In this document: in pieces, positions 1 to 64,000 of the stretch | Layout of the letters: every line of letters starts with the position of its first letter | How positions within the stretch are numbered: the stretch's first letter is position 1 | From: an uncultured Prevotellaceae bacterium | Lineage (GTDB): Bacteria > Bacteroidota > Bacteroidia > Bacteroidales > Bacteroidaceae | DNA: 64,000 nucleotides | Reading direction: 5' to 3' | Assembly: GCA_902792635.1 (NCBI GenBank) | Contig: CADBAG010000002.1 | Location: 64,918 to 128,917, forward strand | Translations under genes and position numbers: made by a program | Notes under the pieces: model-generated | What the model was told of the DNA's origin: nothing | Databases searched by the model: none | What the model saw: only the letters and a program-made list of their open reading frames with translations

Positions 1-86
1 CAGTCGTCGTAATCGCCCTTACAGGAGCTCATACCGATGACGGTAAGTATGGTAGCCAGACCCAAGAAATATTTTTTCAATTTCAT
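1..86 (-). CDS. SusF-like surface lipoprotein, N-terminal fragment
   Basis: Only the first 28 codons are inside the window; the gene runs off the left edge. The reading from the ATG at 84-86 gives a basic N-terminus, a hydrophobic stretch and a lipobox MSSC with the cysteine at residue 22, followed by KGDYDD. Acidic residues just after the cysteine resemble the surface-export signal of Bacteroidetes lipoproteins. The gene is last in the order susC-susD-susE-(this), the place of the starch-binding SusF in the Bacteroides thetaiotaomicron sus operon. The SusF assignment rests on position only, because no domain is visible. Confidence 0.6.
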   Translation of the reverse strand, partial: MKLKKYFLGLATILTVIGMSSCKGDYDD

Positions 87-114
87 TGTTATGTTCTTTT
101 AATCGTTAGTAATA

Positions 115-167
115 CAGGGGCGCTCATTGCGCGTTCCGCGAAGCGGAGCAGAGATTTCACGCCCCTG
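115..167 (-). promoter_or_regulatory. Intercistronic hairpin between susE-like and susF-like genes
   Basis: CAGGGGCG at 115-122 pairs with CGCCCCTG at 160-167, and a second small stem TCCGC/GCGGA lies inside. There is no T-tract on the minus-strand side, so it is not a standard terminator. It may be an mRNA-stabilising or processing hairpin that sets the ratio of the two lipoproteins; this is inference. Confidence 0.45.
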
Positions 168-174
168 AGCCTAT

Positions 175-1353
175 TTACTTAACCTCGCCTGCATCAGTAT
201 CGAAGTTGATGTATAGCTTCTGACCGGCAGAGCATGACACTTTATAACTATCAGCTTTCTCGCCCCAACTATCAATAAGGTTAAAATCACGATAATAGAT
301 CTTACCCTTGACGAAGGTGAACTCAGTGTGCCACCAGTCCCATCCAGGAACCTTCATGTAAGCACGGAGCTCACCGGCAGCAGCGAATGCAGGAGAAACC
401 CATTCGCCATCAGCAGTCTCAGGAACAGTCAGCTGCCAAGAAGCATTTGAATCAGTCCAGTCACCACCTGCGACAGCACCGATGACATAAGCCTTAGGAG
501 CCTCAGTACGGAAGGTGTAAACCAACTTGTTGTTAGCCTTATCGGCATGAGCCTGAATGACGATGATGTACCAGCCCTTGTTAGCGAACTGGATACCGCC
601 ATCAGCAGCCTCAGACAGTCCAGCATTGCCATTATCCTGCAGGTTAGTGACATTAATGTAACCATTAGCGGTTGTGTTGTCGTCACCGAAGTGAACGGAT
701 GTGTTGGCATCAGCATACATCATGCAGTAGAAGTACTCAGTCTCACCGTAGATCAGACCCATCTGCTTAGCCTCATTGCCATGGTGGATAGAAGCACTGG
801 CGATGTACATTTCTGTAGGCGTCGTAGCCACGTAGCTTACCTGTGTGCGCGGAAGTTCGATGACATTTGAGTTGATGTAAGTGTTGTCCGTGAAGTCAAC
901 ATGTGCACGCAGACGGATGTAGACAGGAATGTTTATACCTGTGGGGTCTTCGCCATTATGTGCATTCTGGTAGAGCTTTACAACAGCGTTGTTGAGCTCT
1001 GTACCATCCACGTTCATGTTGGCAGAAGTGTAAGAAGACTTCAGTGTTGAGAACTTGACGTCTCCACCAGACTCCGTTGTCTGCTTGAAATTAGGATCAA
1101 TAGACACCTGTACCTGATAGACGACCGGTGCTGTGTAACCATAGTCTGGCTGGCTGCATGTGAGGTTCAGTGTAGCACCTTTAGCCAGGTCGTATGTGCT
1201 CTCACCAAGGGCAATGGCCGGAGTGTTGAGGTGGAGCTCCGTAGCATCCTTCAGGGTCGGGTTGCTGTCTCTGTCCTCAGAGCAAGCGGTCATCATAGGA
1301 ATAGCCGCAACAGCCAACATTGAGAGCGCTATGCTTTTGATTATATTTTTCAT
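175..1353 (-). CDS. susE: SusE-like starch-binding outer-membrane lipoprotein
   Basis: This is a 392-residue lipoprotein with lipobox MTAC (Cys24) followed by SEDRDS, which suggests display on the cell surface. The N-terminal part (about 30-170) reads like the SusE-type beta-sandwich domain. The C-terminal hundred residues begin at KAYVIGAVAGGDW and contain aromatic clusters such as WDWWHTEF, typical of the starch-binding modules at the C-terminus of SusE and SusF. The gene lies 26 bp after susD on the same strand. By family knowledge such proteins bind starch at the surface and are not enzymes. Specificity for starch is inferred from the divergent alpha-amylase next door. Confidence 0.82.
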   Translation of the reverse strand: MKNIIKSIALSMLAVAAIPMMTACSEDRDSNPTLKDATELHLNTPAIALGESTYDLAKGATLNLTCSQPDYGYTAPVVYQVQVSIDPNFKQTTESGGDVKFSTLKSSYTSANMNVDGTELNNAVVKLYQNAHNGEDPTGINIPVYIRLRAHVDFTDNTYINSNVIELPRTQVSYVATTPTEMYIASASIHHGNEAKQMGLIYGETEYFYCMMYADANTSVHFGDDNTTANGYINVTNLQDNGNAGLSEAADGGIQFANKGWYIIVIQAHADKANNKLVYTFRTEAPKAYVIGAVAGGDWTDSNASWQLTVPETADGEWVSPAFAAAGELRAYMKVPGWDWWHTEFTFVKGKIYYRDFNLIDSWGEKADSYKVSCSAGQKLYINFDTDAGEVK

Positions 1354-1379
1354 TGAAATAGCTAATTAAAATTGATGTA

Positions 1380-3146
1380 TTAATAACCAGGATTCTGATG
1401 ACCCTTGAGGTTCGGGTTGCCCTGGATCTCGGTAGCCGGGAAAGGATAAGCATTGAAGTGGCTGTCAACGACCTTACCATCGGCGGCGCCGCCCTTCCAG
1501 TCCCAAACATACATATTACCATTCAGTGCACGGCTGTTGCCAGCGAAGACACCGAAGCGCACGAGGTCTGAACGACGGCGACCCTCAGCATAGAACTCAC
1601 GGCACCACTCATCAAGGATAGTCTCGAGAGAAAGATCAGAAGCTTTGAGCTCCTCAGCACCTGCACGATCACGGATCTGGTTGATATAGGTGAGGGCCTC
1701 GCTGGTGTTGCCTAAGCGATAGTTGGCCTCAGCCTCAATCATCAGTACTTCAGCATAGCGGAACAATGGCACATCAAAATCAGGACGGTCAGAACCAGGG
1801 TTGTGGACAGCCTGTCCGTCAGCGCGGTGGTTATCCCACTTCACGATAGAGAGGCCATCGGTGAAGGTAGAGATCTTGTCGGTCTTGCGCTTACGGAGAC
1901 CACCACCGCAACCACCGTAGAACATTGCGCGGTCATCGCCTGCCTTAGCAAGGATATCGCTCGTTGTGGCCTTATATTTCTGGTCCACATATTTAATCTC
2001 GGCAGATGTTGAAGCTGTACGGGCCGAATCCTTACCATCTTTACCTTTCAGCACTACGCCATTCTCAACGATATGAATCGTATCCGTCTCAGCGAGCGGG
2101 CAGTCATCCAATGTCGGGAAGAACTTATGAACGAGCGCAGCACGAGATAAGTTACAAGACCAGCCGTTACTTGTACCCATGTCAGGCATACCAGCCTTAC
2201 GGAAGGAGTTGAGCAGGTACATACCACAAGAGTTTGTCATGGTATGGAGACCGTCCTGGCGAATCGCGAAGATAATTTCCTTCATAGCGTTGGAGTTCTC
2301 ATCGTTATCAGCCATGAAGAGCTGCGCGTAACCGCTATGGCCATTCTCCGGAGTGTTAGAGAGCGAGTACTTACCGATGAGCTCGTCAGCATACTTCTTG
2401 GCATTCGTCATAGCTGTCTGCGTAGTGATCGAAGGATCGTAGACGTGGGCGTTGAGCCACAGGCGAGCGTGGAGCAGGATAGCTGCACCGCGGTCAGCAC
2501 GACCATAGTTGTCACCACTGTTGTAAGCACCGATCTCAGCCATCTGCGGCTCAATCTCGGTCAGCTCAGCATCAAGCCATTTTACCATCTCAGCACCGGT
2601 CTTATACTCAGGAAGAGTAGACGTATCGAAGGTTGTCTTGAACGGGCAGTTGTGGAAGAGGTCGAGCAGATACCAGTAGTGGAGGGCACGGAGGAAACGG
2701 ATCTCTGCGCGGACACCCTTGTTGGCATCGTTGTCCTCTACCTCGTTCAGATAGAAGTTGTACTGCGTGATGTCGTACATCAGACGCTTGTAAGCCCACT
2801 GTACACGGCCGGTAGAAGAGTTCCAGCTGATGGTTGTCACCTCAGGGATACCCGTATCGTTCTGCCAGGCCCAGATAAGCTCATCGGTACCGAGCTCTTC
2901 GAGGTTGAAGGTTGTACGATAGAAACCGGACTCACCGGCATCGATGCTCATATCGCCACTATTATCAGGGCCTTTCTGGCCTGAGAGGCCAAGCATGCCG
3001 TACATCTTGGCAAGCAGGCTCTGCTCATCATAAGTTGAACTCGACTGCGGGTCAATCGGCGAGAGGTTAAGCTCGTCACTGCAACCGGTTGTCAGCCCCA
3101 AGGTGAGAGCCGCAACGGCAATCGACTTAATTAATATATGTTTCAT
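1380..3146 (-). CDS. susD: SusD/RagB-family glycan-binding lipoprotein
   Basis: This 588-residue lipoprotein has lipobox TTGC (Cys22) followed by SDELNLSP, the usual SusD N-terminus. The family signature EIRFLRALHYWYLLDLFHN lies near residue 150. A TPR-like helix pair (YAEVLMIEAEANYRLG, then LTYINQIRDRAG) is near residue 470, and the end matches the family (PFPATEIQGNPNLKGHQNPGY). SusD proteins form the lid of the SusC pore and deliver oligosaccharide to it. The gene follows susC after 27 bp, so the two are almost surely cotranscribed. The binding substrate is probably starch or maltooligosaccharide, judged from the neighbours. Confidence 0.95.
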   Translation of the reverse strand: MKHILIKSIAVAALTLGLTTGCSDELNLSPIDPQSSSTYDEQSLLAKMYGMLGLSGQKGPDNSGDMSIDAGESGFYRTTFNLEELGTDELIWAWQNDTGIPEVTTISWNSSTGRVQWAYKRLMYDITQYNFYLNEVEDNDANKGVRAEIRFLRALHYWYLLDLFHNCPFKTTFDTSTLPEYKTGAEMVKWLDAELTEIEPQMAEIGAYNSGDNYGRADRGAAILLHARLWLNAHVYDPSITTQTAMTNAKKYADELIGKYSLSNTPENGHSGYAQLFMADNDENSNAMKEIIFAIRQDGLHTMTNSCGMYLLNSFRKAGMPDMGTSNGWSCNLSRAALVHKFFPTLDDCPLAETDTIHIVENGVVLKGKDGKDSARTASTSAEIKYVDQKYKATTSDILAKAGDDRAMFYGGCGGGLRKRKTDKISTFTDGLSIVKWDNHRADGQAVHNPGSDRPDFDVPLFRYAEVLMIEAEANYRLGNTSEALTYINQIRDRAGAEELKASDLSLETILDEWCREFYAEGRRRSDLVRFGVFAGNSRALNGNMYVWDWKGGAADGKVVDSHFNAYPFPATEIQGNPNLKGHQNPGY

Positions 3147-3173
3147 TGTGAATGTTCTTATTATCCGTTAATA

Positions 3174-6100
3174 TTAGAAGTTCAGGTTCAAACCGAGCTG
3201 CATGCTCCATGGACGCGGATACGGGTTCTTGTCGATACCGCTCTGCACCTCAGGATCGAGACCGTCATACTTTGTGATGATGAACGGGTTCTGAGCTGTG
3301 AGGAACACACGACCACCGACCTCGCTGCCACCGAGCTTAGAGAAGGAGTAGCCGAGCGTGATGTTCTGGCACTTCACGAAGGAAGCGTTGCGGACGAAGT
3401 AGTCGGAGAGCCAGTGCTGTGTCTGCTGACCTGTGATAGCGTCGATACCTGACCAGCCGAGAGAGACAGCATCCGGAGTAGTGTTCTGGAAGGCATTGTT
3501 GCTGTACAGACCTGTAGCACTGATGTAAGTGTTGTTAGACAAGTTGTCATAGTAGACATAGTTGCCGATAGAAGCACGGAAGCTTGCAGAGAGATCCCAG
3601 TTCTTATATGTGAACTTGGTTGTCAGACCCATTGTGACAGGAGCAGCGGGGCTCTTGTAGCAATAACGGTCAGCCTCAGAGATGATACCATCACCGTTGC
3701 GGTCAACGAAGACACCCTCAAGCGGCTTGCCGTTCTTGTCGTAAACCTGCTGGAAAACATAGAAGGAGTTCATAGGCTCACCGACCTTCTGTACCTGGAG
3801 GTAAGTAGCATTACCACGAGAGATGGTGTTGGAAGTGTTCCACTGATAGTAGTCGTCACCCTCGCCACCACTGAGTTCTGTGATCTCATTGTGGTTCCAA
3901 CCGAAGTTGTAGCTCAGATCCCAAGTGAAGTCCTTGGTAACGATAGGCTTAGCATCGAGGCTGAACTCAACACCATAGTTCTCCAGAGAACCCATGTTCT
4001 TCCAAAGCTGCTCAGCGAAGATTGTACCTGTAGGAATAATCACCTGCTGGAGCAGATCGGTAGTCTTACGATAGTAAGCATCAGCACTTGCCGTGATGCG
4101 GTTGTTGAGGAAGCCGAAGTCGAGACCTACGTTATAGGTAGCGGTCTTCTCCCAAGTCAGATTCTCGTTGTAAGGCTGCGGGCGAAGGGTCGAGTAATAC
4201 TTGTTTCCGAAAGGATACTCAGCATACTGGTCACTAACCGTATACAGAGGCATGTAGTAGAAGTCGAGGTCACCGAGTTCCTGTTGACCGGTCTTACCGT
4301 AAGAGAGACGGAGCTTGAAGTCGTTCCACCAAGGCATGCTCTTGAAGAACTTCTCCGAAGAGATACGCCACATGAAGGCAGCTGATGGGAAGTAACCCCA
4401 CTTATGACCCGGAGCGAAACGAGAAGAGCCATCAGCACGGAACGTAGCAGTAAGTGAATACTTCTCAGCGAGTGTGTAGTTCAAACGACCGAAGTAAGAC
4501 ACGATTGAGTAATGGTGTCCCCACGCCTGCTCGTCACGAACAGCCGCATTGTACTTGGAAGCCTCAGCTAACTTCTCGTGGCTTGAGTTGTACCAGTCGA
4601 GACCATAGCCCTGATTGTAGCCAGTGCGATGATAGTGGCTCTGCTCAGCACCACCCATGATATCGAAATCATGGATGCCCCATACGTGAGCGTACTCAGC
4701 GTAGGCGTTGCCAGTCATGCTATACTTATAATAACGTGTGATGCCGTCATAACCATAGTAGTTGTTCTCACGAGAGTAGATAGAGTTGCTGTTTGTCTGG
4801 CGTGAGTTGGTATACTGACCACCGAAGTTGGCATGGATGTGCAAATCCTCAAATCCGTGGATCTTATAGTCAGCCTCCACATTGCCTGAGAAATCGTTGG
4901 TGTGAGCCAATGTCTTTGTCAGGTTCAGCGTTGCAACAGGGTTGCTCGGTGCGTTCGGGTTGGTTGTATAAGCCCAGTTAGGATCGTTGAAGCTTGCAGC
5001 CTGTGTATACTGCCAGTAACCACCGGTATACTTCTGGAAGACATCCTCGTCACTCATGACAGGACGTGTAGGATCCATCTTCAGAGCAGCGCCTACAACA
5101 CCACCGTTACCGGTGTAGTTGTTCTTCTCATAAGTGTACTTCGCTGTGATGTTGAAGTTCAGGTGAGAATCGAAGAAGTGCGGAGAGAGGTTCACGCTGG
5201 AGTTCCAACGGTTCATGTCCGACTGACGAATGATACCCTCATCGTACTGGTATCCACCGCTGATACGATAAGGCATGTTCTTCAAACCACCGGAGATAGA
5301 GATGTTGTGACTTGTAGAAGTAGCAGTGCGGAAGATTGCATCCTGCCAGTCTGTGTTGGCTGTACCAAGTTTCGATACATCGCCGCCAAGCTGGCTGATA
5401 AGGTTGCGATACTCGTCACCGCTGAGCACATCGTAGCGCTTCTGCGTGTGAGAGATTGTCACAGTACCGTCGTAAGAAAGCTTAGGAGCGGAGCCGGCCT
5501 TACCTTTCTTAGTGGTAATGATGATGACACCGTTTGATGCACGAGAACCGTAGATAGCGGTTGCAGAAGCATCCTTCAACACGGTGAAGGTCTCGATATC
5601 GTTCGGGTTGATACCAGCTAAGACGTTGGACATACCCGTAGCCGTGTTACCGTCGATCACCAGACCATCGATCACATACAGAGGGTCGTTGGAAGCGTTC
5701 AGTGACGAACCACCACGAATACGAATCGTTGCACCAGCACCAGGAGTACCACCGGCAGTCTGTACATCCACACCGGCAACCTTACCGACAAGCATATCGG
5801 AGGCTGAGTTTGTGATACCCTTAGAAAGCTCATCAGGCTTGATAGCTGTGACAGAACCGGTGAGGTCATCTTTCTTGACACGACCGTAACCGATGACCAC
5901 GACGTCCTGAAGTGTCTTGTCATCTTCCTTGAGCGTGATGACAGCGCCGTTGGCTGCAGCAACCTTCTGCGGAGTCATACCAATGTAAGTGATGGTGAGT
6001 TCCGTGCCGGGAGCTACATTAATGGAGTAGTTACCATCGAGGTCGGTAACACCCACTGCCTTACCATTGGCAGTGATGGTGGCACCCATGACAGGCTCGC

Positions 6101-6224
6101 CGGTAGCATCTTTCACTTGTCCCTTGATGGCACCCGTTTGTGCCCAGGAACTGGCCGCTAAGAGCAAACCGCCCGTAAGGACGAGGGCTCTGCGTGGCAT
6201 CTTGAATTTTACCTGCTTCATCAT
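3174..6224 (-). CDS. susC: SusC/RagA-family TonB-dependent outer-membrane transporter
   Basis: The protein has 1016 residues. A signal peptide ends near ASSWAQ (about 28). It is followed by a carboxypeptidase-regulatory-like domain (GAIKGQVKDATGEPVMGAT to about 105), the transition LQDVVVIGYGRVKKDDLTG, a plug domain with the SusC signature GATIRIRGGSSLNASNDPLY, and a C-terminal beta-barrel ending in LGLNLNF with a terminal Phe. It imports oligosaccharides across the outer membrane using TonB energy, together with SusD. It is the first gene of the operon, and its promoter lies about 90 bp upstream. A second in-frame ATG directly follows the first. Starch specificity is inferred from context. 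Confidence 0.96.
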   Translation of the reverse strand: MMKQVKFKMPRRALVLTGGLLLAASSWAQTGAIKGQVKDATGEPVMGATITANGKAVGVTDLDGNYSINVAPGTELTITYIGMTPQKVAAANGAVITLKEDDKTLQDVVVIGYGRVKKDDLTGSVTAIKPDELSKGITNSASDMLVGKVAGVDVQTAGGTPGAGATIRIRGGSSLNASNDPLYVIDGLVIDGNTATGMSNVLAGINPNDIETFTVLKDASATAIYGSRASNGVIIITTKKGKAGSAPKLSYDGTVTISHTQKRYDVLSGDEYRNLISQLGGDVSKLGTANTDWQDAIFRTATSTSHNISISGGLKNMPYRISGGYQYDEGIIRQSDMNRWNSSVNLSPHFFDSHLNFNITAKYTYEKNNYTGNGGVVGAALKMDPTRPVMSDEDVFQKYTGGYWQYTQAASFNDPNWAYTTNPNAPSNPVATLNLTKTLAHTNDFSGNVEADYKIHGFEDLHIHANFGGQYTNSRQTNSNSIYSRENNYYGYDGITRYYKYSMTGNAYAEYAHVWGIHDFDIMGGAEQSHYHRTGYNQGYGLDWYNSSHEKLAEASKYNAAVRDEQAWGHHYSIVSYFGRLNYTLAEKYSLTATFRADGSSRFAPGHKWGYFPSAAFMWRISSEKFFKSMPWWNDFKLRLSYGKTGQQELGDLDFYYMPLYTVSDQYAEYPFGNKYYSTLRPQPYNENLTWEKTATYNVGLDFGFLNNRITASADAYYRKTTDLLQQVIIPTGTIFAEQLWKNMGSLENYGVEFSLDAKPIVTKDFTWDLSYNFGWNHNEITELSGGEGDDYYQWNTSNTISRGNATYLQVQKVGEPMNSFYVFQQVYDKNGKPLEGVFVDRNGDGIISEADRYCYKSPAAPVTMGLTTKFTYKNWDLSASFRASIGNYVYYDNLSNNTYISATGLYSNNAFQNTTPDAVSLGWSGIDAITGQQTQHWLSDYFVRNASFVKCQNITLGYSFSKLGGSEVGGRVFLTAQNPFIITKYDGLDPEVQSGIDKNPYPRPWSMQLGLNLNF

Positions 6225-6313
6225 TTGCTTTTAAATTAAGATTGGTATATTAATTTTAGTATTTTCCTTATAGTATTTTTATCTATAGCCCTATGTATTT
6301 AAGCTTTCGTGTG

Positions 6314-6321
6314 CAAAGATA
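6314..6321 (-). promoter_or_regulatory. Promoter -7 box for the susCDE operon
   Basis: On the minus strand the sequence reads TATCTTTG, matching the Bacteroidetes -7 consensus TAnnTTTG. A CTTG about 22 bp upstream (6344-6347) could act as a weak -33 element. The predicted leader to the susC start is about 85 nt. Confidence 0.6.
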
Positions 6322-6376
6322 GGTGGTTTTGCTTGATGTGTATCAAGTTTTAACACAAAAGTGCAAAAAGCGTTGT

Positions 6377-6851
6377 GCAATCGTTTGCGCATCCACGAAA
6401 GGCGTCCACGAAGGACACAAAGAACACGAAGAACACGAAGAATATAGAGCCTTTGCCACCTTCGCAACTTATTCGAGCTGTACGGTTGAATCCCTTTCTT
6501 TCTGTTTGGGACAGTGCCTCGGAGAGGCACACTCTTCATAACCCCAGACTAAAGGAGCGATAGCGACTGCAGTCTGGGGATTTTAGACCGTGCTTGGATC
6601 TCTGAGTTCCAGCCTCGGAGAGGCTGACTGTGCCTTGGCGCGCTATGTTGACACAATAATCTGTTTACAGACATAGCGCACTATCGTGCAGCCTGCCTCT
6701 CCGAGGCAGAAAATCAGTCAAATACACCTTTACAATACACCCCAGGCTACGTCAAGTAGAACTTATTTTTCGTGATCTTTGTGTCCTTTGTGGATTATTT
6801 TCTTCGCGTCTTCTGTGTCCTTCGTGGACGGTTCTCTTCGTGGATGCAATC
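6377..6851. repeat. Nested palindromic repeat cluster between susC and the amylase gene
   Basis: The gap 6225-6954 has no gene. Its outer parts are inverted copies of a simple repeat built on CACGAAGGACACAAAGAA (6392-6443, and the reverse at 6765-6851), and both copies end in CATCCACGAA. Between them lies a set of hairpins. These are GTGCCTC/GAGGCAC at 6514-6530, CCCCAGACT/AGTCTGGGG at 6542-6579, AGCCTC/GAGGCT at 6611-6625, GCGCTATGT/ACATAGCGC around 6639-6680, and TGCCTC/GAGGCA at 6694-6708. The CCCCAG stem with an AGGAGCGATAGCGAC loop is a diverged relative of the hairpin in the 250-bp elements elsewhere in the window. Confidence 0.75.
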
Positions 6852-6954
6852 GTTTTCTCACAAATAATCTTAAATTGATATAGGTCATGCAAAGAGGTAA
6901 TAATATGTTTCGTAACTTCGTGGCATCGAACGATACACATTATTATATTATACT

Positions 6955-8985
6955 ATGAAACGCATCTATTCTTATCTCGTTGCGCTCTTTGCGCTCGCAG
7001 CCATGCCTCTCGGTGCCTTTGCACAAGGGTGGCCGGCCAACTACGGTGGCGTGATGCTCCAGGGATTCTACTGGGACAGCTACACAGACTCCCGATGGAC
7101 CAACTTAGAGAGTCAGGCACAGGACTTCAAGGGATACTTCGACCTTATCTGGGTGCCGCAGAGCGGTAAATGCCTGGAGACAACACAGGTAATGGGCTAT
7201 ACGCCTTACTATTATTTCAATCAGAACTCAAGCTTTGGTACAGAAGCCGAGCTCCGCTCTATGATCAAGACGTTTAAGACAAATGGTATCGGTACCATTG
7301 CGGACGTCGTTGTCAACCATCACAACACCACAGGATGGTTTGGTTTCCCCGCAGAGACCTACAACGGCGTGACTTATCAGTTCAAAGCCACAGACATCAC
7401 TGCCGACGACGATGGGGGCGGCACCGCTACAGAGGCTGCGACTGAGGGGGTAAGCCTCAGCTCAAACAAAGACGAAGGTGAGGACTGGAGCGGCATGCGT
7501 GACCTTGACCACCAGAGCTCTAATGTGCAGACGATCATCAAGGCGTATGAGAACTTCCTCCTCAATGACCTCGGGTATACCGGTTTCCGTTATGATATGG
7601 TGAAGGGCTTCTCGGGGACGCACGTTGCCGATTACAACAAGGCAGCTAACGTACAGTACTCGGTAGGCGAATACTGGGATGGCAACACCACTACTGTCGA
7701 GAACTGGCTAAATGCCACGAAGATCGATGGAAGTATCTACAGTGCCGCCTTCGACTTCCCATTCAGATATAACATCCGTGACGCTGCTAACAACGACAAC
7801 TGGTCTGGCCTTAGCCTCACTAACCTCATGAGTGACCCGTCGTACAGACGTTACTCTGTCACCTTCGTAGAAAATCATGATACGCAGTATCGTTCAGCTA
7901 CTGAGCAGAATGATCCGCTTAAAAAAGACACTCTTGCTGCCAACGCTATGCTGATAGCACTCCCTGGCACTCCCTGCGTGTTCTATTCTCATTACCTTGC
8001 TTACCCTAAAGAGATCAAGGCTATGATCGATGCCCGCAAGGCAGCCGGCATCACGAACCAAAGCACTTTCGCAGCAAACAGCAGTTTAGGTTCTGGCAAA
8101 TATAAAGCCTTTGATGTAACAGGAAGCAATGGTACACTCACTGTGATCGCAGGTACAGGCTGGAGCGACACACGACTGAACCGCAACCGCACCGACAAAC
8201 TGGTAAAGGTGCTCAGCGGTTATCACTATGCTTATTATCTCTCTGAGTCACTTGAGACTCCTTTCGTTGACGTTCCTTCGGGTACCTACGAGAGCGCAGT
8301 CACTCCAACCCTCACAGCCGTCTCTGCTAACAGCAGCGCACAGCTCGTCTACACCACGGATGGCTCTACACCTTCCGCAAGCAACGGAACAAAGGTTGCA
8401 AGCGGTACACAGATAAGCGTTGAGCCTGGCACAACACTTACGGTCGGGCTCCTCGTTGACGGTAGTGTCACAAAGACCATCACACGTACTTATTACAAGG
8501 CCGCGGAGTTCGAGCCTAAGACCATCACCGTCTATGTCAATGTGGATAATGTTAACTGGAGCAGTCCTGTCAACTTCCACTCTTGGGGTCTGGCAAAGAC
8601 AGCCGGCACCACATGGCCTGGCACGAAGGTTACAGCTACAAAGGTTATCGGTTGCAAGACTTGGTATTATAATACCTATACCCTCACATCCGCTACCGAT
8701 GCCGTCAGCTTGGTCTTCAGCACAGGCAGTGGTTCACCTCAGACTGTTGATGTCAACAATGCTTCAACAGACAAATTCTTTGAGATCTCTACTACACAGA
8801 CAAGCGGTAAGTACAATGTCGACGATGTCACCTCAACGTATTCTTCATACCTTACCGGCATCAATGGCGTCACCATTAACAAGACTTCAGACAATGCATG
8901 GTACACTCTCTCCGGCGTCCGTCTCAGCAAAGAGCCTACGCAGAACGGAGTGTATATACATCAGGGAAAGAAGGTGGTGAAATAA
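6955..8985 (+). CDS. Secreted GH13 alpha-amylase with starch-binding module
   Basis: This 676-residue enzyme hydrolyses alpha-1,4 bonds in starch. A signal peptide ends at GAFAQ (about 24) with no lipobox, unlike the lipoprotein SusG. The four GH13 regions are visible: DVVVNHH (Asp117), GFRYDMVKG (nucleophile Asp214), SVGEYWDG (acid/base Glu239) and FVENHDTQ (His308, Asp309). After the catalytic part come a chitobiase-C-like repeat (YTTDGSTPSASNG, about 455), a CBM26-like module (PKTITVYVNVDNVNWS, about 520-620) and a C-terminal tail WYTLSGVRL...GVYIHQGKKVVK. That tail recurs in two other secreted proteins here and may be a type IX secretion sorting signal. The gene diverges from the sus operon, so the two probably act together on starch. 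Confidence 0.95.
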   Translation: MKRIYSYLVALFALAAMPLGAFAQGWPANYGGVMLQGFYWDSYTDSRWTNLESQAQDFKGYFDLIWVPQSGKCLETTQVMGYTPYYYFNQNSSFGTEAELRSMIKTFKTNGIGTIADVVVNHHNTTGWFGFPAETYNGVTYQFKATDITADDDGGGTATEAATEGVSLSSNKDEGEDWSGMRDLDHQSSNVQTIIKAYENFLLNDLGYTGFRYDMVKGFSGTHVADYNKAANVQYSVGEYWDGNTTTVENWLNATKIDGSIYSAAFDFPFRYNIRDAANNDNWSGLSLTNLMSDPSYRRYSVTFVENHDTQYRSATEQNDPLKKDTLAANAMLIALPGTPCVFYSHYLAYPKEIKAMIDARKAAGITNQSTFAANSSLGSGKYKAFDVTGSNGTLTVIAGTGWSDTRLNRNRTDKLVKVLSGYHYAYYLSESLETPFVDVPSGTYESAVTPTLTAVSANSSAQLVYTTDGSTPSASNGTKVASGTQISVEPGTTLTVGLLVDGSVTKTITRTYYKAAEFEPKTITVYVNVDNVNWSSPVNFHSWGLAKTAGTTWPGTKVTATKVIGCKTWYYNTYTLTSATDAVSLVFSTGSGSPQTVDVNNASTDKFFEISTTQTSGKYNVDDVTSTYSSYLTGINGVTINKTSDNAWYTLSGVRLSKEPTQNGVYIHQGKKVVK

Positions 8986-9011
8986 AAGCAGGGGCCAATA
9001 TGGCTACGTAA

Positions 9012-9255
9012 GCACCTCGGAGAGGTGCCACATGGTTAGCCCCACGTTAGGCGTAGCCGAAACGTGGGGTTGAATAGGAGCGAATAACCTGAAAGCCGGC
9101 CTCGAAGAGGGCGAACATGGTTAAATACCCTTTACTCTCGACCATGTTCGCCCTCTTCGAGGCCGGATTGCAACGAAAGCACCTCGGACCTAACCCCCAG
9201 GTTGCGTCGCTGCGCTCCTTACCTGGGGCTAACCGTGTTCAACCTCTTCGAGGTT
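9012..9255. repeat. 250-bp multi-hairpin palindromic element, copy A
   Basis: Order of stems: GCACCTC/GAGGTGC (9012-9028), CCCCACGTT/AACGTGGGG (9040-9069), a perfect 26-bp inverted repeat with arms 9096-9121 and 9141-9166 (CCGGCCTCGAAGAGGGCG...), CCCCAGGT/ACCTGGGG (9195-9228), and AACCTC/GAGGTT (9241-9255). GGTTAGCCCC on the left and GGGGCTAACC on the right are mutual inversions, so the whole element is an imperfect palindrome. It lies after the amylase gene, and the gap 8986-9490 holds no gene. Confidence 0.9.
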
Positions 9256-9272
9256 GTTACACGCCATCAGCT

Positions 9273-9470
9273 GACGTACGACAGCAAACCGGCTGACACG
9301 TGACGAACAACCGTCCGACACGTGACGAAGAGCTGGCTGACACGTGGCGAACAATTGTCCGACACGTGGCGGACAATCGGCTGACACGTGGCAAACAATC
9401 GGTTGACACGTGGCAAACAATCGGTTGACACGTGGCGAACGATTTGCCGACACGTGACGGATAACGACAA
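9273..9470. repeat. 22-bp tandem array with CACGTG core, array 1
   Basis: GACACGTG occurs at 9295, 9317, 9339, 9361, 9383, 9405, 9427 and 9449, always 22 bp apart, with a degenerate first unit at 9273. The part between cores is a variant of GCAAACAATCGGTT. The array starts 18 bp after palindromic element A and ends 20 bp before the GH53 start codon. The translated frames over it (HVS/RHVSA-like repeats) are an artefact: a 22-bp period shifts frame at every unit. Confidence 0.93.
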
Positions 9471-9490
9471 CGAAATTAAAACCAAATAAA

Positions 9491-10816
9491 ATGAATATCA
9501 TTACACATCAAAAACATGCTTTTATCCATACGCTTGCGTGTGGATTATTCATGCTTCTTTTCAGCACAACGGCATCGGCCCAAAAATATGTCGGTGGCGA
9601 CATCTCCATGCTGCCGAAATATGAGGAAGCGGGGGCAACCTATTACACGCACAGCGGACAGAGCATCTCCGACGTCATCACGTATTTCAAGGACGAAGGT
9701 ATGAACGCCATGCGCGTGCGTCTCTTCGTCAATCCTGCGAAGCAGACGACGAATGAGAGCAACGGCACCTACACCTGGGTGACGGACGACAATGTCTGCC
9801 AGGATATCGACTGGGTGAAGAGCTTGGGCAAGCGTATCAAAGACGCCGGACTGAAGTTCATGCTCGACATTCACTACTCCGACACATGGGCTGACCCGGG
9901 GAAGCAATGGACACCGGCTGCGTGGGCCTCACTCAGTGACGATGCGCTGGCCACAAAGGTATACGACTATACGAAAGACGTACTGACACAGTTGAAGGCT
10001 GCCGGTGCTGAGCCTGACCTCGTACAGACGGGTAACGAGATCAGCTACGGCATGATATACGGGCGCCCCGGCAGCACGCTTTATCCGTGCTGGCCATCGT
10101 CACCCGCCGCTAACTGGACGCGTTTTGAGAAGCTCCTCACTCAGGCGACAAAAGCTACGCGCGATGTTTGTCCCGATGCCAAGATTATCCTGCATGTAGA
10201 GCGTGTGTCAACCTCGCAGCAGGGCGACAACGAGAACTATGCAGCGCTGAAGAACTTCTTCAAGCAGATGACGTCAGCCAACATCGATTACGACATCATC
10301 GGATTGAGTTATTATCCATATTTCCATGGTCCCCTGTCGGAGTTGGAAGGTGCGATTAGTTATCTCGAGTCGACCTACCCGAGCAAGAACATCATGATCG
10401 TGGAGACGGGCTATCCCTATGCATGGGCAGTACCGGGTACAACCTATAATTATAGTGGCACTTATGCTTATTCAGATGATGGTCAAAAGAGTTTTACCGA
10501 TGCACTTATCACGATGCTGAACAAACACAGTAAGGTGACCGGTTTGTTCTGGTGGTGGCCGGAATACAATGCCAAAGGTACAAGTCTGAGTGGTTGGTAC
10601 AATGCTCCGCTCTTCGACAGTCGCACGGGTCGTGCTACATCCACCGTATCATCGCTAAAGAACTTCGTGTCGACATCGGCAGGCATCAAAGCAGTACAAA
10701 ACAATGGTGTCTCTCGCGATGATTCCTACTACAACCTTGCGGGTCAGCGCATCAACAAGCCGCACCAAGGTATGTATATTCATCAAGGGAAGAAAGTGGT
10801 AAGGCCTCTCCCCTAA
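9491..10816 (+). CDS. Secreted GH53 arabinogalactan endo-beta-1,4-galactanase
   Basis: The product (441 residues) should cleave the beta-1,4-galactan side chains of pectin (type I arabinogalactan). The signal peptide ends near STTASAQ. GH53 landmarks are GMNAMRVRLFVNP, LDIHYSDTWADPGKQW, DLVQTGNEISYG with the acid/base Glu183, and IMIVETGYPY with the nucleophile Glu305. The length fits a single catalytic domain plus a tail. The tail YNLAGQRI...GMYIHQGKKVVRPLP matches the end of the neighbouring amylase almost word for word but runs three residues longer. The upstream gap is filled by the 22-bp array, so its promoter must lie inside or beyond those repeats. It may be a free-standing pectin enzyme rather than part of the starch locus. 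Confidence 0.93.
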   Translation: MNIITHQKHAFIHTLACGLFMLLFSTTASAQKYVGGDISMLPKYEEAGATYYTHSGQSISDVITYFKDEGMNAMRVRLFVNPAKQTTNESNGTYTWVTDDNVCQDIDWVKSLGKRIKDAGLKFMLDIHYSDTWADPGKQWTPAAWASLSDDALATKVYDYTKDVLTQLKAAGAEPDLVQTGNEISYGMIYGRPGSTLYPCWPSSPAANWTRFEKLLTQATKATRDVCPDAKIILHVERVSTSQQGDNENYAALKNFFKQMTSANIDYDIIGLSYYPYFHGPLSELEGAISYLESTYPSKNIMIVETGYPYAWAVPGTTYNYSGTYAYSDDGQKSFTDALITMLNKHSKVTGLFWWWPEYNAKGTSLSGWYNAPLFDSRTGRATSTVSSLKNFVSTSAGIKAVQNNGVSRDDSYYNLAGQRINKPHQGMYIHQGKKVVRPLP

Positions 10817-11050
10817 CCAACCCCCGTAGGGAGGGAGAAGACCTCACCCTGGCCTTCATATGAAGGGGGAAAGCGATACGACGATGGGACCCAGGAATGG
10901 GGCATCTATACCACGAGACTAGAGTAGGATCGAAGCAGCCTCGGAGAGGCTGAATTCCGAAAGCATGATGAGCCTCATGAATGCCCCCCTCCGGGGCGCT
11001 CTTCGACCCGAAGCATGACGAGCCTTATGAATGATCCCCCTCCGGGGCAC
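10817..11050. repeat. Repeat-rich spacer after the GH53 gene
   Basis: No gene is visible. It contains a CCCCTAACCAACCCCC/GGAGGG remnant at the start, the small hairpin AGCCTC/GAGGCT at 10937-10951 (as in the palindromic elements), and two direct copies of a ~43-bp unit at 10957-10999 and 11007-11050. Both copies read GAAGCATGA, GAGCC, ATGAATG and a CCCCCTCCGGGG hairpin. Confidence 0.7.
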
Positions 11051-11074
11051 CCTATAATCTAAAGAAGATACACA

Positions 11075-11114
11075 CAAAAAAATCCGGCAATGACCGAGGT
11101 CATAAACCGGATTC
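11075..11114 (-). terminator. Rho-independent terminator of tRNA-Phe
   Basis: On the minus strand AATCCGG plus TTTATGACC pairs with GGTCATT plus CCGGATT and runs straight into a T-tract (complement of the A-run at 11076-11082). It lies about 17 bp after the tRNA. Confidence 0.88.
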
Positions 11115-11130
11115 GAATGAAAGGAGGAAG

Positions 11131-11203
11131 TGGTACCTCTTGGAGTTGAACCAAGGACACATGGATTTTCAGTCCATTGCTCTACCACCTGAGCTAAGGC
11201 ACC
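11131..11203 (-). tRNA. tRNA-Phe (anticodon GAA)
   Basis: The minus strand folds as a cloverleaf. The acceptor stem is GGTGCCT/AGGTACC with one G-U pair, the D-stem GCTC/GAGC, the anticodon stem ATGGA/TCCAT with loop CTGAAAA (anticodon GAA), and the T-stem CTTGG/CCAAG with TTCAACT. The discriminator is A, and CCA is not encoded. Confidence 0.97.
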
Positions 11204-11249
11204 AAGTTGCAATTGTGTTAGGAATTGTGTTATTTCCTTATTGCGGGTG

Positions 11250-11281
11250 CAAAGGTAGTACTTTTCTTTTAACCCTGCAAA
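11250..11281 (-). promoter_or_regulatory. Promoter of tRNA-Phe
   Basis: On the minus strand, TTTG (11278-11281), 20 bp, then TACCTTTG (11250-11257) gives a full match to the Bacteroidetes primary-sigma consensus. The start of transcription would be about 40 nt before the tRNA. Confidence 0.85.
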
Positions 11282-11347
11282 TTTTTCGGGAAGAATTTTC
11301 AAACTATTTTTATTAAAGATATATTTCGTGAAAAACTTGCCTTTTTC

Positions 11348-11379
11348 TTTCGCTGTTTCGGGAAAAAGTTATACCTTTG
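11348..11379 (+). promoter_or_regulatory. Promoter of tRNA-Pro
   Basis: TACCTTTG at 11372-11379 matches the -7 box, and TTTC at 11348-11351 lies 20 bp upstream as a one-mismatch -33 element. The tRNA begins 11 bp later. Confidence 0.8.
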
Positions 11380-11389
11380 CAGCCGCTAT

Positions 11390-11462
11390 CGGGATGTAGC
11401 GCAGTTGGTAGCGCACTACGTTCGGGACGTAGGGGTCGCCAGTTCGAGTCCGGTCATCCCGA
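11390..11462 (+). tRNA. tRNA-Pro (anticodon CGG)
   Basis: The acceptor stem CGGGATG/CATCCCG has the C1-G72 pair typical of bacterial proline tRNAs. The anticodon stem CTACG/CGTAG encloses TTCGGGA (anticodon CGG). The T-loop is TTCGAGT, and the discriminator is A at 11462. CCA is not encoded. Confidence 0.97.
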
Positions 11463-11465
11463 CAC

Positions 11466-11506
11466 ACACAAAAGAGGCGGCTGAGTTTCAGCCGCCTCTT
11501 TTGTGT
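11466..11506 (+). terminator. Strong rho-independent terminator of tRNA-Pro
   Basis: This is a perfect 19-bp stem (11466-11484 with 11488-11506) around GAGGCGGCTGA/TCAGCCGCCTC with a 3-nt loop. The A-run and T-run belong to the stem, so it could stop transcription from either side. Confidence 0.93.
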
Positions 11507-11560
11507 TTATGACAATTTCATGAGTAATATACTCTTTTCTCCACATAGATTCGATTTTCT

Positions 11561-11675
11561 CACACGGATTCTAAAGATCTTAAAGATAGTTACGCCGCTT
11601 TGCGGCTACACATACCATTAGCATCACCGCGTAGCGAATAGCGTAGCCATCTTTAAAATCTTTAAAATCCGTGTG
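11561..11675. repeat. MITE-like inverted repeat, 115 bp
   Basis: The left end CACACGGATT...AAAGATCTTAAAGAT (11561-11587) is the imperfect inverse of the right end (11649-11675, ATCTTTAAAATC...ATCCGTGTG). The interior has a small GCCGC/GCGGC hairpin. No coding potential is seen. Confidence 0.7.
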
Positions 11676-11695
11676 AAATATAAATCATCGGAAGA

Positions 11696-12166
11696 TCAAT
11701 CATCGACCATTCCGATGATCGCCGCTACATCCTCGGCATTGATCGTTCCCGTGATGAGGATACCTACGCACGAGTTGTCTCCAGCTGACACTGCTACGAC
11801 CTCCTGGATGGTGTCGCCTTTCTGCTTGACGAGGATGTTCATGCCCTCAGTCTTGCCTTTCTTCAAGCCCGTGAACTCACTATAGCCGTCATCCGACAGG
11901 GCCGCGATCTTCTTCACGAACTTCTTACGGACGCTGCCTGAGCAATCGGAGAGCGTCAGCACCTTGGCCTCGTCCACTTCTTTGAGCAAGGCTGCGACAT
12001 TGCCGTCCTTCACTTTGGCGGCAGCGATGGTCAGCATGAGCTTCGGCACACTGACATACTCCGCGTGTTTCTTGTCACGATACTCGTTAAACACGCTGCT
12101 TGCCGACTGGCAGAAAGCCAACTGGCAAGTCAACAACAATACTAATGTAAACAGAGTCTTCTTCAT
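11696..12166 (-). CDS. DUF4252-type secreted protein
   Basis: This 156-residue protein has a signal peptide (MKKTLFTLVLLLTCQLAFCQ) and no convincing lipobox; the Cys before the Gln sits at the cleavage site. The rest, from SSVFNEYRDKKHAEYVSVPK to INAEDVAAIIGMVDD, has the pattern I associate with DUF4252 proteins, small periplasmic proteins of unknown role common in Bacteroidetes. The gene stands alone: palindromic element B lies on its 5' side and a MITE-like repeat just past its 3' end. No clear promoter was found. Confidence 0.8.
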   Translation of the reverse strand: MKKTLFTLVLLLTCQLAFCQSASSVFNEYRDKKHAEYVSVPKLMLTIAAAKVKDGNVAALLKEVDEAKVLTLSDCSGSVRKKFVKKIAALSDDGYSEFTGLKKGKTEGMNILVKQKGDTIQEVVAVSAGDNSCVGILITGTINAEDVAAIIGMVDD

Positions 12167-12230
12167 ATTATTTTTTTATTTATCGCTCTTTTTATTACTA
12201 CTCAGTATTCTCAATCTATGTGGGCGTTCA

Positions 12231-12481
12231 GGTCCCCGAAGGGGGCCAACATGATTAGCCCCAGGTAAGGAGCGCAGCGACGCAACCTGGGGGTTAGGTC
12301 CGGCGTGAATTGCTGCAATCCGGCCTCGAAGAGGGCGAACATGGTCTAGGACAGTTTGAGTTGGTAGAAAACCATGTTCGCCCTCTTCGAGGCCGGTATT
12401 CAGGTCATCAACTTCAATCTCCACCCCACGTTTCGGCTTCGCCTCACGTGGAGCTAACCGTGTAGCACCTCTCCGAGGTGC
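12231..12481. repeat. 250-bp multi-hairpin palindromic element, copy B
   Basis: Stems in order: GGTCCCC/GGGGGCC (12231-12247), CCCCAGGT/ACCTGGGG (12259-12292, loop with GGAGCGCAGCGACG), a perfect 26-bp central inverted repeat (12320-12345 with 12371-12396), CCCACGT/ACGTGG (12424-12452), and GCACCTC/GAGGTGC (12465-12481). Compared with copy A the two kinds of second stem have swapped sides. It fills the gap 12167-12589, which holds no gene. Confidence 0.9.
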
Positions 12482-12589
12482 TTATTAGCTAACCCTTTGC
12501 CACCCTTTCGACGAAGACTGACGAGTTACGTTATTTTGCAGTGGCCGCCACATGGGGCGGTCACTGCAAAGCGCACCTAAACAGATATC

Positions 12590-13528
12590 CTAATACTCTA
12601 TATAATGTTTTAGACGCTCGAAATCGGCATTTGTAAAATCCTTCATCAACTTTAACTCTTCAATGTTGTGTATCGGGCCATAGAGGCGGCGGTAATCGAC
12701 GATATCCTTCGCCTGATAATAATTGATATATGGATGCCGCTTGAGCTCATTCAGCGAGAGTTTGTTGACGTTCAGTCGATGCACCTCCGCAGGATTGACC
12801 TCAAAATAAGACAACGTCTCTTTCGGGAAGTCAGCTATCTCCAACAACTGCTCTGCAGAATAAAAACCACCTAAGTATTTCCGTCGAAAGGCTATTTCTT
12901 TCGCATAATACCGTCCAATGCCCGGCACTTTCATCAGCTGTGTCGTATCAGCTTCGTTGAGCTCTATATGCTCGCCCTGTCGTAGCTTCGTGGGATAATG
13001 ACGGGCAGAGGCACTGTCCAAGGCTTGCCGATGTGTAGTAGGATACGGTGCTCTGTTATTGGCATAGTCGTAAGGTTGATAGTCGGCACCGATACGGACA
13101 TATGGTGCGAGGTCGCGGTATTGCTTCCGCGTCAATCCATAGACGCGACCAAAGTCCTCCCTACTACGAAACACACCTCCTTTAGCGCGATAGCGATAGA
13201 TGCTCCTTACCTGCCACGGAGCGAGGCCAAGCGCAAGAAGTTCCGTGGAGTCAGCAGTATTCGGGTCGAAAGGGAAGCGATTCTCTGTGCGACCCGGCAC
13301 GGCATAATAACGGTTTCCTCCACCTTGCATCTGCGGATAACCATTGCGATAATAACCTCCACCACGGCGTGCCATTGTCGTCGAGTCCCCGGCAGGAGCC
13401 GTCGTCAGCATCGGCTCCTTGTCGTGGAAAAACCAAATGACGGCACTGACAAGGACGAAGATGACCAATAGAAACCAGATAACGCGGCGGTCGGACCGAC
13501 GGATATAATGTAGGTCTTTTAGGTTCAT
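12590..13528 (-). CDS. Membrane-anchored helix-hairpin-helix (ComEA-like) protein
   Basis: The protein has 312 residues with one N-terminal transmembrane segment (about 17-34, WFLLVIFVLVSAVIWFF), a low-complexity Gly/Tyr/Arg stretch, and three helix-hairpin-helix regions. These are at about 85-140 (DPNTADSTELLALGLAPWQV), 190-245 (LNEADTTQLMKVPGIGRYYA) and 250-312 (VNKLSLNELKRHPYINYYQA). HhH repeats of this kind bind DNA backbone without sequence specificity, and ComEA uses them to take up DNA; that role is not shown here. The start codon is directly preceded by a 7-bp tandem repeat, so the initiation region is made entirely of repeat. Confidence 0.82.
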   Translation of the reverse strand: MNLKDLHYIRRSDRRVIWFLLVIFVLVSAVIWFFHDKEPMLTTAPAGDSTTMARRGGGYYRNGYPQMQGGGNRYYAVPGRTENRFPFDPNTADSTELLALGLAPWQVRSIYRYRAKGGVFRSREDFGRVYGLTRKQYRDLAPYVRIGADYQPYDYANNRAPYPTTHRQALDSASARHYPTKLRQGEHIELNEADTTQLMKVPGIGRYYAKEIAFRRKYLGGFYSAEQLLEIADFPKETLSYFEVNPAEVHRLNVNKLSLNELKRHPYINYYQAKDIVDYRRLYGPIHNIEELKLMKDFTNADFERLKHYIEY

Positions 13529-13643
13529 AGTGAAGAGTGAAGAGTGAAGAGTGAAGAGTGAAGAGTGAAGAGTGAAGAGTGAAGAGTGAAGAGTGAAGAG
13601 TGAAGAGTGAAGAGTGAAGAATGAAGAATGAAGAGTGAAGAGT
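13529..13643. repeat. Heptanucleotide tandem repeat (AGTGAAG)n
   Basis: About 16 copies of a 7-bp unit run from directly before the ATG of the helix-hairpin-helix gene to 15 bp from the stop codon of the transporter gene. Two units near 13619-13632 carry G-to-A changes (AATGAAG). The repeat has no stop codon in any minus-strand frame. Related units (AGTGAAGAATTAAG) occur between murE and mraY. Confidence 0.95.
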
Positions 13644-13657
13644 GGTTGGGATTGGAA

Positions 13658-15001
13658 TTAAATGATCCCAAGCTGGTGCAGGAACACCACGGCGATGCAG
13701 AGCGGTGAGACGAAGCGGACGAGGAAGAGCCAGAAGCCGTAGACACGGACAGAGGCAGTGCCCCAGTTTGTGAACTCGTCGCGTACCATCTTGCGCGGAG
13801 CAATCCAGCCGATGAGGATACACGTCGTGAAGGAGCCAAGCGGCAGCAGGATGTTCGACGTGAGGAAGTCACAGAAGTCGAGGAAGTCCTTTCCACACAC
13901 CTTGATATCTACTGCGCCACACGAGAGCGAACAGGTGATGCCGATAAGGATGGCTATGACAGTCTCGATGATGGCGCCCTTTGGCCGCGAAATATGCAGT
14001 TCCTCAAAGAAGAGCGACGTACCGATCTCGTGCATGGAGATCGTCGAGGTGAGGGCTGCCAAAGCCAAGAGTGCATAGAACAAAATGCCGATGATATAAC
14101 CCAAGACCGGAGTGAAAGCTTGTTGAAAGACGTTCGGCAGCGTGATGAAGATCAGCGACGGGCCACTGTCAGGGTTCACGCCTACAGAGAACGCCGCGGG
14201 GAAGATCATCAGGCCAGCAAGGATAGCAACGAGGGTATCGACAAGCGCTACCTGCATAGAGGATTTCAAGAGGTTCGTCTGACGTGTGAAGTAAGATGCG
14301 TAGGTACAAAGACAGGCGGTGCCGAGCGACAATGAGAAGAACGCCTGGCCAAGGCCATCGAAGATGATCTGATGGTCGATCTTGGAGAAGTCGGGCTTGA
14401 ACAGGAACGAGATTCCTTTCCCCGCATCGGGGAGCGTGCAAGAAGCGACCACGATGACGAGCAAGAGGATGAACAACGTCGGCATGAGGATGTTGCTCAC
14501 CTTCTCGATACCTTTGCGCACGCCACGTACCACAACGAGGTGGGTAAGGATGATGAATACAATGGTCCAGACGACAGGCTCTATGGGATCAGAGGAGAAC
14601 TTCTTGAAATACTCCTGTACATAAGCCGCATCACCATTGATGTTACCCATGATGGAAGCGAAGAGGTACTGAAGGCACCAACCTGCGATGACGGAGTAGA
14701 AGCCGAGGATGATAAGTGAGGTCAGTGCTCCGATGAATCCCACTGCGCCCCACGCCTTGTTTCCTCCGGCACGGGTATAAGCACGGGCAGCATTGGCGGC
14801 ACCGTGACGGCCCACGACAAACTCCGCGATCATTCCCGGGATGCCGAGCACAAGGACGCAGGCGAGATAGACCACGATGAACGCGGCGCCACCGTCGTGA
14901 CCCGTCATGTAAGGGAATCGCCAGATGTTCCCCAAGCCCACAGCAGAGCCGGCTGTGGCGAGCACCACACCTATCTTAGTACCAAAATTGCCTCGTTCCA
15001 T
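13658..15001 (-). CDS. Sodium-dependent transporter, NSS (SNF) family
   Basis: This 447-residue inner-membrane protein has about 11-12 hydrophobic segments. The family signature GLGNIWRFPYM lies in the first helix and is followed by GRHGAANAARAYTRAGG. NSS proteins move amino acids or similar small molecules in with sodium. It is close in sequence to the next gene upstream (same length, shared VGVNPDSGPSLIFITLPNVF), so the two arose by tandem duplication. It has its own promoter, so it is not simply the second gene of an operon. The substrate cannot be told from sequence. Confidence 0.92.
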   Translation of the reverse strand: MERGNFGTKIGVVLATAGSAVGLGNIWRFPYMTGHDGGAAFIVVYLACVLVLGIPGMIAEFVVGRHGAANAARAYTRAGGNKAWGAVGFIGALTSLIILGFYSVIAGWCLQYLFASIMGNINGDAAYVQEYFKKFSSDPIEPVVWTIVFIILTHLVVVRGVRKGIEKVSNILMPTLFILLLVIVVASCTLPDAGKGISFLFKPDFSKIDHQIIFDGLGQAFFSLSLGTACLCTYASYFTRQTNLLKSSMQVALVDTLVAILAGLMIFPAAFSVGVNPDSGPSLIFITLPNVFQQAFTPVLGYIIGILFYALLALAALTSTISMHEIGTSLFFEELHISRPKGAIIETVIAILIGITCSLSCGAVDIKVCGKDFLDFCDFLTSNILLPLGSFTTCILIGWIAPRKMVRDEFTNWGTASVRVYGFWLFLVRFVSPLCIAVVFLHQLGII

Positions 15002-15026
15002 ATGTTTATATCATTACTAACATCTG

Positions 15027-15057
15027 CAAAAATAGTGAAACCACCTGAGAATGCAAA
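15027..15057 (-). promoter_or_regulatory. Promoter of the downstream NSS transporter gene
   Basis: On the minus strand TTTG (15054-15057), 19 bp, then TATTTTTG (15027-15034). It lies in the 68-bp gap between the two transporter genes and gives a leader of about 20 nt. Confidence 0.8.
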
Positions 15058-15069
15058 CGAAATATCAAA

Positions 15070-16428
15070 TTAAATCACGCCAAACTGATGGAGGAAGATG
15101 GCAAGGATGGACAACGGGGCCACGAAGCGCACGAGGAAGAGATAGATACCGAAGAAGCGCTGCGAGACCGTGCCCCAGTTAGTAAACTCATCCTTCACGA
15201 GTTTCTTAGGCACGAACCAACCGAGGAAGATACAGGTGAGGAAGCCGCCAATGGGGAGGAAGATCTGACCTGTGATGAAGTCGAAGACATCAAACAACGG
15301 CTTGCCGCCGATCTCGAGACCGCTCCAGTCGCCCAAAGACAGGGAGCAGATGGCACCGATGATCGTACATGCCACGGTGACGATGACAGCGCCTTTCTTA
15401 CGGGAGATATGCAGTTCCTCGTAGAAGAATGCAGTAGAGACCTCGTGGAGAGAGATAAGAGACGTGAGCGCAGCCAAGGAGAGCAGGAGGTAGAAGAGCA
15501 GGGAAACGACCCAACCCAAGATCGGCAGTCCTGCGAAAGCCTCATTGAAGACATTCGGCAATGTGATGAAGATCAGTGAGGGACCACTGTCGGGATTGAC
15601 ACCCACCGAGAACGCTGCGGGGAAGATCATCAAGCCGGCAAGGATGGCGACCAATGTATCGATGGAGCAGATCTGCACGGCAGAAGTCAGCAGATTTGTC
15701 TGACGCGAGTAATAAGAAGCATAAGTACAGATACATCCCATGGCGATACTCAGCGAGTAGAAGCACTGGCCGAGGGCACCAAGGAACACGCCACTGTCAA
15801 CCTTGGAGAAGTCGGGCTTGAAGAGGAACTCGATACCCTTGCCAGCGTTCGGCAAGAGGCACGAGCAGACGACGATGACGAGCAACAGGATAAACAGTGT
15901 CGGCATCATCAGTTTCGACGCTTTCTCGATTCCTCCACGGATGCCATGGATGATAACGAAATGGGTGACGCCCATGATGACGACGAGCCAGAAGACCGGC
16001 TGAATGCCACTCTCGGAGAAAGTGGTAAAATACTGTTTCACGAAGTTAGCATCGCCGTGTAGCTGTCCCATGATGGAGGCATAGACGTACTGCAGGCACC
16101 AGCCCGAGATGACAGCGTAATAACCGGTGATAAGGAATCCCGTCAACACGCCAAGGAACCCGACGTATTTCCATGCTTTGCCATGCGCCACGCGCGAATA
16201 GGCACGATAGGTGTTAGCGGCACCATGACGGCCGATGATAAACTCGGACACCATACACGGGATGCCTAACAACAGTACGCATCCTATATAGATAAGGATG
16301 AACACAGCGCCACCATTCTGTCCTGCCATGTAAGGGAAACGCCAGATGTTACCCAATCCCACTGCACCACCCGCAGTGGCCAAGATCATACCAATTTTGC
16401 TGCCGAAACTTGCTCTCTCTTCTGACAT
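15070..16428 (-). CDS. Sodium-dependent transporter, NSS (SNF) family, paralogue
   Basis: This 452-residue membrane protein has the same signature (GLGNIWRFPYMAGQNGG) and an ending (AIFLHQFGVI) that mirrors its neighbour (VVFLHQLGII). Differences are spread through the loops and the FDFITGQIFLPIGGF region, so the copies are old and may differ in substrate. Hydrophobic profile and length are full for bacterial NSS proteins of the LeuT class. A -7 box lies upstream of its start. Confidence 0.92.
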   Translation of the reverse strand: MSEERASFGSKIGMILATAGGAVGLGNIWRFPYMAGQNGGAVFILIYIGCVLLLGIPCMVSEFIIGRHGAANTYRAYSRVAHGKAWKYVGFLGVLTGFLITGYYAVISGWCLQYVYASIMGQLHGDANFVKQYFTTFSESGIQPVFWLVVIMGVTHFVIIHGIRGGIEKASKLMMPTLFILLLVIVVCSCLLPNAGKGIEFLFKPDFSKVDSGVFLGALGQCFYSLSIAMGCICTYASYYSRQTNLLTSAVQICSIDTLVAILAGLMIFPAAFSVGVNPDSGPSLIFITLPNVFNEAFAGLPILGWVVSLLFYLLLSLAALTSLISLHEVSTAFFYEELHISRKKGAVIVTVACTIIGAICSLSLGDWSGLEIGGKPLFDVFDFITGQIFLPIGGFLTCIFLGWFVPKKLVKDEFTNWGTVSQRFFGIYLFLVRFVAPLSILAIFLHQFGVI

Positions 16429-16467
16429 AAATATGCTTTATCTATAACTTTACAATCAATTATTGTG

Positions 16468-16475
16468 CAAAATTA
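16468..16475 (-). promoter_or_regulatory. Promoter -7 box of the upstream NSS gene
   Basis: The minus strand reads TAATTTTG, about 40 bp before the start codon. No good -33 element is seen. Confidence 0.55.
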
Positions 16476-16521
16476 TAAAATATATGGGAGATAAACGTAT
16501 AAATTAAAAGAAAAAAGCAGA

Positions 16522-16660
16522 AGCCCCACCAAGCCTCCCCGAAGGGGAGGGTGTTGATTACTTATAAGAGCCATTCCTACTATACGCTAAGTCACAGGCA
16601 GGATTTCTGAGGCTCTTTATGTAATCAACATTCCCCCCTTCGGGGGGACTTTGGGGGGCT
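16522..16660. repeat. MITE-like element with ~50-bp terminal inverted repeats
   Basis: The left arm (AGCCCCACCAAGCC..., containing CTCCCCGAAGGGGAG and GTTGATTAC) and the right arm (16611-16660) are imperfect inverses. Each arm also forms its own C-rich/G-rich hairpin. The interior is about 38 bp without coding potential. It lies downstream of the CYTH gene, in the gap 16429-16674. Confidence 0.82.
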
Positions 16661-16674
16661 CTTTGCGGCTCTGA

Positions 16675-17175
16675 CTACCTATATTCCTCCGGCACCAATT
16701 GTTTCCACTTCTTATACGGATTATTCAGCATATAAGAATTATAGAAGTGCTTGTCGCCCGTGACCTCAGGACCGAGGAAGTCGGGCTTATCGAAAGCTTC
16801 CGTCTCGCTGCCGAGCTCTACCTCCGCCATCACAAGCCCGTCGTTGTCGCCATGGAACTCATCAACCTCATAGGTATGATTGCCGACAGGCACGAGGTAA
16901 CGATGCTTGTCGATGACGCCACCCTGACAGAGTTTCAACAAGTGTGAAGCCTCATCGAGCGTGATTTCTTTCTCAAACTCATAGCGTGACAGCCCACCAT
17001 CCACACTCTTGCTCTTGATGGTGAGGTACGCCTTGTCGTCGCGGACACGCACACGTACCGTGGCTCCCTCAGCGGGGATGTAACCCTGCTGGATATGACT
17101 AAACGAAGAGGCGGCACGCTTAAACGCACCGCCATGCTTTACTAAGAACTTACGTTCTATTTCTAATCCACTCAT
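16675..17175 (-). CDS. CYTH-domain protein (triphosphate tunnel family)
   Basis: The 166-residue protein opens with EIERKFLV, the ExExK motif that names the CYTH fold. It has the expected alternation of charged strands: TVRVRVRDDKAYLTIKSK, YEFEKEI, YEVDEFHGDN and VMAEVELGSE. Such proteins bind a triphosphate and metal in a beta-tunnel; bacterial members are mostly triphosphatases, some class IV adenylate cyclases. The length fits a single domain with no CHAD partner. It lies downstream of prfB and the small membrane-protein gene, separated by a palindromic repeat. The substrate is unknown. Confidence 0.88.
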   Translation of the reverse strand: MSGLEIERKFLVKHGGAFKRAASSFSHIQQGYIPAEGATVRVRVRDDKAYLTIKSKSVDGGLSRYEFEKEITLDEASHLLKLCQGGVIDKHRYLVPVGNHTYEVDEFHGDNDGLVMAEVELGSETEAFDKPDFLGPEVTGDKHFYNSYMLNNPYKKWKQLVPEEYR

Positions 17176-17184
17176 GGAAGTTTG

Positions 17185-17280
17185 AGTTTTTTAGTTCTTT
17201 AGTTTATAAGTTTTTGAGCCTTTAATTTGTAAGATCATATTAAGAACTAAAAAACTCATAAACTTATAAACTCAAAAACT
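17185..17280. repeat. AT-rich palindromic element G1
   Basis: This roughly 95-bp stretch is built of AGTTTTTTAGTTC, GTTTATAAGTTTTTGAG and their inverses. Its core at 17201-17243 is found again, inverted, at 18680-18720 on the other side of prfB. The gap holds no gene. Confidence 0.75.
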
Positions 17281-17284
17281 TAAT

Positions 17285-17479
17285 TTACTGCACGATGAAC
17301 ATCGACCAGATCATATAGATGATAGCAAGGGCGACAAGGACGCCAAAGATCCATTTCACCACAAGTTCACCCTGATTCTTTTGTCTGTCCTGATGATCCA
17401 CGCGTTTCTTTGCTGTAGAGGCAGCATTCACCTCCTTAGCGGGGATGTGCTTCAACTGCTCTTTCTTATTGTTTCCCAT
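17285..17479 (-). CDS. Small single-pass membrane protein
   Basis: The 64-residue protein has a charged, Lys-rich N-terminal half and one C-terminal transmembrane helix (WIFGVLVALAIIYMIWSMF), so it is probably a tail-anchored inner-membrane protein. It starts 26 bp after prfB on the same strand, so it is likely cotranscribed with it. No known family is recognised. Its composition is like other short Bacteroidetes membrane proteins, and it is likely real because it has a clean ATG, tight spacing and a well-formed helix. Confidence 0.65.
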   Translation of the reverse strand: MGNNKKEQLKHIPAKEVNAASTAKKRVDHQDRQKNQGELVVKWIFGVLVALAIIYMIWSMFIVQ

Positions 17480-17505
17480 AGTATTATATTTTTTAGTTTT
17501 CTTTC

Positions 17506-18636
17506 TTAGTCCTCTTTCTGCGCATCACTCTCTGCGAACTCCATGAGGTATGCCTTGATGAAGCCGTCGATCTTACCGTCCATCACGCCGTCGACATCCG
17601 ATGTCTGATAGCCTGTACGATGGTCTTTCACGCGGCGGTCGTCGAAGACATAAGAGCGGATCTGACTACCCCACTCGATCTTCTTCTTGCCTGCCTCGAT
17701 CTTCGCCTTCTCAGCCTGCTGCTTCTTCAGCGCACGGTCGTAGAGTTGACTCTTCAAGAGTTTCATGGCTTTCTCACGGTTCTTAGGCTGGTCGCGCGTC
17801 TCAGTGTTCTCAATGAGGATTTCCTCTTTCTCACCCGTGTCGGGGTCTTCATACTGATAACGCAGACGCACACCCGACTCCACTTTGTTGACATTCTGAC
17901 CACCGGCGCCACTCGATCGGAACGTATCCCAGCTCACCTTGGCGGGGTCGACATAGACCTCGATGGTATCGTCGACAAGCGGCGTGACAAAGACAGAGGC
18001 GAAGCTCGTCATGCGCTTGCCCTGAGCGTTGTAAGGCGACACGCGCACGAGGCGGTGCACGCCGTTCTCACTCTTCAGGAAGCCGTAAGCATACTCGCCG
18101 CCCTCAATGGTCATCGTCATACTCTTGATGCCGACCTCCTCACCCGGCTGCAGGTCAGTGATCGTCGTCTTGTAGCCGTGAGCCTCACACCAGCGCATAT
18201 ACATACGCATGAGCATCTGCGCCCAGTCCTGAGCCTCTGTGCCACCGGCACCGGAGTTGATCTTCAGTACGGCATCCATAGAGTCCTCGTCCTGGCGGAG
18301 CATGTTCTTCAACTCCAGGTCCTCAATGCATTTGATTGCCTTGTCATAGTCGGCATCGACCTCTTCTTCCGTGACGAGGTCTTCCTTATAATAGTCGAAG
18401 GCAAGCTGCAGCTCGTCGGCATACTGCTTACACTGCTTGTATCCGTCGAGCCATTTCTCAATGCCTTTCACCTTCTTCATCTGAGCCTGTGCGCTCTTCG
18501 GGTCATCCCAAAAGTCGGGAGCCTGCGTGCGCAGCTGCTCTTCTTCAAACTCTACTTTCTTCTGGTCAATATTGAGATAGTGATGGAGCTTCTCTGTGCG
18601 GTCCATCACATCTTTCAGTTGATCTGCTGTAATCAT
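17506..18636 (-). CDS. prfB: Peptide chain release factor 2
   Basis: RF2 ends translation at UGA and UAA codons. The 376-residue product has the helical N-terminal domain, the catalytic GGQ (residues 245-247 in FRSSGAGGQNVNKVESG) and the stop-recognition region. The tripeptide usually written SPF in RF2 reads SPY here (200-202, VRVSPYNAQGKRMTSF). The gene is one continuous frame. Around codons 20-26, where many bacteria carry the programmed +1 frameshift with an in-frame UGA, this gene reads HYLNIDQKK with no stop, so that autoregulation is absent. Palindromic elements G1 and G2 lie on either side of the prfB/small-gene pair. Confidence 0.97.
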   Translation of the reverse strand: MITADQLKDVMDRTEKLHHYLNIDQKKVEFEEEQLRTQAPDFWDDPKSAQAQMKKVKGIEKWLDGYKQCKQYADELQLAFDYYKEDLVTEEEVDADYDKAIKCIEDLELKNMLRQDEDSMDAVLKINSGAGGTEAQDWAQMLMRMYMRWCEAHGYKTTITDLQPGEEVGIKSMTMTIEGGEYAYGFLKSENGVHRLVRVSPYNAQGKRMTSFASVFVTPLVDDTIEVYVDPAKVSWDTFRSSGAGGQNVNKVESGVRLRYQYEDPDTGEKEEILIENTETRDQPKNREKAMKLLKSQLYDRALKKQQAEKAKIEAGKKKIEWGSQIRSYVFDDRRVKDHRTGYQTSDVDGVMDGKIDGFIKAYLMEFAESDAQKED

Positions 18637-18642
18637 ATCTTT

Positions 18643-18736
18643 AGTTTTTTAGTTTCTGAGTTCTTTAGTTTTTGAGCTTCTAATATGACTTACAAATTAA
18701 AGGCTCATAAACTTATTAACTCACAAACTCATAAAC
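18643..18736. repeat. AT-rich palindromic element G2
   Basis: This inverted relative of G1 has a core (18680-18720; CTAATATGACTTACAAATTA...) that matches the reverse complement of 17201-17243 with three differences and one indel. It lies between the acyl-CoA ligase stop and the prfB start. Confidence 0.75.
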
Positions 18737-20572
18737 TTATTTTGTTATTATTCCGTCCGACGGTGTATTCGCATACATGTCGTCGATGATGTCTTTATAA
18801 TGCTCGTTGACGATGGGGCGACGCAACTTCAGCGTGTTCGTCATCTCACCGTTCTGCATGGAGAAATGGTGGGGCAACAACGTGAAGCGTTTGATCTGCT
18901 CGTAATGAGCCAAGCCTTGCTGCAGCGTGTCGATGCGCTCTGTCATCATGTCGATGACCTGCTTGTTCTTGCAGAGCTCTGCACGGTCAGCGAACTGGAT
19001 GCCATGCTGATGGGCCCAAGCCTCAAGCTCACTGTACTCCGGCACGACGAGGGCCGAGACGAACTTACGCTGGTCAGCTATGACAGCCACCTGGTCCACG
19101 AACTTATCCACGAGGAGCAGCGACTCGATCATCTGCGGAGCGATATACTTACCGTTGCTCGTCTTGAAGAGGTCCTTGATGCGCTCCGTGAGATAGAGCT
19201 CGCCGTTCTTCAGATAACCTGCATCACCGGTATGGAAGAAGCCGTCGGCATCGAAGGTCCTCTCGTTGAGCTCCGGCCGGTTGTAATAGCCTTTCGTGAT
19301 CGTCGGACCTTTGAGGAGAATCTCGTTATCCTCACCTATCTTAATTTGTATACTGTTGATGGGGCGACCGCAGGATCCTATCGTGAACGGCTTGTCCTTA
19401 TTATCGCACGACACCGTGGCAAGACTCTCTGTCAAGCCGTAACCAACAATCATGAAGATGCCGACGCTGTGAACGAACTCTTCCACCTCTGGAGAGACAT
19501 AAGCTCCGGCTGTCGGGAAGATGTTCGGATGCTCCAAGCCTATCTGCTTGCGCACCAAGCTCAGCACCGCCTTGTCGGCAAGTTTATATTTCAGACGCAA
19601 CGTCAACGGCGGACGCTTGCCTTTAGAGAGATAATCGATATTGTATTGCTTGCCAATCTTCCACGCACTGTAGAAGATCTTCTGCTGAGTAGCACTGGAG
19701 CGGTCGATCTTTGCCTTCACTGCCTGGTACACTTTCTCCCAGAAACGTGGCACACTCGACATACATGTCGGATGAGTCTCACGCATCGACTCCTGGATCT
19801 TGTGCGGATTGACATTGACGATGAGCGTGGCACCTTCTGTGAGTGCCAAGTAAGCCCAACCACGCTCAAAGATATGCGTGAAGGGAAGGAAGTCGATGAC
19901 ACGGTCCTTCTCGCCTACCGGCACACAGGCATCGTTTGCCTTGAAAGCGGCGGCATACTGACCATAGGAGAGCATGACACCCTTCGACTCGCCCGTCGTA
20001 CCACTCGTATAGAGGATGTTGCAGAGGTCATCGTCATTGGCCTGCTTCCACAGTGCCTCAACTTCCTGCTCGTGAGACAGATCCTCACCGAGCTTAATGA
20101 AGTCATCGAAGTACATCGCCTCAGGGTCGTGCATGCTCAGACGCACGTGACGGTCGAAGACGATGATACGCTCCAACGTCGGGCACAGGGCGTGCACGCG
20201 GTGAGCCTTGTCATATTGTTCCTGCTCACCCACGAAGACGAGGCGTACGCCTGCATCGTTGATCATATATTGGATCTGCTGTCCCGAGGTGGTGGCATAG
20301 AACGGGATAGAGATAACACGGATACCGTAAGCGCCAAAATCAGTGTACAGGTATTCCGCACAGTTCTGAGAGAAGACGGCTATCTTCTCCTGTGGCTTCA
20401 GTCCAAGCGCAAGGAGGGCATTACTGACCTTCTTGACATTCAGCGAGAACTGATTCCATGACACGTCAGTCCATTTGGAACTGCCGAAACCTTGACGGAC
20501 AAGGGCTGTCCGATTGCCATACTTCTTTGCCTGAGAGTGTATAAGCACTGACAGATGCGACCTGTTTTGCAT
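18737..20572 (-). CDS. Long-chain fatty-acid--CoA ligase (AMP-forming)
   Basis: The enzyme activates fatty acids with ATP and CoA. The phosphate-binding motif ILYTSGTTGESKGVMLSYG, the VGYGLTESLATVSCDN region, DGFFHTGDAGYLKNGELYLTERIKDLFKTSNGKYIAPQ (in pieces) and the late lysine region are all present. The open frame reaches 20596, but that first codon is a TTG lying inside the -7 promoter box, so the ATG at 20570-20572 is the likely start, giving 611 residues. The type resembles the FadD15-like synthetases of Bacteroidetes, which probably recycle or import fatty acids for lipids. Its relation to the glycine-lipid acyltransferases further along is only by theme. Confidence 0.92.
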   Translation of the reverse strand: MQNRSHLSVLIHSQAKKYGNRTALVRQGFGSSKWTDVSWNQFSLNVKKVSNALLALGLKPQEKIAVFSQNCAEYLYTDFGAYGIRVISIPFYATTSGQQIQYMINDAGVRLVFVGEQEQYDKAHRVHALCPTLERIIVFDRHVRLSMHDPEAMYFDDFIKLGEDLSHEQEVEALWKQANDDDLCNILYTSGTTGESKGVMLSYGQYAAAFKANDACVPVGEKDRVIDFLPFTHIFERGWAYLALTEGATLIVNVNPHKIQESMRETHPTCMSSVPRFWEKVYQAVKAKIDRSSATQQKIFYSAWKIGKQYNIDYLSKGKRPPLTLRLKYKLADKAVLSLVRKQIGLEHPNIFPTAGAYVSPEVEEFVHSVGIFMIVGYGLTESLATVSCDNKDKPFTIGSCGRPINSIQIKIGEDNEILLKGPTITKGYYNRPELNERTFDADGFFHTGDAGYLKNGELYLTERIKDLFKTSNGKYIAPQMIESLLLVDKFVDQVAVIADQRKFVSALVVPEYSELEAWAHQHGIQFADRAELCKNKQVIDMMTERIDTLQQGLAHYEQIKRFTLLPHHFSMQNGEMTNTLKLRRPIVNEHYKDIIDDMYANTPSDGIITK

Positions 20573-20593
20573 AAGCTTAGGTTTTATTTGTTG

Positions 20594-20625
20594 CAAAGAT
20601 AAAATAATAATGGCAAATATTCAAA
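20594..20625 (-). promoter_or_regulatory. Promoter of the acyl-CoA ligase gene
   Basis: On the minus strand TTTG (20622-20625), 20 bp, TATCTTTG (20594-20601). It leaves a leader of about 18 nt to the ATG at 20572 and rules out the upstream TTG as start. Confidence 0.85.
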
Positions 20626-20644
20626 GGATATTAAATCTTTTTTT

Positions 20645-20652
20645 TAATTTTG
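20645..20652 (+). promoter_or_regulatory. Promoter -7 box of the M20 deacylase gene
   Basis: TAATTTTG matches the -7 consensus and lies 20 bp before the ATG. It is back to back with the ligase promoter, and no good -33 is seen. Confidence 0.6.
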
Positions 20653-20671
20653 CCAACAAACAACGAAACGT

Positions 20672-21724
20672 ATGAGACAGGAAGATTATGTGAACGATGC
20701 CGTGGAACTGCTCAAGCAGCTCATAGCCACACCTTCGGTGAGCCGCAACGAGACGGCGGCAGCCGATATCATGGAGAAGCAGATGATAACCTACGGACTG
20801 GCGCCCCACCGCGAGGCCAACAACGTATGGGTGCTGTCACCCGACTGGGACGATACCAAGCCAACTCTGCTGCTCAATGCGCATATCGACACGGTAAAAC
20901 CGGTAGACAGTTGGACGCGCGACCCTTTCAAGCCGACACTGGAAGGCGACAAACTCTATGGTCTCGGTAGCAACGACTGTGGTGGCGGACTGACAACACT
21001 ATTACAGGTCTTCCGTTGGCTCTCACTCCGTCCGCAGCCTTACAACTTTGTCTATCTCGCCTCAGCCGAGGAAGAGGTATCGGGCAAGGACGGCTTCTCG
21101 CGCGCCCTGCCTCTGTTGCCGAAGATCGACGTTGCTATCGTCGGTGAGCCCACAGGCATGCAGCCTGCTATCGCTGAGAAAGGCCTCATGGTGCTTGACG
21201 TCATCGCGCATGGCAAGAGTGGGCACGCTGCTCGGAACGAGGGCGTGAACGCCATCTACGAGGCTCTCGACGACATGGTATGGATCCGAGATTACAAGTT
21301 TCAGAAGGTCAGTCCACTGCTCGGACCTACGAAGATGACGCTCACCGTGGTCCATGCCGGCACGCAGCACAATGTCATCCCCGACCTCTGCACGATGCTT
21401 GTCGATGTGCGCACAAACGAATATTATACAAACGAAGAGGTGTTCGACATCATCAAACAGCATGTCAAGAGTGAGGTTCAGGCCCACTCCTTCCGCCTTC
21501 ACTCCTCACACATCGACCCCGAGCACCCGCTCATTAAGCGCTGTGTCAGTCTCGGTCTCAAGCCCTACGGCTCGCCGACGCTCAGTGACCAGGCGCTCAT
21601 GCCATGGCAGTCGTTCAAGCTCGGTCCCGGCGAGTCGTCCCGCTCCCACTCCGCCGACGAGTATATCTGCATCAGCGAGATGAGAGAGGCGTTCTATACG
21701 TATCTAAAAGTTCTTGAGGGATAA
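20672..21724 (+). CDS. argE: M20-family deacylase, ArgE-like (N-acyl-ornithine/citrulline)
   Basis: The 350-residue metalloenzyme has the M20 metal and catalytic pattern: LLLNAHIDTVKP (His, Asp), LGSNDCGGGL (bridging Asp), SAEEEVSGKDG (catalytic Glu pair) and VGEPTG. The dimerisation lid starts at KGLMVLDVIAHGKSGHAA, and the late His is in RSHSADEYI. The short length and sequence fit the Bacteroidetes enzyme that removes the acyl group in arginine synthesis. In Bacteroides fragilis the transcarbamylase acts on N-succinylornithine, so the true substrate here may be an N-succinyl or N-acetyl citrulline. It converges on the envC gene with a 2-bp gap and no terminator. Confidence 0.87.
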   Translation: MRQEDYVNDAVELLKQLIATPSVSRNETAAADIMEKQMITYGLAPHREANNVWVLSPDWDDTKPTLLLNAHIDTVKPVDSWTRDPFKPTLEGDKLYGLGSNDCGGGLTTLLQVFRWLSLRPQPYNFVYLASAEEEVSGKDGFSRALPLLPKIDVAIVGEPTGMQPAIAEKGLMVLDVIAHGKSGHAARNEGVNAIYEALDDMVWIRDYKFQKVSPLLGPTKMTLTVVHAGTQHNVIPDLCTMLVDVRTNEYYTNEEVFDIIKQHVKSEVQAHSFRLHSSHIDPEHPLIKRCVSLGLKPYGSPTLSDQALMPWQSFKLGPGESSRSHSADEYICISEMREAFYTYLKVLEG

Positions 21725-21726
21725 TT

Positions 21727-23421
21727 TTATCTCCCCAACCACGCTTCGGGGTTGAGCTTGGCGCGCTCTTTGCGAAGCTGGAACTGGAGGATATGATCGG
21801 GACCCACAGTGCCAAGGATCTGACGCGTGGAGACATGCTGGCCACGCGAGACACTCGCTGAACTGAGGTTTGAATAGACAGAGATGTAGGCACCATGACG
21901 GAGCATGACGACGACCGTGCCCGCATAAGAGAGCACGGCACTCACCTCACCATCGTAGATAGCACGCGCCTTGGCACCGGCGCCACCCATGATGTTGATA
22001 CCCTTGTTATCGAGTGTCACACCCTTCAGACCTGCGACATTATACTGTCCGAAGTGGCTCACGATGCGGTAGCCACCCGTGATAGGCATCGGCAGACGGC
22101 CACGGTTCGCCTCGAAGCCATTGTTCATCATACGGTCAACCGACGAGAACTGTTGTGCCTCCTGCGCATCCTGCTTAGCCTCAGCAATCTCTTTCTTCGC
22201 GCGCGCAGCATCAGCCGCCTGCTTACGTTCTGCCGCCTCACGTGCAGCCTCAGCCTCACGTGCAGCCTGCTCAGCAGCCGCCTTCTTCGCAGCCGCTGCT
22301 TCCGCTGCAGCCTGAGCCTTACGTTTCTCCTCTGCCGCAGCAGCTTCCTCGCGTGCTTTCTGCGCAGCAAGAGCCGCCTGACGTGCCTGCTCAGCTGCCT
22401 TCTGGGCAGCGAGCTCACGAGCCTTAGCCTCAGCGATACGACGCGCATTCTCACGCGCTGCAGCCTCTGCAGCCGCTTTCTTACGGGCTAACTCCGCAGC
22501 ACGACGCTGACGCGCAGCTGCCGCAGCAGCAGCCTGACGACGCGCCTCTGCCTCAGCACGCGCACGTACCTTGGCGACCTCGATCTCTACCTGACGGTCG
22601 ATCTCCGCATTCAGTGCCGCGTCTTTCTTACGCTGTTCAGCAATGAGGACCTTGATCGTGCCTTGCTGCTTCTGCAAACCATTGACAATCTCCTGCTGCT
22701 GGTTCTTGTTAGCCTCGAGCTTAGCATGCTCCTGCTGACCCTTATAGAGAAGGTTGTTCTTCTGACCTTTGACATGCTGCAACTGCTTGTGCTTGTTCGA
22801 CACCTGTGCCTGCTTGGCCTTCACTGCCTCGCCTTGCGCCTTCTGATAGTTGGCATACTCGCGCACGAAACGCAGACGGCGGTACATCTGGTAGAGGTTC
22901 TTCGCAGAGAAGATGAACATCAGCTTGTCCTGCACCGTACGGTGACGCGCCATGTAGCGCATCGACTTGATGTATTTGTTCTGGCGATCCTTCAACTGCG
23001 CCTTCAGCGTGTTGAGCTGCGAGTTGAGGATGCCGATGTTGCCGTTGATATGATGGATATCCTTCTGAATGCTGTTGATGTTCTGCTGGTTCTTGTCAAT
23101 GTCGCCATTGATCATCATCAGTTCATTCAGTTTCTTACTGACATTCTCCTTATTCTCCTGCAGTGCTTTCTCCTGCTCACGGATCTTCCGCTGGATATCC
23201 GCGCGCTGACTCTGCAGTTTACGAATGGATGCATTGGTATAAGTCACCGCATTCTTCTGTTTCTTAGAAGAGGCCTTACCGCGATTATTCCTCGATTGCT
23301 TCGTTGTCTGGGTTGTACGCGATGTCTTCCGAGTCGCCGTCTTCTTTTTCTGAGCGTAAGAAGGCACTGCCACGAACCCGGCAAGCAACAAACAGATACT
23401 ATATATAATAATGTGTTTCAT
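21727..23421 (-). CDS. EnvC-like murein hydrolase activator with degenerate LytM domain
   Basis: The 564-residue secreted protein has a signal peptide ending at SYAQ, two long coiled-coil stretches (about 60-145 and 165-290), a very Ala/Arg/Glu-rich helix (about 275-425), and a C-terminal LytM/M23 domain (about 445-564). The zinc-binding positions are lost: the usual HxxxD region reads NKGINIMGG and the HxH strand reads ILQFQLRKE. The protein should therefore not cut peptidoglycan itself but switch on an amidase, as EnvC and NlpD do. It ends the operon dut-TPR-DUF4292-envC, with a 9-bp gap. The unusually long Ala-rich helix sets it apart from E. coli EnvC. Confidence 0.9.
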   Translation of the reverse strand: MKHIIIYSICLLLAGFVAVPSYAQKKKTATRKTSRTTQTTKQSRNNRGKASSKKQKNAVTYTNASIRKLQSQRADIQRKIREQEKALQENKENVSKKLNELMMINGDIDKNQQNINSIQKDIHHINGNIGILNSQLNTLKAQLKDRQNKYIKSMRYMARHRTVQDKLMFIFSAKNLYQMYRRLRFVREYANYQKAQGEAVKAKQAQVSNKHKQLQHVKGQKNNLLYKGQQEHAKLEANKNQQQEIVNGLQKQQGTIKVLIAEQRKKDAALNAEIDRQVEIEVAKVRARAEAEARRQAAAAAAARQRRAAELARKKAAAEAAARENARRIAEAKARELAAQKAAEQARQAALAAQKAREEAAAAEEKRKAQAAAEAAAAKKAAAEQAAREAEAAREAAERKQAADAARAKKEIAEAKQDAQEAQQFSSVDRMMNNGFEANRGRLPMPITGGYRIVSHFGQYNVAGLKGVTLDNKGINIMGGAGAKARAIYDGEVSAVLSYAGTVVVMLRHGAYISVYSNLSSASVSRGQHVSTRQILGTVGPDHILQFQLRKERAKLNPEAWLGR

Positions 23422-23430
23422 TCTACTCTA

Positions 23431-24345
23431 TTACATACTGAACAGTTTGGAGAAGATATCCGTCGCCTCAATCTGCTTATACTTCGACGGGAGCGTGGTC
23501 TCCAAGCTCCACTTCGAAGAAGTCGACGGCTCATCCATGTCAAGGATCATCGTCACCTTCTGCGCCTTCTTCGTAGCCGTAGTCTGGAAAGTCAGCTCCT
23601 CATAAGAAGGGAACGCCTTCGTGCCCACAGCCTTAAACTTCGAATATTTCATCGTAAGTGTCGACTTGCCATGCTGGGCAGACGAATAAGAAGCCTTCAC
23701 ATCATTGATCTGACCCGACTCACGGTCCGCATTCCACAGATAAGACAGACTACCGCTCACGAGACTGACGGGCACATTCTGAGCCGTGCCGCTGAGGTCA
23801 GCCTTAAACTTCGACACCTCGCCCTCGCCGACTGTCTTCTTTCCCGGGAGGAAGAGTTGGTTCCAGAACAGAGCCTGAAGCGCATAAAAGTCAAGGCCGT
23901 TGGCACGGAGGAAGTCGAGCTTGTTATAATCTTCCTTGACATACTGTTTGTGCAGACGGTCCACGACAAGGACATAGTCCGGTGTAAACTCCAATCGGCC
24001 TACCTCCGTATGGATGAGTGGCACAAAGAGCTGCAAACGGATCATCTGATCCTTTCGCATATGCAGACTGCCGGGCACCGACACATCCTTACTGCCCATC
24101 GTTGCCGAGAACGTGAGGTCAGCAACAATGTTATCAGCCGTCACCTTACGGTCGTTCACTTTCTCCACGAAAGCGAAAGAAGACGTCTTAGTAGCCTTCG
24201 CCGTTGTCTCGACATTCTCTGTCTTTGAGGTCTTCGTGGTAGTAGGCAATGCAGCCTTCGTATCTTTGACCGCCATCTTGTTCGTGCCACAAGAAGCAAG
24301 CACGAATGTAGAGAGGACAATTATTCCGAGTCGTATATTCTTCAT
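23431..24345 (-). CDS. DUF4292-type lipoprotein
   Basis: This 304-residue lipoprotein has lipobox LASC (Cys19) followed by GTNK, without the acidic export signal, so it probably faces the periplasm. The body, with FSATMGSKDVSVPGSLHMRKDQMIRLQLFVP in pieces and FTPDYVLVVDRLHKQYVKEDY, is the pattern of DUF4292 and recalls LolA/LolB-like lipoprotein-carrier folds. The start codon shares one base with the stop of the TPR gene (TAATG), which suggests translational coupling. The conserved triplet TPR-DUF4292-EnvC points to an envelope function, unknown in detail. Confidence 0.85.
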   Translation of the reverse strand: MKNIRLGIIVLSTFVLASCGTNKMAVKDTKAALPTTTKTSKTENVETTAKATKTSSFAFVEKVNDRKVTADNIVADLTFSATMGSKDVSVPGSLHMRKDQMIRLQLFVPLIHTEVGRLEFTPDYVLVVDRLHKQYVKEDYNKLDFLRANGLDFYALQALFWNQLFLPGKKTVGEGEVSKFKADLSGTAQNVPVSLVSGSLSYLWNADRESGQINDVKASYSSAQHGKSTLTMKYSKFKAVGTKAFPSYEELTFQTTATKKAQKVTMILDMDEPSTSSKWSLETTLPSKYKQIEATDIFSKLFSM

Positions 24346-26117
24346 TACTTTATTTTCTTTTGATACATTCTGATCTTCTTCTCCAATGCCTTGGCATCGC
24401 CGCCATGCTTCACGGCCTGCTGCAGGAAGTTGACAGCCGACTTATAGTCGCCGAGCTGTGCGTAGATCTCTGCGGCATGCTCATAGAGCGTGTTGTCAGA
24501 TGTACTGTCTGTAGAGAATTTCAGTGTCTGATCGATATAGATCTTTGCATCGGCATAGCGGCCGAGCTTATAGAGCACCCAGGCGTAGGTGTCGAGATAA
24601 GTGGCGTTCTTCGGCTCCGCAGCAATGGCTTTGGCGCTCATCTGCTCCGCCTTGTCGAGATGGGCTCCGTCGACACTGAGGAAGTAAGCATAGTTGTTGA
24701 GCGTAGGAGTGTTGTCGGGCTTATACTGCAAGCAACTGTCGTAAGCGGCATAAGCCTCTTTGTTCATTCCTTTGGAGTGATAGATCTCACCCATGATCGA
24801 ATAGAGGTCCGACACGATGTCGACACTGCTCTGGTCATTGATGAACGCCGTGCCTTTCTTCATCGCTGTCAGTGCCCCGTCGTCGTCTTTAAGATAATAA
24901 CGTGAGAGGCCGGTGAAGAAATAGAAAGCGAGCTCGTTGGGGTTATATAGCATGCCGGGCTCACTGAGCGCGGCTATCGTCTTCCAGTCCTGCGACGGCC
25001 ACTTGTCCTGGATGAGCTGGATGCGTGCACCGGCATTGTCGGGCTGCAACTTCAGCAGCTCCGTCAACGCATTGTCAATAGAATCTTTCGGGAAGTTCTT
25101 TAGTGTATAATAAGCCGCTTTGAGCTGCGCCACGGTGGTATCGCGCGGCACAACCTGCTGCACCTGCTTGAAGAGCTGGACGATCTTTGTAGAGTCGCCT
25201 CCCGTCTTCTCATTCTGCTGGATAGCATTTCTGAAGAACTGGATGCGCGTATCGGAAGGCGTTTCCTTGCCCAAGAGGAGCTTATCCATCATCTCCTGCG
25301 CCTTGGCTTCCTGACCCGTCTCGTTGTAGTAGTCGTACATACAACTCTGCGCCATGGCATTGTCGGGTTCAGTCTTCAGCACCGTCGTATAGATGTCATA
25401 AGCCTCCTGCTGACGTTTATGCTGCATGAGCCAGTTGCCGAGCATCAACTTGAAGTTTGGATCATTAGGATGGCTGTCTGCCAGGCCTTTCAGCGTAGCA
25501 TAAGCCCCTTTCTCATCACCTTTCAGCTCGTAGGCGTTCATGCGCATCATCGACAACTGATCACTCTCTCCGTCGACCTGCTCCAGGCGGTTGATGGCAT
25601 CGAGCATCTTGTCGTAGTCTTTCTGCTGACGATAGAGTTGCACAAGGATATTCAAGACATCGTCGCGGTCGCGATGACCTTTATACAACTTCTCGTAAGC
25701 CTCTGTAGCCTTGGCAAAGTTGCCCGTACCGATATACATCTGCGCCACACGCTCCTGGTAAGTATCATTGTCGGGCTCGAGCGTCGCTGCAGCTTCATAA
25801 TCTTGGAGCGCTAACGTGTCCTTATCATTGGATGCATTATACTCTGCGCGCATAAAATGAGCCACGGCAGAGTTGGGATTGATCTGCAAGCACGAGTCGA
25901 TATACATCATCGACGAGTCGAACTTGCCTTTCTCCCGCAGCTGCACCGCCTTGAGGAAACGCTCGCCGAAGACGCTGTCCTGCTCATAAGTCAGGGCCTT
26001 AGCGGGCTTCGCAGCAGCCTTCTTTTTGTCATTTCCCGGTATAGAGGACACTGCCATGGCATGACCGAGGACAACGGCCAACACCAACGCAGCTAATTGT
26101 AATCCGTGTTTCTTCAT
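24345..26117 (-). CDS. Secreted TPR-repeat protein
   Basis: The protein has 590 residues. A signal peptide (about 1-28) is followed by about a dozen tetratricopeptide units, for example SSMMYIDSCLQINPNSAVAH, FAKATEAYEKLYKGHRD, QEAYDIYTTVLKTEPDNAMA and KEAYAAYDSCLQYKPDN. TPR arrays are protein-binding scaffolds. The last third contains the conserved run NYAYFLSVDGAHLDKAEQMS and TYAWVLYKLGRY. It is the second gene of the dut operon, 33 bp after dut. The partner may be the DUF4292 lipoprotein or the EnvC-like protein encoded with it. Confidence 0.9.
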   Translation of the reverse strand: MKKHGLQLAALVLAVVLGHAMAVSSIPGNDKKKAAAKPAKALTYEQDSVFGERFLKAVQLREKGKFDSSMMYIDSCLQINPNSAVAHFMRAEYNASNDKDTLALQDYEAAATLEPDNDTYQERVAQMYIGTGNFAKATEAYEKLYKGHRDRDDVLNILVQLYRQQKDYDKMLDAINRLEQVDGESDQLSMMRMNAYELKGDEKGAYATLKGLADSHPNDPNFKLMLGNWLMQHKRQQEAYDIYTTVLKTEPDNAMAQSCMYDYYNETGQEAKAQEMMDKLLLGKETPSDTRIQFFRNAIQQNEKTGGDSTKIVQLFKQVQQVVPRDTTVAQLKAAYYTLKNFPKDSIDNALTELLKLQPDNAGARIQLIQDKWPSQDWKTIAALSEPGMLYNPNELAFYFFTGLSRYYLKDDDGALTAMKKGTAFINDQSSVDIVSDLYSIMGEIYHSKGMNKEAYAAYDSCLQYKPDNTPTLNNYAYFLSVDGAHLDKAEQMSAKAIAAEPKNATYLDTYAWVLYKLGRYADAKIYIDQTLKFSTDSTSDNTLYEHAAEIYAQLGDYKSAVNFLQQAVKHGGDAKALEKKIRMYQKKIK

Positions 26118-26150
26118 TGATTTACTCTTGTAGGTCTAATCGCCGAACGT

Positions 26151-26588
26151 TTATTTCACGCCCGTATGGCCGTAGCCGCCTTCGCCCCGCTCTGTCTCAT
26201 CGAGGATCTCCACGGGCTCCCAAGAAGCGGTCTCGTACTTAGCGATAACCATCTGCGCGATACGTTCCCCGGCATTGATAACAAAATCTTCATGGGAGAG
26301 GTTGATAAGCAGCACCATCAGTTCGCCACGATAGTCAGCATCGATCGTTCCCGGTGTGTTGAGCACCGTGATGCCATGCTTCAGTGCAAGCCCGCTGCGC
26401 GGCCGCACCTGTGCCTCATAACCTTCGGGGAGAGCGATACGCAGACCCGTGGGGATAAGCCGACGCTCCAAAGGCTTCAACGTGATGGGAGACTCGATAT
26501 TGGCACGGAGATCCAACCCCGCGCTCTGACTGGTAGCATATTCCGGTAATGGCTGCCGACCGTTGTTTACGACTTTGACTTTCACCAT
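26151..26588 (-). CDS. dut: dUTP diphosphatase
   Basis: The 145-residue enzyme converts dUTP to dUMP and keeps uracil out of DNA. All five trimeric-dUTPase motifs are visible: [37 protein letters not shown] (uracil pocket), GERIAQMVI, and the mobile C-terminal [10 protein letters not shown]. Length is standard. It heads the envelope operon and diverges from the dGTPase gene, so two nucleotide-pool enzymes sit back to back. The promoter box ends only 8 bp before the ATG. Confidence 0.96.
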
Positions 26589-26595
26589 AATAATG

Positions 26596-26603
26596 CAAAA
26601 TTA
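26596..26603 (-). promoter_or_regulatory. Promoter -7 box of the dut operon
   Basis: The minus strand reads TAATTTTG, ending 8 bp before the ATG, which implies a leader of only a few nucleotides. No clear -33 is seen. Confidence 0.5.
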
Positions 26604-26667
26604 CGCAATTTCAAAGAGATAACTCACTTTTTGCCTCTTAAAAAGACGAAAAGCCACAAAATAAGCG

Positions 26668-26675
26668 TAACTTTG
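26668..26675 (+). promoter_or_regulatory. Promoter -7 box of the dGTPase gene
   Basis: TAACTTTG lies 19 bp before the ATG at 26694. It sits downstream of the nominal TTG start at 26631, so translation must begin at the ATG. Confidence 0.65.
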
Positions 26676-26693
26676 CCGGAAAGGAAGAAGATT

Positions 26694-28031
26694 ATGAACT
26701 GGCAACAACTCATCAGCAATAAACGGCTCGGACAGGAGGAGCGCCACTCGCTTCGCCACGACGACCGCTCAGAATTCAAACGCGACGGCGACCGACTGAT
26801 CTATTCGGCACCTTTCCGCCGCTTGCAGAACAAGACGCAAGTGTTCCCGCTCCCGGGCAGTGTCTTCGTGCACAACCGCCTCACCCACTCCATCGAGGTC
26901 TCGTCGTTAGGCAAGAGCCTCGGCGACGATGTGGCACGTCGGCTCATCGACAAACACCCCGAGCTGCGCAACACGCTCTTCGAAGAGATAGGCACCATCG
27001 TGCAGACAGCGGGCTTGGCTCACGACATGGGCAACCCACCGTTCGGACATTCCGGAGAGAAAGCTATCCAGACATTCTTCACGGAGGACAACGGCAGTTT
27101 TCTGAAGGCGAAGGTCTCTCCCGCTTTTTGGGATGACATCACGCATTTTGAAGGCAACGCCAATGCTTTCCGCCTCCTTGCCCATCAGTTCGTAGGCCGC
27201 CGCCCCGGTGGTTTCGTGATGACTTATTCGACCCTTGCCTCCGTCGTCAAATATCCACGCTCCAGCAGTCTCGCGGGAGAGTATGGCAAGTTCGGGTTCT
27301 TCGCTTCCGAAGCACCTATCTATGAGAAGATAGCAAAGGAACTGGGTATCATCAGGCTCTCAGCCGAGGGTGAGCCGCTGAAATATGCGCGTCATCCGTT
27401 AGTCTATCTTATGGAAGCTGCCGATGATATCTGCTATGAGATCATGGATATTGAGGACTCGCACAAGCTCCGCATCCTGTCCTTTGACGAGACACGCGAC
27501 CTGCTGCTCGGCTTCTTCGACGATGACACGAAACGACATATCCTCAGCCGATTGAAAGAAGACGGGGTGACGGATGAGAATGAGCAGGTGGTCTATTTCC
27601 GAGCCTGTGCCGTGGGCAAGCTCGAGCACGCGTGTGTGGAGACCTTCGTTGAGCATGAAGAAGAGATCCTCAACGGCACATTTACAGGAAGTCTCATCCA
27701 GCATATCGCTGAGCCACAGCGTGAGGCTTATCAGCGCTGCGTAAAGACATCCTATCAGAAGATTTACCACTCCAAGCCTGTGCTCGACGTGGAGCTGAGT
27801 GGTTATAAGATTATGGAGACGCTCATGCGAACGTTCATCGGAGCCGCCGTGCATCCGGAGAAGTTCCACTCCCAGCAGCTCATCAACCGCTTCTCCTCAC
27901 AATACGATATCCACAGTGATGACCTTGAGACCCGTATCATGGCGGTGCTCGACTTCATCAGTGGCATGACCGACGTCTACGCCCTCGATATCTATCAGAA
28001 GATCAGCGGAATAGCGCTGCCGATAGTGTAA
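26694..28031 (+). CDS. dgt: Deoxyguanosinetriphosphate triphosphohydrolase (dGTPase)
   Basis: This 445-residue HD-domain enzyme cleaves dGTP (and probably other dNTPs) to nucleoside and triphosphate. The motifs are FRRLQNKTQVFPL, NRLTHSIEVSSLG (first metal His), GLAHDMGNPPFGHSGE (HD pair) and LMEAADDICYEIMDIED (last metal Asp). The open frame extends upstream to a TTG at 26631, but a -7 promoter box follows that codon, so the ATG at 26694 is chosen; MNWQQLISNKRLG is also the usual beginning. It converges on glsB with one base between the stop codons. Confidence 0.95.
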   Translation: MNWQQLISNKRLGQEERHSLRHDDRSEFKRDGDRLIYSAPFRRLQNKTQVFPLPGSVFVHNRLTHSIEVSSLGKSLGDDVARRLIDKHPELRNTLFEEIGTIVQTAGLAHDMGNPPFGHSGEKAIQTFFTEDNGSFLKAKVSPAFWDDITHFEGNANAFRLLAHQFVGRRPGGFVMTYSTLASVVKYPRSSSLAGEYGKFGFFASEAPIYEKIAKELGIIRLSAEGEPLKYARHPLVYLMEAADDICYEIMDIEDSHKLRILSFDETRDLLLGFFDDDTKRHILSRLKEDGVTDENEQVVYFRACAVGKLEHACVETFVEHEEEILNGTFTGSLIQHIAEPQREAYQRCVKTSYQKIYHSKPVLDVELSGYKIMETLMRTFIGAAVHPEKFHSQQLINRFSSQYDIHSDDLETRIMAVLDFISGMTDVYALDIYQKISGIALPIV

Positions 28032-28032
28032 T

Positions 28033-29001
28033 TTATTTCTTCGGCATCGGCATTCTTACTGCCTCAGGGTGCTCAGCCACGAAGCTGTTGATGTGGCGGA
28101 TGCGCTTCTCCTCAAAAATCTCATCGACAGCAATGAGGATACCACTCTCCTCCACGTCACCAAACTCATAGTTGATGGCGGTGCCGAAGAACTTCATTGT
28201 CGGACTGAGGTTCATGTAAGCATTGACCAAGGGCGGAATGTTATAACCGAGCTCACGCACCTGATGGTTCAGCAGGCGATAATCTTTCTTGAAGTCATCC
28301 TCATTGAAGAGCTGCTTCAGCTCATCCACCGGTGTGTCAATCTTCACCGGCTGGATAGGTACGACGAGATGCTCATTGTCTCCGAAATGCTTGCGGAGGA
28401 AATAGAGGATCATATCGCGACCACGGCGGACGAACGACGGATACATCGTCATCTTGCCGAGAAAATACTTACAACGAGGGTTGATAACTGTGAGTGCGCC
28501 TAAGCCGTCCCACAGGTTGTCGAGCGCAAAGATACTCTTTGTGTTCTTCCTTACATTCTGATATTCCAACGACACGAAAGAACGGCCGAGCTCCACGGTA
28601 TAAGGCGCATAGTCTTTCATGAACTCATCCGTAAAATGGAACATGTGGCTCATAGCGAGGTTAGGCTGGCCATCAGGCTTCAGCTGCCAGTCCTCACCGA
28701 AGAGATAGCGGTAGCCACCGATGATCTCCTCAGCCTCCGGGTTCCACACGATGAGCTGCTTGCAACCATGGGGCATCGTGTCAAACTCATCAATATCCAT
28801 GCTCTTTCCCGTACCTCCTCCTGCTGTGCGGAAGGCTATCTCTCGCAGTCGGCCAATCTCTTGCATGACATGCGGAGCTTCTGCAGCACGAATGACGTAA
28901 ATCTCATTGTGGCTCTTGTTGGTTGTGCGCAGGCAACGGTCGGGCGTCAGCTCACTTTTCAACAGATCCTTACTGATGGGTTGGATAATATCTTCTTCCA
29001 T
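28033..29001 (-). CDS. glsB: GNAT-type glycine N-acyltransferase (glycine-lipid synthesis)
   Basis: This 322-residue protein belongs to the OlsB/hemolysin-like acyltransferases. It has the stretch RAAEAPHVMQEIGRLREIAFRTAGGG, then FDTMPHGCKQLIVWN, IIGGYRYLFG and VELGRSFVSLEYQ. In Bacteroides thetaiotaomicron the glsB product attaches a 3-hydroxy fatty acid to glycine as the first step of glycine-lipid synthesis, and glsA encodes the partner O-acyltransferase. The same two genes are adjacent here, 21 bp apart on one strand, which supports the assignment. It could alternatively use another amine such as ornithine or serine. Confidence 0.83.
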   Translation of the reverse strand: MEEDIIQPISKDLLKSELTPDRCLRTTNKSHNEIYVIRAAEAPHVMQEIGRLREIAFRTAGGGTGKSMDIDEFDTMPHGCKQLIVWNPEAEEIIGGYRYLFGEDWQLKPDGQPNLAMSHMFHFTDEFMKDYAPYTVELGRSFVSLEYQNVRKNTKSIFALDNLWDGLGALTVINPRCKYFLGKMTMYPSFVRRGRDMILYFLRKHFGDNEHLVVPIQPVKIDTPVDELKQLFNEDDFKKDYRLLNHQVRELGYNIPPLVNAYMNLSPTMKFFGTAINYEFGDVEESGILIAVDEIFEEKRIRHINSFVAEHPEAVRMPMPKK

Positions 29002-29022
29002 AGTTGCTTTTATTGGTTGCGG

Positions 29023-29880
29023 TTACTCAGCGAGCAGGCCACGGGGACCTGCCTGCTGGTAGGCCATATCTTCTACATAAACAGCCCACTGTCGCGGTGT
29101 ACGGCTCTTGTCGAACGTCTGCCAGGGGATAGGCTTGCCGATGACGACACGGAAAGGCTTGTGGCGGTTGCGGTACATCTCATCGACGAGGAAGATCATC
29201 GCAATGTTGATCTTCAGGCCTAAGCGTTTCTGCCAACGGGCGATACGATAGAACCGCGCCGAGTTGTGACCACTGAAATAGATAGGCACGACATCACGAT
29301 GATACTGCACGCTTTTCGATACGAACGTCTTCTTCCAAGGAATGTCATGGATGCGTCCGTTGATGAGTCGCGAGTTCAGTCCGGCGGGGAACATGACGAT
29401 GTGGTTGTCACTTTCGAAAGCCGACTCCACCGCATCGGCAAACTTCTCACCGTTGCGCCCGGTCTTGTTGATTCCCACGCAGACAGGCCGCAAGCCCGGA
29501 AGGAACATCAGCAGGTCGTTGACGAGGTAGCGGAACTTCCCGTCGTAGTGACGCCCGATGATAGAGCCCAGGCATACGCCGTCCTGGCCACCAAGCGGAT
29601 GGTTGCTGACAAAGATATAGCGCTTGCCGTCGTTCTTGTCGGGCAGGTTCTCTGCACCTTCCACCGTGACTCTCATGTCGAGATAGCGTACGCACTCCTC
29701 AAGCCATTCGGTACCTTCCTGCCCCCGATGCTGCCAAAGGAAAGCATTGACCTCGTCCTCATGAATGATGCGACGAAGCCAACTGATCAGGAAGCGAGGC
29801 ACAAAACGAGCCTTATTGCCCATCTTGCTGCGCAATACCTTCTCTATGTCTATTGTCTTTTCTATGCTTTCTTCAGTCAT
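29023..29880 (-). CDS. glsA: PlsC-like O-acyltransferase (glycine-lipid synthesis)
   Basis: The product (285 residues from the chosen start) has the acyltransferase motif NHPLGGQDG (the HxxxxD block) and the later FPAGLNSRLINGRIHD block, where FPxG binds the acceptor. It should add the second fatty acid to an N-acyl glycine made by the neighbouring GlsB. The open frame begins at a TTG (29905-29907) that lies in the -7 promoter box, so the ATG at 29878-29880 (MTEESIEKTIDIEKVL) is preferred. It is the first gene of the glsA-glsB operon. A general lysophospholipid acyltransferase role cannot be excluded. Confidence 0.83.
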   Translation of the reverse strand: MTEESIEKTIDIEKVLRSKMGNKARFVPRFLISWLRRIIHEDEVNAFLWQHRGQEGTEWLEECVRYLDMRVTVEGAENLPDKNDGKRYIFVSNHPLGGQDGVCLGSIIGRHYDGKFRYLVNDLLMFLPGLRPVCVGINKTGRNGEKFADAVESAFESDNHIVMFPAGLNSRLINGRIHDIPWKKTFVSKSVQYHRDVVPIYFSGHNSARFYRIARWQKRLGLKINIAMIFLVDEMYRNRHKPFRVVIGKPIPWQTFDKSRTPRQWAVYVEDMAYQQAGPRGLLAE

Positions 29881-29895
29881 AACAAAACTTCGTTG

Positions 29896-29903
29896 CAAAA
29901 ATA
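29896..29903 (-). promoter_or_regulatory. Promoter -7 box of the glsA-glsB operon
   Basis: The minus strand reads TATTTTTG, 16 bp before the ATG. No clear -33 was found. Confidence 0.6.
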
Positions 29904-30051
29904 GCAATTTATTTTTTTATAACCTTCATTTAGTTAGAAAAATATTATTTTTCTTCACTTTATTGCATATTTCGGCATTTTTATTATTGCGAAAACGCTG
30001 TTCTGACATAGTGCTAAGACAGTCCATGCGAACAGAATCGACATCTTCTGC

Positions 30052-30189
30052 CACGTGTCAGAAAGCCGTCCGACACGTGGCAACCAATCGGTCGACACGT
30101 GTCAGCCAATCGGTCGGCACGTGTCAGCCAATCGGTCGGCACGTGGCAGCAAATCGGTCGGCACGTGGCAGCAAATCGGTCGGCACGTG
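30052..30189. repeat. 22-bp tandem array with CACGTG core, array 2
   Basis: CACGTG occurs at 30052, 30074, 30096, 30118, 30140, 30162 and 30184, always 22 bp apart. The linker is CAGCCAATCGGTCGG or a close variant, so the unit is homologous to the array at 9273-9470, more than 20 kb away. It lies in the 650-bp gap between glsA and the dcw cluster, a gap with no full gene. Confidence 0.93.
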
Positions 30190-30213
30190 GCAGCAAACAA
30201 CGATTCAACCGAT

Positions 30214-30293
30214 ATCGCAGTGCCGTTACAATGAAATCGAAGGACGATTACGGTTAAATCGCAATGCCATTACGGTGATATCGCAATTGGTTT
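30214..30293. repeat. 22-bp tandem array with ATCG core
   Basis: ATCG occurs at 30214, 30236, 30258 and 30280 (22-bp steps). The units resemble ATCGCAATGCCATTACGGTG. The array directly follows array 2 and shares its period but not its sequence. A three-unit relative is at 49767-49832. Confidence 0.82.
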
Positions 30294-30370
30294 TGATTGG
30301 TTTCAACGTAGGGGCGGGGGTTGGCTGTGGCGGGCCGCCCTTACGGCGAATCTATACAATTTTGATAAAA

Positions 30371-30415
30371 AAGTGGGGAAAAGTGGCGCAAAGTGGGGGA
30401 AAGTTTGTAACTTTG
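30371..30415 (+). promoter_or_regulatory. dcw operon promoter with MraZ-type operator boxes
   Basis: Three decamers, AAGTGGGGAA, AAGTGGCGCA and AAGTGGGGGA (30371-30400), follow each other with exact 10-bp spacing. A half unit, AAGTTT, and the -7 box TAACTTTG (30408-30415) come next. MraZ of other bacteria binds TGGGN repeats with the same 10-bp step at this very promoter. The boxes overlap the place of the -33 element, so a bound protein would block or modulate transcription of the whole cell-wall cluster. Confidence 0.78.
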
Positions 30416-30478
30416 AACCTTGTTATAGAAGACACATTACAATAAATATGTGTATTGAAGCAATTAATGAAGCTTTTG

Positions 30479-30535
30479 ATGCGCTTTTTAGGTAACATAA
30501 AAATCAAGACAGATACGAACGGAGGAGCACAATGA
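30479..30535 (+). pseudogene. mraZ: mraZ remnant (18-codon truncated reading frame)
   Basis: ATG at 30479 opens a frame reading MRFLGNIKIKTDTNGGAQ and stops at TGA 30533-30535, overlapping the rsmH start as ATGA. Full-length MraZ proteins of Bacteroidetes begin MRFLGNI and carry a Lys/Arg-x-Asp-x-x-Gly step at the same place, as I recall the family. They are about 150 residues long and stand directly before rsmH. The remnant thus keeps the start and the coupled stop, while both MraZ domains are missing. The simplest reading is an in-frame internal deletion. A retained coupling leader is possible. Confidence 0.72.
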
Positions 30536-31449
30536 CTGAACCAGCCGTAACATACCATGTCCCCGTACTGCTCCATGAGAGCATCGACGGTCTCGCCATC
30601 AAGCCGGACGGCATCTACGTGGATGTCACGTTTGGCGGTGGCGGCCATTCGCGTGAGATTCTGAGACGGTTGGGGCCCAATGGCCATCTGTTCAGTTTCG
30701 ATCAGGATGCCGACGCGGAGAAGAACATCGTCGACGACGACCGCTTCACATTCGTGCATTCCAACTTCCGCTGGCTCGCCAACTGGATGCGCTACTACGA
30801 TATAGAGCATATCGACGGGCTGCTCGCCGACCTCGGCGTGTCGAGCCATCATTTCGATGACGCGGAGCGCGGCTTCTCGTTCCGCTATGATGCTCCGCTC
30901 GACATGCGCATGAACCGCGAAGGCGGGAAGACAGCAGCCGACATCGTGAACAACGACACGCAGGAACAGCTTGCCGACATCTTCTATCTCTACGGGGAAC
31001 TGCGTCAGTCGCGGCAGATAGCCTCCGCCATCGTCAAGGCACGCACGCAGAAGCCGATCCTCACAACGCAGGATTTTCTGCAAGTAGTAGACCCGCTCTT
31101 CCGCCGCGAGAAAGAGAAGAAAGACATGGCACGTCTCTTCCAGGCTCTTCGCATAGAAGTCAACCACGAGATGGCAGCACTCTCCGAGATGCTCACCTCA
31201 GCCACGAAGCTGCTTGCCGAAGGCGGACGACTGAGCGTCATCACCTACCACTCCCTCGAGGACCGCATGGTGAAGAACGTTATGAAGACCGGAAACGTTA
31301 ACGGCAAGGTAGAGGAAGATCCGGTATACGGCCGCAAGCCCAGTCCTTACCGCCTGGTTAACAACAAAGTGATTGTCCCTTCTGCCGAAGAGATCGAACG
31401 TAACCCACGAAGCCGGAGCGCCAAGCTCAGAATCGCGGAAAAACTCTAA
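30532..31449 (+). CDS. rsmH: 16S rRNA (cytosine(1402)-N(4))-methyltransferase
   Basis: RsmH (MraW) methylates C1402 of 16S rRNA in the decoding centre. The 305-residue protein starts with HVPVLLHESIDGL and has the SAM-binding loop VDVTFGGGGHSREIL, GLLADLGVSSHHFDDAERGFSFR, the family run ALRIEVNHEM, and VITYHSLEDRMVK near the end. It is the first intact gene of the dcw operon, with a GGAGG Shine-Dalgarno-like run 7 bp before the ATG. The start overlaps the stop of the mraZ remnant. Confidence 0.97.
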   Translation: MTEPAVTYHVPVLLHESIDGLAIKPDGIYVDVTFGGGGHSREILRRLGPNGHLFSFDQDADAEKNIVDDDRFTFVHSNFRWLANWMRYYDIEHIDGLLADLGVSSHHFDDAERGFSFRYDAPLDMRMNREGGKTAADIVNNDTQEQLADIFYLYGELRQSRQIASAIVKARTQKPILTTQDFLQVVDPLFRREKEKKDMARLFQALRIEVNHEMAALSEMLTSATKLLAEGGRLSVITYHSLEDRMVKNVMKTGNVNGKVEEDPVYGRKPSPYRLVNNKVIVPSAEEIERNPRSRSAKLRIAEKL

Positions 31450-31453
31450 AGCC

Positions 31454-31963
31454 ATGGAAGAGAAAAGGGAAGGAAAAATGCCAGAGAAAGAAAAGAAGAA
31501 TATTAAAGATAAAGAGAAGGAGTTCAAAGAAAAGGAGAAAGAGTTAGCATCTGACCTCAAGGCCGAGGCTGCAGAGATAGACAAGTCGCTCTCCGAAGTC
31601 ATCCGTGAGCAGGCCACAGAAGACGAGGCGCCTCTGTCGAGAACGTTCTCCCTGAGGAAGATCCTTGGCGGCGACATCCTCAGCACGTCGTTCATGCGGC
31701 GCCAGATATGGCTGTTCCTGCTGATAGCACTCTTCATCGTGGTGTATATCGCCAATCGCTACTCCTGCCAGCAGGACATCATCGAGATTGACGCCCTGCA
31801 GAAGGAACTGAAAGATGCAAAATATAAGGCACTCTCAAGCAACAGTAAACTGACGGAGGAGAGCAGGCAGAGCAATGTCCTCGACATGCTCAAGGAGAAC
31901 AAGGACAGCACGCTGAAACTGCCGACTCAACCGCCTTACATCATCACGGTGCCAGACAAATGA
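31454..31963 (+). CDS. ftsL: FtsL-like division protein
   Basis: The product has 169 residues from the ATG at 31454, 4 bp after rsmH; a longer frame from a GTG at 31373 overlaps rsmH and is rejected. It has a long, highly charged Lys/Glu-rich cytoplasmic region (1-75), a transmembrane helix (IWLFLLIALFIVVYIANRY, about 95-113), and a short periplasmic coiled coil (EIDALQKELKDAKYKALSSN). This is the Bacteroidetes FtsL-like family, recognisable by position and topology more than by sequence. It probably bridges FtsQ and the FtsW-FtsI synthase. Confidence 0.85.
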   Translation: MEEKREGKMPEKEKKNIKDKEKEFKEKEKELASDLKAEAAEIDKSLSEVIREQATEDEAPLSRTFSLRKILGGDILSTSFMRRQIWLFLLIALFIVVYIANRYSCQQDIIEIDALQKELKDAKYKALSSNSKLTEESRQSNVLDMLKENKDSTLKLPTQPPYIITVPDK

Positions 31964-31986
31964 GCAAGATTATTAATGATCATTAA
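31960..31986 (+). other. Eight-codon mini-ORF linking ftsL and ftsI
   Basis: ATGA at 31960-31963 overlaps the ftsL stop and opens MSKIINDH, which ends at TAA 31984-31986. That TAA shares its last base with the ftsI ATG (TAATG). The start resembles the true FtsI start (MSKFNYDK), as if the initiation site had been duplicated. It may carry ribosomes from ftsL to ftsI. Confidence 0.4.
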
Positions 31987-34181
31987 TGAGTAAGTTCAAC
32001 TACGATAAAATAATGCCGCGCTACAGTGTCATCGCTTTTCTGCTGACGCTTGTAGCCGTTTTAGTCCTCGCACGTGCCGGCTATATCATGACGGCAAAGA
32101 AGAGCTACTGGATGGCAGTAGCCAGCCGCGTGCGCCAGGACAGCGTGAGGACACAGCCTACGCGTGGCAATATCCTTGCCTGCGACGGCCAGCTCCTCGC
32201 TTCTTCGCTTCCGGAGTTCAAGCTATATATGGACTTCAAGCAGCTGCACGATGCCGGTACCGACTCGTTGTGGAACGTCAAGCTCGACAGTATCTGTGAG
32301 GGCCTGCACCGCATCTTTCCTGAGCAGAGCGCTGCAAAGTTCAAGGCTGTGCTCATGAAAGGCTACCACAGTCGCCGCACCTCCGGTCCGCACGCAGGCG
32401 AGCGGCTGCGCAACTATGAGATATGGCCCAAGCGCATCGACTACAACACGTACAGTCAGGTGCGCGAGCTCCCTGTCTTCCGCCTCTCCAAGCTCAAGAG
32501 CGGCTTCCATGTGGAGCAACTCAATGCGCGTGAGAACCCTTACGGGTCCCTGGCCAAGCGCACCATCGGCGACGTGCTCCTCTCGGAGGAGAATGGGCGT
32601 GCGGCCCGCTACGGTCTGGAGCTGAGCTACGACTCACTGCTCAAAGGATCCTATGGTATCGTCAGCAGGCAGAAGGTGCTCGGCAAGTTCCTCAGCATCA
32701 CTGACACACCGCCTATCAACGGCAGCGACATCGTGACAACCATCGATGTAGGCATGCAGGATCTCGCTGAGCGCGCCCTCGAGAACAAGCTGAAAGAGAT
32801 TGACGGCAGCGTGGGTGTAGCCATCGTCATGGAGGTTGGCACCGGCGACATCAAAGCCATCGTCAACTTGGAGAAGTGCGAGGACGGCACATTCCGCGAG
32901 ATACAGAGCCATGCCGTGAGCGACCTCTTAGAGCCGGGCTCCGTGTTCAAGACTGCTTCCGTGATGACAGCCTTGGAGGATGGCGTCTGCGACACTTCCT
33001 TCCAGATCCCTACCGGAAACGGTATATGGCATATCTACGGACGAGACATGAAAGACAGCCACTGGCGCTCGGGCGGCTATGGAACGATCTCTCTCGGACG
33101 CGCCATGGAGGTGAGCTCGAATATCGGTGTGAGCTACGTCATCGACAAATACTATCACAACGACCCGGCGAAGTTCGTACGCGGCATCTACCGCACGGGT
33201 ATCGACGGCACGGGGGTGAAGATCCCTATCGTGGGCCACGCCACACCTATCATCCGCATGCCAAAGAAGAACGCACGCGGTGAATGGGTCAACTGGAGCA
33301 ATACAGCCCTGCCGTGGATGAGCATCGGTTATGAGACGCTCATACCACCTATCTATACTCTGACGTTCTACAACGCCATCGCCAACAACGGCCGGATGAT
33401 GCAGCCGCGCTTCGTGAAGAGTGCTATCAAGGATGGTGACACCATCGCCACATTCCCGCCCCAGGTCGTGAAAGGCAAAGAGCATATAGCCTCCGACCGA
33501 ACGATCCGCATCGTGCAAGATCTCCTGCGGCGTGTCGTCACCAATGGTACGGGTAAGAAAGCGTGCAGCCCCAACTACTGGGTGTGCGGCAAGACAGGTA
33601 CGGCCATGATTGCCAGCAATGGTAACTATAAGGGCACAGCCCATAGTCTGCTCTCCTTCGCCGGATGGTTCGGACAGAAGGACCGGCCTTACTACAGCTG
33701 TATCGTCTGTATTCAGAAATATGGACTGCCGGCCTACGGATGGATGAGTAGTGAGGTGTTCCGCGAGATTGCCGATGGCATCATGGCTAAATATGTCAGA
33801 TACGACGTCAGCGACGCACGTGATCCTAACTCGCAGATGATCCCCGACGTGAAAGCCGGGAACATCCTCTCTGCCGACTATGTGCTCTCCACGCTCGGCA
33901 TTGCCACCTATTCTAATTATCCTTTCAAGATGGACGAGACACAGCCCGTATGGGGCACGGCTGACCGCAGACGCGGCAGTGTGAAGCTCATCAAGGAAGG
34001 CTCGGTGAAGCCGCACATCATGCCTGACGTCCACGGAATGGGTGCGCGCGATGCCGTTTATCTCGCTGAGTCGAGCGGCGTGAAATGCGTCATTCAAGGG
34101 CGAGGCAAAGTAACGGCGCAGAGCATTGGACCGGGAACGAGAGTGAAGACCGGACAGAAATGCATTCTTACGCTGCAATGA
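31986..34181 (+). CDS. ftsI: Penicillin-binding protein 3, septal transpeptidase with PASTA domain
   Basis: This 731-residue inner-membrane enzyme cross-links septal peptidoglycan. There is one N-terminal transmembrane helix (about 14-34), a pedestal domain, and the transpeptidase motifs SVFK (nucleophile Ser319, Lys322), SSN (377-379) and KTG (536-538). A single PASTA domain ends the protein (about 675-731, [20 protein letters not shown]). PASTA-tailed FtsI is usual in Bacteroidetes but absent from E. coli. Its partner FtsW is encoded four genes downstream. Confidence 0.96.
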
Positions 34182-34204
34182 AAGTAAACAAAATATATAT
34201 AAAG

Positions 34205-35662
34205 ATGAAACTGCAGGAACTTTTGAAGAACATCAAGCCGCTCCGCATTGAGGGCAGCACAGATGTAGACATCACGGGAGTAAACATCGACTCACGTAAG
34301 ATCAAGGATGGTCACCTCTTCGTAGCCATGAAAGGCACGCAGACCGATGGTCATAAGTTCATCCCTAAGGCTTTGGAGCTTGGCGCCAAGGCTATTCTCT
34401 GCGAGGACATGCCTGAGACCCTTCAGGATGGCATCACCTATGTTCAGGTAGAGAGCACAGAAGATGCAGTAGGCAAGGTGGCAACACTGTTCTATGGCGA
34501 CCCATCGAAGCATCTGAAGCTCGTCGGTGTGACAGGAACAAATGGCAAGACCACTATCGCCACATTATTATATAATATGTTCCGCGAGTTCGGTTATCGC
34601 TGCGGACTGATGTCTACAGTGTGCAACTATATCGACGGCAAGCCTATTCCAGCTGACCACACCACCCCGGACCCGATTGAACTCAATGAGCTTCTCGGCG
34701 AGATGGTGAAAGCCGGATGCCAGTACGCCTTCATGGAGTGCTCCTCGCACGCCATTCATCAGAAGCGTATCGGCGGACTGAAGTTTGCCGGTGGCATCTT
34801 CACGAACCTCACACGCGACCACCTCGATTATCACAAGACGTTTGAGAACTACCGCAATGCAAAGAAGGCTTTCTTCGACGGTCTGCCAAAGTCGGCTTTC
34901 GCCATCACGAATGCCGATGACAAGAACGGCATGATCATGGTGCAGAACACGAAGGCTACCGTCAAGACTTACTCTATCCGTCAGATGGCTGACTTCCGTG
35001 CGCGCATCATCGAGATGCACTTCGCCGGCATGTACCTCGACATCGACGGTCATGAGGTTGGCGTACAGTTCATCGGCAAGTTCAATGTCTCCAACCTCCT
35101 CGCTGTCTATGGCGCCGCCCGCATGTTGGGCAAGGACCCGGAGGAGATCCTTGTTGTGCTCAGCACGCTCCACAGTGTCAGTGGTCGCCTTGAGCCTATC
35201 CACTCTCCCGCAGGTTACACAGCTATCGTCGACTATGCCCACACACCGGATGCTTTGGAGAATGTGCTCAATGCCATCCACGAGGTGCTCGACGGCAAAG
35301 GTCATGTCATCACCGTCTGCGGAGCCGGTGGCAACCGTGACCACGGCAAGCGCCCGCTCATGGCTCAGGAGGCTGTGAAGCAGAGCGACAAGGTCATCAT
35401 CACAAGTGATAACCCCCGCTTCGAAGATCCGCAGGCTATCATTGACGACATGGTAGCCGGCCTCGACAAGGAGCAGATGAAGAAGGTGCTGACGATCGTG
35501 GACCGTAAGGAAGCTATCAAGACAGCTTGCATGATGGCACAGAAAGGTGATGTCGTGCTTGTCGCAGGTAAAGGTCACGAGAACTATCAGGAAATCAAAG
35601 GCGTGAAGCATCATTTCGATGATAAGGAAGTGCTGCACGAAATCTTCGACAGTGAAAAGTGA
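34205..35662 (+). CDS. murE: UDP-MurNAc-L-Ala-D-Glu--meso-DAP ligase
   Basis: MurE adds the third amino acid to the cell-wall precursor. The ATP loop [16 protein letters not shown], the [11 protein letters not shown] region and the amino-acid selector DNPR (in [11 protein letters not shown]) are present; DNPR indicates meso-diaminopimelate rather than lysine. The start is uncertain. ATG 34178 overlaps the ftsI stop (ATGA), whereas ATG 34205 begins [12 protein letters not shown], which matches family length (485 residues) and is preferred here. Confidence 0.95.
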
Positions 35663-35689
35663 AGAATTAAGAGTGAAGAATTAAGCGAA
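35656..35689 (+). repeat. Short direct repeats between murE and mraY
   Basis: AGTGAAGAATTAAG occurs twice in a row (with a partial AGTGAAA before it) right at the murE stop codon. It is related to the 7-bp repeat at 13529-13643. Confidence 0.6.
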
Positions 35690-35714
35690 AGTTAGAAGCA
35701 ATAAATTATAAATC

Positions 35715-36986
35715 ATGCTTTATTACTTATTTCGATTTTTAGAGCAGTTCGGCGTCTCGGGATCCGGCATGTGGGGCTACATCTCTTTCCGAGCTCTGTT
35801 AGCTCTCATCCTGTCACTCATCATTTCTGCCTGGTTCGGCGAGAAGTTCATCAAATATCTGAAGAGCAAGCAGATCACGGAGACCCAGCGCGACGCTAAG
35901 ATTGATCCGTTCGGTGTCAAGAAGATTGGCGTGCCGTCTATGGGCGGCGTCATCATCATCGTCTCCATCCTCATCCCTGTGCTGTTGCTCGGACGACTGA
36001 GGAACATCTACCTCATTCTGATGATCATCACCACGGTGTGGCTCGGCTTCCTCGGAGGTCTCGACGACTTCATCAAGATTTTCCGCCGCAACAAGGAAGG
36101 CCTGAAAGGCAAGTACAAGATCGTGGGACAGGTTTCTATCGGCCTCATCGTCGGTCTCGTGCTGTGGGCTTCACCCGATGTGAAGATGAACGAGAACCTC
36201 ACGATCCAGCGTCAGAACGGCCAAGAGGTGGTGGTCAAGCACCGGGCCGTGGCTCATAAGTCGCTCAAGACGACGATCCCGTTCGTCAAAGGCCACAACC
36301 TCGACTACTCACGCATCATGTCGTTCTGCGGCAAGTACAAGACGGCTGCCGGATGGATTCTGTTTGTCATCATGACGATCTTCGTCGTCACAGCAGTGAG
36401 CAATGGCGCCAACCTCAACGATGGTATGGATGGCATGTGCGCGGGCAACTCGGCAATCATAGGCGTAGCGTTAGGCATCCTCGCCTATGTGAGTTCGCAC
36501 ATGCAGTTTGCCGCCTATCTTAATATCATGTACATCCCCGGTTCCCAGGAGCTCGTGGTGTTCATGTGTGCCTTCGTCGGAGCCCTCATCGGTTTCCTGT
36601 GGTACAATGCCTACCCCGCTCAGGTCTTCATGGGCGACACCGGAAGTCTGACGATCGGTGGTATCATCGGCGTTTGCGCTGTCATCATCCACAAGGAGCT
36701 GCTGCTCCCGATTCTCTGCGGCATCTTCTTCGTGGAGAGTCTGTCTGTGATCGTGCAGGTGTGGTATTACAAGCTCGGTAAGCGCAAGGGCGTCAAGCAG
36801 CGTATCTTCAAGCGTACTCCTATCCACGACAACTTCCGTGTCACGCCGGAGCAGCTCGACCCCGACTGCAAGTACCTCATCAAGAGCCCGCGCTCGCCGA
36901 AGCACGAGTCGAAGATCACGATCAGGTTCTGGATCATCACCATCATCTTAGCAGCCCTGACCATCATCACATTAAAGATAAGGTGA
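35715..36986 (+). CDS. mraY: Phospho-N-acetylmuramoyl-pentapeptide transferase
   Basis: MraY makes lipid I by moving phospho-MurNAc-pentapeptide to undecaprenyl phosphate. The 423-residue protein has about ten membrane helices and the catalytic cytoplasmic runs GVPSMGGVIIIVSIL, LGGLDDFIKIFRRNKEGLKGKYK (in pieces, with the Asp pair), NLNDGMDGMCAG and HDNFRVT. It is longer than the E. coli enzyme (360) because of an extra loop around 155-195, as in other Bacteroidetes. Confidence 0.97.
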   Translation: MLYYLFRFLEQFGVSGSGMWGYISFRALLALILSLIISAWFGEKFIKYLKSKQITETQRDAKIDPFGVKKIGVPSMGGVIIIVSILIPVLLLGRLRNIYLILMIITTVWLGFLGGLDDFIKIFRRNKEGLKGKYKIVGQVSIGLIVGLVLWASPDVKMNENLTIQRQNGQEVVVKHRAVAHKSLKTTIPFVKGHNLDYSRIMSFCGKYKTAAGWILFVIMTIFVVTAVSNGANLNDGMDGMCAGNSAIIGVALGILAYVSSHMQFAAYLNIMYIPGSQELVVFMCAFVGALIGFLWYNAYPAQVFMGDTGSLTIGGIIGVCAVIIHKELLLPILCGIFFVESLSVIVQVWYYKLGKRKGVKQRIFKRTPIHDNFRVTPEQLDPDCKYLIKSPRSPKHESKITIRFWIITIILAALTIITLKIR

Positions 36987-37025
36987 TGAAGATAAGATAA
37001 CAAGAAAATAACGTCTTTACAAGAT

Positions 37026-38357
37026 ATGAAACGCATTGTAGTTTTAGGAGCTGGAGAGAGCGGCGCTGGTGCCGCTGTCTTAGCTAAGAAAGAAGGTTTC
37101 GACGTATTCGTCTCGGATACGTCAAAGATTAAGGACAAATACAAGAAGATGCTCGACGACCACGGTATAGAGTGGGAGGAAGGACATCACACCGAGGAGA
37201 AGATCCTCAATGCGGACGAGGTCATCAAGAGCCCGGGTATTCCCAAGGAGGCTCCGATGATCCAGAAGCTCATGAAGCAAGGTACGCACATCATCAGTGA
37301 GATTGAGTTTGCAGGCCGCTACACCAACTCGAAGATGATCTGCATCACTGGCTCCAATGGTAAGACGACGACGACCTCGCTCATCTACCACATCTTCAAG
37401 AAAGCAGGCTACGACGCTGGCCTCGCAGGTAACATCGGCCGCAGCCTCGCCCTCCAGGTGGCAGAGGATCCGCACGAGTACTATATCATCGAGCTCAGTT
37501 CGTTCCAGCTCGACAACATGTACGACTTCCGTGCGAACATCGCCATCCTGCTCAACATCACACCCGACCACCTCGACCGCTACGATTTCAAGTTTGAGAA
37601 CTATGCCGATGCCAAGATGCGCATCACGCAGAACCAGACGAAGGACGACAGCTTCATCTTCTGGAACGATGACCCCGTCATCAAGAAAGAGATGGAGAAG
37701 TTCGATATCCACGCCGTGCTGTGCCCGTTCTCTGAGATCAAGGAGGACGCTTCGGTAGCTTATATTGAACAGGGCGAGTACAAGCTCGAATACCCCACTC
37801 CGTTCAACATGGAGCAGGAGGAGCTGTCGCTCACCGGCAAGCACAATCTCTACAACAGTCTCGCTGCAGGTCTGGCTGCTAACATCAGTGGCATCAAGAA
37901 AGACATCATCCGCAAGAGCCTCAGCGACTTCCCTGGTGTGGAGCATCGTTTGGAAAAAGTGTGCAAGGTCGGCGGCGTGCAGTATATCAACGACTCCAAA
38001 GCCACGAATGTCGACGCCTGCTGGTATGCCTTAGAGAGCATGAAGACTCCTACAATCCTTATCCTCGGCGGTAAGGATAAAGGCAACGACTACAGCCACA
38101 TCTTCGACCTCGTGAAGCAGAAATGCGTCGGCCTCGTCTATCTCGGTGCCGACAACACGAAACTGCATAAGAACTTCGACTCCTTCGGTATCCCCGTGCG
38201 CGACACGCACAACATGAAGGACTGTGTCCAGGCTTGCTACGAGATGGCTAAGCCCGGTCAGACCGTGCTGTTGTCGCCTTGCTGTGCATCCTTCGACCTC
38301 TTCAAGAACATGGAGGACAGAGGCACACAGTTCAAGGAGCAAGTAAGAAGTCTGTAA
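37026..38357 (+). CDS. murD: UDP-MurNAc-L-alanine--D-glutamate ligase
   Basis: MurD adds D-Glu to UDP-MurNAc-Ala. The 443-residue protein has an N-terminal Rossmann-like domain (VVLGAGESGAGAAVLAKKEG), the ATP loop ICITGSNGKTTTTSL, ELSSFQLDNMYDFRANIAIL and NITPDHLDRYD, and the C-terminal HRLEKV, YINDSKATNVDA and ILILGGKDKGNDY. It lies 39 bp after mraY on the same strand in the usual order. Confidence 0.97.
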   Translation: MKRIVVLGAGESGAGAAVLAKKEGFDVFVSDTSKIKDKYKKMLDDHGIEWEEGHHTEEKILNADEVIKSPGIPKEAPMIQKLMKQGTHIISEIEFAGRYTNSKMICITGSNGKTTTTSLIYHIFKKAGYDAGLAGNIGRSLALQVAEDPHEYYIIELSSFQLDNMYDFRANIAILLNITPDHLDRYDFKFENYADAKMRITQNQTKDDSFIFWNDDPVIKKEMEKFDIHAVLCPFSEIKEDASVAYIEQGEYKLEYPTPFNMEQEELSLTGKHNLYNSLAAGLAANISGIKKDIIRKSLSDFPGVEHRLEKVCKVGGVQYINDSKATNVDACWYALESMKTPTILILGGKDKGNDYSHIFDLVKQKCVGLVYLGADNTKLHKNFDSFGIPVRDTHNMKDCVQACYEMAKPGQTVLLSPCCASFDLFKNMEDRGTQFKEQVRSL

Positions 38358-38379
38358 ACATGAGAGGAGGAAACGGTTC

Positions 38380-39699
38380 ATGAACAATCGTCTCAGCGCT
38401 ATCTTCAAAGGCGACAAGGTCATATGGATGGTGTTTTTCTTCCTCTGTCTGGTCAGCGTCATCGAGGTGTTCTCAGCCTCATCATCGCTGACCTATAAGA
38501 CAGGCGACTACCTCGGCCCGATGATCAAGCATATCGTCATTTTAGGGTTGGGCATCTTCCTGATGCTTGTCACCCTGAACATCAAATGCCGGTATTTCAA
38601 GCTTGCCACGCCCATCCTGCTCGTTGTGTCGGTCCTCACCCTCTTTCTCGTGCTCATAGCGGGACATAGTGTGAATGGAGCCGGACGATGGCTGTCGTTC
38701 TTCGGCATGCAGTTTCAGCCCTCAGAGATAGCCAAAGGTACCATGGTTCTTGCCACGGCACAGATCCTCAGCGCCATGCAGACCGACCACGGAGCAGACA
38801 GGCACGCCTTCAGCTACATCTTCATCGTGTGGCTCTTCATCGTGCCGATGATCATGCTTGAGAACCTGTCGACAGCAGCACTGCTGAGCGTCGTCGTCTT
38901 CCTGATGATGATCATCGGACGCGTACCCGTCAGGCAACTCATGAAAGTTGTGGCAGCTGTCGCCGTAGTCGTTGTGATTGCGATATCTTCTGTGATGGCC
39001 TTCGGAGACGAGAAAGAGGCACAGAGCTCCCAACAGACCATGACAGAAGCCGTAGCCAAGAACGGGAAGACCGTTCAAAAGAAGAAGAGTGGAGGACTCC
39101 TGCACCGTATGGGCACATGGAAAGCGCGTATCTACGACTTTATGCACCATAAGTATGTGCCGCCAGAGAAGGTAGACCTTGACAAGGATGCACAGACATC
39201 CTATGCCAACATCGCCATAGCCTCAAGCAGTTTCTTCGGCAAAGGCCCGGGCAACAGTGACGAGCGCGACTTCCTGCCGCAGGCGTTCTCCGACTATATC
39301 TACGCCATCATCATCGAGGAGACAGGTCTCTTAGGCGCTTTCCTCGTTGCCATGCTGTATATCATCCTGCTCTTCCGCACAGGACGAATAGCCAACCGGT
39401 GTGAGAACAACTTCCCCGCGTTCCTCGCCATGGGACTGGCCTTGCTCCTTGTCATCCAGGCACTGTTCAACATGTGCGTGGCCGTAGGCATCGTCCCCGT
39501 GACGGGTCAGCCGCTGCCGCTCGTCAGCAAAGGCGGTACGTCGAGTATCATCAACTGTATCTACATCGGAGTGATACTGAGTGTCAGCAGAACAGCTAAG
39601 AAGAACTCAGACGACACCCCGAATACGGCAACGGCTACCAAGGCAGCAACCGTCACAGCAGCGAGTGAAAATGAGGCCCAACAACCACAGCAGAAATAA
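38380..39699 (+). CDS. ftsW: SEDS-family septal peptidoglycan polymerase FtsW
   Basis: FtsW polymerises glycan strands together with FtsI. The 439-residue protein has about ten membrane helices, the SEDS signatures GAGRWLSFFGMQFQPSEIAK and GLLGAFLVAMLYIIL, and the late PLPLVSKGGTSSIINCIYIG. A large periplasmic loop (about 210-270, with KKKSGGLLHRMGTWKARIYD) holds the usual conserved Asp region further on. The C-terminal cytoplasmic tail is Thr/Ala-rich. Confidence 0.95.
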   Translation: MNNRLSAIFKGDKVIWMVFFFLCLVSVIEVFSASSSLTYKTGDYLGPMIKHIVILGLGIFLMLVTLNIKCRYFKLATPILLVVSVLTLFLVLIAGHSVNGAGRWLSFFGMQFQPSEIAKGTMVLATAQILSAMQTDHGADRHAFSYIFIVWLFIVPMIMLENLSTAALLSVVVFLMMIIGRVPVRQLMKVVAAVAVVVVIAISSVMAFGDEKEAQSSQQTMTEAVAKNGKTVQKKKSGGLLHRMGTWKARIYDFMHHKYVPPEKVDLDKDAQTSYANIAIASSSFFGKGPGNSDERDFLPQAFSDYIYAIIIEETGLLGAFLVAMLYIILLFRTGRIANRCENNFPAFLAMGLALLLVIQALFNMCVAVGIVPVTGQPLPLVSKGGTSSIINCIYIGVILSVSRTAKKNSDDTPNTATATKAATVTAASENEAQQPQQK

Positions 39700-39737
39700 T
39701 TTAGGCGAATATTGGGCACAATAAGAAAAAAAATGAT

Positions 39738-39794
39738 TACTTTTGCGGAAATAAAGCAAAATGGGTAATTTACCCCGCAAATAAAGCAAAATGG
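39738..39794 (+). promoter_or_regulatory. Internal promoter and duplicated start region of murG
   Basis: TACTTTTG at 39738-39745 is a -7 box in the 91-bp gap after ftsW, so murG and the genes after it can be transcribed separately. Downstream, AAATAAAGCAAAATGG occurs twice (39749-39764 and 39779-39794), 30 bp apart. The second copy holds the murG ATG; the first opens a 7-codon leader frame (MGNLPRK, 39761-39784). Confidence 0.65.
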
Positions 39795-40900
39795 AAAAAG
39801 AGCTAAGAGTTATTGTCAGTGGAGGAGGTACCGGCGGACATATCTTTCCCGCCATCAGCATAGCCAACGCCATCAAGGCTAAGCATCCTGAGGCTAAGAT
39901 CCTCTTTGTAGGAGCCTTAGGGCGTATGGAGATGCAGCGTGTGCCACAGGCAGGCTACGAGATCAAAGGTCTTCCGGTGCGCGGTCTCGTGCGTCCTATC
40001 TACTCACTGAAGAACATCAGTGTCGTCATTGACTTCCTGCGCAGCAAGTTCATGGCCAAGCGTATCATCCGCACCTTCAAGCCTGACGTGGCCGTAGGAG
40101 TAGGTGGATACGCCAGCGCTGCCGCCCTCGACGCAGCTCATAGTCTCGGTGTGCCTTGCCTCATCCAGGAGCAGAACTCCTATGCCGGCAAGACCAACAA
40201 GATGCTTGCCACAAAAGTACAAAAGATCTGCGTGGCTTACAACGGCATGGACCGCTTCTTCCCTTCGGAGAAGATCATCATGACCGGTAACCCCGTACGT
40301 CAGAATGTGGTCAACGATACCATCTCCAAGGAAGACGCCAGAAAGCAGTTCGGTCTCGACCCCAATAAGAAGACGATCCTCCTTGTAGGCGGAAGCCTCG
40401 GCGCGCGCACCATCAACGACAGCATGAAGAACCATCTCGACGAGGTGAAGAACGCTGACGTGCAGTTCATCTGGCAGACGGGTAAATACTACAACGCTGA
40501 GATGAACAAAGCCGTGAAGGACTTTGGTGACATCCCCAACCTTAAGGTGCTCGACTTCATCACCGACATGGGTGCTGCCTACAATGCCGCTGACCTCGTT
40601 ATCAGCCGTGCCGGAGCAAGCTCTATCAGTGAGTTCTGTCTCATCGGCAAGCCTGTCATTCTCGTCCCAAGCCCCAACGTGGCTGAGGATCACCAGACGA
40701 AGAACGCCATGGCGCTCGTCAACAAGGATGCAGCCATCTACGTCAAGGATGCAGAGGCTCCTGACGTATTGCTCAAGCGCGCCTTGGAGATCGTGAACGA
40801 CGATGACAAGCTCAAGTCGCTCAGCGTAAACATCAAGAAGCTCGGACTTCCCAACTCCGCAGACATCATCGCCGACGAAGTGCTCAAGCTCGTGCATTAA
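39791..40900 (+). CDS. murG: UDP-GlcNAc: lipid I N-acetylglucosaminyltransferase
   Basis: MurG makes lipid II at the inner face of the membrane. The 369-residue GT28 enzyme opens with VSGGGTGGHIFPAISIANAI. It has GVGGYASAAALDAAHSLGVP and LIQEQNSYAGKTNK in the acceptor domain, and LVGGSLGARTIND, VISRAGASSISEFCLIGKP and PSPNVAEDHQTKNA in the UDP-GlcNAc domain. It is probably driven partly by its own promoter in the preceding gap. Confidence 0.97.
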   Translation: MEKELRVIVSGGGTGGHIFPAISIANAIKAKHPEAKILFVGALGRMEMQRVPQAGYEIKGLPVRGLVRPIYSLKNISVVIDFLRSKFMAKRIIRTFKPDVAVGVGGYASAAALDAAHSLGVPCLIQEQNSYAGKTNKMLATKVQKICVAYNGMDRFFPSEKIIMTGNPVRQNVVNDTISKEDARKQFGLDPNKKTILLVGGSLGARTINDSMKNHLDEVKNADVQFIWQTGKYYNAEMNKAVKDFGDIPNLKVLDFITDMGAAYNAADLVISRAGASSISEFCLIGKPVILVPSPNVAEDHQTKNAMALVNKDAAIYVKDAEAPDVLLKRALEIVNDDDKLKSLSVNIKKLGLPNSADIIADEVLKLVH

Positions 40901-40936
40901 AGTCTTACACCCCGTAATTGAAAATCAAAAAAAGAA

Positions 40937-42316
40937 ATGGAACTGAAAGATATTAAAGCAGTCTACTTCATCGGTGCAGGCGGCATCGGCATGAGTGCTA
41001 TCGCACGCTACTTCATCCATCGCGGTGTTGTCGTGGCCGGCTATGACCGCACTCCGTCTACCCTTACTAAACAATTAGAAAAAGAAGGCATGCTCATCCA
41101 CTACGATGAGAACGTTGATGAGATCCCTCATGCCTGCAGAGACAAGGCTACGTGCCTCGTCGTCTATACACCGGCTATCCCCGCTACACACAAGGAGCTG
41201 ACTTGGTTCCGCGACAACGGCTTCGAGGTACAGAAGCGTGCACAGGTGCTCGGCATCCTTACTCGTACCCACAAAGGACTCTGCGTGGCAGGTACTCACG
41301 GCAAGACCACGACCTCTACGATGTGTGCTCATATCATGCACCAGAGCCATGTCGACTGCAACGCGTTCCTCGGCGGCATCTCGAAGAACTATGGCACGAA
41401 CTATATCCTCTCCGACACCAGCGACTACGTCGTCATTGAGGCCGATGAGTTCGACCGCTCCTTCCACTGGCTCCGTCCGTGGATGACTGTCATCACGGCT
41501 ACCGACCCCGACCACCTCGACATCTATGGCACGAAGGAGGCTTATCTTGAGAGCTTCCGTCATTACACCGAGCTTATCCAGCCCGGAGGCGCACTTATCA
41601 TCCACACAGACTTAGAGATGAAACCCAACGTGCAGCCGGGTGTGAAGACTTACACCTACAGCCGTGACAAGGGCGACTTCCATGCTGAGAACATCAAGAT
41701 TGAGAATGGTGAGATAACCTTCGACTTCATCTCGCCGAAGGGCAACATCGCAGGTGTCAAGCTTGGTCAGCCTATCCCTATCAATATTGAGAATGGTGTC
41801 GCTGCCATGGCGCTGGCCCAGCTCAATGGCTGCACAGCTGAGGAGATCAAATATGGCATGGAGACCTATCACGGTGTGGAGCGCCGCTTCGACTTCAAGA
41901 TCCGCAACGACAAGCATGTGCTGCTCTCCGACTACGGCCATCACCCGAAGGAGATCCTGCAGTCGGCCAAGAGTCTGCGTGAGCTCTATCCGAATCGTAA
42001 GATCACGGCTATGTTCCAGCCGCACCTCTATACCCGCACACGCGACTTCTACAAGGATTTCGCCGACTCTCTGAGCCATTTCGATGAGGTCATCCTCACA
42101 GAGATATATCCCGCCCGTGAGCAGCCTATCCCTGGCGTGACCTCACAGCTCATCTACGATAATCTCAAGCCGGGCGTAGAGAAGAGCCTCATCAAGAAAG
42201 ACGAAGTGCTCGACCTCGTGAAGAGCCGCGACTTCGATGTGCTCGTCATCCTCGGAGCCGGTGACCTCGACAACATGACACCGCAGATCGAGAAGATTAT
42301 CAACGCAAAGAAATAA
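40937..42316 (+). CDS. murC: UDP-N-acetylmuramate--L-alanine ligase
   Basis: MurC adds the first residue (L-Ala) of the stem peptide. The 459-residue protein has YFIGAGGIGMSAIARYF, the ATP loop CVAGTHGKTTTSTMCAH, EADEFDRSFHWL, TDPDHLDIYG and RRFDFKI. Its C-terminal domain has LLSDYGHHPKEI and FQPHLYTRTRDFY. It lies 36 bp after murG. Confidence 0.97.
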   Translation: MELKDIKAVYFIGAGGIGMSAIARYFIHRGVVVAGYDRTPSTLTKQLEKEGMLIHYDENVDEIPHACRDKATCLVVYTPAIPATHKELTWFRDNGFEVQKRAQVLGILTRTHKGLCVAGTHGKTTTSTMCAHIMHQSHVDCNAFLGGISKNYGTNYILSDTSDYVVIEADEFDRSFHWLRPWMTVITATDPDHLDIYGTKEAYLESFRHYTELIQPGGALIIHTDLEMKPNVQPGVKTYTYSRDKGDFHAENIKIENGEITFDFISPKGNIAGVKLGQPIPINIENGVAAMALAQLNGCTAEEIKYGMETYHGVERRFDFKIRNDKHVLLSDYGHHPKEILQSAKSLRELYPNRKITAMFQPHLYTRTRDFYKDFADSLSHFDEVILTEIYPAREQPIPGVTSQLIYDNLKPGVEKSLIKKDEVLDLVKSRDFDVLVILGAGDLDNMTPQIEKIINAKK

Positions 42317-42346
42317 TACTTTCATCGCAAAGAAACAAGACAACAG

Positions 42347-43141
42347 ATGCATCTCAACTGGAAAAGGATATTGCTTGTTGGCAGCGATATAGTGCTTGGC
42401 GCCTATATCGTTGTCGCTATGGCGGCTTTTGACAAAGCCCCTAACGAGAACACTGCCTGCTCGCAAGTGGATATCAATGTCCAGGATGAGACTATCAACG
42501 GATTCATCTCTCCCAAAGAGATCAGGAGCAGGCTCATCAAAGCCAACCTCTATCCGCTCAAGAAGACCCTAAGGGACATCAACACACGGGAGATAGAAGA
42601 GACGCTCAAGAAGAGCCCGTTCATCCGAAACGCACAATGCTACAAGACACAGGACGGGCACGTGTGGATATCGCTCACCCAGCGCATGCCGACACTGCAT
42701 GTCATGGCTGCCAACGGTGACGACTATTACTTAGACGATGATCATCGCATCATGCCCAACTCCCATTACACGAGTAACCTCATCATCGCCTCAGGAGCCA
42801 TAGACCGCTGGTACGCGCGCAACTATATATCACATCTCGCCGATGCCATCATGGCCAACGACTTCTGGCAGAACCAGATCGTACAGATCAACGTGCTACC
42901 CGGCGGTGGCATAGAACTCGTGCCTCGTGTCGGTGACAACATATTATATATAGGTGAATTACCTCAAACGAAATACATCTCACAGCGGAAGAAGCTCGTC
43001 ACTGACTACGCGAACAGAAAGATGGATCGATTAGAAAAATTCTATAGATACGGACTCTCACAGGCCGGATGGAACAAGTATTCCTACATCAACGTAGAGT
43101 TTGATAATCAGATTATTTGCAAGAAAAAGAAAACAGAATAA
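42347..43141 (+). CDS. ftsQ: Division protein FtsQ
   Basis: This 264-residue single-pass protein links early and late divisome parts. It has one N-terminal membrane helix (about 7-27), a POTRA-like domain (about 40-115, with IEETLKKSPFIRNAQCYKTQ and VWISLTQRMPTLHVM), and a beta domain to the end. Sequence is weakly conserved across phyla, and the call leans on topology and on position between murC and ftsA. Confidence 0.9.
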   Translation: MHLNWKRILLVGSDIVLGAYIVVAMAAFDKAPNENTACSQVDINVQDETINGFISPKEIRSRLIKANLYPLKKTLRDINTREIEETLKKSPFIRNAQCYKTQDGHVWISLTQRMPTLHVMAANGDDYYLDDDHRIMPNSHYTSNLIIASGAIDRWYARNYISHLADAIMANDFWQNQIVQINVLPGGGIELVPRVGDNILYIGELPQTKYISQRKKLVTDYANRKMDRLEKFYRYGLSQAGWNKYSYINVEFDNQIICKKKKTE

Positions 43142-43156
43142 AGTAGATATATCCCA

Positions 43157-44572
43157 ATGGCAGAATTTACAGTAGCAATCGAATTAGGATCATCTAAAAT
43201 CACCGGCATAGCAGGCAGAAAGAACAAGGATGGCAGCATCAGCATCCTCGCCGTGGCACAGGAAGACGGCGAAGCCTGCATCCGCAAGGGTGTGGTACGC
43301 AATATCGACAAGACCGTACAGGCTCTCTCCAACATCATCAAGAAGTTGGAGGCGACGCTCAAGACGCGCATCGCCCACGTCTACGTGGGCTTTGGCGGCC
43401 AGTCGATCATGAGTGTGAAGAACACCAATGTCAGGGAGCTCTCCACAGAAGGAGAGGTGACCCAGGAGATGATCAACGAGCTCATGGATGCCAACAGGAG
43501 CATGCAATATCCTGACAAGCAGATTCTCGACGCCGTCACGCAGGAGTATAAGGTCGACAACCAGTATCAGGCTGAGCCGCCCGTGGGTGTGCCGTGCAAG
43601 CGCTTAGAGGGTAACTTCCTCAACATCCTCTGCCGCAGGGAGTTCTACCGTAGACTGAAGAAATGCTTCGACCAGGCCAACATCAGCATCCTCGACATGT
43701 ATATCTCGCCGCTCGCGCTGGCAGACAGTATACTCACCGATGCTGAGAAGCGCGGGGGATGTGTGCTCGTCGACTTAGGTGCCGACACCACAACGGTGAG
43801 CATCTATCACCGTAATATTCTGCGCAAACTCACGGTATTGCCATTGGGAAGCAGCAACATCACCAAGGACATCGCTACCCTGCAGATGGAAGAGGCCGAT
43901 GCTGAGAAGATGAAGATCAAATATGCCAGTGCCTATACCGATACCAACGACATCGACCCGACGTTTACCTATCCTATCGACAAGGAGCGCTCGGTAGACA
44001 TGCCTAAGTTTGTCGACATCGTCGAAGCACGTGTACGTGAGATCATTGAGAATGTGAAGGCTCAGATTCCTGACGAGTACGCCGACAAGCTCTTGGGCGG
44101 TATCATTCTCACCGGTGGTGGCAGCAACATGCGCAACACCGAGCGCGCCTTCCGTCTCTATACGCACATCGAGAAGATCCGCACGGCTAAGTTCGTCAAC
44201 GAGACAATAAAGTCGAGCAATCCTCTCGTCAATGCCAAGGACGGCCGCCTCTGCACGGTCCTCGCTATCCTCGCTGAGGGCGATCAGAACTGTGCCGGCA
44301 ACGACATCACAGGCGAGCTCTTCGAACAGGTACAGCCTAAGCCAACGGTTCAGCCGGCACAGACTGCTACGCCTAACCCCTCGGCTAACCCGTCAGGCAG
44401 GGTGATGGAAGAGCCTACGAAAGCTCCTCAGGCTACAGTAAACGGACAGAAGAAGCCGGAAGAGACGAAGCCGGAGGAGGAAGAGGAGGCACCGAAGCCC
44501 GCTCACAAGTTCTTCAGCAAGTTCAAGGCTTTCATGAAGAAGATGACGGAGCCCGACGAAGAAGATAAATAA
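43157..44572 (+). CDS. ftsA: Division protein FtsA, actin-like
   Basis: FtsA tethers FtsZ to the membrane. The 471-residue protein has the actin-fold ATP motifs AIELGSSKITGIAG, CVLVDLGADTTTVSIYH and GGIILTGGGSNMRN. A Pro/Thr/Glu-rich linker (about 385-440) leads to a basic amphipathic C-terminal helix (HKFFSKFKAFMKKM), the expected membrane anchor. The linker makes it longer than the E. coli protein (420). It lies 15 bp after ftsQ. Confidence 0.96.
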   Translation: MAEFTVAIELGSSKITGIAGRKNKDGSISILAVAQEDGEACIRKGVVRNIDKTVQALSNIIKKLEATLKTRIAHVYVGFGGQSIMSVKNTNVRELSTEGEVTQEMINELMDANRSMQYPDKQILDAVTQEYKVDNQYQAEPPVGVPCKRLEGNFLNILCRREFYRRLKKCFDQANISILDMYISPLALADSILTDAEKRGGCVLVDLGADTTTVSIYHRNILRKLTVLPLGSSNITKDIATLQMEEADAEKMKIKYASAYTDTNDIDPTFTYPIDKERSVDMPKFVDIVEARVREIIENVKAQIPDEYADKLLGGIILTGGGSNMRNTERAFRLYTHIEKIRTAKFVNETIKSSNPLVNAKDGRLCTVLAILAEGDQNCAGNDITGELFEQVQPKPTVQPAQTATPNPSANPSGRVMEEPTKAPQATVNGQKKPEETKPEEEEEAPKPAHKFFSKFKAFMKKMTEPDEEDK

Positions 44573-44626
44573 TAATCGGTGAATAATAATCAGACGACGA
44601 TATTAATCTCTTAGACTGTAAGGAAT

Positions 44627-45967
44627 ATGCCAGACAACAATAATACAGACACTCAGAAACCGACGATCCTCGATTTCGGTGACCCAGATAAAGAGAACAG
44701 CATCATCAAAGTGATCGGTGTTGGCGGTGGCGGCGGCAATGCCGTGAACCACATGTACCGTGAAGGCATTCACGATGTGTCTTTCGTGCTTTGCAACACC
44801 GATGCCCAGGCACTGAACGACTCGCCCGTGCCGGTCCATCTCCAGCTCGGCAAGGAGGGCTTGGGAGCCGGCAACCGACCTGCTAAGGCCCGCCAGGCTG
44901 CCATGGAGAGCATCGAAGACATCAAGCGCATGCTCAATGACGGCACGAAGATGGCGTTCATTACCGCTGGTATGGGCGGTGGTACCGGTACAGGTGCTGC
45001 GCCGGTCATTGCTCAGGTGAGTAAGGACATGGGTATCCTCACCGTGGGTATCGTCACCATTCCCTTCCGCTTCGAAGGCCCAAAGAAGATCAACCAGGCA
45101 CTCGACGGTGTCGAGGAGATGGCCAAGCATGTCGATGCACTGCTCGTGATCAACAATGAGCGCCTGCGCCAGATCTATCCGGAGCTGACGCTCGTCGATG
45201 CTTTCGGCAAGGCTGACGACACGCTCTCCGTAGCTGCCAAGAGTATCGCCGAGATCATCACGACTCACGGACTCATCAACCTCGACTTCAACGATGTGAA
45301 GACGGTGTTGAAGGATGGTGGCGTGGCTATCATGAGTACCGGTTACGGTGAAGGTGAGGAGCGCGTGAAGAAAGCTATCGATGATGCCCTCAACTCGCCG
45401 CTGCTCAACGATAACAATGTATTCAACTCGAAGAAGATCCTGCTCTCTATCGCTTTCTCGAGCGAGAAGAAAGAGAACCAGGGCTTCATGATGGAGGAGA
45501 TGAACTACGTCAACGACTTCATGGCGAAGTTCGGTGAGGACTTCGAGATCAAGTGGGGCGTAGCCATCGATCCAGAACTCGGCAAGAAGGTAAAGGTGAC
45601 GATCCTTGCTACCGGCTTTGGCGTCGAAGATGTAGAGCCGAAGGAAGCACGTGCACGCAGAGGTGAGGAAGACCGCAAGCGCGCTGAAGAGGAAGAGGAG
45701 AAACGGATGAAACGCCAGGAGCGCATCGAGCATTACTACGGTGGCGATGGCAACAACTCGCTCCGCAAGCGCCGTCCACATATCTATATCTTCCAGCCCG
45801 ACGACCTCGACAACGACGATGTCATCCTCGCTGTAGAGAACACGCCGACCTACAAACGCACACGCCCCATGCTCGAGGATATCCGCAAGCAGGGCTCGTC
45901 AGCCTCACAGGACGACACCACCGATGAAAAGGGCGATGCACAGCCCAGCGTCATCAGCTTCGCATAA
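44627..45967 (+). CDS. ftsZ: Division protein FtsZ, tubulin-like GTPase
   Basis: FtsZ forms the division ring. The 446-residue protein has VIGVGGGGGNAVNHMYREG, the tubulin signature GMGGGTGTGAAP and the synergy loop region LINLDFNDVKTVLKDGG. After the globular core (about 330) comes an acidic and basic coiled linker (RGEEDRKRAEEEEEKRMKRQ), then ENTPTYKRTRPMLEDI, which looks like the partner-binding peptide. It lies about 35 residues before the end rather than at the very end. Confidence 0.97.
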   Translation: MPDNNNTDTQKPTILDFGDPDKENSIIKVIGVGGGGGNAVNHMYREGIHDVSFVLCNTDAQALNDSPVPVHLQLGKEGLGAGNRPAKARQAAMESIEDIKRMLNDGTKMAFITAGMGGGTGTGAAPVIAQVSKDMGILTVGIVTIPFRFEGPKKINQALDGVEEMAKHVDALLVINNERLRQIYPELTLVDAFGKADDTLSVAAKSIAEIITTHGLINLDFNDVKTVLKDGGVAIMSTGYGEGEERVKKAIDDALNSPLLNDNNVFNSKKILLSIAFSSEKKENQGFMMEEMNYVNDFMAKFGEDFEIKWGVAIDPELGKKVKVTILATGFGVEDVEPKEARARRGEEDRKRAEEEEEKRMKRQERIEHYYGGDGNNSLRKRRPHIYIFQPDDLDNDDVILAVENTPTYKRTRPMLEDIRKQGSSASQDDTTDEKGDAQPSVISFA

Positions 45968-45991
45968 AATCAAAGTAATTATCACATAATC

Positions 45992-46444
45992 ATGGAATCA
46001 ATATTCGATCAGGTTAGCAAAGGCATCCGCGAAGCCATGAAAGCACACGATAAGGTGCGCTTAGAGGCTCTCCGCAATGCCAAGAAAGTGTTCCTCGAAG
46101 CAAAGACTGCTCCGGGAGCCAACGACACCCTGCCCGATGACAAGGCGATGAAAATTCTGCAGAAGCTCGTCAAACAAGGCGAGGAGAGCGCAGACATCTA
46201 TACAAAAGCCAACCGCCCCGAGCTCGCTGAAGGCGAGATGGCACAGGTCAACGTCTACAAGGAGTTCCTCCCCAAACCCCTCTCTCCGGAAGAGATTGAG
46301 ACAGCCGTGAAAGAGATCATTGCTCAGACCGGTGCCGCAGGAATGAAAGATATGGGCAAGGTCATGGGCTTGGCTACCAAGCAGATGGCCGGCAAGGCCG
46401 ATGGTAAGGAGATCTCCACCATCGTCCGCAAACTGCTCGCATAA
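45992..46444 (+). CDS. yqeY: GatB/YqeY-domain protein
   Basis: The 150-residue protein matches YqeY: SIFDQVSKGIREAMKAHDKVRLEALRN in pieces, then KQGEESADIYTKANRPELAEGE and MGKVMGLATKQMAGKADGKEIS. This is the tail-type domain shared with the tRNA-amidating subunit GatB, thought to touch tRNA. The free-standing form has no settled role. It ends the dcw operon, 24 bp after ftsZ, and a terminator follows. Confidence 0.92.
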   Translation: MESIFDQVSKGIREAMKAHDKVRLEALRNAKKVFLEAKTAPGANDTLPDDKAMKILQKLVKQGEESADIYTKANRPELAEGEMAQVNVYKEFLPKPLSPEEIETAVKEIIAQTGAAGMKDMGKVMGLATKQMAGKADGKEISTIVRKLLA

Positions 46445-46472
46445 ATTTATTGGATTTATTGTCCAACCGTAA

Positions 46473-46500
46473 GGGCGGCCCTCGTGGCCGCCCTATTGTT
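46473..46500 (+). terminator. Terminator of the dcw operon
   Basis: GGGCGGCC (46473-46480) pairs with GGCCGCCC (46486-46493) around CTCGT, followed by a T-rich run (TATTGTTTTTATT). It lies 29 bp after the yqeY stop. Confidence 0.85.
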
Positions 46501-46561
46501 TTTATTACTAACCAAACCACAATTATTGAAAAATCTTGATTAGACATTAGAAACTTTTTCA

Positions 46562-46569
46562 TACCTTTG
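46562..46569 (+). promoter_or_regulatory. Promoter -7 box of the dicarboxylate transporter gene
   Basis: TACCTTTG matches the -7 consensus, 53 bp before the ATG. The best upstream partner is a CTTG at 46535-46538, with longer than usual spacing. Confidence 0.6.
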
Positions 46570-46622
46570 CGGATAATTATCAAGACCAATAATTATCTGT
46601 ATTATATAAGAAAGAATTAAGT

Positions 46623-48098
46623 ATGAGTTTTCTAATGATCGTTGAGCTGCTTGTCGTACTCATAGCCTTATGGGTCGGCGCACGCTATGGCTCACTGGCA
46701 CTTGGTGCCATCTCCGGTATAGGCTTAGCTGTACTGGTCTTCTGCTTTAATCTTAAGCCAGGCGACCCTCCGACGGATGTCATCTACATCATCATCGCCG
46801 CCGTGACCTGTGCGGGTATGCTGCAAGCCTCGGGAGGTATGGACTGGATGATTCAGATTGCCGAGCGACTGCTCCGTAAGCACCCCGACCGCATCACCTT
46901 CCTCGCACCTTTCACCACGTTCTTCCTCACCGTCCTCGTCGGTACGGGGCATGTGGTCTACACCCTGATGCCTATCATCTGCGACATCGCTCTGAAGAAA
47001 GGCATCCGCCCCGAGCGCCCCTGTGGCATCGCAAGTATCGCCTCACAGATCGGTATCACCTGTTCGCCTATCGCAGCAGCAGTCGTCGCCTTCTCGACTA
47101 TCTCCGCACAGTTTGGCTTCCATGTAACCAATGTGCAGATCATCATGGTGACCATCCCCGCCTGCGTCATGGGTATCCTCATGGCAAGTCTCGCCAGCTA
47201 TCACCGCGGCCTCGACCTCGACAAAGACCCGGAGTTTCAAGCTAAGATCAAAGACCCGGAGAAGAGAGCCTATATCTATGGCAGCAACGCCACAACGCTC
47301 GACAAGAAGATTTCCAAAGAGAGCAAGCGAGCAGTCTATATCTTCCTCGGTGCCCTCGTCCTCATCCTTATCATCTCTATTCCACAGATGTTCGGCGTGA
47401 ACATTCTGCCGCACTGGGAGAACGTAGAAGCCATTGAGGGAGCCGGAAGACTCACGGTCGGCCACAACACTCAAATCACTGCGGCACAGCTTGCCAAGGC
47501 AGGTGTGGTACTAACCGGATATACACAGTTCGTACAGAAATACCTCACTATGAACGTCGTCATCCAGATCATCATGCTCACCGCTACGGCTCTGATGATC
47601 ATCGTCAGCAAGGCCAAGCCCAAGGCTGCCGTGCAAGGCGCTGTGTGGCAGAACGGTATGGTCGCTGTCGTCGCTATCTATGGTATCGCATGGATGAGTA
47701 ACACTTACTTCGACAACTATCTCCCGCAGATGGAGCAGATGCTCGGCGGTATCGTCGGACAGTATCCGTGGACCATCGCCATCGCCTTCTTCCTCGTCTC
47801 CGTGCTCATCAACAGTCAGGGCGCCGTGGTCGTTGCCATGCTCCCGTTGGCTTACAGTCTGCACATCGAAGGCTGGGTGCTCTTGGGCGTACTGCCGTCG
47901 GTCTACGGCTACTTCTTCATCCCTAACTATCCGTCGGATATCGCTACAGTGAACTTCGACCGCTCAGGCACCACCGTCATCGGTAAGTACCTCCTGAACC
48001 ACTCGTTCATGATGCCGGGCATGGTACACGTCATCACAGCTACGATCTGTGGATACGGCATCAGTGCCCTCTTCCACTTCGTCTTCCATCTGTACTAA
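46623..48098 (+). CDS. dcuB: Anaerobic C4-dicarboxylate transporter, Dcu family
   Basis: The 491-residue inner-membrane protein matches DcuA/DcuB along its length: MIVELLVVLIALWVGARYGS, AGMLQASGGMDWMIQIAERLLRKHP (in pieces), GTGHVVYTLMPIICDIALKKGIRPERP and ASQIGITCSPIAAAVVAF. These carriers exchange fumarate or aspartate for succinate. In Prevotella, which forms succinate by fumarate respiration, succinate export is the likely job. DcuA versus DcuB cannot be settled from sequence alone. The stop overlaps the recO stop on the other strand. Confidence 0.92.
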   Translation: MSFLMIVELLVVLIALWVGARYGSLALGAISGIGLAVLVFCFNLKPGDPPTDVIYIIIAAVTCAGMLQASGGMDWMIQIAERLLRKHPDRITFLAPFTTFFLTVLVGTGHVVYTLMPIICDIALKKGIRPERPCGIASIASQIGITCSPIAAAVVAFSTISAQFGFHVTNVQIIMVTIPACVMGILMASLASYHRGLDLDKDPEFQAKIKDPEKRAYIYGSNATTLDKKISKESKRAVYIFLGALVLILIISIPQMFGVNILPHWENVEAIEGAGRLTVGHNTQITAAQLAKAGVVLTGYTQFVQKYLTMNVVIQIIMLTATALMIIVSKAKPKAAVQGAVWQNGMVAVVAIYGIAWMSNTYFDNYLPQMEQMLGGIVGQYPWTIAIAFFLVSVLINSQGAVVVAMLPLAYSLHIEGWVLLGVLPSVYGYFFIPNYPSDIATVNFDRSGTTVIGKYLLNHSFMMPGMVHVITATICGYGISALFHFVFHLY

Positions 48099-48817
48099 AA
48101 CAATGCCTTCAGTACTGACAGCGACTTCATCTCCGGAAAATTGGGCACATGAAGGCGAAAATAGGTGATAATAACATCCAGGCAGCGGCCTCTTTCCTCC
48201 CGATTCATCTTGAAGAAGCGCATGTTGTCGAAATTCATGCGCATCAAAAGTAGTATCTTTCGCGCATCATTTGGCTGCAAATAGTCGGGATGGGACGGAC
48301 AAGCACGCACAAAGCTGCCATCACGCAGATCAAACCACGCTCCCTCGCTGTATTCGTCCAAGTTGGGATAGAAGCCGATGAAGAGCGTGACATGAAGCAT
48401 GAAAACAAGGTGAAAGTTAGCAAAGCCTTCTGTAGCGCCATCGAGCCACAGGAGGCTTTTCTCTGTGAAGTCCTCTAAGTGGTCGCTGTCGTGCTCCCCG
48501 CGCGTGGCATAGAGCAGGAATTCAGCGAGAAACATGCCGATGGAGAGCTTGTATGGGTCGAAAGGAATGGAGACAAAGGGCCGAGCCATACGCACATCGC
48601 GCAGCCGCTGGAGCTCTGCCGTCGTGCGCTCATCGTAGTCGATCTCTAAGATTGTCAGTGGCTGGAAGAACTGTTTCTTGATCTTTCCGCGGTTTGTCTT
48701 CGAAAGTGTGCATGCAAACGACACACGACCTGAATGAGCCGTGAGCATGTCGACAATCATCCGTGAGTCGCCATATTTCACCATGCGGAGCACGATAGCT
48801 TTTGTTTTCACTTCCAT
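48095..48817 (-). CDS. recO: DNA repair protein RecO
   Basis: RecO helps load RecA onto SSB-coated gaps with RecR. The 240-residue protein has the N-terminal OB fold (KTKAIVLRMVKYGDSRMIVDMLTAHSGRVSF in pieces) and a helical C-terminal part. The zinc-finger cysteines found in some RecO proteins are absent. The gene converges on dcuB with a 4-bp overlap and diverges from tRNA-Glu. Its promoter is well formed and lies so close that the mRNA would have a leader of only about 4 nt. Confidence 0.92.
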   Translation of the reverse strand: MEVKTKAIVLRMVKYGDSRMIVDMLTAHSGRVSFACTLSKTNRGKIKKQFFQPLTILEIDYDERTTAELQRLRDVRMARPFVSIPFDPYKLSIGMFLAEFLLYATRGEHDSDHLEDFTEKSLLWLDGATEGFANFHLVFMLHVTLFIGFYPNLDEYSEGAWFDLRDGSFVRACPSHPDYLQPNDARKILLLMRMNFDNMRFFKMNREERGRCLDVIITYFRLHVPNFPEMKSLSVLKALF

Positions 48818-48825
48818 ATAATCGG

Positions 48826-48856
48826 CAAATATATGAAAAATCAGTCATTTAGCAAA
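48826..48856 (-). promoter_or_regulatory. Promoter of recO
   Basis: On the minus strand TTTG (48853-48856), 19 bp, TATATTTG (48826-48833). The box ends 9 bp before the recO ATG. Confidence 0.82.
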
Positions 48857-48873
48857 AATTCTTAGGCGAAAAT

Positions 48874-48904
48874 TTTGCCACATGACAAAAAAGCAGTAAC
48901 TTTG
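48874..48904 (+). promoter_or_regulatory. Promoter of tRNA-Glu and rpsT
   Basis: TTTG (48874-48877), 19 bp, TAACTTTG (48897-48904): a full consensus match, 21 bp before the tRNA. Confidence 0.88.
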
Positions 48905-48925
48905 CACCCGCTTATCAAGAGCGAT

Positions 48926-49000
48926 GGTCCATTCGTCTATCGGTTAGGACGAGAGATTTTCATTCTCTAAAGAGCAGTTCGACTCTGCTATGGACTACCA
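48926..49000 (+). tRNA. tRNA-Glu (anticodon TTC), CCA encoded
   Basis: The acceptor stem is GGTCCAT/ATGGACT with a G-U first pair, the anticodon stem AGAGA/TCTCT with loop TTTTCAT (anticodon TTC), and the T-stem AGCAG/CTGCT with TTCGACT. The discriminator is A, followed by a genomic CCA. rpsT begins 49 bp later and may share the transcript. Confidence 0.96.
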
Positions 49001-49049
49001 CTTTTTTAAAAGCAAAATAAAGCAGAAATAATAAAGAATAAACATAAAG

Positions 49050-49304
49050 ATGGCAAATCACAAATCGTCAATCAAGAGAATCCGTCAGACTAAGGTCCGC
49101 ACGTTGCACAACAAATACTATGCGAAGACGATGCGTAACGCTGTACGCAAGCTCCGCGCTACAACAGACAAGGACGAGGCTGTAAAGCTTTATCCCGCTG
49201 TTCAGAAGATGCTGGATAAGTTGGCAAAGACCAACATCATCCACAAGAACAAGGCTGCTAATCTGAAGTCAAGCCTCGCTCTGCACGTCAACAAGCTCGG
49301 CTAA
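49050..49304 (+). CDS. rpsT: 30S ribosomal protein S20
   Basis: S20 binds 16S rRNA early in 30S assembly. The 84-residue, very basic protein starts [21 protein letters not shown] and contains [20 protein letters not shown], the standard S20 pattern of long helices. It follows tRNA-Glu, with no separate promoter box seen between them, and a terminator lies 65 bp downstream. Confidence 0.97.
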
Positions 49305-49368
49305 TCATTAGCTAAGACGCTTGCTAAGTTCGACTAAGTCGAATTATTAGAGAAAGGATAGAAATACG

Positions 49369-49407
49369 TCAGGCTGCACGAATCATCGCGCAGCCTGAAT
49401 TGTTTTT
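49369..49407 (+). terminator. Terminator after rpsT
   Basis: TCAGGCTGC (49369-49377) pairs with GCAGCCTGA (49390-49398), followed by ATTGTTTTT. Confidence 0.87.
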
Positions 49408-49434
49408 GGTTCTACCGGTTTTCGGATTGATAAG

Positions 49435-49705
49435 GTCCCCGGAGGGGGCCAATTAGGTTAGCCCCAGGTGAGGAGCGCAGCGACGTAACCTGGGGTTTAG
49501 GTCCGGTTGTTTTTCGTTGAGATCCGGCCTCGAAGAGGGCGAACCTTATTATCCCCGACACTCAGCATCCCCACAACCAGCACCCCTCTGAGGTTCGCCC
49601 TCTTCGAGGCCGACAGGTCAACGTTCGGGCTCCTATCTAAACACCCCAGGTTACGTCGCTGCGCTCCTCACCTGGGGCTAACCATGTTCAACCTCTTCGA
49701 GGTTG
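49435..49705. repeat. 250-bp multi-hairpin palindromic element, copy C (variant core)
   Basis: Stems: GGTCCCC/GGGGGCC (49435-49451), CCCCAGGT/ACCTGGGG (49463-49496), a perfect 22-bp central inverted repeat (49526-49547 with 49592-49613), CCCCAGGT/ACCTGGGG again (49645-49678, inverted orientation), and AACCTC/GAGGTT (49691-49705). The central arms end GCGAACCT/AGGTTCGC instead of GCGAACATGGT/ACCATGTTCGC, so both arms changed together. It fills most of the gap 49305-49956 between rpsT and gyrB. Confidence 0.9.
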
Positions 49706-49766
49706 TTCTCCTGCCAACTCGAAAAGAACCTTGTTTTTATTGTAATCAGCACCCCTTTCCATCATA

Positions 49767-49832
49767 ATCGCAATACGATTACGCTGCAATCGTAACACGA
49801 TTCAACCGTAATCGCAAACATCGCTTCCAAAC
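49767..49832. repeat. 22-bp tandem array with ATCG core, second copy
   Basis: ATCG occurs at 49767, 49789 and 49811 (22-bp steps), with units such as ATCGCAATACGATTACGCTG. It is related to the array at 30214-30293. It is followed by short CCTTACAAA repeats up to about 49865. Confidence 0.75.
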
Positions 49833-49924
49833 CTTACAAACCTTACACCTTACAAACCTTACATTAAGCTTTTTCCAAGGATGTTTTTTATGATAAAACA
49901 TTAGCTTGTTTGCCGCTTTTTTAG

Positions 49925-49932
49925 TACCTTTG
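49925..49932 (+). promoter_or_regulatory. Promoter -7 box of gyrB
   Basis: TACCTTTG matches the -7 consensus, 24 bp before the ATG. The -33 region is poor (TTAG at the right spacing). Confidence 0.65.
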
Positions 49933-49956
49933 CATGGTAAATCGAAGCTATAAGAA

Positions 49957-51930
49957 ATGGCAGAAAATCAGAATCCTGAAGATAACTATTCAGCCTCTAA
50001 TATTCAAGTATTAGAGGGCTTGGAAGCCGTGCGCAAACGCCCGGCCATGTATATCGGTGACATTTCCGAGAAAGGTCTCCATCACCTTATCAACGAGACC
50101 GTAGACAACTGTATCGACGAGGCTATGGCCGGCTACTGCACGGAAGTGGAAGTAACCATCAATGCAGACGGCAGCTGCACCGTGGAAGATAACGGTCGTG
50201 GTATCCCTGTCGATGAGCACAAGAAGCTGCATAAGTCAGCTCTCGAGGTTGTCATGACAGTGCTGCACGCCGGTGGTAAGTTCGATAAGAACTCTTACAA
50301 AGTGTCCGGTGGTCTGCATGGTGTGGGTGTGAGCTGTGTCAACGCCCTCTCCACACACATGAAGTCGCAGGTCTTCCGCGATGGTCATATCTATCAGCAG
50401 GAATACGAGAAGGGTAAGCCCCTCTATCCGGTAAAGATTATCGGTGAGACCACGAAGCGTGGCACGCGCCAGCAGTTCTGGCCCGATCCGACCATCTTCA
50501 CCACAACAACCTTCCAGTGGGATATCGTAGCCCGCCGTATGCGTGAGCTCGCCTACCTCAATGCAGGCATCAAAATCACGCTCACCGACCTCCGTCCCGA
50601 TCCTGAGACCGGCAAGACACGCCAGGAAGTGTTCCATGCCAAGGACGGACTGAAGGAGTTTGTGCGCTACATCGACCGTCACCGCCAGCACCTCTTCGAC
50701 GATGTCATCTATCTCAAGACAGAGAAACAGGGTGTGCCTATCGAGGTGGCTATCATGTACAACACCGACTACTCTGAGAACCTCCACTCTTACGTCAACA
50801 ATATCAATACCATCGAGGGCGGTACGCATGTCACCGGTTTCCGTCAGGCGTTGACCCGTGTGCTGAAGAACTATGCCGACACCGATCCACAGATCAAGAA
50901 GCAGATCGAGAAGGCAAAGATCGAGGTTGCCGGTGAGGACTTCCGCGAGGGTCTGACCGCCGTCATCAGCATCAAGGTCGCTGAGCCTCAGTTTGAGGGT
51001 CAGACGAAGACGAAGCTCGGTAACAGTGAAGTCACGGGTGCCGTGAACCAGGCTGTGGGTGAGGCACTGACCAACTATCTCGAGGAGCATCCGGACGAAG
51101 CTCATAAGATCTGCGAGAAAGTTATCCTCGCAGCTACGGCACGTATCGCAGCGCGCAAGGCACGTGAGAGCGTGCAGCGCAAGAGCGTGATGAGCGGCAG
51201 TGGTCTGCCCGGTAAGCTTGCCGACTGCTCCAACAGAGACCCGAAGCAATGTGAGATCTTCCTCGTCGAGGGTGACTCCGCAGGTGGCTCTGCCAAGCAG
51301 GGCCGTGACCGTTACACCCAGGCTATCCTCCCGCTCCGTGGTAAGATCCTGAACGTGGAGAAAGTACAGTGGCACCGCGTGTTCGAGGCTGAGTCGGTGA
51401 TGAACATCATCCAGAGCATCGGCGTGCGCTTCGGTGTAGACGGAGAGGATGACCGCGAGGCTAATATCGACAAACTGCGCTACGACAAGATTATCATCAT
51501 GACCGATGCCGATGTCGATGGTTCTCACATCGACACACTGATCATGACGCTCTTCTTCCGCTTCATGCCGAAGGTCATTGAGGATGGACATCTGTATATC
51601 GCTACTCCCCCACTCTACAAGTGCACCTATAAGAACAAGGTCTCACAGTACTGCTACAACGACCAGCAGCGTCAGGCTTTCCTCGACAAGTACGGCAACG
51701 GTCAGGAAGGTACCAGCATCCACACCCAGCGCTACAAAGGTCTTGGTGAGATGAACCCCGAGCAGCTGTGGGAGACGACCATGGATCCTAAGACCCGTCT
51801 CTTGAAGCAGGTGACGATTGAGAATGCAGCCGAAGCCGATGAGATCTTCTCTATGCTCATGGGCGACGACGTAGAGCCCCGCCGTGAGTTCATCGAGGAA
51901 AATGCGGCATACGCTAACATTGATGCATAA
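49957..51930 (+). CDS. gyrB: DNA gyrase subunit B
   Basis: GyrB supplies the ATPase of DNA gyrase, which adds negative supercoils. The 657-residue protein has the GHKL ATP site (ETVDNCIDEAMAG, VEDNGRGIPVD, GGLHGVGVSCVNALS), the transducer domain, and the TOPRIM domain (EIFLVEGDSAGGSAKQGRDR, PLRGKILNVEKV, IMTDADVDGSHI). The C-terminal run is QRYKGLGEMNPEQLWETTMDP. It lacks the extra ~165-residue insert of the E. coli enzyme, as expected outside proteobacteria. gyrA is not in the window. Confidence 0.98.
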   Translation: MAENQNPEDNYSASNIQVLEGLEAVRKRPAMYIGDISEKGLHHLINETVDNCIDEAMAGYCTEVEVTINADGSCTVEDNGRGIPVDEHKKLHKSALEVVMTVLHAGGKFDKNSYKVSGGLHGVGVSCVNALSTHMKSQVFRDGHIYQQEYEKGKPLYPVKIIGETTKRGTRQQFWPDPTIFTTTTFQWDIVARRMRELAYLNAGIKITLTDLRPDPETGKTRQEVFHAKDGLKEFVRYIDRHRQHLFDDVIYLKTEKQGVPIEVAIMYNTDYSENLHSYVNNINTIEGGTHVTGFRQALTRVLKNYADTDPQIKKQIEKAKIEVAGEDFREGLTAVISIKVAEPQFEGQTKTKLGNSEVTGAVNQAVGEALTNYLEEHPDEAHKICEKVILAATARIAARKARESVQRKSVMSGSGLPGKLADCSNRDPKQCEIFLVEGDSAGGSAKQGRDRYTQAILPLRGKILNVEKVQWHRVFEAESVMNIIQSIGVRFGVDGEDDREANIDKLRYDKIIIMTDADVDGSHIDTLIMTLFFRFMPKVIEDGHLYIATPPLYKCTYKNKVSQYCYNDQQRQAFLDKYGNGQEGTSIHTQRYKGLGEMNPEQLWETTMDPKTRLLKQVTIENAAEADEIFSMLMGDDVEPRREFIEENAAYANIDA

Positions 51931-51936
51931 TATTAC

Positions 51937-51958
51937 GCATCGCGCTTGGGCGCGATGC
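51937..51958 (+). other. Stem-loop just after gyrB
   Basis: GCATCGCGC pairs with GCGCGATGC around TTGG, 6 bp after the gyrB stop. The following bases are A-rich, with no T-tract, so it is a hairpin of unclear function rather than a canonical terminator. Confidence 0.55.
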
Positions 51959-51981
51959 TAAAGAATAAAGAAGAAAGAATA

Positions 51982-52962
51982 ATGAATACAGAAAGCCACA
52001 GTAAGAACTCGTTCTCTCAGTGCGCACATGTCTTCTTTATTCTTTTTTCTTTTTTCTTTAGCGAAGCGCAAGCGTCGTGGATCTCCGCGCCCCAGGCCGA
52101 CAGCCTCTCGCGTGTCTATTTTCGCAAGCTCTATCTCTTTGAAGGCAGACCACAGCGCGCACAGATAACTATCACTACCACCGGCTACTGCAAGCTCTAT
52201 ATCAACGAATGCAAGGTAGGCACAGCACCTTTCCTTCCCTTAAGCTACACAGAAGATAACAAAGCCGCAGAGTTTACTTTTGATGCCACACCTTATCTGC
52301 AATCCGACAGCAACGTCGTGGCCGTACTCTATTCTCCCGCACGAACTTCAACAACCACACAAACAACTACACAAACAACTACACAAACAACTACACAAAC
52401 AACTACCCAAGCAACTACCCAAACAAAGCAGATAGCCATAACCCTATGGGGCACAGACCATGAAGGCAAGCCATTTGCTTATGAAACTGATGCCTCCTGG
52501 CTCTGCCGAGAAGCCAACTCTAAGTTCACAGCAGATGGCCTTGAGATCATTGATGGTAGGGAGCATGACAATCCTTGGAAAGCAGCGACGATCAATGATT
52601 TAGCTTTATGGAATCAAGTCTCGGAAGATAGTTCTGCAGGCACTGTGGAGTATTATGCAGCGCCCGTAGCCCCACGTGTCAGCCATATCGATTCAAGGGA
52701 TGCGGATGACATTCTTAGCAATGACATTCCAGCCTCTCATCCGTTCTACGGCTTCTTCCGTGCTACACTGCGCGAAGCAAGACAAGGCGAGAAGATAAGG
52801 CTCGGCAACGTGCTTTATATCTGCAACGGCACCTTCGACGAGCAAGTCTTCCCGGAGTTTGGAGCATCTTTCACAAACGGAATAAGCGTTGAGGGCAAAC
52901 GGCAACGCATCACGAATCTTGAAGCGGTAAGCATTGCTCCCAACAAGAGCCTTCATTATTAG
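51982..52962 (+). CDS. Secreted protein resembling an alpha-L-rhamnosidase N-terminal domain, no catalytic domain
   Basis: The protein has 326 residues from the ATG at 51982; the frame before it is non-ATG and overlaps the hairpin. A signal-like segment (VFFILFSFFFSEAQA) is followed by WISAP...VYFRKLYLFEGRPQRAQITI...GYCKLYINECKVG, the lectin-like beta-sandwich that opens bacterial alpha-L-rhamnosidases (GH78). FKATINDL-type WKAATINDLALWN and FYGFFRATL follow, but the (alpha/alpha)6 catalytic barrel is missing. A Thr/Gln repeat (residues 124-147) interrupts the sandwich. It lies 51 bp after gyrB and 41 bp before an AraC regulator. It could be a sugar-binding protein or a decaying gene; function is unknown. 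Confidence 0.6.
   Translation: MNTESHSKNSFSQCAHVFFILFSFFFSEAQASWISAPQADSLSRVYFRKLYLFEGRPQRAQITITTTGYCKLYINECKVGTAPFLPLSYTEDNKAAEFTFDATPYLQSDSNVVAVLYSPARTSTTTQTTTQTTTQTTTQTTTQATTQTKQIAITLWGTDHEGKPFAYETDASWLCREANSKFTADGLEIIDGREHDNPWKAATINDLALWNQVSEDSSAGTVEYYAAPVAPRVSHIDSRDADDILSNDIPASHPFYGFFRATLREARQGEKIRLGNVLYICNGTFDEQVFPEFGASFTNGISVEGKRQRITNLEAVSIAPNKSLHY
52351..52422 (+). repeat. Coding 12-bp tandem repeat (Thr-Thr-Thr-Gln)
   Basis: Six units of ACAACTACACAA or a close variant lie in frame and encode TTTQ repeats. Because the unit is a multiple of three, slippage would change the loop length without breaking the frame. Confidence 0.9.
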
Positions 52963-53003
52963 AACCCAGCACAAAAGCTTGGTGTCATTAAATAAAGAGA
53001 ACG

Positions 53004-53885
53004 ATGATCAACGAAATGCCAATCATAACAATAGCAAGTGTAAAGCAAGCCTCAACATGCCTGAATCTCGGCGATGACCTTGCTCTGATAGACAATGTGA
53101 AGTCTGTCATCCTTCCCGGTGAAGCGAAACGATTAGGTTGCTTTATTTTTGCATTCTGCGATAGAGGCGCTGTCAACTATGAGATAGACACGATGCCTCA
53201 AAAAGTGGAGGCTGGGCATTGTATCATCATGTGTCCGGGGCAGGTACTGCAGAAGGTAGAGCTCAGCACTGATTGTCAGGGCCGCATGGTGTTTATGTCG
53301 CCCGGGTACGCCCAGGAGGTGCTCACGGGCATGCACGACCTCTCTTCAATCTTCCTCTTCTCCCGTCTCCACCCCGTCTTTGGCATGGACCGCGAAGAGG
53401 CACGCAGCATTCTCGGCTTCTACCTCCTTATCCGGCAGAAGGTCAGCGAGACCACACATCGTTTCCGCAAAGACACCGTAAAGGCGCTGCTGCAAGCCTT
53501 CCTCTATGACGCCGGCAACATCTTCTGGAAGGTGTTTAACAATGAGGATGACAAGAACACGCGCAATGAGGAGATCTTTATGCAGTTCATTGAACTCGTG
53601 GAGAAGCACTTCAAGACGGAGCGGCGTGTGACCTGGTATGCTTTGCAGATGCACATCACCCCCAAATATCTCTCCGAGACGATCCGAAAGGTGAGCCGGC
53701 AGACGCCCGGCGAATGGATTGACAGTTACGTCATGTTGGAGCTGCGCGTATTGCTCCGTACGAGTCCGCTATCTATCAAGGAGATAACAGAGCAGATGCA
53801 TTTCCCCAACCAGAGCTTCCTCGGCAAGTACTTCAAACAGCATGCGGGAGTATCGCCGAAGGAGTACAGGAGACCCCACCCCTAA
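53004..53885 (+). CDS. AraC-family transcriptional regulator
   Basis: This 293-residue regulator has an N-terminal cupin-like sensor half (about 20-130, with GHCIIMCPGQVLQKVEL) and a C-terminal pair of helix-turn-helix motifs (about 190-293; PKYLSETIRKVSRQTPGEWI and SIKEITEQMHFPNQSFLGKYFKQHAG). The last block is the conserved second HTH of AraC proteins. It probably senses a small molecule and activates a nearby target; the rhamnosidase-like gene just upstream is one candidate. It converges on the DUF3109 gene with a 2-bp gap. Confidence 0.92.
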   Translation: MINEMPIITIASVKQASTCLNLGDDLALIDNVKSVILPGEAKRLGCFIFAFCDRGAVNYEIDTMPQKVEAGHCIIMCPGQVLQKVELSTDCQGRMVFMSPGYAQEVLTGMHDLSSIFLFSRLHPVFGMDREEARSILGFYLLIRQKVSETTHRFRKDTVKALLQAFLYDAGNIFWKVFNNEDDKNTRNEEIFMQFIELVEKHFKTERRVTWYALQMHITPKYLSETIRKVSRQTPGEWIDSYVMLELRVLLRTSPLSIKEITEQMHFPNQSFLGKYFKQHAGVSPKEYRRPHP

Positions 53886-53887
53886 CC

Positions 53888-54502
53888 CTACTCGATTGCC
53901 TTTACCACTTCCTCCAACTCTTTATACCACGCTTCTCCAAACCTTCTGATCAGCGGCTCCTTTAAAAACTGATAGACGCGGATGCCGAGCTTCTTACCTA
54001 ACACCACAGCATCGTGGCAGACATCCCAACGGTTATAGTTGATGCCTACAAGCCCCATATTGAACTTCTTCTCACGGATAGGATAGAGCGCGCAGGAGAT
54101 AGGCTTGCACCACTTGATGCGCCCAGCCCGATAAGCCCGTTCGAAGGCACAGAGACAACAGTGAGGAATAGTCTCACCACTGTTGAAGTCCTTGATATCA
54201 TGATAGCATGTGAAGACACAGTCTTTCTTCCCCACAATACTCGTCACGAGGTCACCGTCGTTGTCGGTATAAGCCACGCCTTGCTTGTCGATAACGCTCT
54301 GTGCAGAGGCCGACAGCTCGCTCCACACGGCATCAAGGTTATCCTCCATGGCACCAATCTCATCGAGCGTCACAGGAGCACCCGCATCACCCTCGACACA
54401 GCATACACCTTTACATTTGGAGAGGTCACAGCAGAAATATTCTGTGATGATATCCGGCGACACAAGTACGTCACCGATCTGCATGATATGTAGTTCCTTC
54501 AT
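53888..54502 (-). CDS. DUF3109 cysteine-rich protein
   Basis: The 204-residue soluble protein has many paired cysteines: EYFCCDLSKCKGVCCVEGD, CVFTCYHD, HCCLCAFERA, WCKPISCALYP and DVCHDA. The spacing is that of DUF3109, related to the YkgJ-type zinc or iron-sulfur cluster proteins. The cysteines probably bind metal. The cellular role is not known. The first ATG is used; a second at codon 7 is possible. Confidence 0.88.
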   Translation of the reverse strand: MKELHIMQIGDVLVSPDIITEYFCCDLSKCKGVCCVEGDAGAPVTLDEIGAMEDNLDAVWSELSASAQSVIDKQGVAYTDNDGDLVTSIVGKKDCVFTCYHDIKDFNSGETIPHCCLCAFERAYRAGRIKWCKPISCALYPIREKKFNMGLVGINYNRWDVCHDAVVLGKKLGIRVYQFLKEPLIRRFGEAWYKELEEVVKAIE

Positions 54503-54549
54503 GGATTACTATTAAAAAAATTAGTTTATCTGACTTTTGAGCTGTTAAA

Positions 54550-54834
54550 GTCCCCTAAGGGGTGTCAATATAGTTAGCAATAAGCACCTCGAAGAGGTGC
54601 CACACGGTTAGCCCCAGGTAAGGAGCGCAGCGACGCAACCTGGGGTTTCGGTTCGGAGCGGTTTCGTTGTAATCCGGCCTCGAAGAGGGCGAACATGGTC
54701 TAGAGAGATTGGTATTAGGCGATAACCATGTTCGCCCTCTTCGAGGCCGGTTTTCAGGTCATTAGCTTCATTCGCAACCCCACGTTTCGGCTACGCCTCA
54801 CGTGGGGCTAACTTAGTTCAACCTCTTCGAGGTT
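54550..54834. repeat. 250-bp multi-hairpin palindromic element, copy D
   Basis: GTCCCC/GGGG (54550-54562) and GCACCTC/GAGGTGC (54584-54600) come first. Then come CCCCAGGT/ACCTGGGG (54612-54645), a perfect 26-bp central inverted repeat (54674-54699 with 54725-54750), CCCCACGT/ACGTGGGG (54778-54807) and AACCTC/GAGGTT (54820-54834). Central arms are identical to those of copies A and B. It fills the gap 54503-54864. Confidence 0.9.
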
Positions 54835-54864
54835 GTGTACCCCCATCAATCCGGGAACCGGAAA

Positions 54865-55530
54865 TTACCAGTCAATTTCTTCTTCTCCGTTTGCTTTCAG
54901 ATAAGCATTGCAGCGCGAGAACTGATGCTGCCCGAACCATCCTCCGCGGTTAGCAGAGAGTGGTGAGGGATGCACCGACTCGAGGATCAAGTTCTTAGAG
55001 GCATCGATGAACCCACGCTTGCTGCGCGCATAACCGCCCCAAAGCATGTAGACGATATGCTCGCGGTGAGCCGACAACGCCTTGATAGCTGCATCGGTGA
55101 AGAAACTCCACCCTAACCGCTGATGACTGTTCGCCATATGGGCACGCACGGTGAGCGTAGCGTTGAGCAGCAGCACACCTTGCTTGGCCCAGCGTGTGAG
55201 GTCGCCGTTCGTAGGCATGGGCTTGCCGAGGTCGTCGTGGATCTCCTTGAAGATATTGACGAGCGAGGGTGGCATCACTACCCCGGAAGGAACAGAAAAA
55301 CTCAGTCCCATGGCCTGACCCGGCTCATGATAAGGATCCTGGCCGATGATAACAACCTTCACCTTGTCGAAAGGCGTGAGGTTGAAAGCATTGAAGATGA
55401 GATGTCCGGGAGGAAAGCACGGACCGTTCTTATACTCTTGCCTGACAGCGTCGGTGAGTTGCTTGAAGTAAGGAGTCTCAAACTCCGGCTGGAGATACTG
55501 CTTCCACGTGGGTTCTATCTGTACGTTCAT
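54865..55530 (-). CDS. ung: Uracil-DNA glycosylase, family 1
   Basis: Ung removes uracil from DNA. The 221-residue enzyme has the water-activating loop GQDPYHEPGQAMG (Asp65, His68), FSVPSGV, LLNATLTVRAHMANSH and the minor-groove loop SVHPSPLSANRG (His187). Length and motifs are complete. It lies 11 bp after the SGNH hydrolase gene, so the two are probably cotranscribed although unrelated in function. Confidence 0.97.
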   Translation of the reverse strand: MNVQIEPTWKQYLQPEFETPYFKQLTDAVRQEYKNGPCFPPGHLIFNAFNLTPFDKVKVVIIGQDPYHEPGQAMGLSFSVPSGVVMPPSLVNIFKEIHDDLGKPMPTNGDLTRWAKQGVLLLNATLTVRAHMANSHQRLGWSFFTDAAIKALSAHREHIVYMLWGGYARSKRGFIDASKNLILESVHPSPLSANRGGWFGQHQFSRCNAYLKANGEEEIDW

Positions 55531-55541
55531 AGTGCTAAACG

Positions 55542-56804
55542 TTATTTTGTCTTGATGAAATAATCGGCTGCGTAGCGCCCCATCTCTTTGTAGCCTGCGG
55601 CATTGGGGTGCAGACGGTCACTGAGACAGAGGCCTTTACGTATGGCTGTAGGTTGCTTGGGGTCACGCATCAATGCATCGAAATCGATATAGCCGTCGGC
55701 GACCTTCTGCGTCCTGATCCATGCGTTGACAATGCGGCGTCCTTCCTCATGGCTTGCGTTTTTATAATAAGCACTGCCACGCATCGGCGTGATCGTTGCG
55801 AGATAGACCTTCTTATGCGCCTTGTGGCACTTCTCTATCATCGTGCGATACTCCATGATGAGATTGTAAGCTGTCACTACCCCATAGCCACTCGTACCGA
55901 GGTCGTTGATACCCTCGAAGATGACGACATCGGTGATGCCGTGCTGCTCTAAGATATCGCGGTCGAAGCGCTTCTTCGCAGCCTCGCCGTAGCCACTGTA
56001 GGTCAATACGCGGTTGTTGCCGATACCGAGGTTCAGTACGCCCCACTGCATAGGCACCGTCTTGCGGCCCTCCGCCTTGGCCTTCTCCTCTTCTTTCTGA
56101 CGGTAAGGTCCATTGAGCCAATAGCTCATCTCATCGGGCCAACGATTCTGATGATCCGTCGTCGAACCTTTGCCATCGGTGATACTGTTGCCGATAATAG
56201 CTATGCCACGGACATTATTCGTCAGCACCTCAAGGGTCGCGATATTAAACCATTTCTCGTAACGGAAAGACTTCGTGAAATCGGTCTCCGGCGTGCTCAC
56301 ACCTTTCAAGATATAACTTGTCGTGCGCGAGCCCATGTGTACGGTAGGCGACTTCGGAGCGGACTCATAATTGAGCGTGATGGCAACCGTCTCCAAAGGC
56401 TTGAGATCAAAAGCAATGGCATCAGAAAAGAGGCTCTTGCCGGCAGGAATAACGACACCATCCTTTCCACTAAACTTCAGATAACGCGCTGTCTTAGGGT
56501 CAATGCGGAAAGAGTCAATGGAATGTGCAATATAGACACTGCGAAGAACAACGGGCTGGGACGAATAGATATTGCTGAGCATAAGCCTTATGACACGTCC
56601 TCCTGCCGATACCTTCACGATCTGCCTAACTGAGCGGTCACTCATCTGATTGTTGTAAGGCATGAAATACTTCACCGGCACCTGCATAGCCGTAGCCCAC
56701 GTGCCCGTCCACTCACCGATAACAGTACCGTAGCCGACAGGATGGGCGGCCTTTGCTGAGAAAGACACGCACAGTAACAAAAAAAACAGTAACTTACGCA
56801 TCAT
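55542..56804 (-). CDS. Secreted SGNH/GDSL-type esterase
   Basis: The protein has 420 residues with a signal peptide (MMRKLLFFLLLCVSFSAKA). The N-terminal beta-sandwich-like half (about 25-195) precedes an SGNH domain with block I GIAIIGNSITDGKG (nucleophile Ser207), the Gly block around YSGYGEAAKKRF, block III FEGINDLGTSGYG (Asn), and block V SDRLHPNAAGY (Asp and His). Enzymes of this layout remove acyl or acetyl groups from sugars or other substrates. The substrate is not evident. A -7 box ends 9 bp before its ATG. Confidence 0.9.
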   Translation of the reverse strand: MMRKLLFFLLLCVSFSAKAAHPVGYGTVIGEWTGTWATAMQVPVKYFMPYNNQMSDRSVRQIVKVSAGGRVIRLMLSNIYSSQPVVLRSVYIAHSIDSFRIDPKTARYLKFSGKDGVVIPAGKSLFSDAIAFDLKPLETVAITLNYESAPKSPTVHMGSRTTSYILKGVSTPETDFTKSFRYEKWFNIATLEVLTNNVRGIAIIGNSITDGKGSTTDHQNRWPDEMSYWLNGPYRQKEEEKAKAEGRKTVPMQWGVLNLGIGNNRVLTYSGYGEAAKKRFDRDILEQHGITDVVIFEGINDLGTSGYGVVTAYNLIMEYRTMIEKCHKAHKKVYLATITPMRGSAYYKNASHEEGRRIVNAWIRTQKVADGYIDFDALMRDPKQPTAIRKGLCLSDRLHPNAAGYKEMGRYAADYFIKTK

Positions 56805-56812
56805 AACACGTG

Positions 56813-56820
56813 CAAAGTTA
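56813..56820 (-). promoter_or_regulatory. Promoter -7 box of the SGNH esterase-ung operon
   Basis: The minus strand reads TAACTTTG, ending 9 bp before the ATG. No good -33 is seen. Confidence 0.6.
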
Positions 56821-56885
56821 CTGCTTTTTTCCCGGTTATTATTAAATCCATGGTATTTTTTGAATTCTTACTGTTACCGGAATGA

Positions 56886-57055
56886 TATCAGTTTTCGAAT
56901 TGATAACGGTTTTCGAATTGATAACGGTTTCCCGGTTGCTAACGGTTTCCCGATTGATAACGGTTTCCCGATTGCTAACGGTTTCCCGATTGCTAACGGT
57001 TTCCCGGTTGCTAACGGTTTCCCGATTGATAACGGTTTCCCGATTGATAACGCAG
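56886..57055. repeat. 18-bp tandem array
   Basis: TAACGG occurs at 56904, 56922, 56940, 56958, 56976, 56994, 57012 and 57030, with a last partial unit at 57048 and a degenerate unit before the first. The unit is close to TAACGGTTTCCCGATTGA, with GA/GC and AT/GT variants. It ends 3 bp before palindromic element E. Because 18 is a multiple of three, open frames run through it on both strands, but there is no gene context. Confidence 0.93.
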
Positions 57056-57057
57056 AC

Positions 57058-57303
57058 AACCTCGAAGAGGTTGAACATGGTTAGCCCCAGGTAAGGAGCG
57101 TAGCGACGCAACCTGGGGTTTCAGTTCGATGTATTTTCGTTGCAATCCGGCCTCGAAGAGGGCTAACATGGGCGGGATGATAGGTGTTTAAGCCATGTTC
57201 GCCCTCTTCGAGGCCGGAAATCAAGTAATCAGGCTCAATACAAACCCCAGGCACCGGCTTCGCCGTCGCCTGGGGCTAACCATGTGGCACCTCTCCGAGG
57301 TGC
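57058..57303. repeat. 250-bp multi-hairpin palindromic element, copy E
   Basis: AACCTC/GAGGTT (57058-57072), then CCCCAGGT/ACCTGGGG (57085-57118), central arms 57147-57171 and 57193-57217 (25 bp with one mismatch, GCTAAC against GTTCGC), CCCCAGGC/GCCTGGGG (57245-57275) and GCACCTC/GAGGTGC (57287-57303). Tandem arrays abut both ends. It lies in the gap 56805-57456. Confidence 0.9.
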
Positions 57304-57327
57304 GGCTGCCCCTACGGCAATACCACA

Positions 57328-57430
57328 TCGCGACACGGCCGAGGCGGAAACGCGACGCGGCCGAGGCGGAAACGCGACACGGCCGAGACGGAAACGCGAC
57401 ACGGCCGAGGCGGAAACGCGACACATACGA
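57328..57430. repeat. 22-bp GC-rich tandem array
   Basis: GGCCGAG occurs at 57337, 57359, 57381 and 57403, with a degenerate unit at 57425; all steps are 22 bp. The unit contains GCGACACGGCCGAGGCGG. It shares CGACACG with the CACGTG arrays but is otherwise different. It lies between element E and the 3' end of the M6 protease gene. Confidence 0.88.
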
Positions 57431-57456
57431 GGCGCGATGATATCTCGCTTTTGCAA

Positions 57457-59646
57457 CTACCTTACAACTTTCTTCCCGCCAACAATATATATTCCATGCG
57501 GCAATGCTTCGAGGCTTGTACCCACATATCTTCCATCAAGCGTATAGATGGCGAGATTATTCCAAGGCAAGACAAGCAATGTCTTTTTGATGCCTGTGGT
57601 AGTAGTCTTTTTAGCTTTGACAACGACATCATCGAGGAAGAAACGCTTGGAAGGAGCGAACTCAATGCGGCAGCTCCCTGAGCCTACGATGCGCAGGGAA
57701 TAAGAAGTCCACGCTCCGCGTTCCATCATAAGTAGACCATCGTCAATGAGTGTAGCATTAGAACCATCGACACTGACATTCAATATCGTGCCATCACTAT
57801 ATGAATTCCACCCTGCAGCTCGGAACGTCAAAGTCACGGTGTCACCAGGGAGTGTTATCTTCGGCGTGGTGACATCTCCTGATCCCGATTTACTACCAAT
57901 ACCAAACTTCGCACATTTGTTAGCACCATACATATAGGATGAAGACAAAGATGTCAGCGATGTCCAGCCATTATTGTCAGGAACAAAAGAGCCATTGCCC
58001 ACACCTGTTCCACTAAAGCGCCCATCGTTGCCTCCTTTTCCCGTACATTTATTGAAGGTCTCCTTAAAGAGAATCGAGTCATTGGTGGCCACTGAACTGT
58101 CCGCAATACGGCTATATGCAAACGACATCGTACCGTCAAGATGCTGGGTGATGCTTGTAACAGCGCAATGCATGAGATAAGAGCCATCGCTGTTAGCATT
58201 CCACAGCTCAGCAGCAGGAGTAGAATAATCGGAGAGACTTGCATTACTTAAGTAAGGGTAAGCAGAACCTTCATCTATCTCCGATCCACTGGCATGAAAG
58301 ATCGTAACACGCTGATGATCGTTGGTCTGTGGACTGGTGTCATCGCCAACATAATAAACTCCGTTGGTAGAATTGACCACGTTCCATGCCCATATATCCG
58401 AATCATAATCGATATGCTCTATGAGCAAGCCTGCATCCGGAAGAGCCGCATCATAACCTGTAAGCTGACGGTTCTCCAAGATATAATATTCGTTGGCATT
58501 GCCCTTATTATAGATAATGTAGGATTGGCCCATCTTTGCAAGCGCCTGCATGTCAGTCACCGTCGTGTCGGAATCAAGTTCGATGGGCGTCGTCCATCCG
58601 CACACCATCTTCTCATAGCCTGTGTATCCGGCAGGCGTATAAGTATCATCGTTGTAAGAGCCATAGTCCATCAAGTCCCAAGAGCCCATACCATAATTAT
58701 TACCACCGTCCGTCGTGTCGTACATATCAGGGAAGCCCATGCAATGAGAGAACTCATGACAGAAGGTACCGATACCCGCTAAAGAGCCATCGGCCTGCAG
58801 TTCTGAGGTACAAGCGTAAGTATTGATCGTCACGCCATCCAGCGTCAAGGTCCCGTCGGTATATCCCGCCAACTGAGACATATGTGGCCAGATAAGATTT
58901 GAGTTTCTCGTATCATTCTCTCCATGTCCGGCATAGAGGATAAAGACCTCTTCCACCTCACCGTCACCGTCCCAATCGTATTGGGTGAAGTCGACAGTAC
59001 TGTCCACGGCTTTGCAGGCTTCTCTCACCATCTCATCGGGATACTGGTCATAACCTTGAGAATCGTTTCCACCATAATAACTATACTTATGGGTGAGTGT
59101 CACCGGCCCCGCCACATCAAAGTTGAGCAGGAACTGTCCCCCACTCTGCGCCTTGAAATAATCGCTGATACTTCCGTTGAAGCCATGATTGCTGTACCCC
59201 GAGAAGTTGGCAATGCTGTCATAGAGAGCGTGTGTGGCACCATAAGTAGACGTATCAAACTTTGTATCGGAGAAGTTGACGAGGATAATGAGTCCTCGCT
59301 TCTGGCCCTTGAATCCCGACTCAGCACTCGCTGCTTGCTTAGCGCCGAGCCCCTTTGCCATCGTCCGACGTTTGGCTGCCATGGACAGTTGTTTTGCAGC
59401 TGCGCGCTTCTTGGCTCCCGCAGCTATCTCTTCCTGTGTCACTGTCTTCCAAACTCCGGTACTATCACGCACATAGCGTTGTCCGTCATCTGCCTGCCAC
59501 CAATGGGCATGCTCGTCACCTCGCAGCTCCACCGTTACCTGGGTACCGTCCGTCAACGTGATAGTCTGCTTCACCCCTTTCTTTGCTGGGATAGCAAAGG
59601 AAACGATTGCAGTAAGAACGAAGCAAAACAAAAGCAATTTTCTCAT
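57457..59646 (-). CDS. Secreted M6-family metalloprotease
   Basis: The protein has 729 residues from the ATG at 59646; the frame extends two codons to a GTG. A signal peptide is followed by a short pro-region and the M6 domain (about 115-430) with GLIILVNFSDTKF and the zinc motif HEFSHCMGFPDMYD (His297, Glu298, His301). A jelly-roll domain (about 520-690) follows, and the tail IYTLDGRYV...GIYIVGGKKVVR resembles the ends of the amylase and galactanase. It probably degrades host or dietary protein after secretion. It is last in an operon with a DMT transporter and an AAA-like gene. Confidence 0.93.
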   Translation of the reverse strand: MRKLLLFCFVLTAIVSFAIPAKKGVKQTITLTDGTQVTVELRGDEHAHWWQADDGQRYVRDSTGVWKTVTQEEIAAGAKKRAAAKQLSMAAKRRTMAKGLGAKQAASAESGFKGQKRGLIILVNFSDTKFDTSTYGATHALYDSIANFSGYSNHGFNGSISDYFKAQSGGQFLLNFDVAGPVTLTHKYSYYGGNDSQGYDQYPDEMVREACKAVDSTVDFTQYDWDGDGEVEEVFILYAGHGENDTRNSNLIWPHMSQLAGYTDGTLTLDGVTINTYACTSELQADGSLAGIGTFCHEFSHCMGFPDMYDTTDGGNNYGMGSWDLMDYGSYNDDTYTPAGYTGYEKMVCGWTTPIELDSDTTVTDMQALAKMGQSYIIYNKGNANEYYILENRQLTGYDAALPDAGLLIEHIDYDSDIWAWNVVNSTNGVYYVGDDTSPQTNDHQRVTIFHASGSEIDEGSAYPYLSNASLSDYSTPAAELWNANSDGSYLMHCAVTSITQHLDGTMSFAYSRIADSSVATNDSILFKETFNKCTGKGGNDGRFSGTGVGNGSFVPDNNGWTSLTSLSSSYMYGANKCAKFGIGSKSGSGDVTTPKITLPGDTVTLTFRAAGWNSYSDGTILNVSVDGSNATLIDDGLLMMERGAWTSYSLRIVGSGSCRIEFAPSKRFFLDDVVVKAKKTTTTGIKKTLLVLPWNNLAIYTLDGRYVGTSLEALPHGIYIVGGKKVVR

Positions 59647-59651
59647 ATTCA

Positions 59652-60524
59652 CTAATCTTTATTGTTCGAAATATACAACCCCACCAAAATCATGGCACTG
59701 CCCACAGCTGCCATCCATGTGAGACGCTCACCGAGCACAATGGCACTGCACACGACAGTAGACACAGGGTTGAGGTAGACATAGTTGCCCACCGCCAACG
59801 CTCCCACTTTCTTGCTCACCCAGCTCCATAGTGCGAAACAGGTGAAGCTTGCAATCACGCCGAGGAACAAAAGATTCCCGAGCACTGCCGGCTGCAACAA
59901 GTTGTGCAGCGGATAGTTCCATGGCCAAACGAGATACCACGGGAGCACCGTCACCAAACCATAAAAGAACACCTTGCGCGTGACGAAGACGCTGCCGTAA
60001 TGTGCCATCTTCTTCAGCAGGAGCGTATAGACAGCCCAGCAGAGAGAAGCAACGAGCGCGAGGGCATCACCTAATGGGTTAAGCTTCAGAATAATCTGAC
60101 CATTGAAGATGACGAGGGCTATACCTAACACACAGAGGATACTGCCCCCGATAAGCGTCTTCGTGGCTTTCACGTCCTTGAACACCGCCAAGGCGATCAA
60201 CGTGGAGAGCAAAGGAGCGGAGCATACGATGAACGATACATTGTTAACGTAGCCGATCTTCACCGCCATGTTCTCGGAAACGAAGTAGAGCGAGCCGCCT
60301 GTGATACCGAGAAGTGCCAACATCGCCTCATCCTTCCACGACTTCGCGAAGAGCTGGCGGGGAAAGAAGATCCAGATGCAGATATAAGCTAAGAGGAAAC
60401 GCAACGTGAAGATCTCGTGTGCCTCCAAGCCATGGTTCAGCAGCACCTTCGAGTTGACAAACGTCACACCCCAAGTGAGCACCACAAGGATGGCAATGAG
60501 ATGATAGTGCCACATCTTACTCAT
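59652..60524 (-). CDS. EamA/DMT-superfamily transporter
   Basis: The 290-residue membrane protein has ten hydrophobic helices in two EamA repeats: AILVVLTWGVTFVNSKVLL near the start, and ALALVASLCWAVYTLLLKK opening the second half. It also has the family ending NPVSTVVCSAIVLGERLTWM and GLYISN. Such proteins usually export metabolites or amino acids; the substrate is unknown. Its start overlaps the AAA-like gene stop by 8 bp; an ATG three codons later would avoid the overlap. The protease gene begins 5 bp after its stop. Confidence 0.9.
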   Translation of the reverse strand: MSKMWHYHLIAILVVLTWGVTFVNSKVLLNHGLEAHEIFTLRFLLAYICIWIFFPRQLFAKSWKDEAMLALLGITGGSLYFVSENMAVKIGYVNNVSFIVCSAPLLSTLIALAVFKDVKATKTLIGGSILCVLGIALVIFNGQIILKLNPLGDALALVASLCWAVYTLLLKKMAHYGSVFVTRKVFFYGLVTVLPWYLVWPWNYPLHNLLQPAVLGNLLFLGVIASFTCFALWSWVSKKVGALAVGNYVYLNPVSTVVCSAIVLGERLTWMAAVGSAMILVGLYISNNKD

Positions 60525-62058
60525 CCTTCCACTCCTCTATGCATCGTTTCTTCAGTGAGAAGTTGACACCAACCTTGATAAGCTTACGCTTGTCAAGCGC
60601 GAAGGGCTTGGCATAACCTTTATCATCAATCTGCTTGAGTGCCTCATCCGCACTACCGTCGAGCTTAAACTCAAAAATATAGATATAGTCCTTCGTCTTA
60701 ATGGTCATATCCATTCGCCCGTCGCTCGTCTCACGCTCAACCTCCGCGTAGAAGCCGAGCATACGACTGATCAGATAAAAGGCGTTCTGAAAATAAAGTT
60801 CACTATCACCTACTATCTTATAGTCAGTATCAGCCAACATCGTTGACATACGGTGCATAAAGTCATCTACACGACCACGCTCCAAATCTTTTATAAAGTT
60901 ACCAATGAAGAAAGCAGACTCGCCTTGACGGATGTTTGTATAGAAAGGCAACAAGTAGTCTGCAAAGCCCTCTTCAACTTCCTTGTTTGGGAATCCTAAA
61001 GTATAGAAACCAAAACGCTCGTCATAATCCTTAATGGTCAAGTAACCACTCTGATAAATCAAAGGAATGGGATTCGTCGACATCGAATCAATACTATTGA
61101 GGAAGTCACCTGTCACCTGCTCCTGTGTAAGGTCGGGCAAAGGATAGTTGTCCTGCTTCATCACTTCGACAAGGTATGATGGCGTACCGGTCTCAAACCA
61201 GTAACGACCAAAACGCTGACGGCTGAGTGTATTCAACAGACTGAACGGGTTATACACTCCCTCGCCATTCGCTACGAAGTGGTAACCGTCATAATCTTTT
61301 TCAAGACGGGCTAAAGCTGCTTCGTAGCTGATATGGTTGTTTTGTGCAAGTCCACGTACAGACTCTTCAAAATATTGATGTATCTCCCCTTCTGTAATGC
61401 CACAGAGCGTTTGATAACGCTCATCCATTGACAAGTCGATGAGGTTGTTAAGATCAGAGAAGACACTGACCTTGCCAAACTTCGTCACGCCGGTAAGAAA
61501 AGCGAACTTGATATACGCATCCATCGACTTCAGTACGCCGTAGAACGACTTTAAGGTAGTTCTAAAACTATCTTGTAGTTCCGGACGAGAAAGAGTAGCT
61601 AACAAAGGTTTATCATATTCGTCAACCAAGATGACGATTCGCTTGCCTGTCTTTAAATAAGCCTGCTTGATAACATATTCGAAACGTTGACCCGCCTCAT
61701 GCAACGAAGATAACTTGCCATACTGTTCCTCTAAGGGAGCCAAGAAAGCATCCAACTTGTCATAGAGAGACTCCTCCGTTTTATATTCTCCTACATTCAA
61801 ATCAAGATGGAGCACCAAATATTCCGTCCAATCTTTCTCTAACTGTTCAATAGCCAATCCCTTGAACAGTTCCTTCTTTCCCGAGAGATAGGCATCCAAG
61901 GTGGAGATGAGCAAGCTCTTGCCAAACCGGCGAGGACGGCTGAGGAAATAATAACTTCCCTCATTGACTAACCGATAAATCTGCTCCGTCTTGTCAACAT
62001 AGACGTACCCTTCACGACGTATCTTCTCAAAGTTCTGTATACCTATTGGATATTTCAT
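60517..62058 (-). CDS. AAA-ATPase-like protein with C-terminal PD-(D/E)XK nuclease-like domain
   Basis: The product has 513 residues from the ATG at 62058; the first three codons of the open frame start at a TTG. The N-terminal half (about 1-280) is the AAA-ATPase_like family: PIGIQNFEKIRREGYVYVDKT, the P-loop variant RPRRFGKSLLISTL, and Walker B RIVILVDEYDKPLL. The C-terminal part (about 400-500) has the nuclease core YIYIFEFKLDGSADEAL. This pairing is very common in Prevotella and Bacteroides, often in many copies per genome, and has no settled function; mobile-element or defence roles have been proposed. It heads the operon with the DMT and protease genes. Confidence 0.9.
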   Translation of the reverse strand: MKYPIGIQNFEKIRREGYVYVDKTEQIYRLVNEGSYYFLSRPRRFGKSLLISTLDAYLSGKKELFKGLAIEQLEKDWTEYLVLHLDLNVGEYKTEESLYDKLDAFLAPLEEQYGKLSSLHEAGQRFEYVIKQAYLKTGKRIVILVDEYDKPLLATLSRPELQDSFRTTLKSFYGVLKSMDAYIKFAFLTGVTKFGKVSVFSDLNNLIDLSMDERYQTLCGITEGEIHQYFEESVRGLAQNNHISYEAALARLEKDYDGYHFVANGEGVYNPFSLLNTLSRQRFGRYWFETGTPSYLVEVMKQDNYPLPDLTQEQVTGDFLNSIDSMSTNPIPLIYQSGYLTIKDYDERFGFYTLGFPNKEVEEGFADYLLPFYTNIRQGESAFFIGNFIKDLERGRVDDFMHRMSTMLADTDYKIVGDSELYFQNAFYLISRMLGFYAEVERETSDGRMDMTIKTKDYIYIFEFKLDGSADEALKQIDDKGYAKPFALDKRKLIKVGVNFSLKKRCIEEWKDE

Positions 62059-62083
62059 AGTTTGCAATATACATTGTCGGTCA

Positions 62084-62148
62084 CAAAGTTACGAAATAAC
62101 TTTTGGAAAAGGCAATATTAAGCTAAAAATGACTTTTGGAAAAGGCAA
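62084..62148 (-). promoter_or_regulatory. Promoter region of the AAA-like gene with two direct repeats
   Basis: The minus strand reads TAACTTTG (62084-62091), 26 bp before the ATG. ATTG at 62113-62116, 21 bp upstream, could be a weak -33. Two direct copies of ACTTTTGGAAAAGGCAA (62099-62115 and 62132-62148), 33 bp apart, overlap it and could bind a regulator. Confidence 0.6.
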
Positions 62149-62180
62149 AAATGACACAAAAATAACTTTTACAACAGAAA

Positions 62181-62210
62181 AAGAGGCAGACTAACAATAG
62201 CCTGCCTCTT
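62181..62210 (-). terminator. Terminator of the second SusD-type operon
   Basis: On the minus strand AAGAGGCAG pairs with CTGCCTCTT, followed by TTTCTG. It lies 25 bp after the lipoprotein stop. Confidence 0.85.
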
Positions 62211-62234
62211 CACATAATATATGATTTTAAACGA

Positions 62235-63119
62235 TTAGTTATTCACAAACTTGACGTCACGGATGAAGTCTGTACCAGCACCAAAAGATCCCGCACTGAC
62301 ACTATGGTTCCAAACCAACACGAACATCTTGCTTGCAGACAGATAACCACCGAAGGTATTCTTGTTTACATCGTCTACATACTTCGACTCATCATTGGTT
62401 TCAGCAGCCCAAGCATAACTTACCATTCCGTAGGTTTGATAAGAGAAGCCAGCCTGTACTTTAGATGCTTCGCTACCATCGGAATTGACCATTTCGAACT
62501 CCTGCTTGTCACCGGTCTCCTTGTTCCACTTAAAGAAGAAGTTATAACCAGAAACACCATCGATAGACTCGAACAAGTTCTTGATACGATAAACATCCAG
62601 AGCGGGAGAATATTCAATCGTGACAGGCCACTGTGTACCCGTGAAGAACTCCTCATCGTATGTACCAGTAGCGACGGTCTCATAGTCTTCCTTCACTACC
62701 TCCACTTTGTAGGTGTTCACCTCACCGTTGTTCTTCTTGTAAGAGTTGGTGTAGCTCTCAGGAATGCGGATAACGAAGTCATAATCTGAGTTTAACTTCA
62801 TATCCGAACTCGGAGTAACAGTGAGTGTTGCCAATGAGTCACCAGCAGCGAAGTCAACATTCTCAGGCACTGTCCAACCTTCGGGAACAGAAACTTTCTC
62901 GACAGGTACAGTGAGCGTACCGGAAGTAGTGTGACGGTTGAGCACAACATCGAAGGTTGTTGCAGTCTTTGCCATCACGGGGTTAGAATAAGACTGGAAG
63001 GTGACATCGTTGGCACCTGCAGCAGCTCCCGGTGTATAGTCATCGTCGTCACTGCAAGAAGCCAGCGACAGAGCGCCGACAAACAGAGCACCGACAACAA
63101 ATAATTTATCTATTCTCAT
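62235..63119 (-). CDS. Surface lipoprotein of a SusC/SusD-type locus
   Basis: This 294-residue lipoprotein has lipobox LASC (Cys22) followed by SDDDDY, a strong acidic surface-export signal. The N-terminal part (about 35-130) is an immunoglobulin-like beta-sandwich rich in Thr/Val (TFDVVLNRHTTSGTLTVPVEKV in pieces). The rest (about 150-294) has aromatic-rich strands (YNFFFKWNKETG, FVLVWNHSVSAG). It follows the SusD-type gene by 37 bp, the place of a SusE-like or other surface glycan-binding protein. Its ligand is unknown. Confidence 0.78.
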   Translation of the reverse strand: MRIDKLFVVGALFVGALSLASCSDDDDYTPGAAAGANDVTFQSYSNPVMAKTATTFDVVLNRHTTSGTLTVPVEKVSVPEGWTVPENVDFAAGDSLATLTVTPSSDMKLNSDYDFVIRIPESYTNSYKKNNGEVNTYKVEVVKEDYETVATGTYDEEFFTGTQWPVTIEYSPALDVYRIKNLFESIDGVSGYNFFFKWNKETGDKQEFEMVNSDGSEASKVQAGFSYQTYGMVSYAWAAETNDESKYVDDVNKNTFGGYLSASKMFVLVWNHSVSAGSFGAGTDFIRDVKFVNN

Positions 63120-63156
63120 GATTATTCTATTTGTATGTTATAGTGAATATATCCTA

Positions 63157-64000
63157 TTAGTCAGTCACACCATCGCGCAGGTTGCCGTTCTGACCTGCAA
63201 CTGGCAGTGCACCACCCTCGTTATCAACGATACTGAGGTTGTTATCCAGCTCGCCCTGCGGGAAGCGCATGTTGAGCCAACCGTCGTCAGCAGCGATGTT
63301 AAACTGATAAGCAGCTGGGAAGTTGTTTTCCACACCCTGATGGAAACGCACGATAGGCTTGCCCAGACGCTTTGCATCCGGAGTGAAGAAGCCCTCGCCC
63401 CAAAGTTCGACACGACGCTGGAACCAGATCTCGTCAACGAGTGAAAGGTTACGGCCGTTGATGTCATAGCTCGGATCACGATATGTCTTCACGAAGTTGG
63501 TAAGGATCTCGCGAGCCTTAGACTCATTGCCGCTGCGTGCATAACCTTCTGCAGCGATGAGATACATCTCCTCAATACGCATCAAGGGGAAGTCACTCAT
63601 GTTCGTAGTGTTACCTACACCGTTCTTCATACCGAACTTGATAGAAGTGTAAGGTTCCAAAGCGACCTTACTACCATCGGAGGTTGTGAAGTCAGCAATC
63701 TCATCACCGGTAGCTGTTTTTCCATCCGCAGTCCAAGTGAGATTAGCCCAGTTAGGAGAATGCTTCTTGGCATCCAGCCACCAGCCCTTACGCACGTCAG
63801 TAGAAGGGATCTTATCATAGAGGAGCTTGTTGATAACCGGAGTGTTACCAGTTGCAGCAGCATAACCGTCGCCCGAGAAAGGACTGATCCAAGAAGATGC
63901 ACTCTGATAGTTAGCGTTCGTGTGATCCTGTGCATCAGCCTCTGTGCGCAGTGCGCCCCAGATCCAAGCATGACCATCACCGCTCGTAGCATCATCAAAG
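63157..64000 (-). CDS. SusD/RagB-family lipoprotein, C-terminal part
   Basis: The frame is open to the right edge, so only about 280 C-terminal residues are present; the first ATG is outside. SusD features are the TPR-like helix PLMRIEEMYLIAAEGYARSG with ESKAREILTNFVKTYRD, the stretch LVDEIWFQRRVELWGEG (the Bacteroidetes RRVELxGEG-type motif) and VRFHQGVENNFPAAYQFN. Inside the window the upstream frame reads WIWGALRTEADAQ and SSWISPFSGDGYAAATGN. A SusC gene is expected further upstream, outside the window. The target glycan cannot be told. Confidence 0.9.
   Translation of the reverse strand, partial: FDDATSGDGHAWIWGALRTEADAQDHTNANYQSASSWISPFSGDGYAAATGNTPVINKLLYDKIPSTDVRKGWWLDAKKHSPNWANLTWTADGKTATGDEIADFTTSDGSKVALEPYTSIKFGMKNGVGNTTNMSDFPLMRIEEMYLIAAEGYARSGNESKAREILTNFVKTYRDPSYDINGRNLSLVDEIWFQRRVELWGEGFFTPDAKRLGKPIVRFHQGVENNFPAAYQFNIAADDGWLNMRFPQGELDNNLSIVDNEGGALPVAGQNGNLRDGVTD

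Follow-up and report, generated by a model that had tools for sequence, protein, structure and literature searches.

The window analysed here is a 64,000-nucleotide stretch of a contig from an uncultured Prevotellaceae bacterium, and it carries six multi-hairpin palindromic elements (coordinates are given without strand unless stated). A sequence-only reading had described five of them, each with an outer stem, a junction, a C-rich stem-loop and a central inverted repeat followed by the same parts inverted, and all five are in place with these parts. Their number and extent needed revision, as a sixth is present and the true ends lie beyond the outer stem.

Element 1 (9012-9255) has a type A interior and no recognisable termini. 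Element 2 (12194-12529, its hairpin part being 12231-12481) ends in degenerate beta termini resembling GTAACTACTCAGT, and its candidate target site duplication (TSD) matches at only 5 of 8 positions. Element 3, 323 bp as a whole (49408-49730), has a gamma terminal repeat on the left (49408-49431, plus strand, two mismatches against GGTTCTTCCGGTTTTCGGGTTGAT), a diverged right terminus, and an outer hairpin GGTCCCCGGAGGGGGCC at 49434-49450 that covaries across the family; the 8-bp TSDs beside it, TTGTTTTT at 49400-49407 and 49731-49738, were spotted by eye. Element 4 (54550-54868) joins an extra outer unit to a type A interior and has a degenerate gamma-like end at 54845-54868 with seven mismatches, while element 5 (57058-57303) has a type A interior and lacks an intact terminus. 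Element 6 (6474-6759), of type B with the alpha left terminus CGAGCTGTACGGTTGAA, lies between 8-bp TSDs AACTTATT at 6466-6473 and 6760-6767, and shows an 84-bp deletion in its right part relative to its orthologue in the related genome G334. The hairpin parts of elements 1-5 have 54-59% G+C, against 51% for the window, in which an Rfam search found three tRNAs only and no match to the elements at gathering score.

The palindromes are members of a genome-wide family: the junction ATGGTTAGCCCC occurs in 179 exact copies in the 3.16 Mb assembly versus 1 for the reversed pattern (its opposite-strand count is uninformative, because each palindromic element has the junction on both strands). Folded as DNA, the two of the five elements so treated were far more stable than shuffled sequences, with z = -15.0 for 49408-49730 (100 shuffles) and z = -9.8 for 57040-57320 (200 shuffles). 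Across 26 distinct rows, 96.2% of outer-stem cells are paired although the sequence varies. Cells changed on both sides number 44, against 14.0 +/- 2.9 after shuffling (none of 500 shuffles reached 44), and the weight of this covariation is carried by three outer pairs, because the pattern used to gather the rows almost fixes the four inner ones.

The elements had been called modular, and this is borne out by solo hairpin units in tandem and by three A/B hybrids, L159 and L160 on re-reading and L161 by eye. Nine elements had been labelled as mixed by script; two are real hybrids, two are joined neighbours and the other five belong to type B and have mismatches in the junction. A position between genes of the same direction, also claimed, applies to all five only when the tRNA lying upstream of gyrB is included as a gene, and it is not general. 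In a set of 76 elements, sampled from 100 of the 179 junction places and containing overlapping pairings, a crude ORF caller, which placed window elements 1 and 3 wrongly, gave 30 with co-directional neighbours, 14 convergent and 6 divergent, and left 26 unclassified (15 of them lay at an edge and 11 were placed within an ORF).

Terminal repeats and target duplications

Matched terminal inverted repeats (TIRs) lie a median of 35-51 bp farther out than the outer stem and are of three kinds, alpha (CGASCTGTACGGTTGAA), beta and gamma. The genome holds 108 alpha and 77 gamma termini, with no copies of the reversed controls. Three kinds of termini round one interior are odd for sequence-specific DDE enzymes; they would be simpler if a single enzyme read the hairpins, and this counts against a DDE view.

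From 234 stretches of the genome we collected 55 copies with two matching termini. Exact 8-mers lie outside both ends in 16 of these pairs (gamma 9/32, alpha 6/20, beta 1/3) and the other 39 have no exact TSD. Flanks identical at 7 or more of 8 positions were seen for 12/32 gamma copies, versus 1.05% of mispaired flanks, and for 10/20 alpha copies, versus 8.65%. When duplication lengths of 4, 6-10 and 12 were tried, 8 alone stood out. Among the five copies of at most 150 bp, three (95, 122 and 149 bp) have an exact TSD despite the loss of most hairpins, and the remaining two (109 and 149 bp) match at 5/8 and 3/8.

The TIRs and exact 8-bp TSDs therefore identify the elements as MITEs moved by DDE-type transposition. 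The bounded copies span 95-568 bp, mostly 95-365 bp, within the 50-1000 bp expected of MITEs; they are multi-copy, lack a transposase and, inspected by eye rather than ORF by ORF, hold only hairpin or other non-coding interiors. Their G+C content departs from the A/T-richness that is typical of MITEs, a trait that does not define them. For the alpha termini, a candidate autonomous element with shared ends was found in a different member of the genus; for beta and gamma none was.

A Y1 transposase gene within the same hairpins

The absence of a transposase noted earlier is correct for the ORFs adjoining the elements, but a related one lies elsewhere in the genome. It is a tnpA (Y1_Tnp), the single intact copy of that gene found in the assembly, flanked by the same hairpin sets as the elements; its flanks align with a neighbouring type B MITE at 106 and 123 identities. 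An internally deleted copy on contig C48 links this gene to the MITEs, having the same flanks and keeping approximately the first 43 codons and the last codons with the middle removed. An IS200/IS605-like element with a Y1 TnpA is thus the source of the interior, which consists of its hairpin ends. Type A interiors probably have the origin found here for type B, and the hairpin part was presumably mobilised in the past by the Y1 enzyme, which may cut it even now.

Inverted three-hairpin flanks of comparable plan, well above shuffled sequences, surround tnpA in five other Bacteroidota genomes (G004, G002, Alloprevotella sp. Lung230, a Prevotella MAG and Bacteroides sp. 214), and the Alloprevotella hairpin unit has 19 copies in its own genome versus 0 for the control. 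The plan is not universal among tnpA relatives: 10 of the 25 loci examined lack any inverted repeat of at least 10 bp at a distance of up to 500 bp from the gene.

The protein has 147 aa, a DHIH motif and the signature YIIRQKEHH (Y---Q--HH), and scores 79.3 bits against the IS200 model (cut-off 55) and 37.2 bits against the RAYT model NCBIfam NF047646, below its cut-off of 80. In these motifs (DH[IV]H for the first), its length, its low copy number and its host phylum it is like "subclass 1.2" of TnpA, which is reported by Quentin et al. 2018 (PMC6006769) to lack REPs and, as a rule, end structures of the IS200 type. It is unlike that subclass in its W motif, WE as opposed to WQ (WQ is found in 5 of the 8 proteins aligned here), and in its elaborate three-hairpin ends. 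Because the latter depart from the subclass description, we call it subclass-1.2-like.

Relatives and a candidate partner

The comparison of syntenic gaps that the sequence-only reading had proposed was made with G334. Element 6 is common to both genomes, the G334 orthologue being a longer copy with the same 8-bp duplication; the gap orthologous to that of element 1 holds a type B element instead; and element 2 is missing. The element 2 gap was rejected as a clean empty site, as approximately 80 further bases are also missing in G334 and the exact target is unreadable. The nested build, hairpin ends within a MITE, is seen again in four further congeneric genomes, where alpha termini adjoin hairpin interiors (G334, G124, G072 and G069). 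In G099, 78 alpha ends were counted. Outside the home genome an exact TSD was seen only for the G334 copy, those in G124 and G072 being without one, and by our own reading only 9 of 44 alpha ends in other genomes have recognisable hairpin units on their inner side. In 59 relatives, a set that does not include G334, the A junction hardly occurs, with at most 6 exact copies.

No named family had been recognised, and none emerged from the Rfam search, from INPHARED and PLSDB searched with 49400-49740, which gave no phage or plasmid match, or from IMG/VR, with no exact match for three patterns. Transfer to phages or plasmids was rejected on the last three of these.

In genome G081, a 1,588-bp IS with alpha ends encodes a 420-aa ORF related to the transposases of ISKra4, ISLre2 and ISH6 (100.9, 58.5 and 46.7 bits, all under the NCBIfam cut-offs of 205, 200 and 240, respectively); no Pfam model matched it. 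Its flanks, AAATGTTT and AATCTTTT, are not an exact repeat, and no left terminus was found for a relative in G222. The alpha terminus of the MITEs, CGASCTG, with its 8-bp TSD agrees with the terminal C and 8-9 bp direct repeat of the Mutator superfamily as given in the accessible text of PMC3942029. A Mutator-superfamily (ISKra4/ISH6-related) IS is the most likely mobiliser of the alpha copies, with a transposase of the G081 type perhaps acting in trans. No such transposase was found in the stretches of the home genome searched (564,530 bases with overlaps, less than one fifth of the genome). The beta and gamma termini may have DDE partners of their own; no autonomous element was found for either. 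An IS1595-family partner for gamma was sought in the home genome, with none found, and the single ISL3-family transposase, broken by a contig end at C65 with no gamma terminus seen beside it, was not linked.

The accessible text of PMC3942029 groups ISH6, ISKra4 and ISLre2 as p-MULT and also names the eukaryotic Pack-MULEs. The MITEs resemble p-MULT in alpha termini that start with C, in the duplication of 8 bp of A/T-rich target and in a candidate partner closest to ISKra4, but that partner scores below the family cut-offs and the gamma and beta termini lack the initial C. As in Pack-MULEs, a non-autonomous element carries foreign sequence as cargo, here the ends of another transposon and in Pack-MULEs a cellular gene.

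Explanations weighed

We consider it highly probable that the elements are MITEs with DDE-type termini around a second-hand Y1 TnpA hairpin interior, the alpha mobiliser most likely being a Mutator-superfamily IS. DDE transposases would insert TIR-bounded non-autonomous units with duplication of an 8-bp A/T-rich target. The interior would be what is left of an IS200/IS605-like Y1 (HUH) TnpA element after deletion of its tnpA gene: the two ends, left and right, each built of three parts (outer hairpin, C-rich stem-loop, inner hairpin). One repeat would then record two unrelated transposition systems, its termini from one and its hairpin middle from another; both layers fall within known superfamilies. 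This account draws on the TIRs and TSDs, the tnpA within the same hairpin plan, the deletion intermediate and, elsewhere in the genus, a candidate autonomous IS with alpha ends. A non-autonomous mobile element, the first of three suggestions made from the sequence, is accordingly supported by the TIRs, the 8-bp TSDs, the internally deleted versions and a relative, G334, that has one insertion and lacks another; the others, a structured RNA or a nucleoid site, gained no positive support and may be side roles.

A REPIN- or BIME-like process, in which single-strand transposition by the Y1 TnpA is enough to spread the hairpin units and the TIRs and TSDs are incidental, would suit the tnpA genes within the same plan in several genomes, the multi-copy Alloprevotella units, the covariation, the tandem solo units and the hybrids. 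We think it improbable, and abandoned it in pure form once TSDs appeared: termini with exact 8-bp TSDs lie outside the hairpins, and in five TIR-bounded copies free of such hairpins the flanks agree at 7, 7, 7, 6 and 3 of 8 positions, against a mean of 4.8 for mispaired alpha flanks. Y1 transposition is not known to give a TSD. The likeness to REP/BIME/REPIN systems with RAYTs, judged from the accessible text of PMC3733652, lies in inverted hairpin units, mosaic and tandem arrangement and a Y1 gene nearby; the TIRs and TSDs, units three hairpins long and the RAYT score below cut-off set the elements apart. That text reports CGTC-tagged REPs from Bacteroidetes among other phyla and records no IS200-type gene flanked by CGTC units; GTAG- and CGTC-tagged palindromes were compared by this description.

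Strong folding and covariation would also fit a structured RNA or a regulatory or terminator element retained by the host, as would the mostly intergenic placement with few divergent pairs (6 of 50 classified). DNA hairpins predict covariation equally, an Rfam match is absent and presence varies between relatives at two of the gaps compared, and we hold this very unlikely. Nucleoid or topology sites, by analogy with gyrase or IHF binding at BIMEs, are still less probable, for although the elements are dispersed, palindromic and mostly intergenic, transposition explains their spread and the 59 relatives have hardly any copies of the A junction. An origin as assembly artefacts has a negligible chance: at least 49 of 138 contig ends lie within 250 bp of an element part (extent known for 48 of 69 contigs), so that the elements account for at least one third of contig ends in the assembly, but copies inside long contigs have distinct flanks and TSDs, and the orthologous copy in G334 refutes it.

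An extension of the MITE reading is possible, if rather unlikely: two enzymes might still act on the same short DNA, a DDE (Mutator-like) transposase at the TIRs and the HUH Y1 TnpA at the hairpins. The Y1 enzyme would cut and re-join single-strand hairpin units, accounting for the exchange of stems, the A/B hybrids and the solo units in tandem, and the DDE enzyme would disperse the products. If so, subclass-1.2-like TnpA would, in some of the Bacteroidota, have its missing substrate in cognate hairpin arrays.

A Y1 transposase class listed as substrate-free in the accessible literature gains a candidate substrate, and hairpin ends of this sort turn up repeatedly inside putatively Mutator-like MITEs across several genomes of a single genus. 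It thereby becomes possible to test whether the HUH and DDE systems work together or whether one exploits the other. We found no description of the element or of its nested build in the literature on Bacteroidetes and Prevotella MITEs, REPs and TnpA, subscription papers being mostly outside its scope. The nearest MITEs compared are those of Porphyromonas gingivalis, BrickBuilt included, described in the accessible part of PMC4596501 with TIRs matching IS5-family ISs and 18-19 copies in the strains compared; these are likewise Bacteroidota MITEs with TIRs that trouble assembly, but their interior is a 23-nt minisatellite in place of hairpins.

The palindromes and their two subfamilies

All five palindromes described by the sequence-only reading (elements 1 to 5 in window order, at 9012-9255, 12231-12481, 49435-49705, 54550-54834 and 57058-57303) are present where it placed them, together with their stems, and an additional sixth element lies at 6474-6759. 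Exact matches to the junction ATGGTTAGCCCC number 179 across the assembly; the reversed control has one. In both elements that were folded the fold energy is far under that of shuffles, and the outer stem covaries, with 44 double changes against 14.0 +/- 2.9 after shuffling and none of 500 shuffles as high. An Rfam search of the window returned tRNAs only.

The interiors fall into two subfamilies. The junction is AACATGGTTAGCCCC in type A, to which all five of those elements belong, and CTCTGCATAACCCC in type B, with 75 copies of the latter at ≤1 mismatch (control, 2). A script applied to a sample of places sorted 76 elements into 55 A/A, 12 B/B, and 9 mixed; closer inspection upheld two of these nine as genuine A/B hybrids (L159 and L160), and a third, L161, was spotted by eye. 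Tandem outer units also occur, at C4:134756-134854.

Termini and target duplications

Beyond the outer stem lie matched termini of three kinds: alpha, CGASCTGTACGGTTGAA (108 against 0 in the control at ≤2 mismatches), beta, GTAACTACTCAGT (14 against 2 at ≤1), and gamma, GGTTCTTCCGGTTTTCGGRTTGAT (77 against 0 at ≤3), at median distances from the stem core of 51, 47, and 35 bp, respectively. Pairing termini of the same type 70-900 bp apart in 234 stretches of the own genome yields 55 elements, of which 16 have exact 8-bp duplications; among the duplication lengths tried, 8 alone clearly exceeds mispaired flanks. These target-site duplications (TSDs) show that the bounded elements were moved by DDE transposition. 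Element 3, whose TSD TTGTTTTT was recognised by eye, is outside the 16 because the pattern does not recognise its diverged right end.

Five copies are ≤150 bp long: those of 95, 122, and 149 bp combine an exact TSD with few hairpins, and the other two, of 109 and 149 bp, have flanks that agree at 5 and 3 of 8 positions. In five alpha-bounded copies the interior is of another kind, free of hairpins, and flank agreement is 7, 7, 7, 6, and 3 of 8. Termini and interior are therefore separable. The occurrence of three kinds of termini on one interior could reflect either palindromes recombining with one another or cleavage of hairpins by TnpA, the IS200/IS605-like Y1 transposase. Alpha-ended MITEs of a distinct family, 212-224 bp long, lie at L118:103-325, L185:805-1028, L307:484-695, L269:1296-1516, and L172:105-326; their interior is built of repeated GCAGAT words and lacks CCTC/GAGG hairpins.

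G334 belongs to the same genus, and its contig C23 shows synteny with window 5503-29969 in blocks mostly 82-97% identical (one, 77%). Element 2 is absent from the corresponding gap, and the gap matching that of element 1 is occupied by a type B element. The two genomes share the sixth element, its insertion site, and its TSD; its first 280 bases, up to an 84-bp deletion in the window copy, differ at one. This intergenic element (compared over window 6440-6753 and its G334:C23 counterpart, L391) is thus almost unchanged between two species that elsewhere in the syntenic blocks diverge by several to 23%, which would mean either recent exchange or constraint.

A Y1 transposase gene within the hairpin plan

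A single intact Y1_Tnp gene, encoding 147 aa, is present in the assembly, at C25:28686-29126. Both its sides bear an outer hairpin, C-rich stem-loop, and inner hairpin, mutually inverted and alignable with a type B element 0.8 kb distant. The same flanks at C48 enclose a tnpA with its middle deleted, so that roughly 43 codons from its start and the final codons remain, in different frames; for type B, this is the expected step between an autonomous and a gene-less element. Gene and deletion intermediate together show that the type B interior began as Y1 element ends. From the common plan and the hybrids, we infer a like origin for type A.

The C25 protein scores 79.3 bits with the NCBIfam IS200/IS605 model, above its cut-off of 55, and 37.2 with the RAYT model, below its cut-off of 80. 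In its motifs YIIRQKEHH and DHIH it agrees with subclass 1.2 of Quentin et al. (PMC6006769), although its W motif differs; for TnpA of that subclass, their entry for REP is "no" (PMC6006769).

Comparable inverted hairpin sets flank TnpA relatives, well above shuffled controls, in five genomes chosen following an initial look at relatives: G004, G002, Alloprevotella sp. Lung230, a red-deer Prevotella MAG, and Bacteroides sp. 214. The nearest named TnpA relative, that of Alloprevotella sp. Lung230 at 52%, suggests that the organism is one of the Prevotellaceae. Across the 12 distinct loci compared with shuffles, the own tnpA flanks score 148 against 77.5; those of G006, L039, L037, L047, and L056 are above control but nearer to it, and those of L042 are not above it. 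Ten of the 25 tnpA relatives examined (from 57) have no inverted repeat ≥10 bp between their 500-bp flanks. In its own genome the Alloprevotella unit occurs 19 times (11 + 8; control, 0), several of the copies being inverted pairs around a short centre; five other genomes searched with its pattern gave 0 or 1 copy each. A tnpA relative at L164 (G002:C95), broken by a single in-frame stop, lies within a tandem hairpin-unit array, which suggests that such arrays outlive the gene.

Each layer of the elements belongs to a known superfamily; in the literature searched, we found no description of the nesting or of hairpin ends for a subclass-1.2-like TnpA.

A probable alpha partner and adjoining repeats

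Counting the own genome, 398 members of the genus were searched and 74 have the alpha terminus (reversed control, 3); one of them, G099, has 78 copies. A 1,588-bp element in G081 has an alpha terminus at each end and carries a 420-aa open frame related, below all cut-offs, to ISKra4, ISLre2, and ISH6 transposases; Pfam gave no match to the frame, and no exact 8-mer duplication surrounds the element. A 69% relative (residues 80-420) adjoins one alpha terminus in G222. Mutator-superfamily insertion sequences are described as conserving a C at their termini and having repeats of 8-9 bp, and ISH6 as having an A/T-rich, 8-bp target (PMC3942029). All six exact alpha TSDs begin AA or AG and finish TT, but only one of them fits the ISH6 motif AANATNTT fully. 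The common termini point to this ISKra4-related insertion sequence as the probable alpha mobiliser. The own-genome stretches examined hold no transposase of the G081 type; at least 49 of 138 contig ends fall at element parts, so collapsed full-length copies may be absent from the assembly.

Alpha termini adjoin type B hairpin units in G334, CGCCCTGAAAGGGC/GCCCAGGGC-type units in G072 and G069, and, in G124, a hairpin type with the CCTACGGCTATTGAGAG module, as in Alloprevotella. The G334 nested copy has the exact TSD AACTTATT; those in G124 and G072 have none. Among 44 alpha ends inspected in other genomes, such units can be recognised by eye at nine. Scored mechanically, a rate of ≥2 perfect hairpins per 360 bp is reached in 4 of 44 inside and 0 of 44 outside, one of the four with a single hairpin in 127 bp.

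Directly adjoining element 5, at 56899-57052, is an 18-bp minisatellite of 8.6 copies, ATTGATAACGGTTTCCCG, which resembles a tandemly multiplied gamma terminus at 7-8 mismatches. Minisatellites of 22 bp lie at 9290-9456, 30052-30197, and 57329-57424; two of the three have a common CACGTGGC core, and two adjoin elements 1 and 5. Lastly, similar foreign sequence breaks the outer hairpin at CTCCGAGTAG/CTACTCGGAG in L320 (~510-545), at the end of L307, and in L110 (~345-430), as if these hairpins were targeted by another element.
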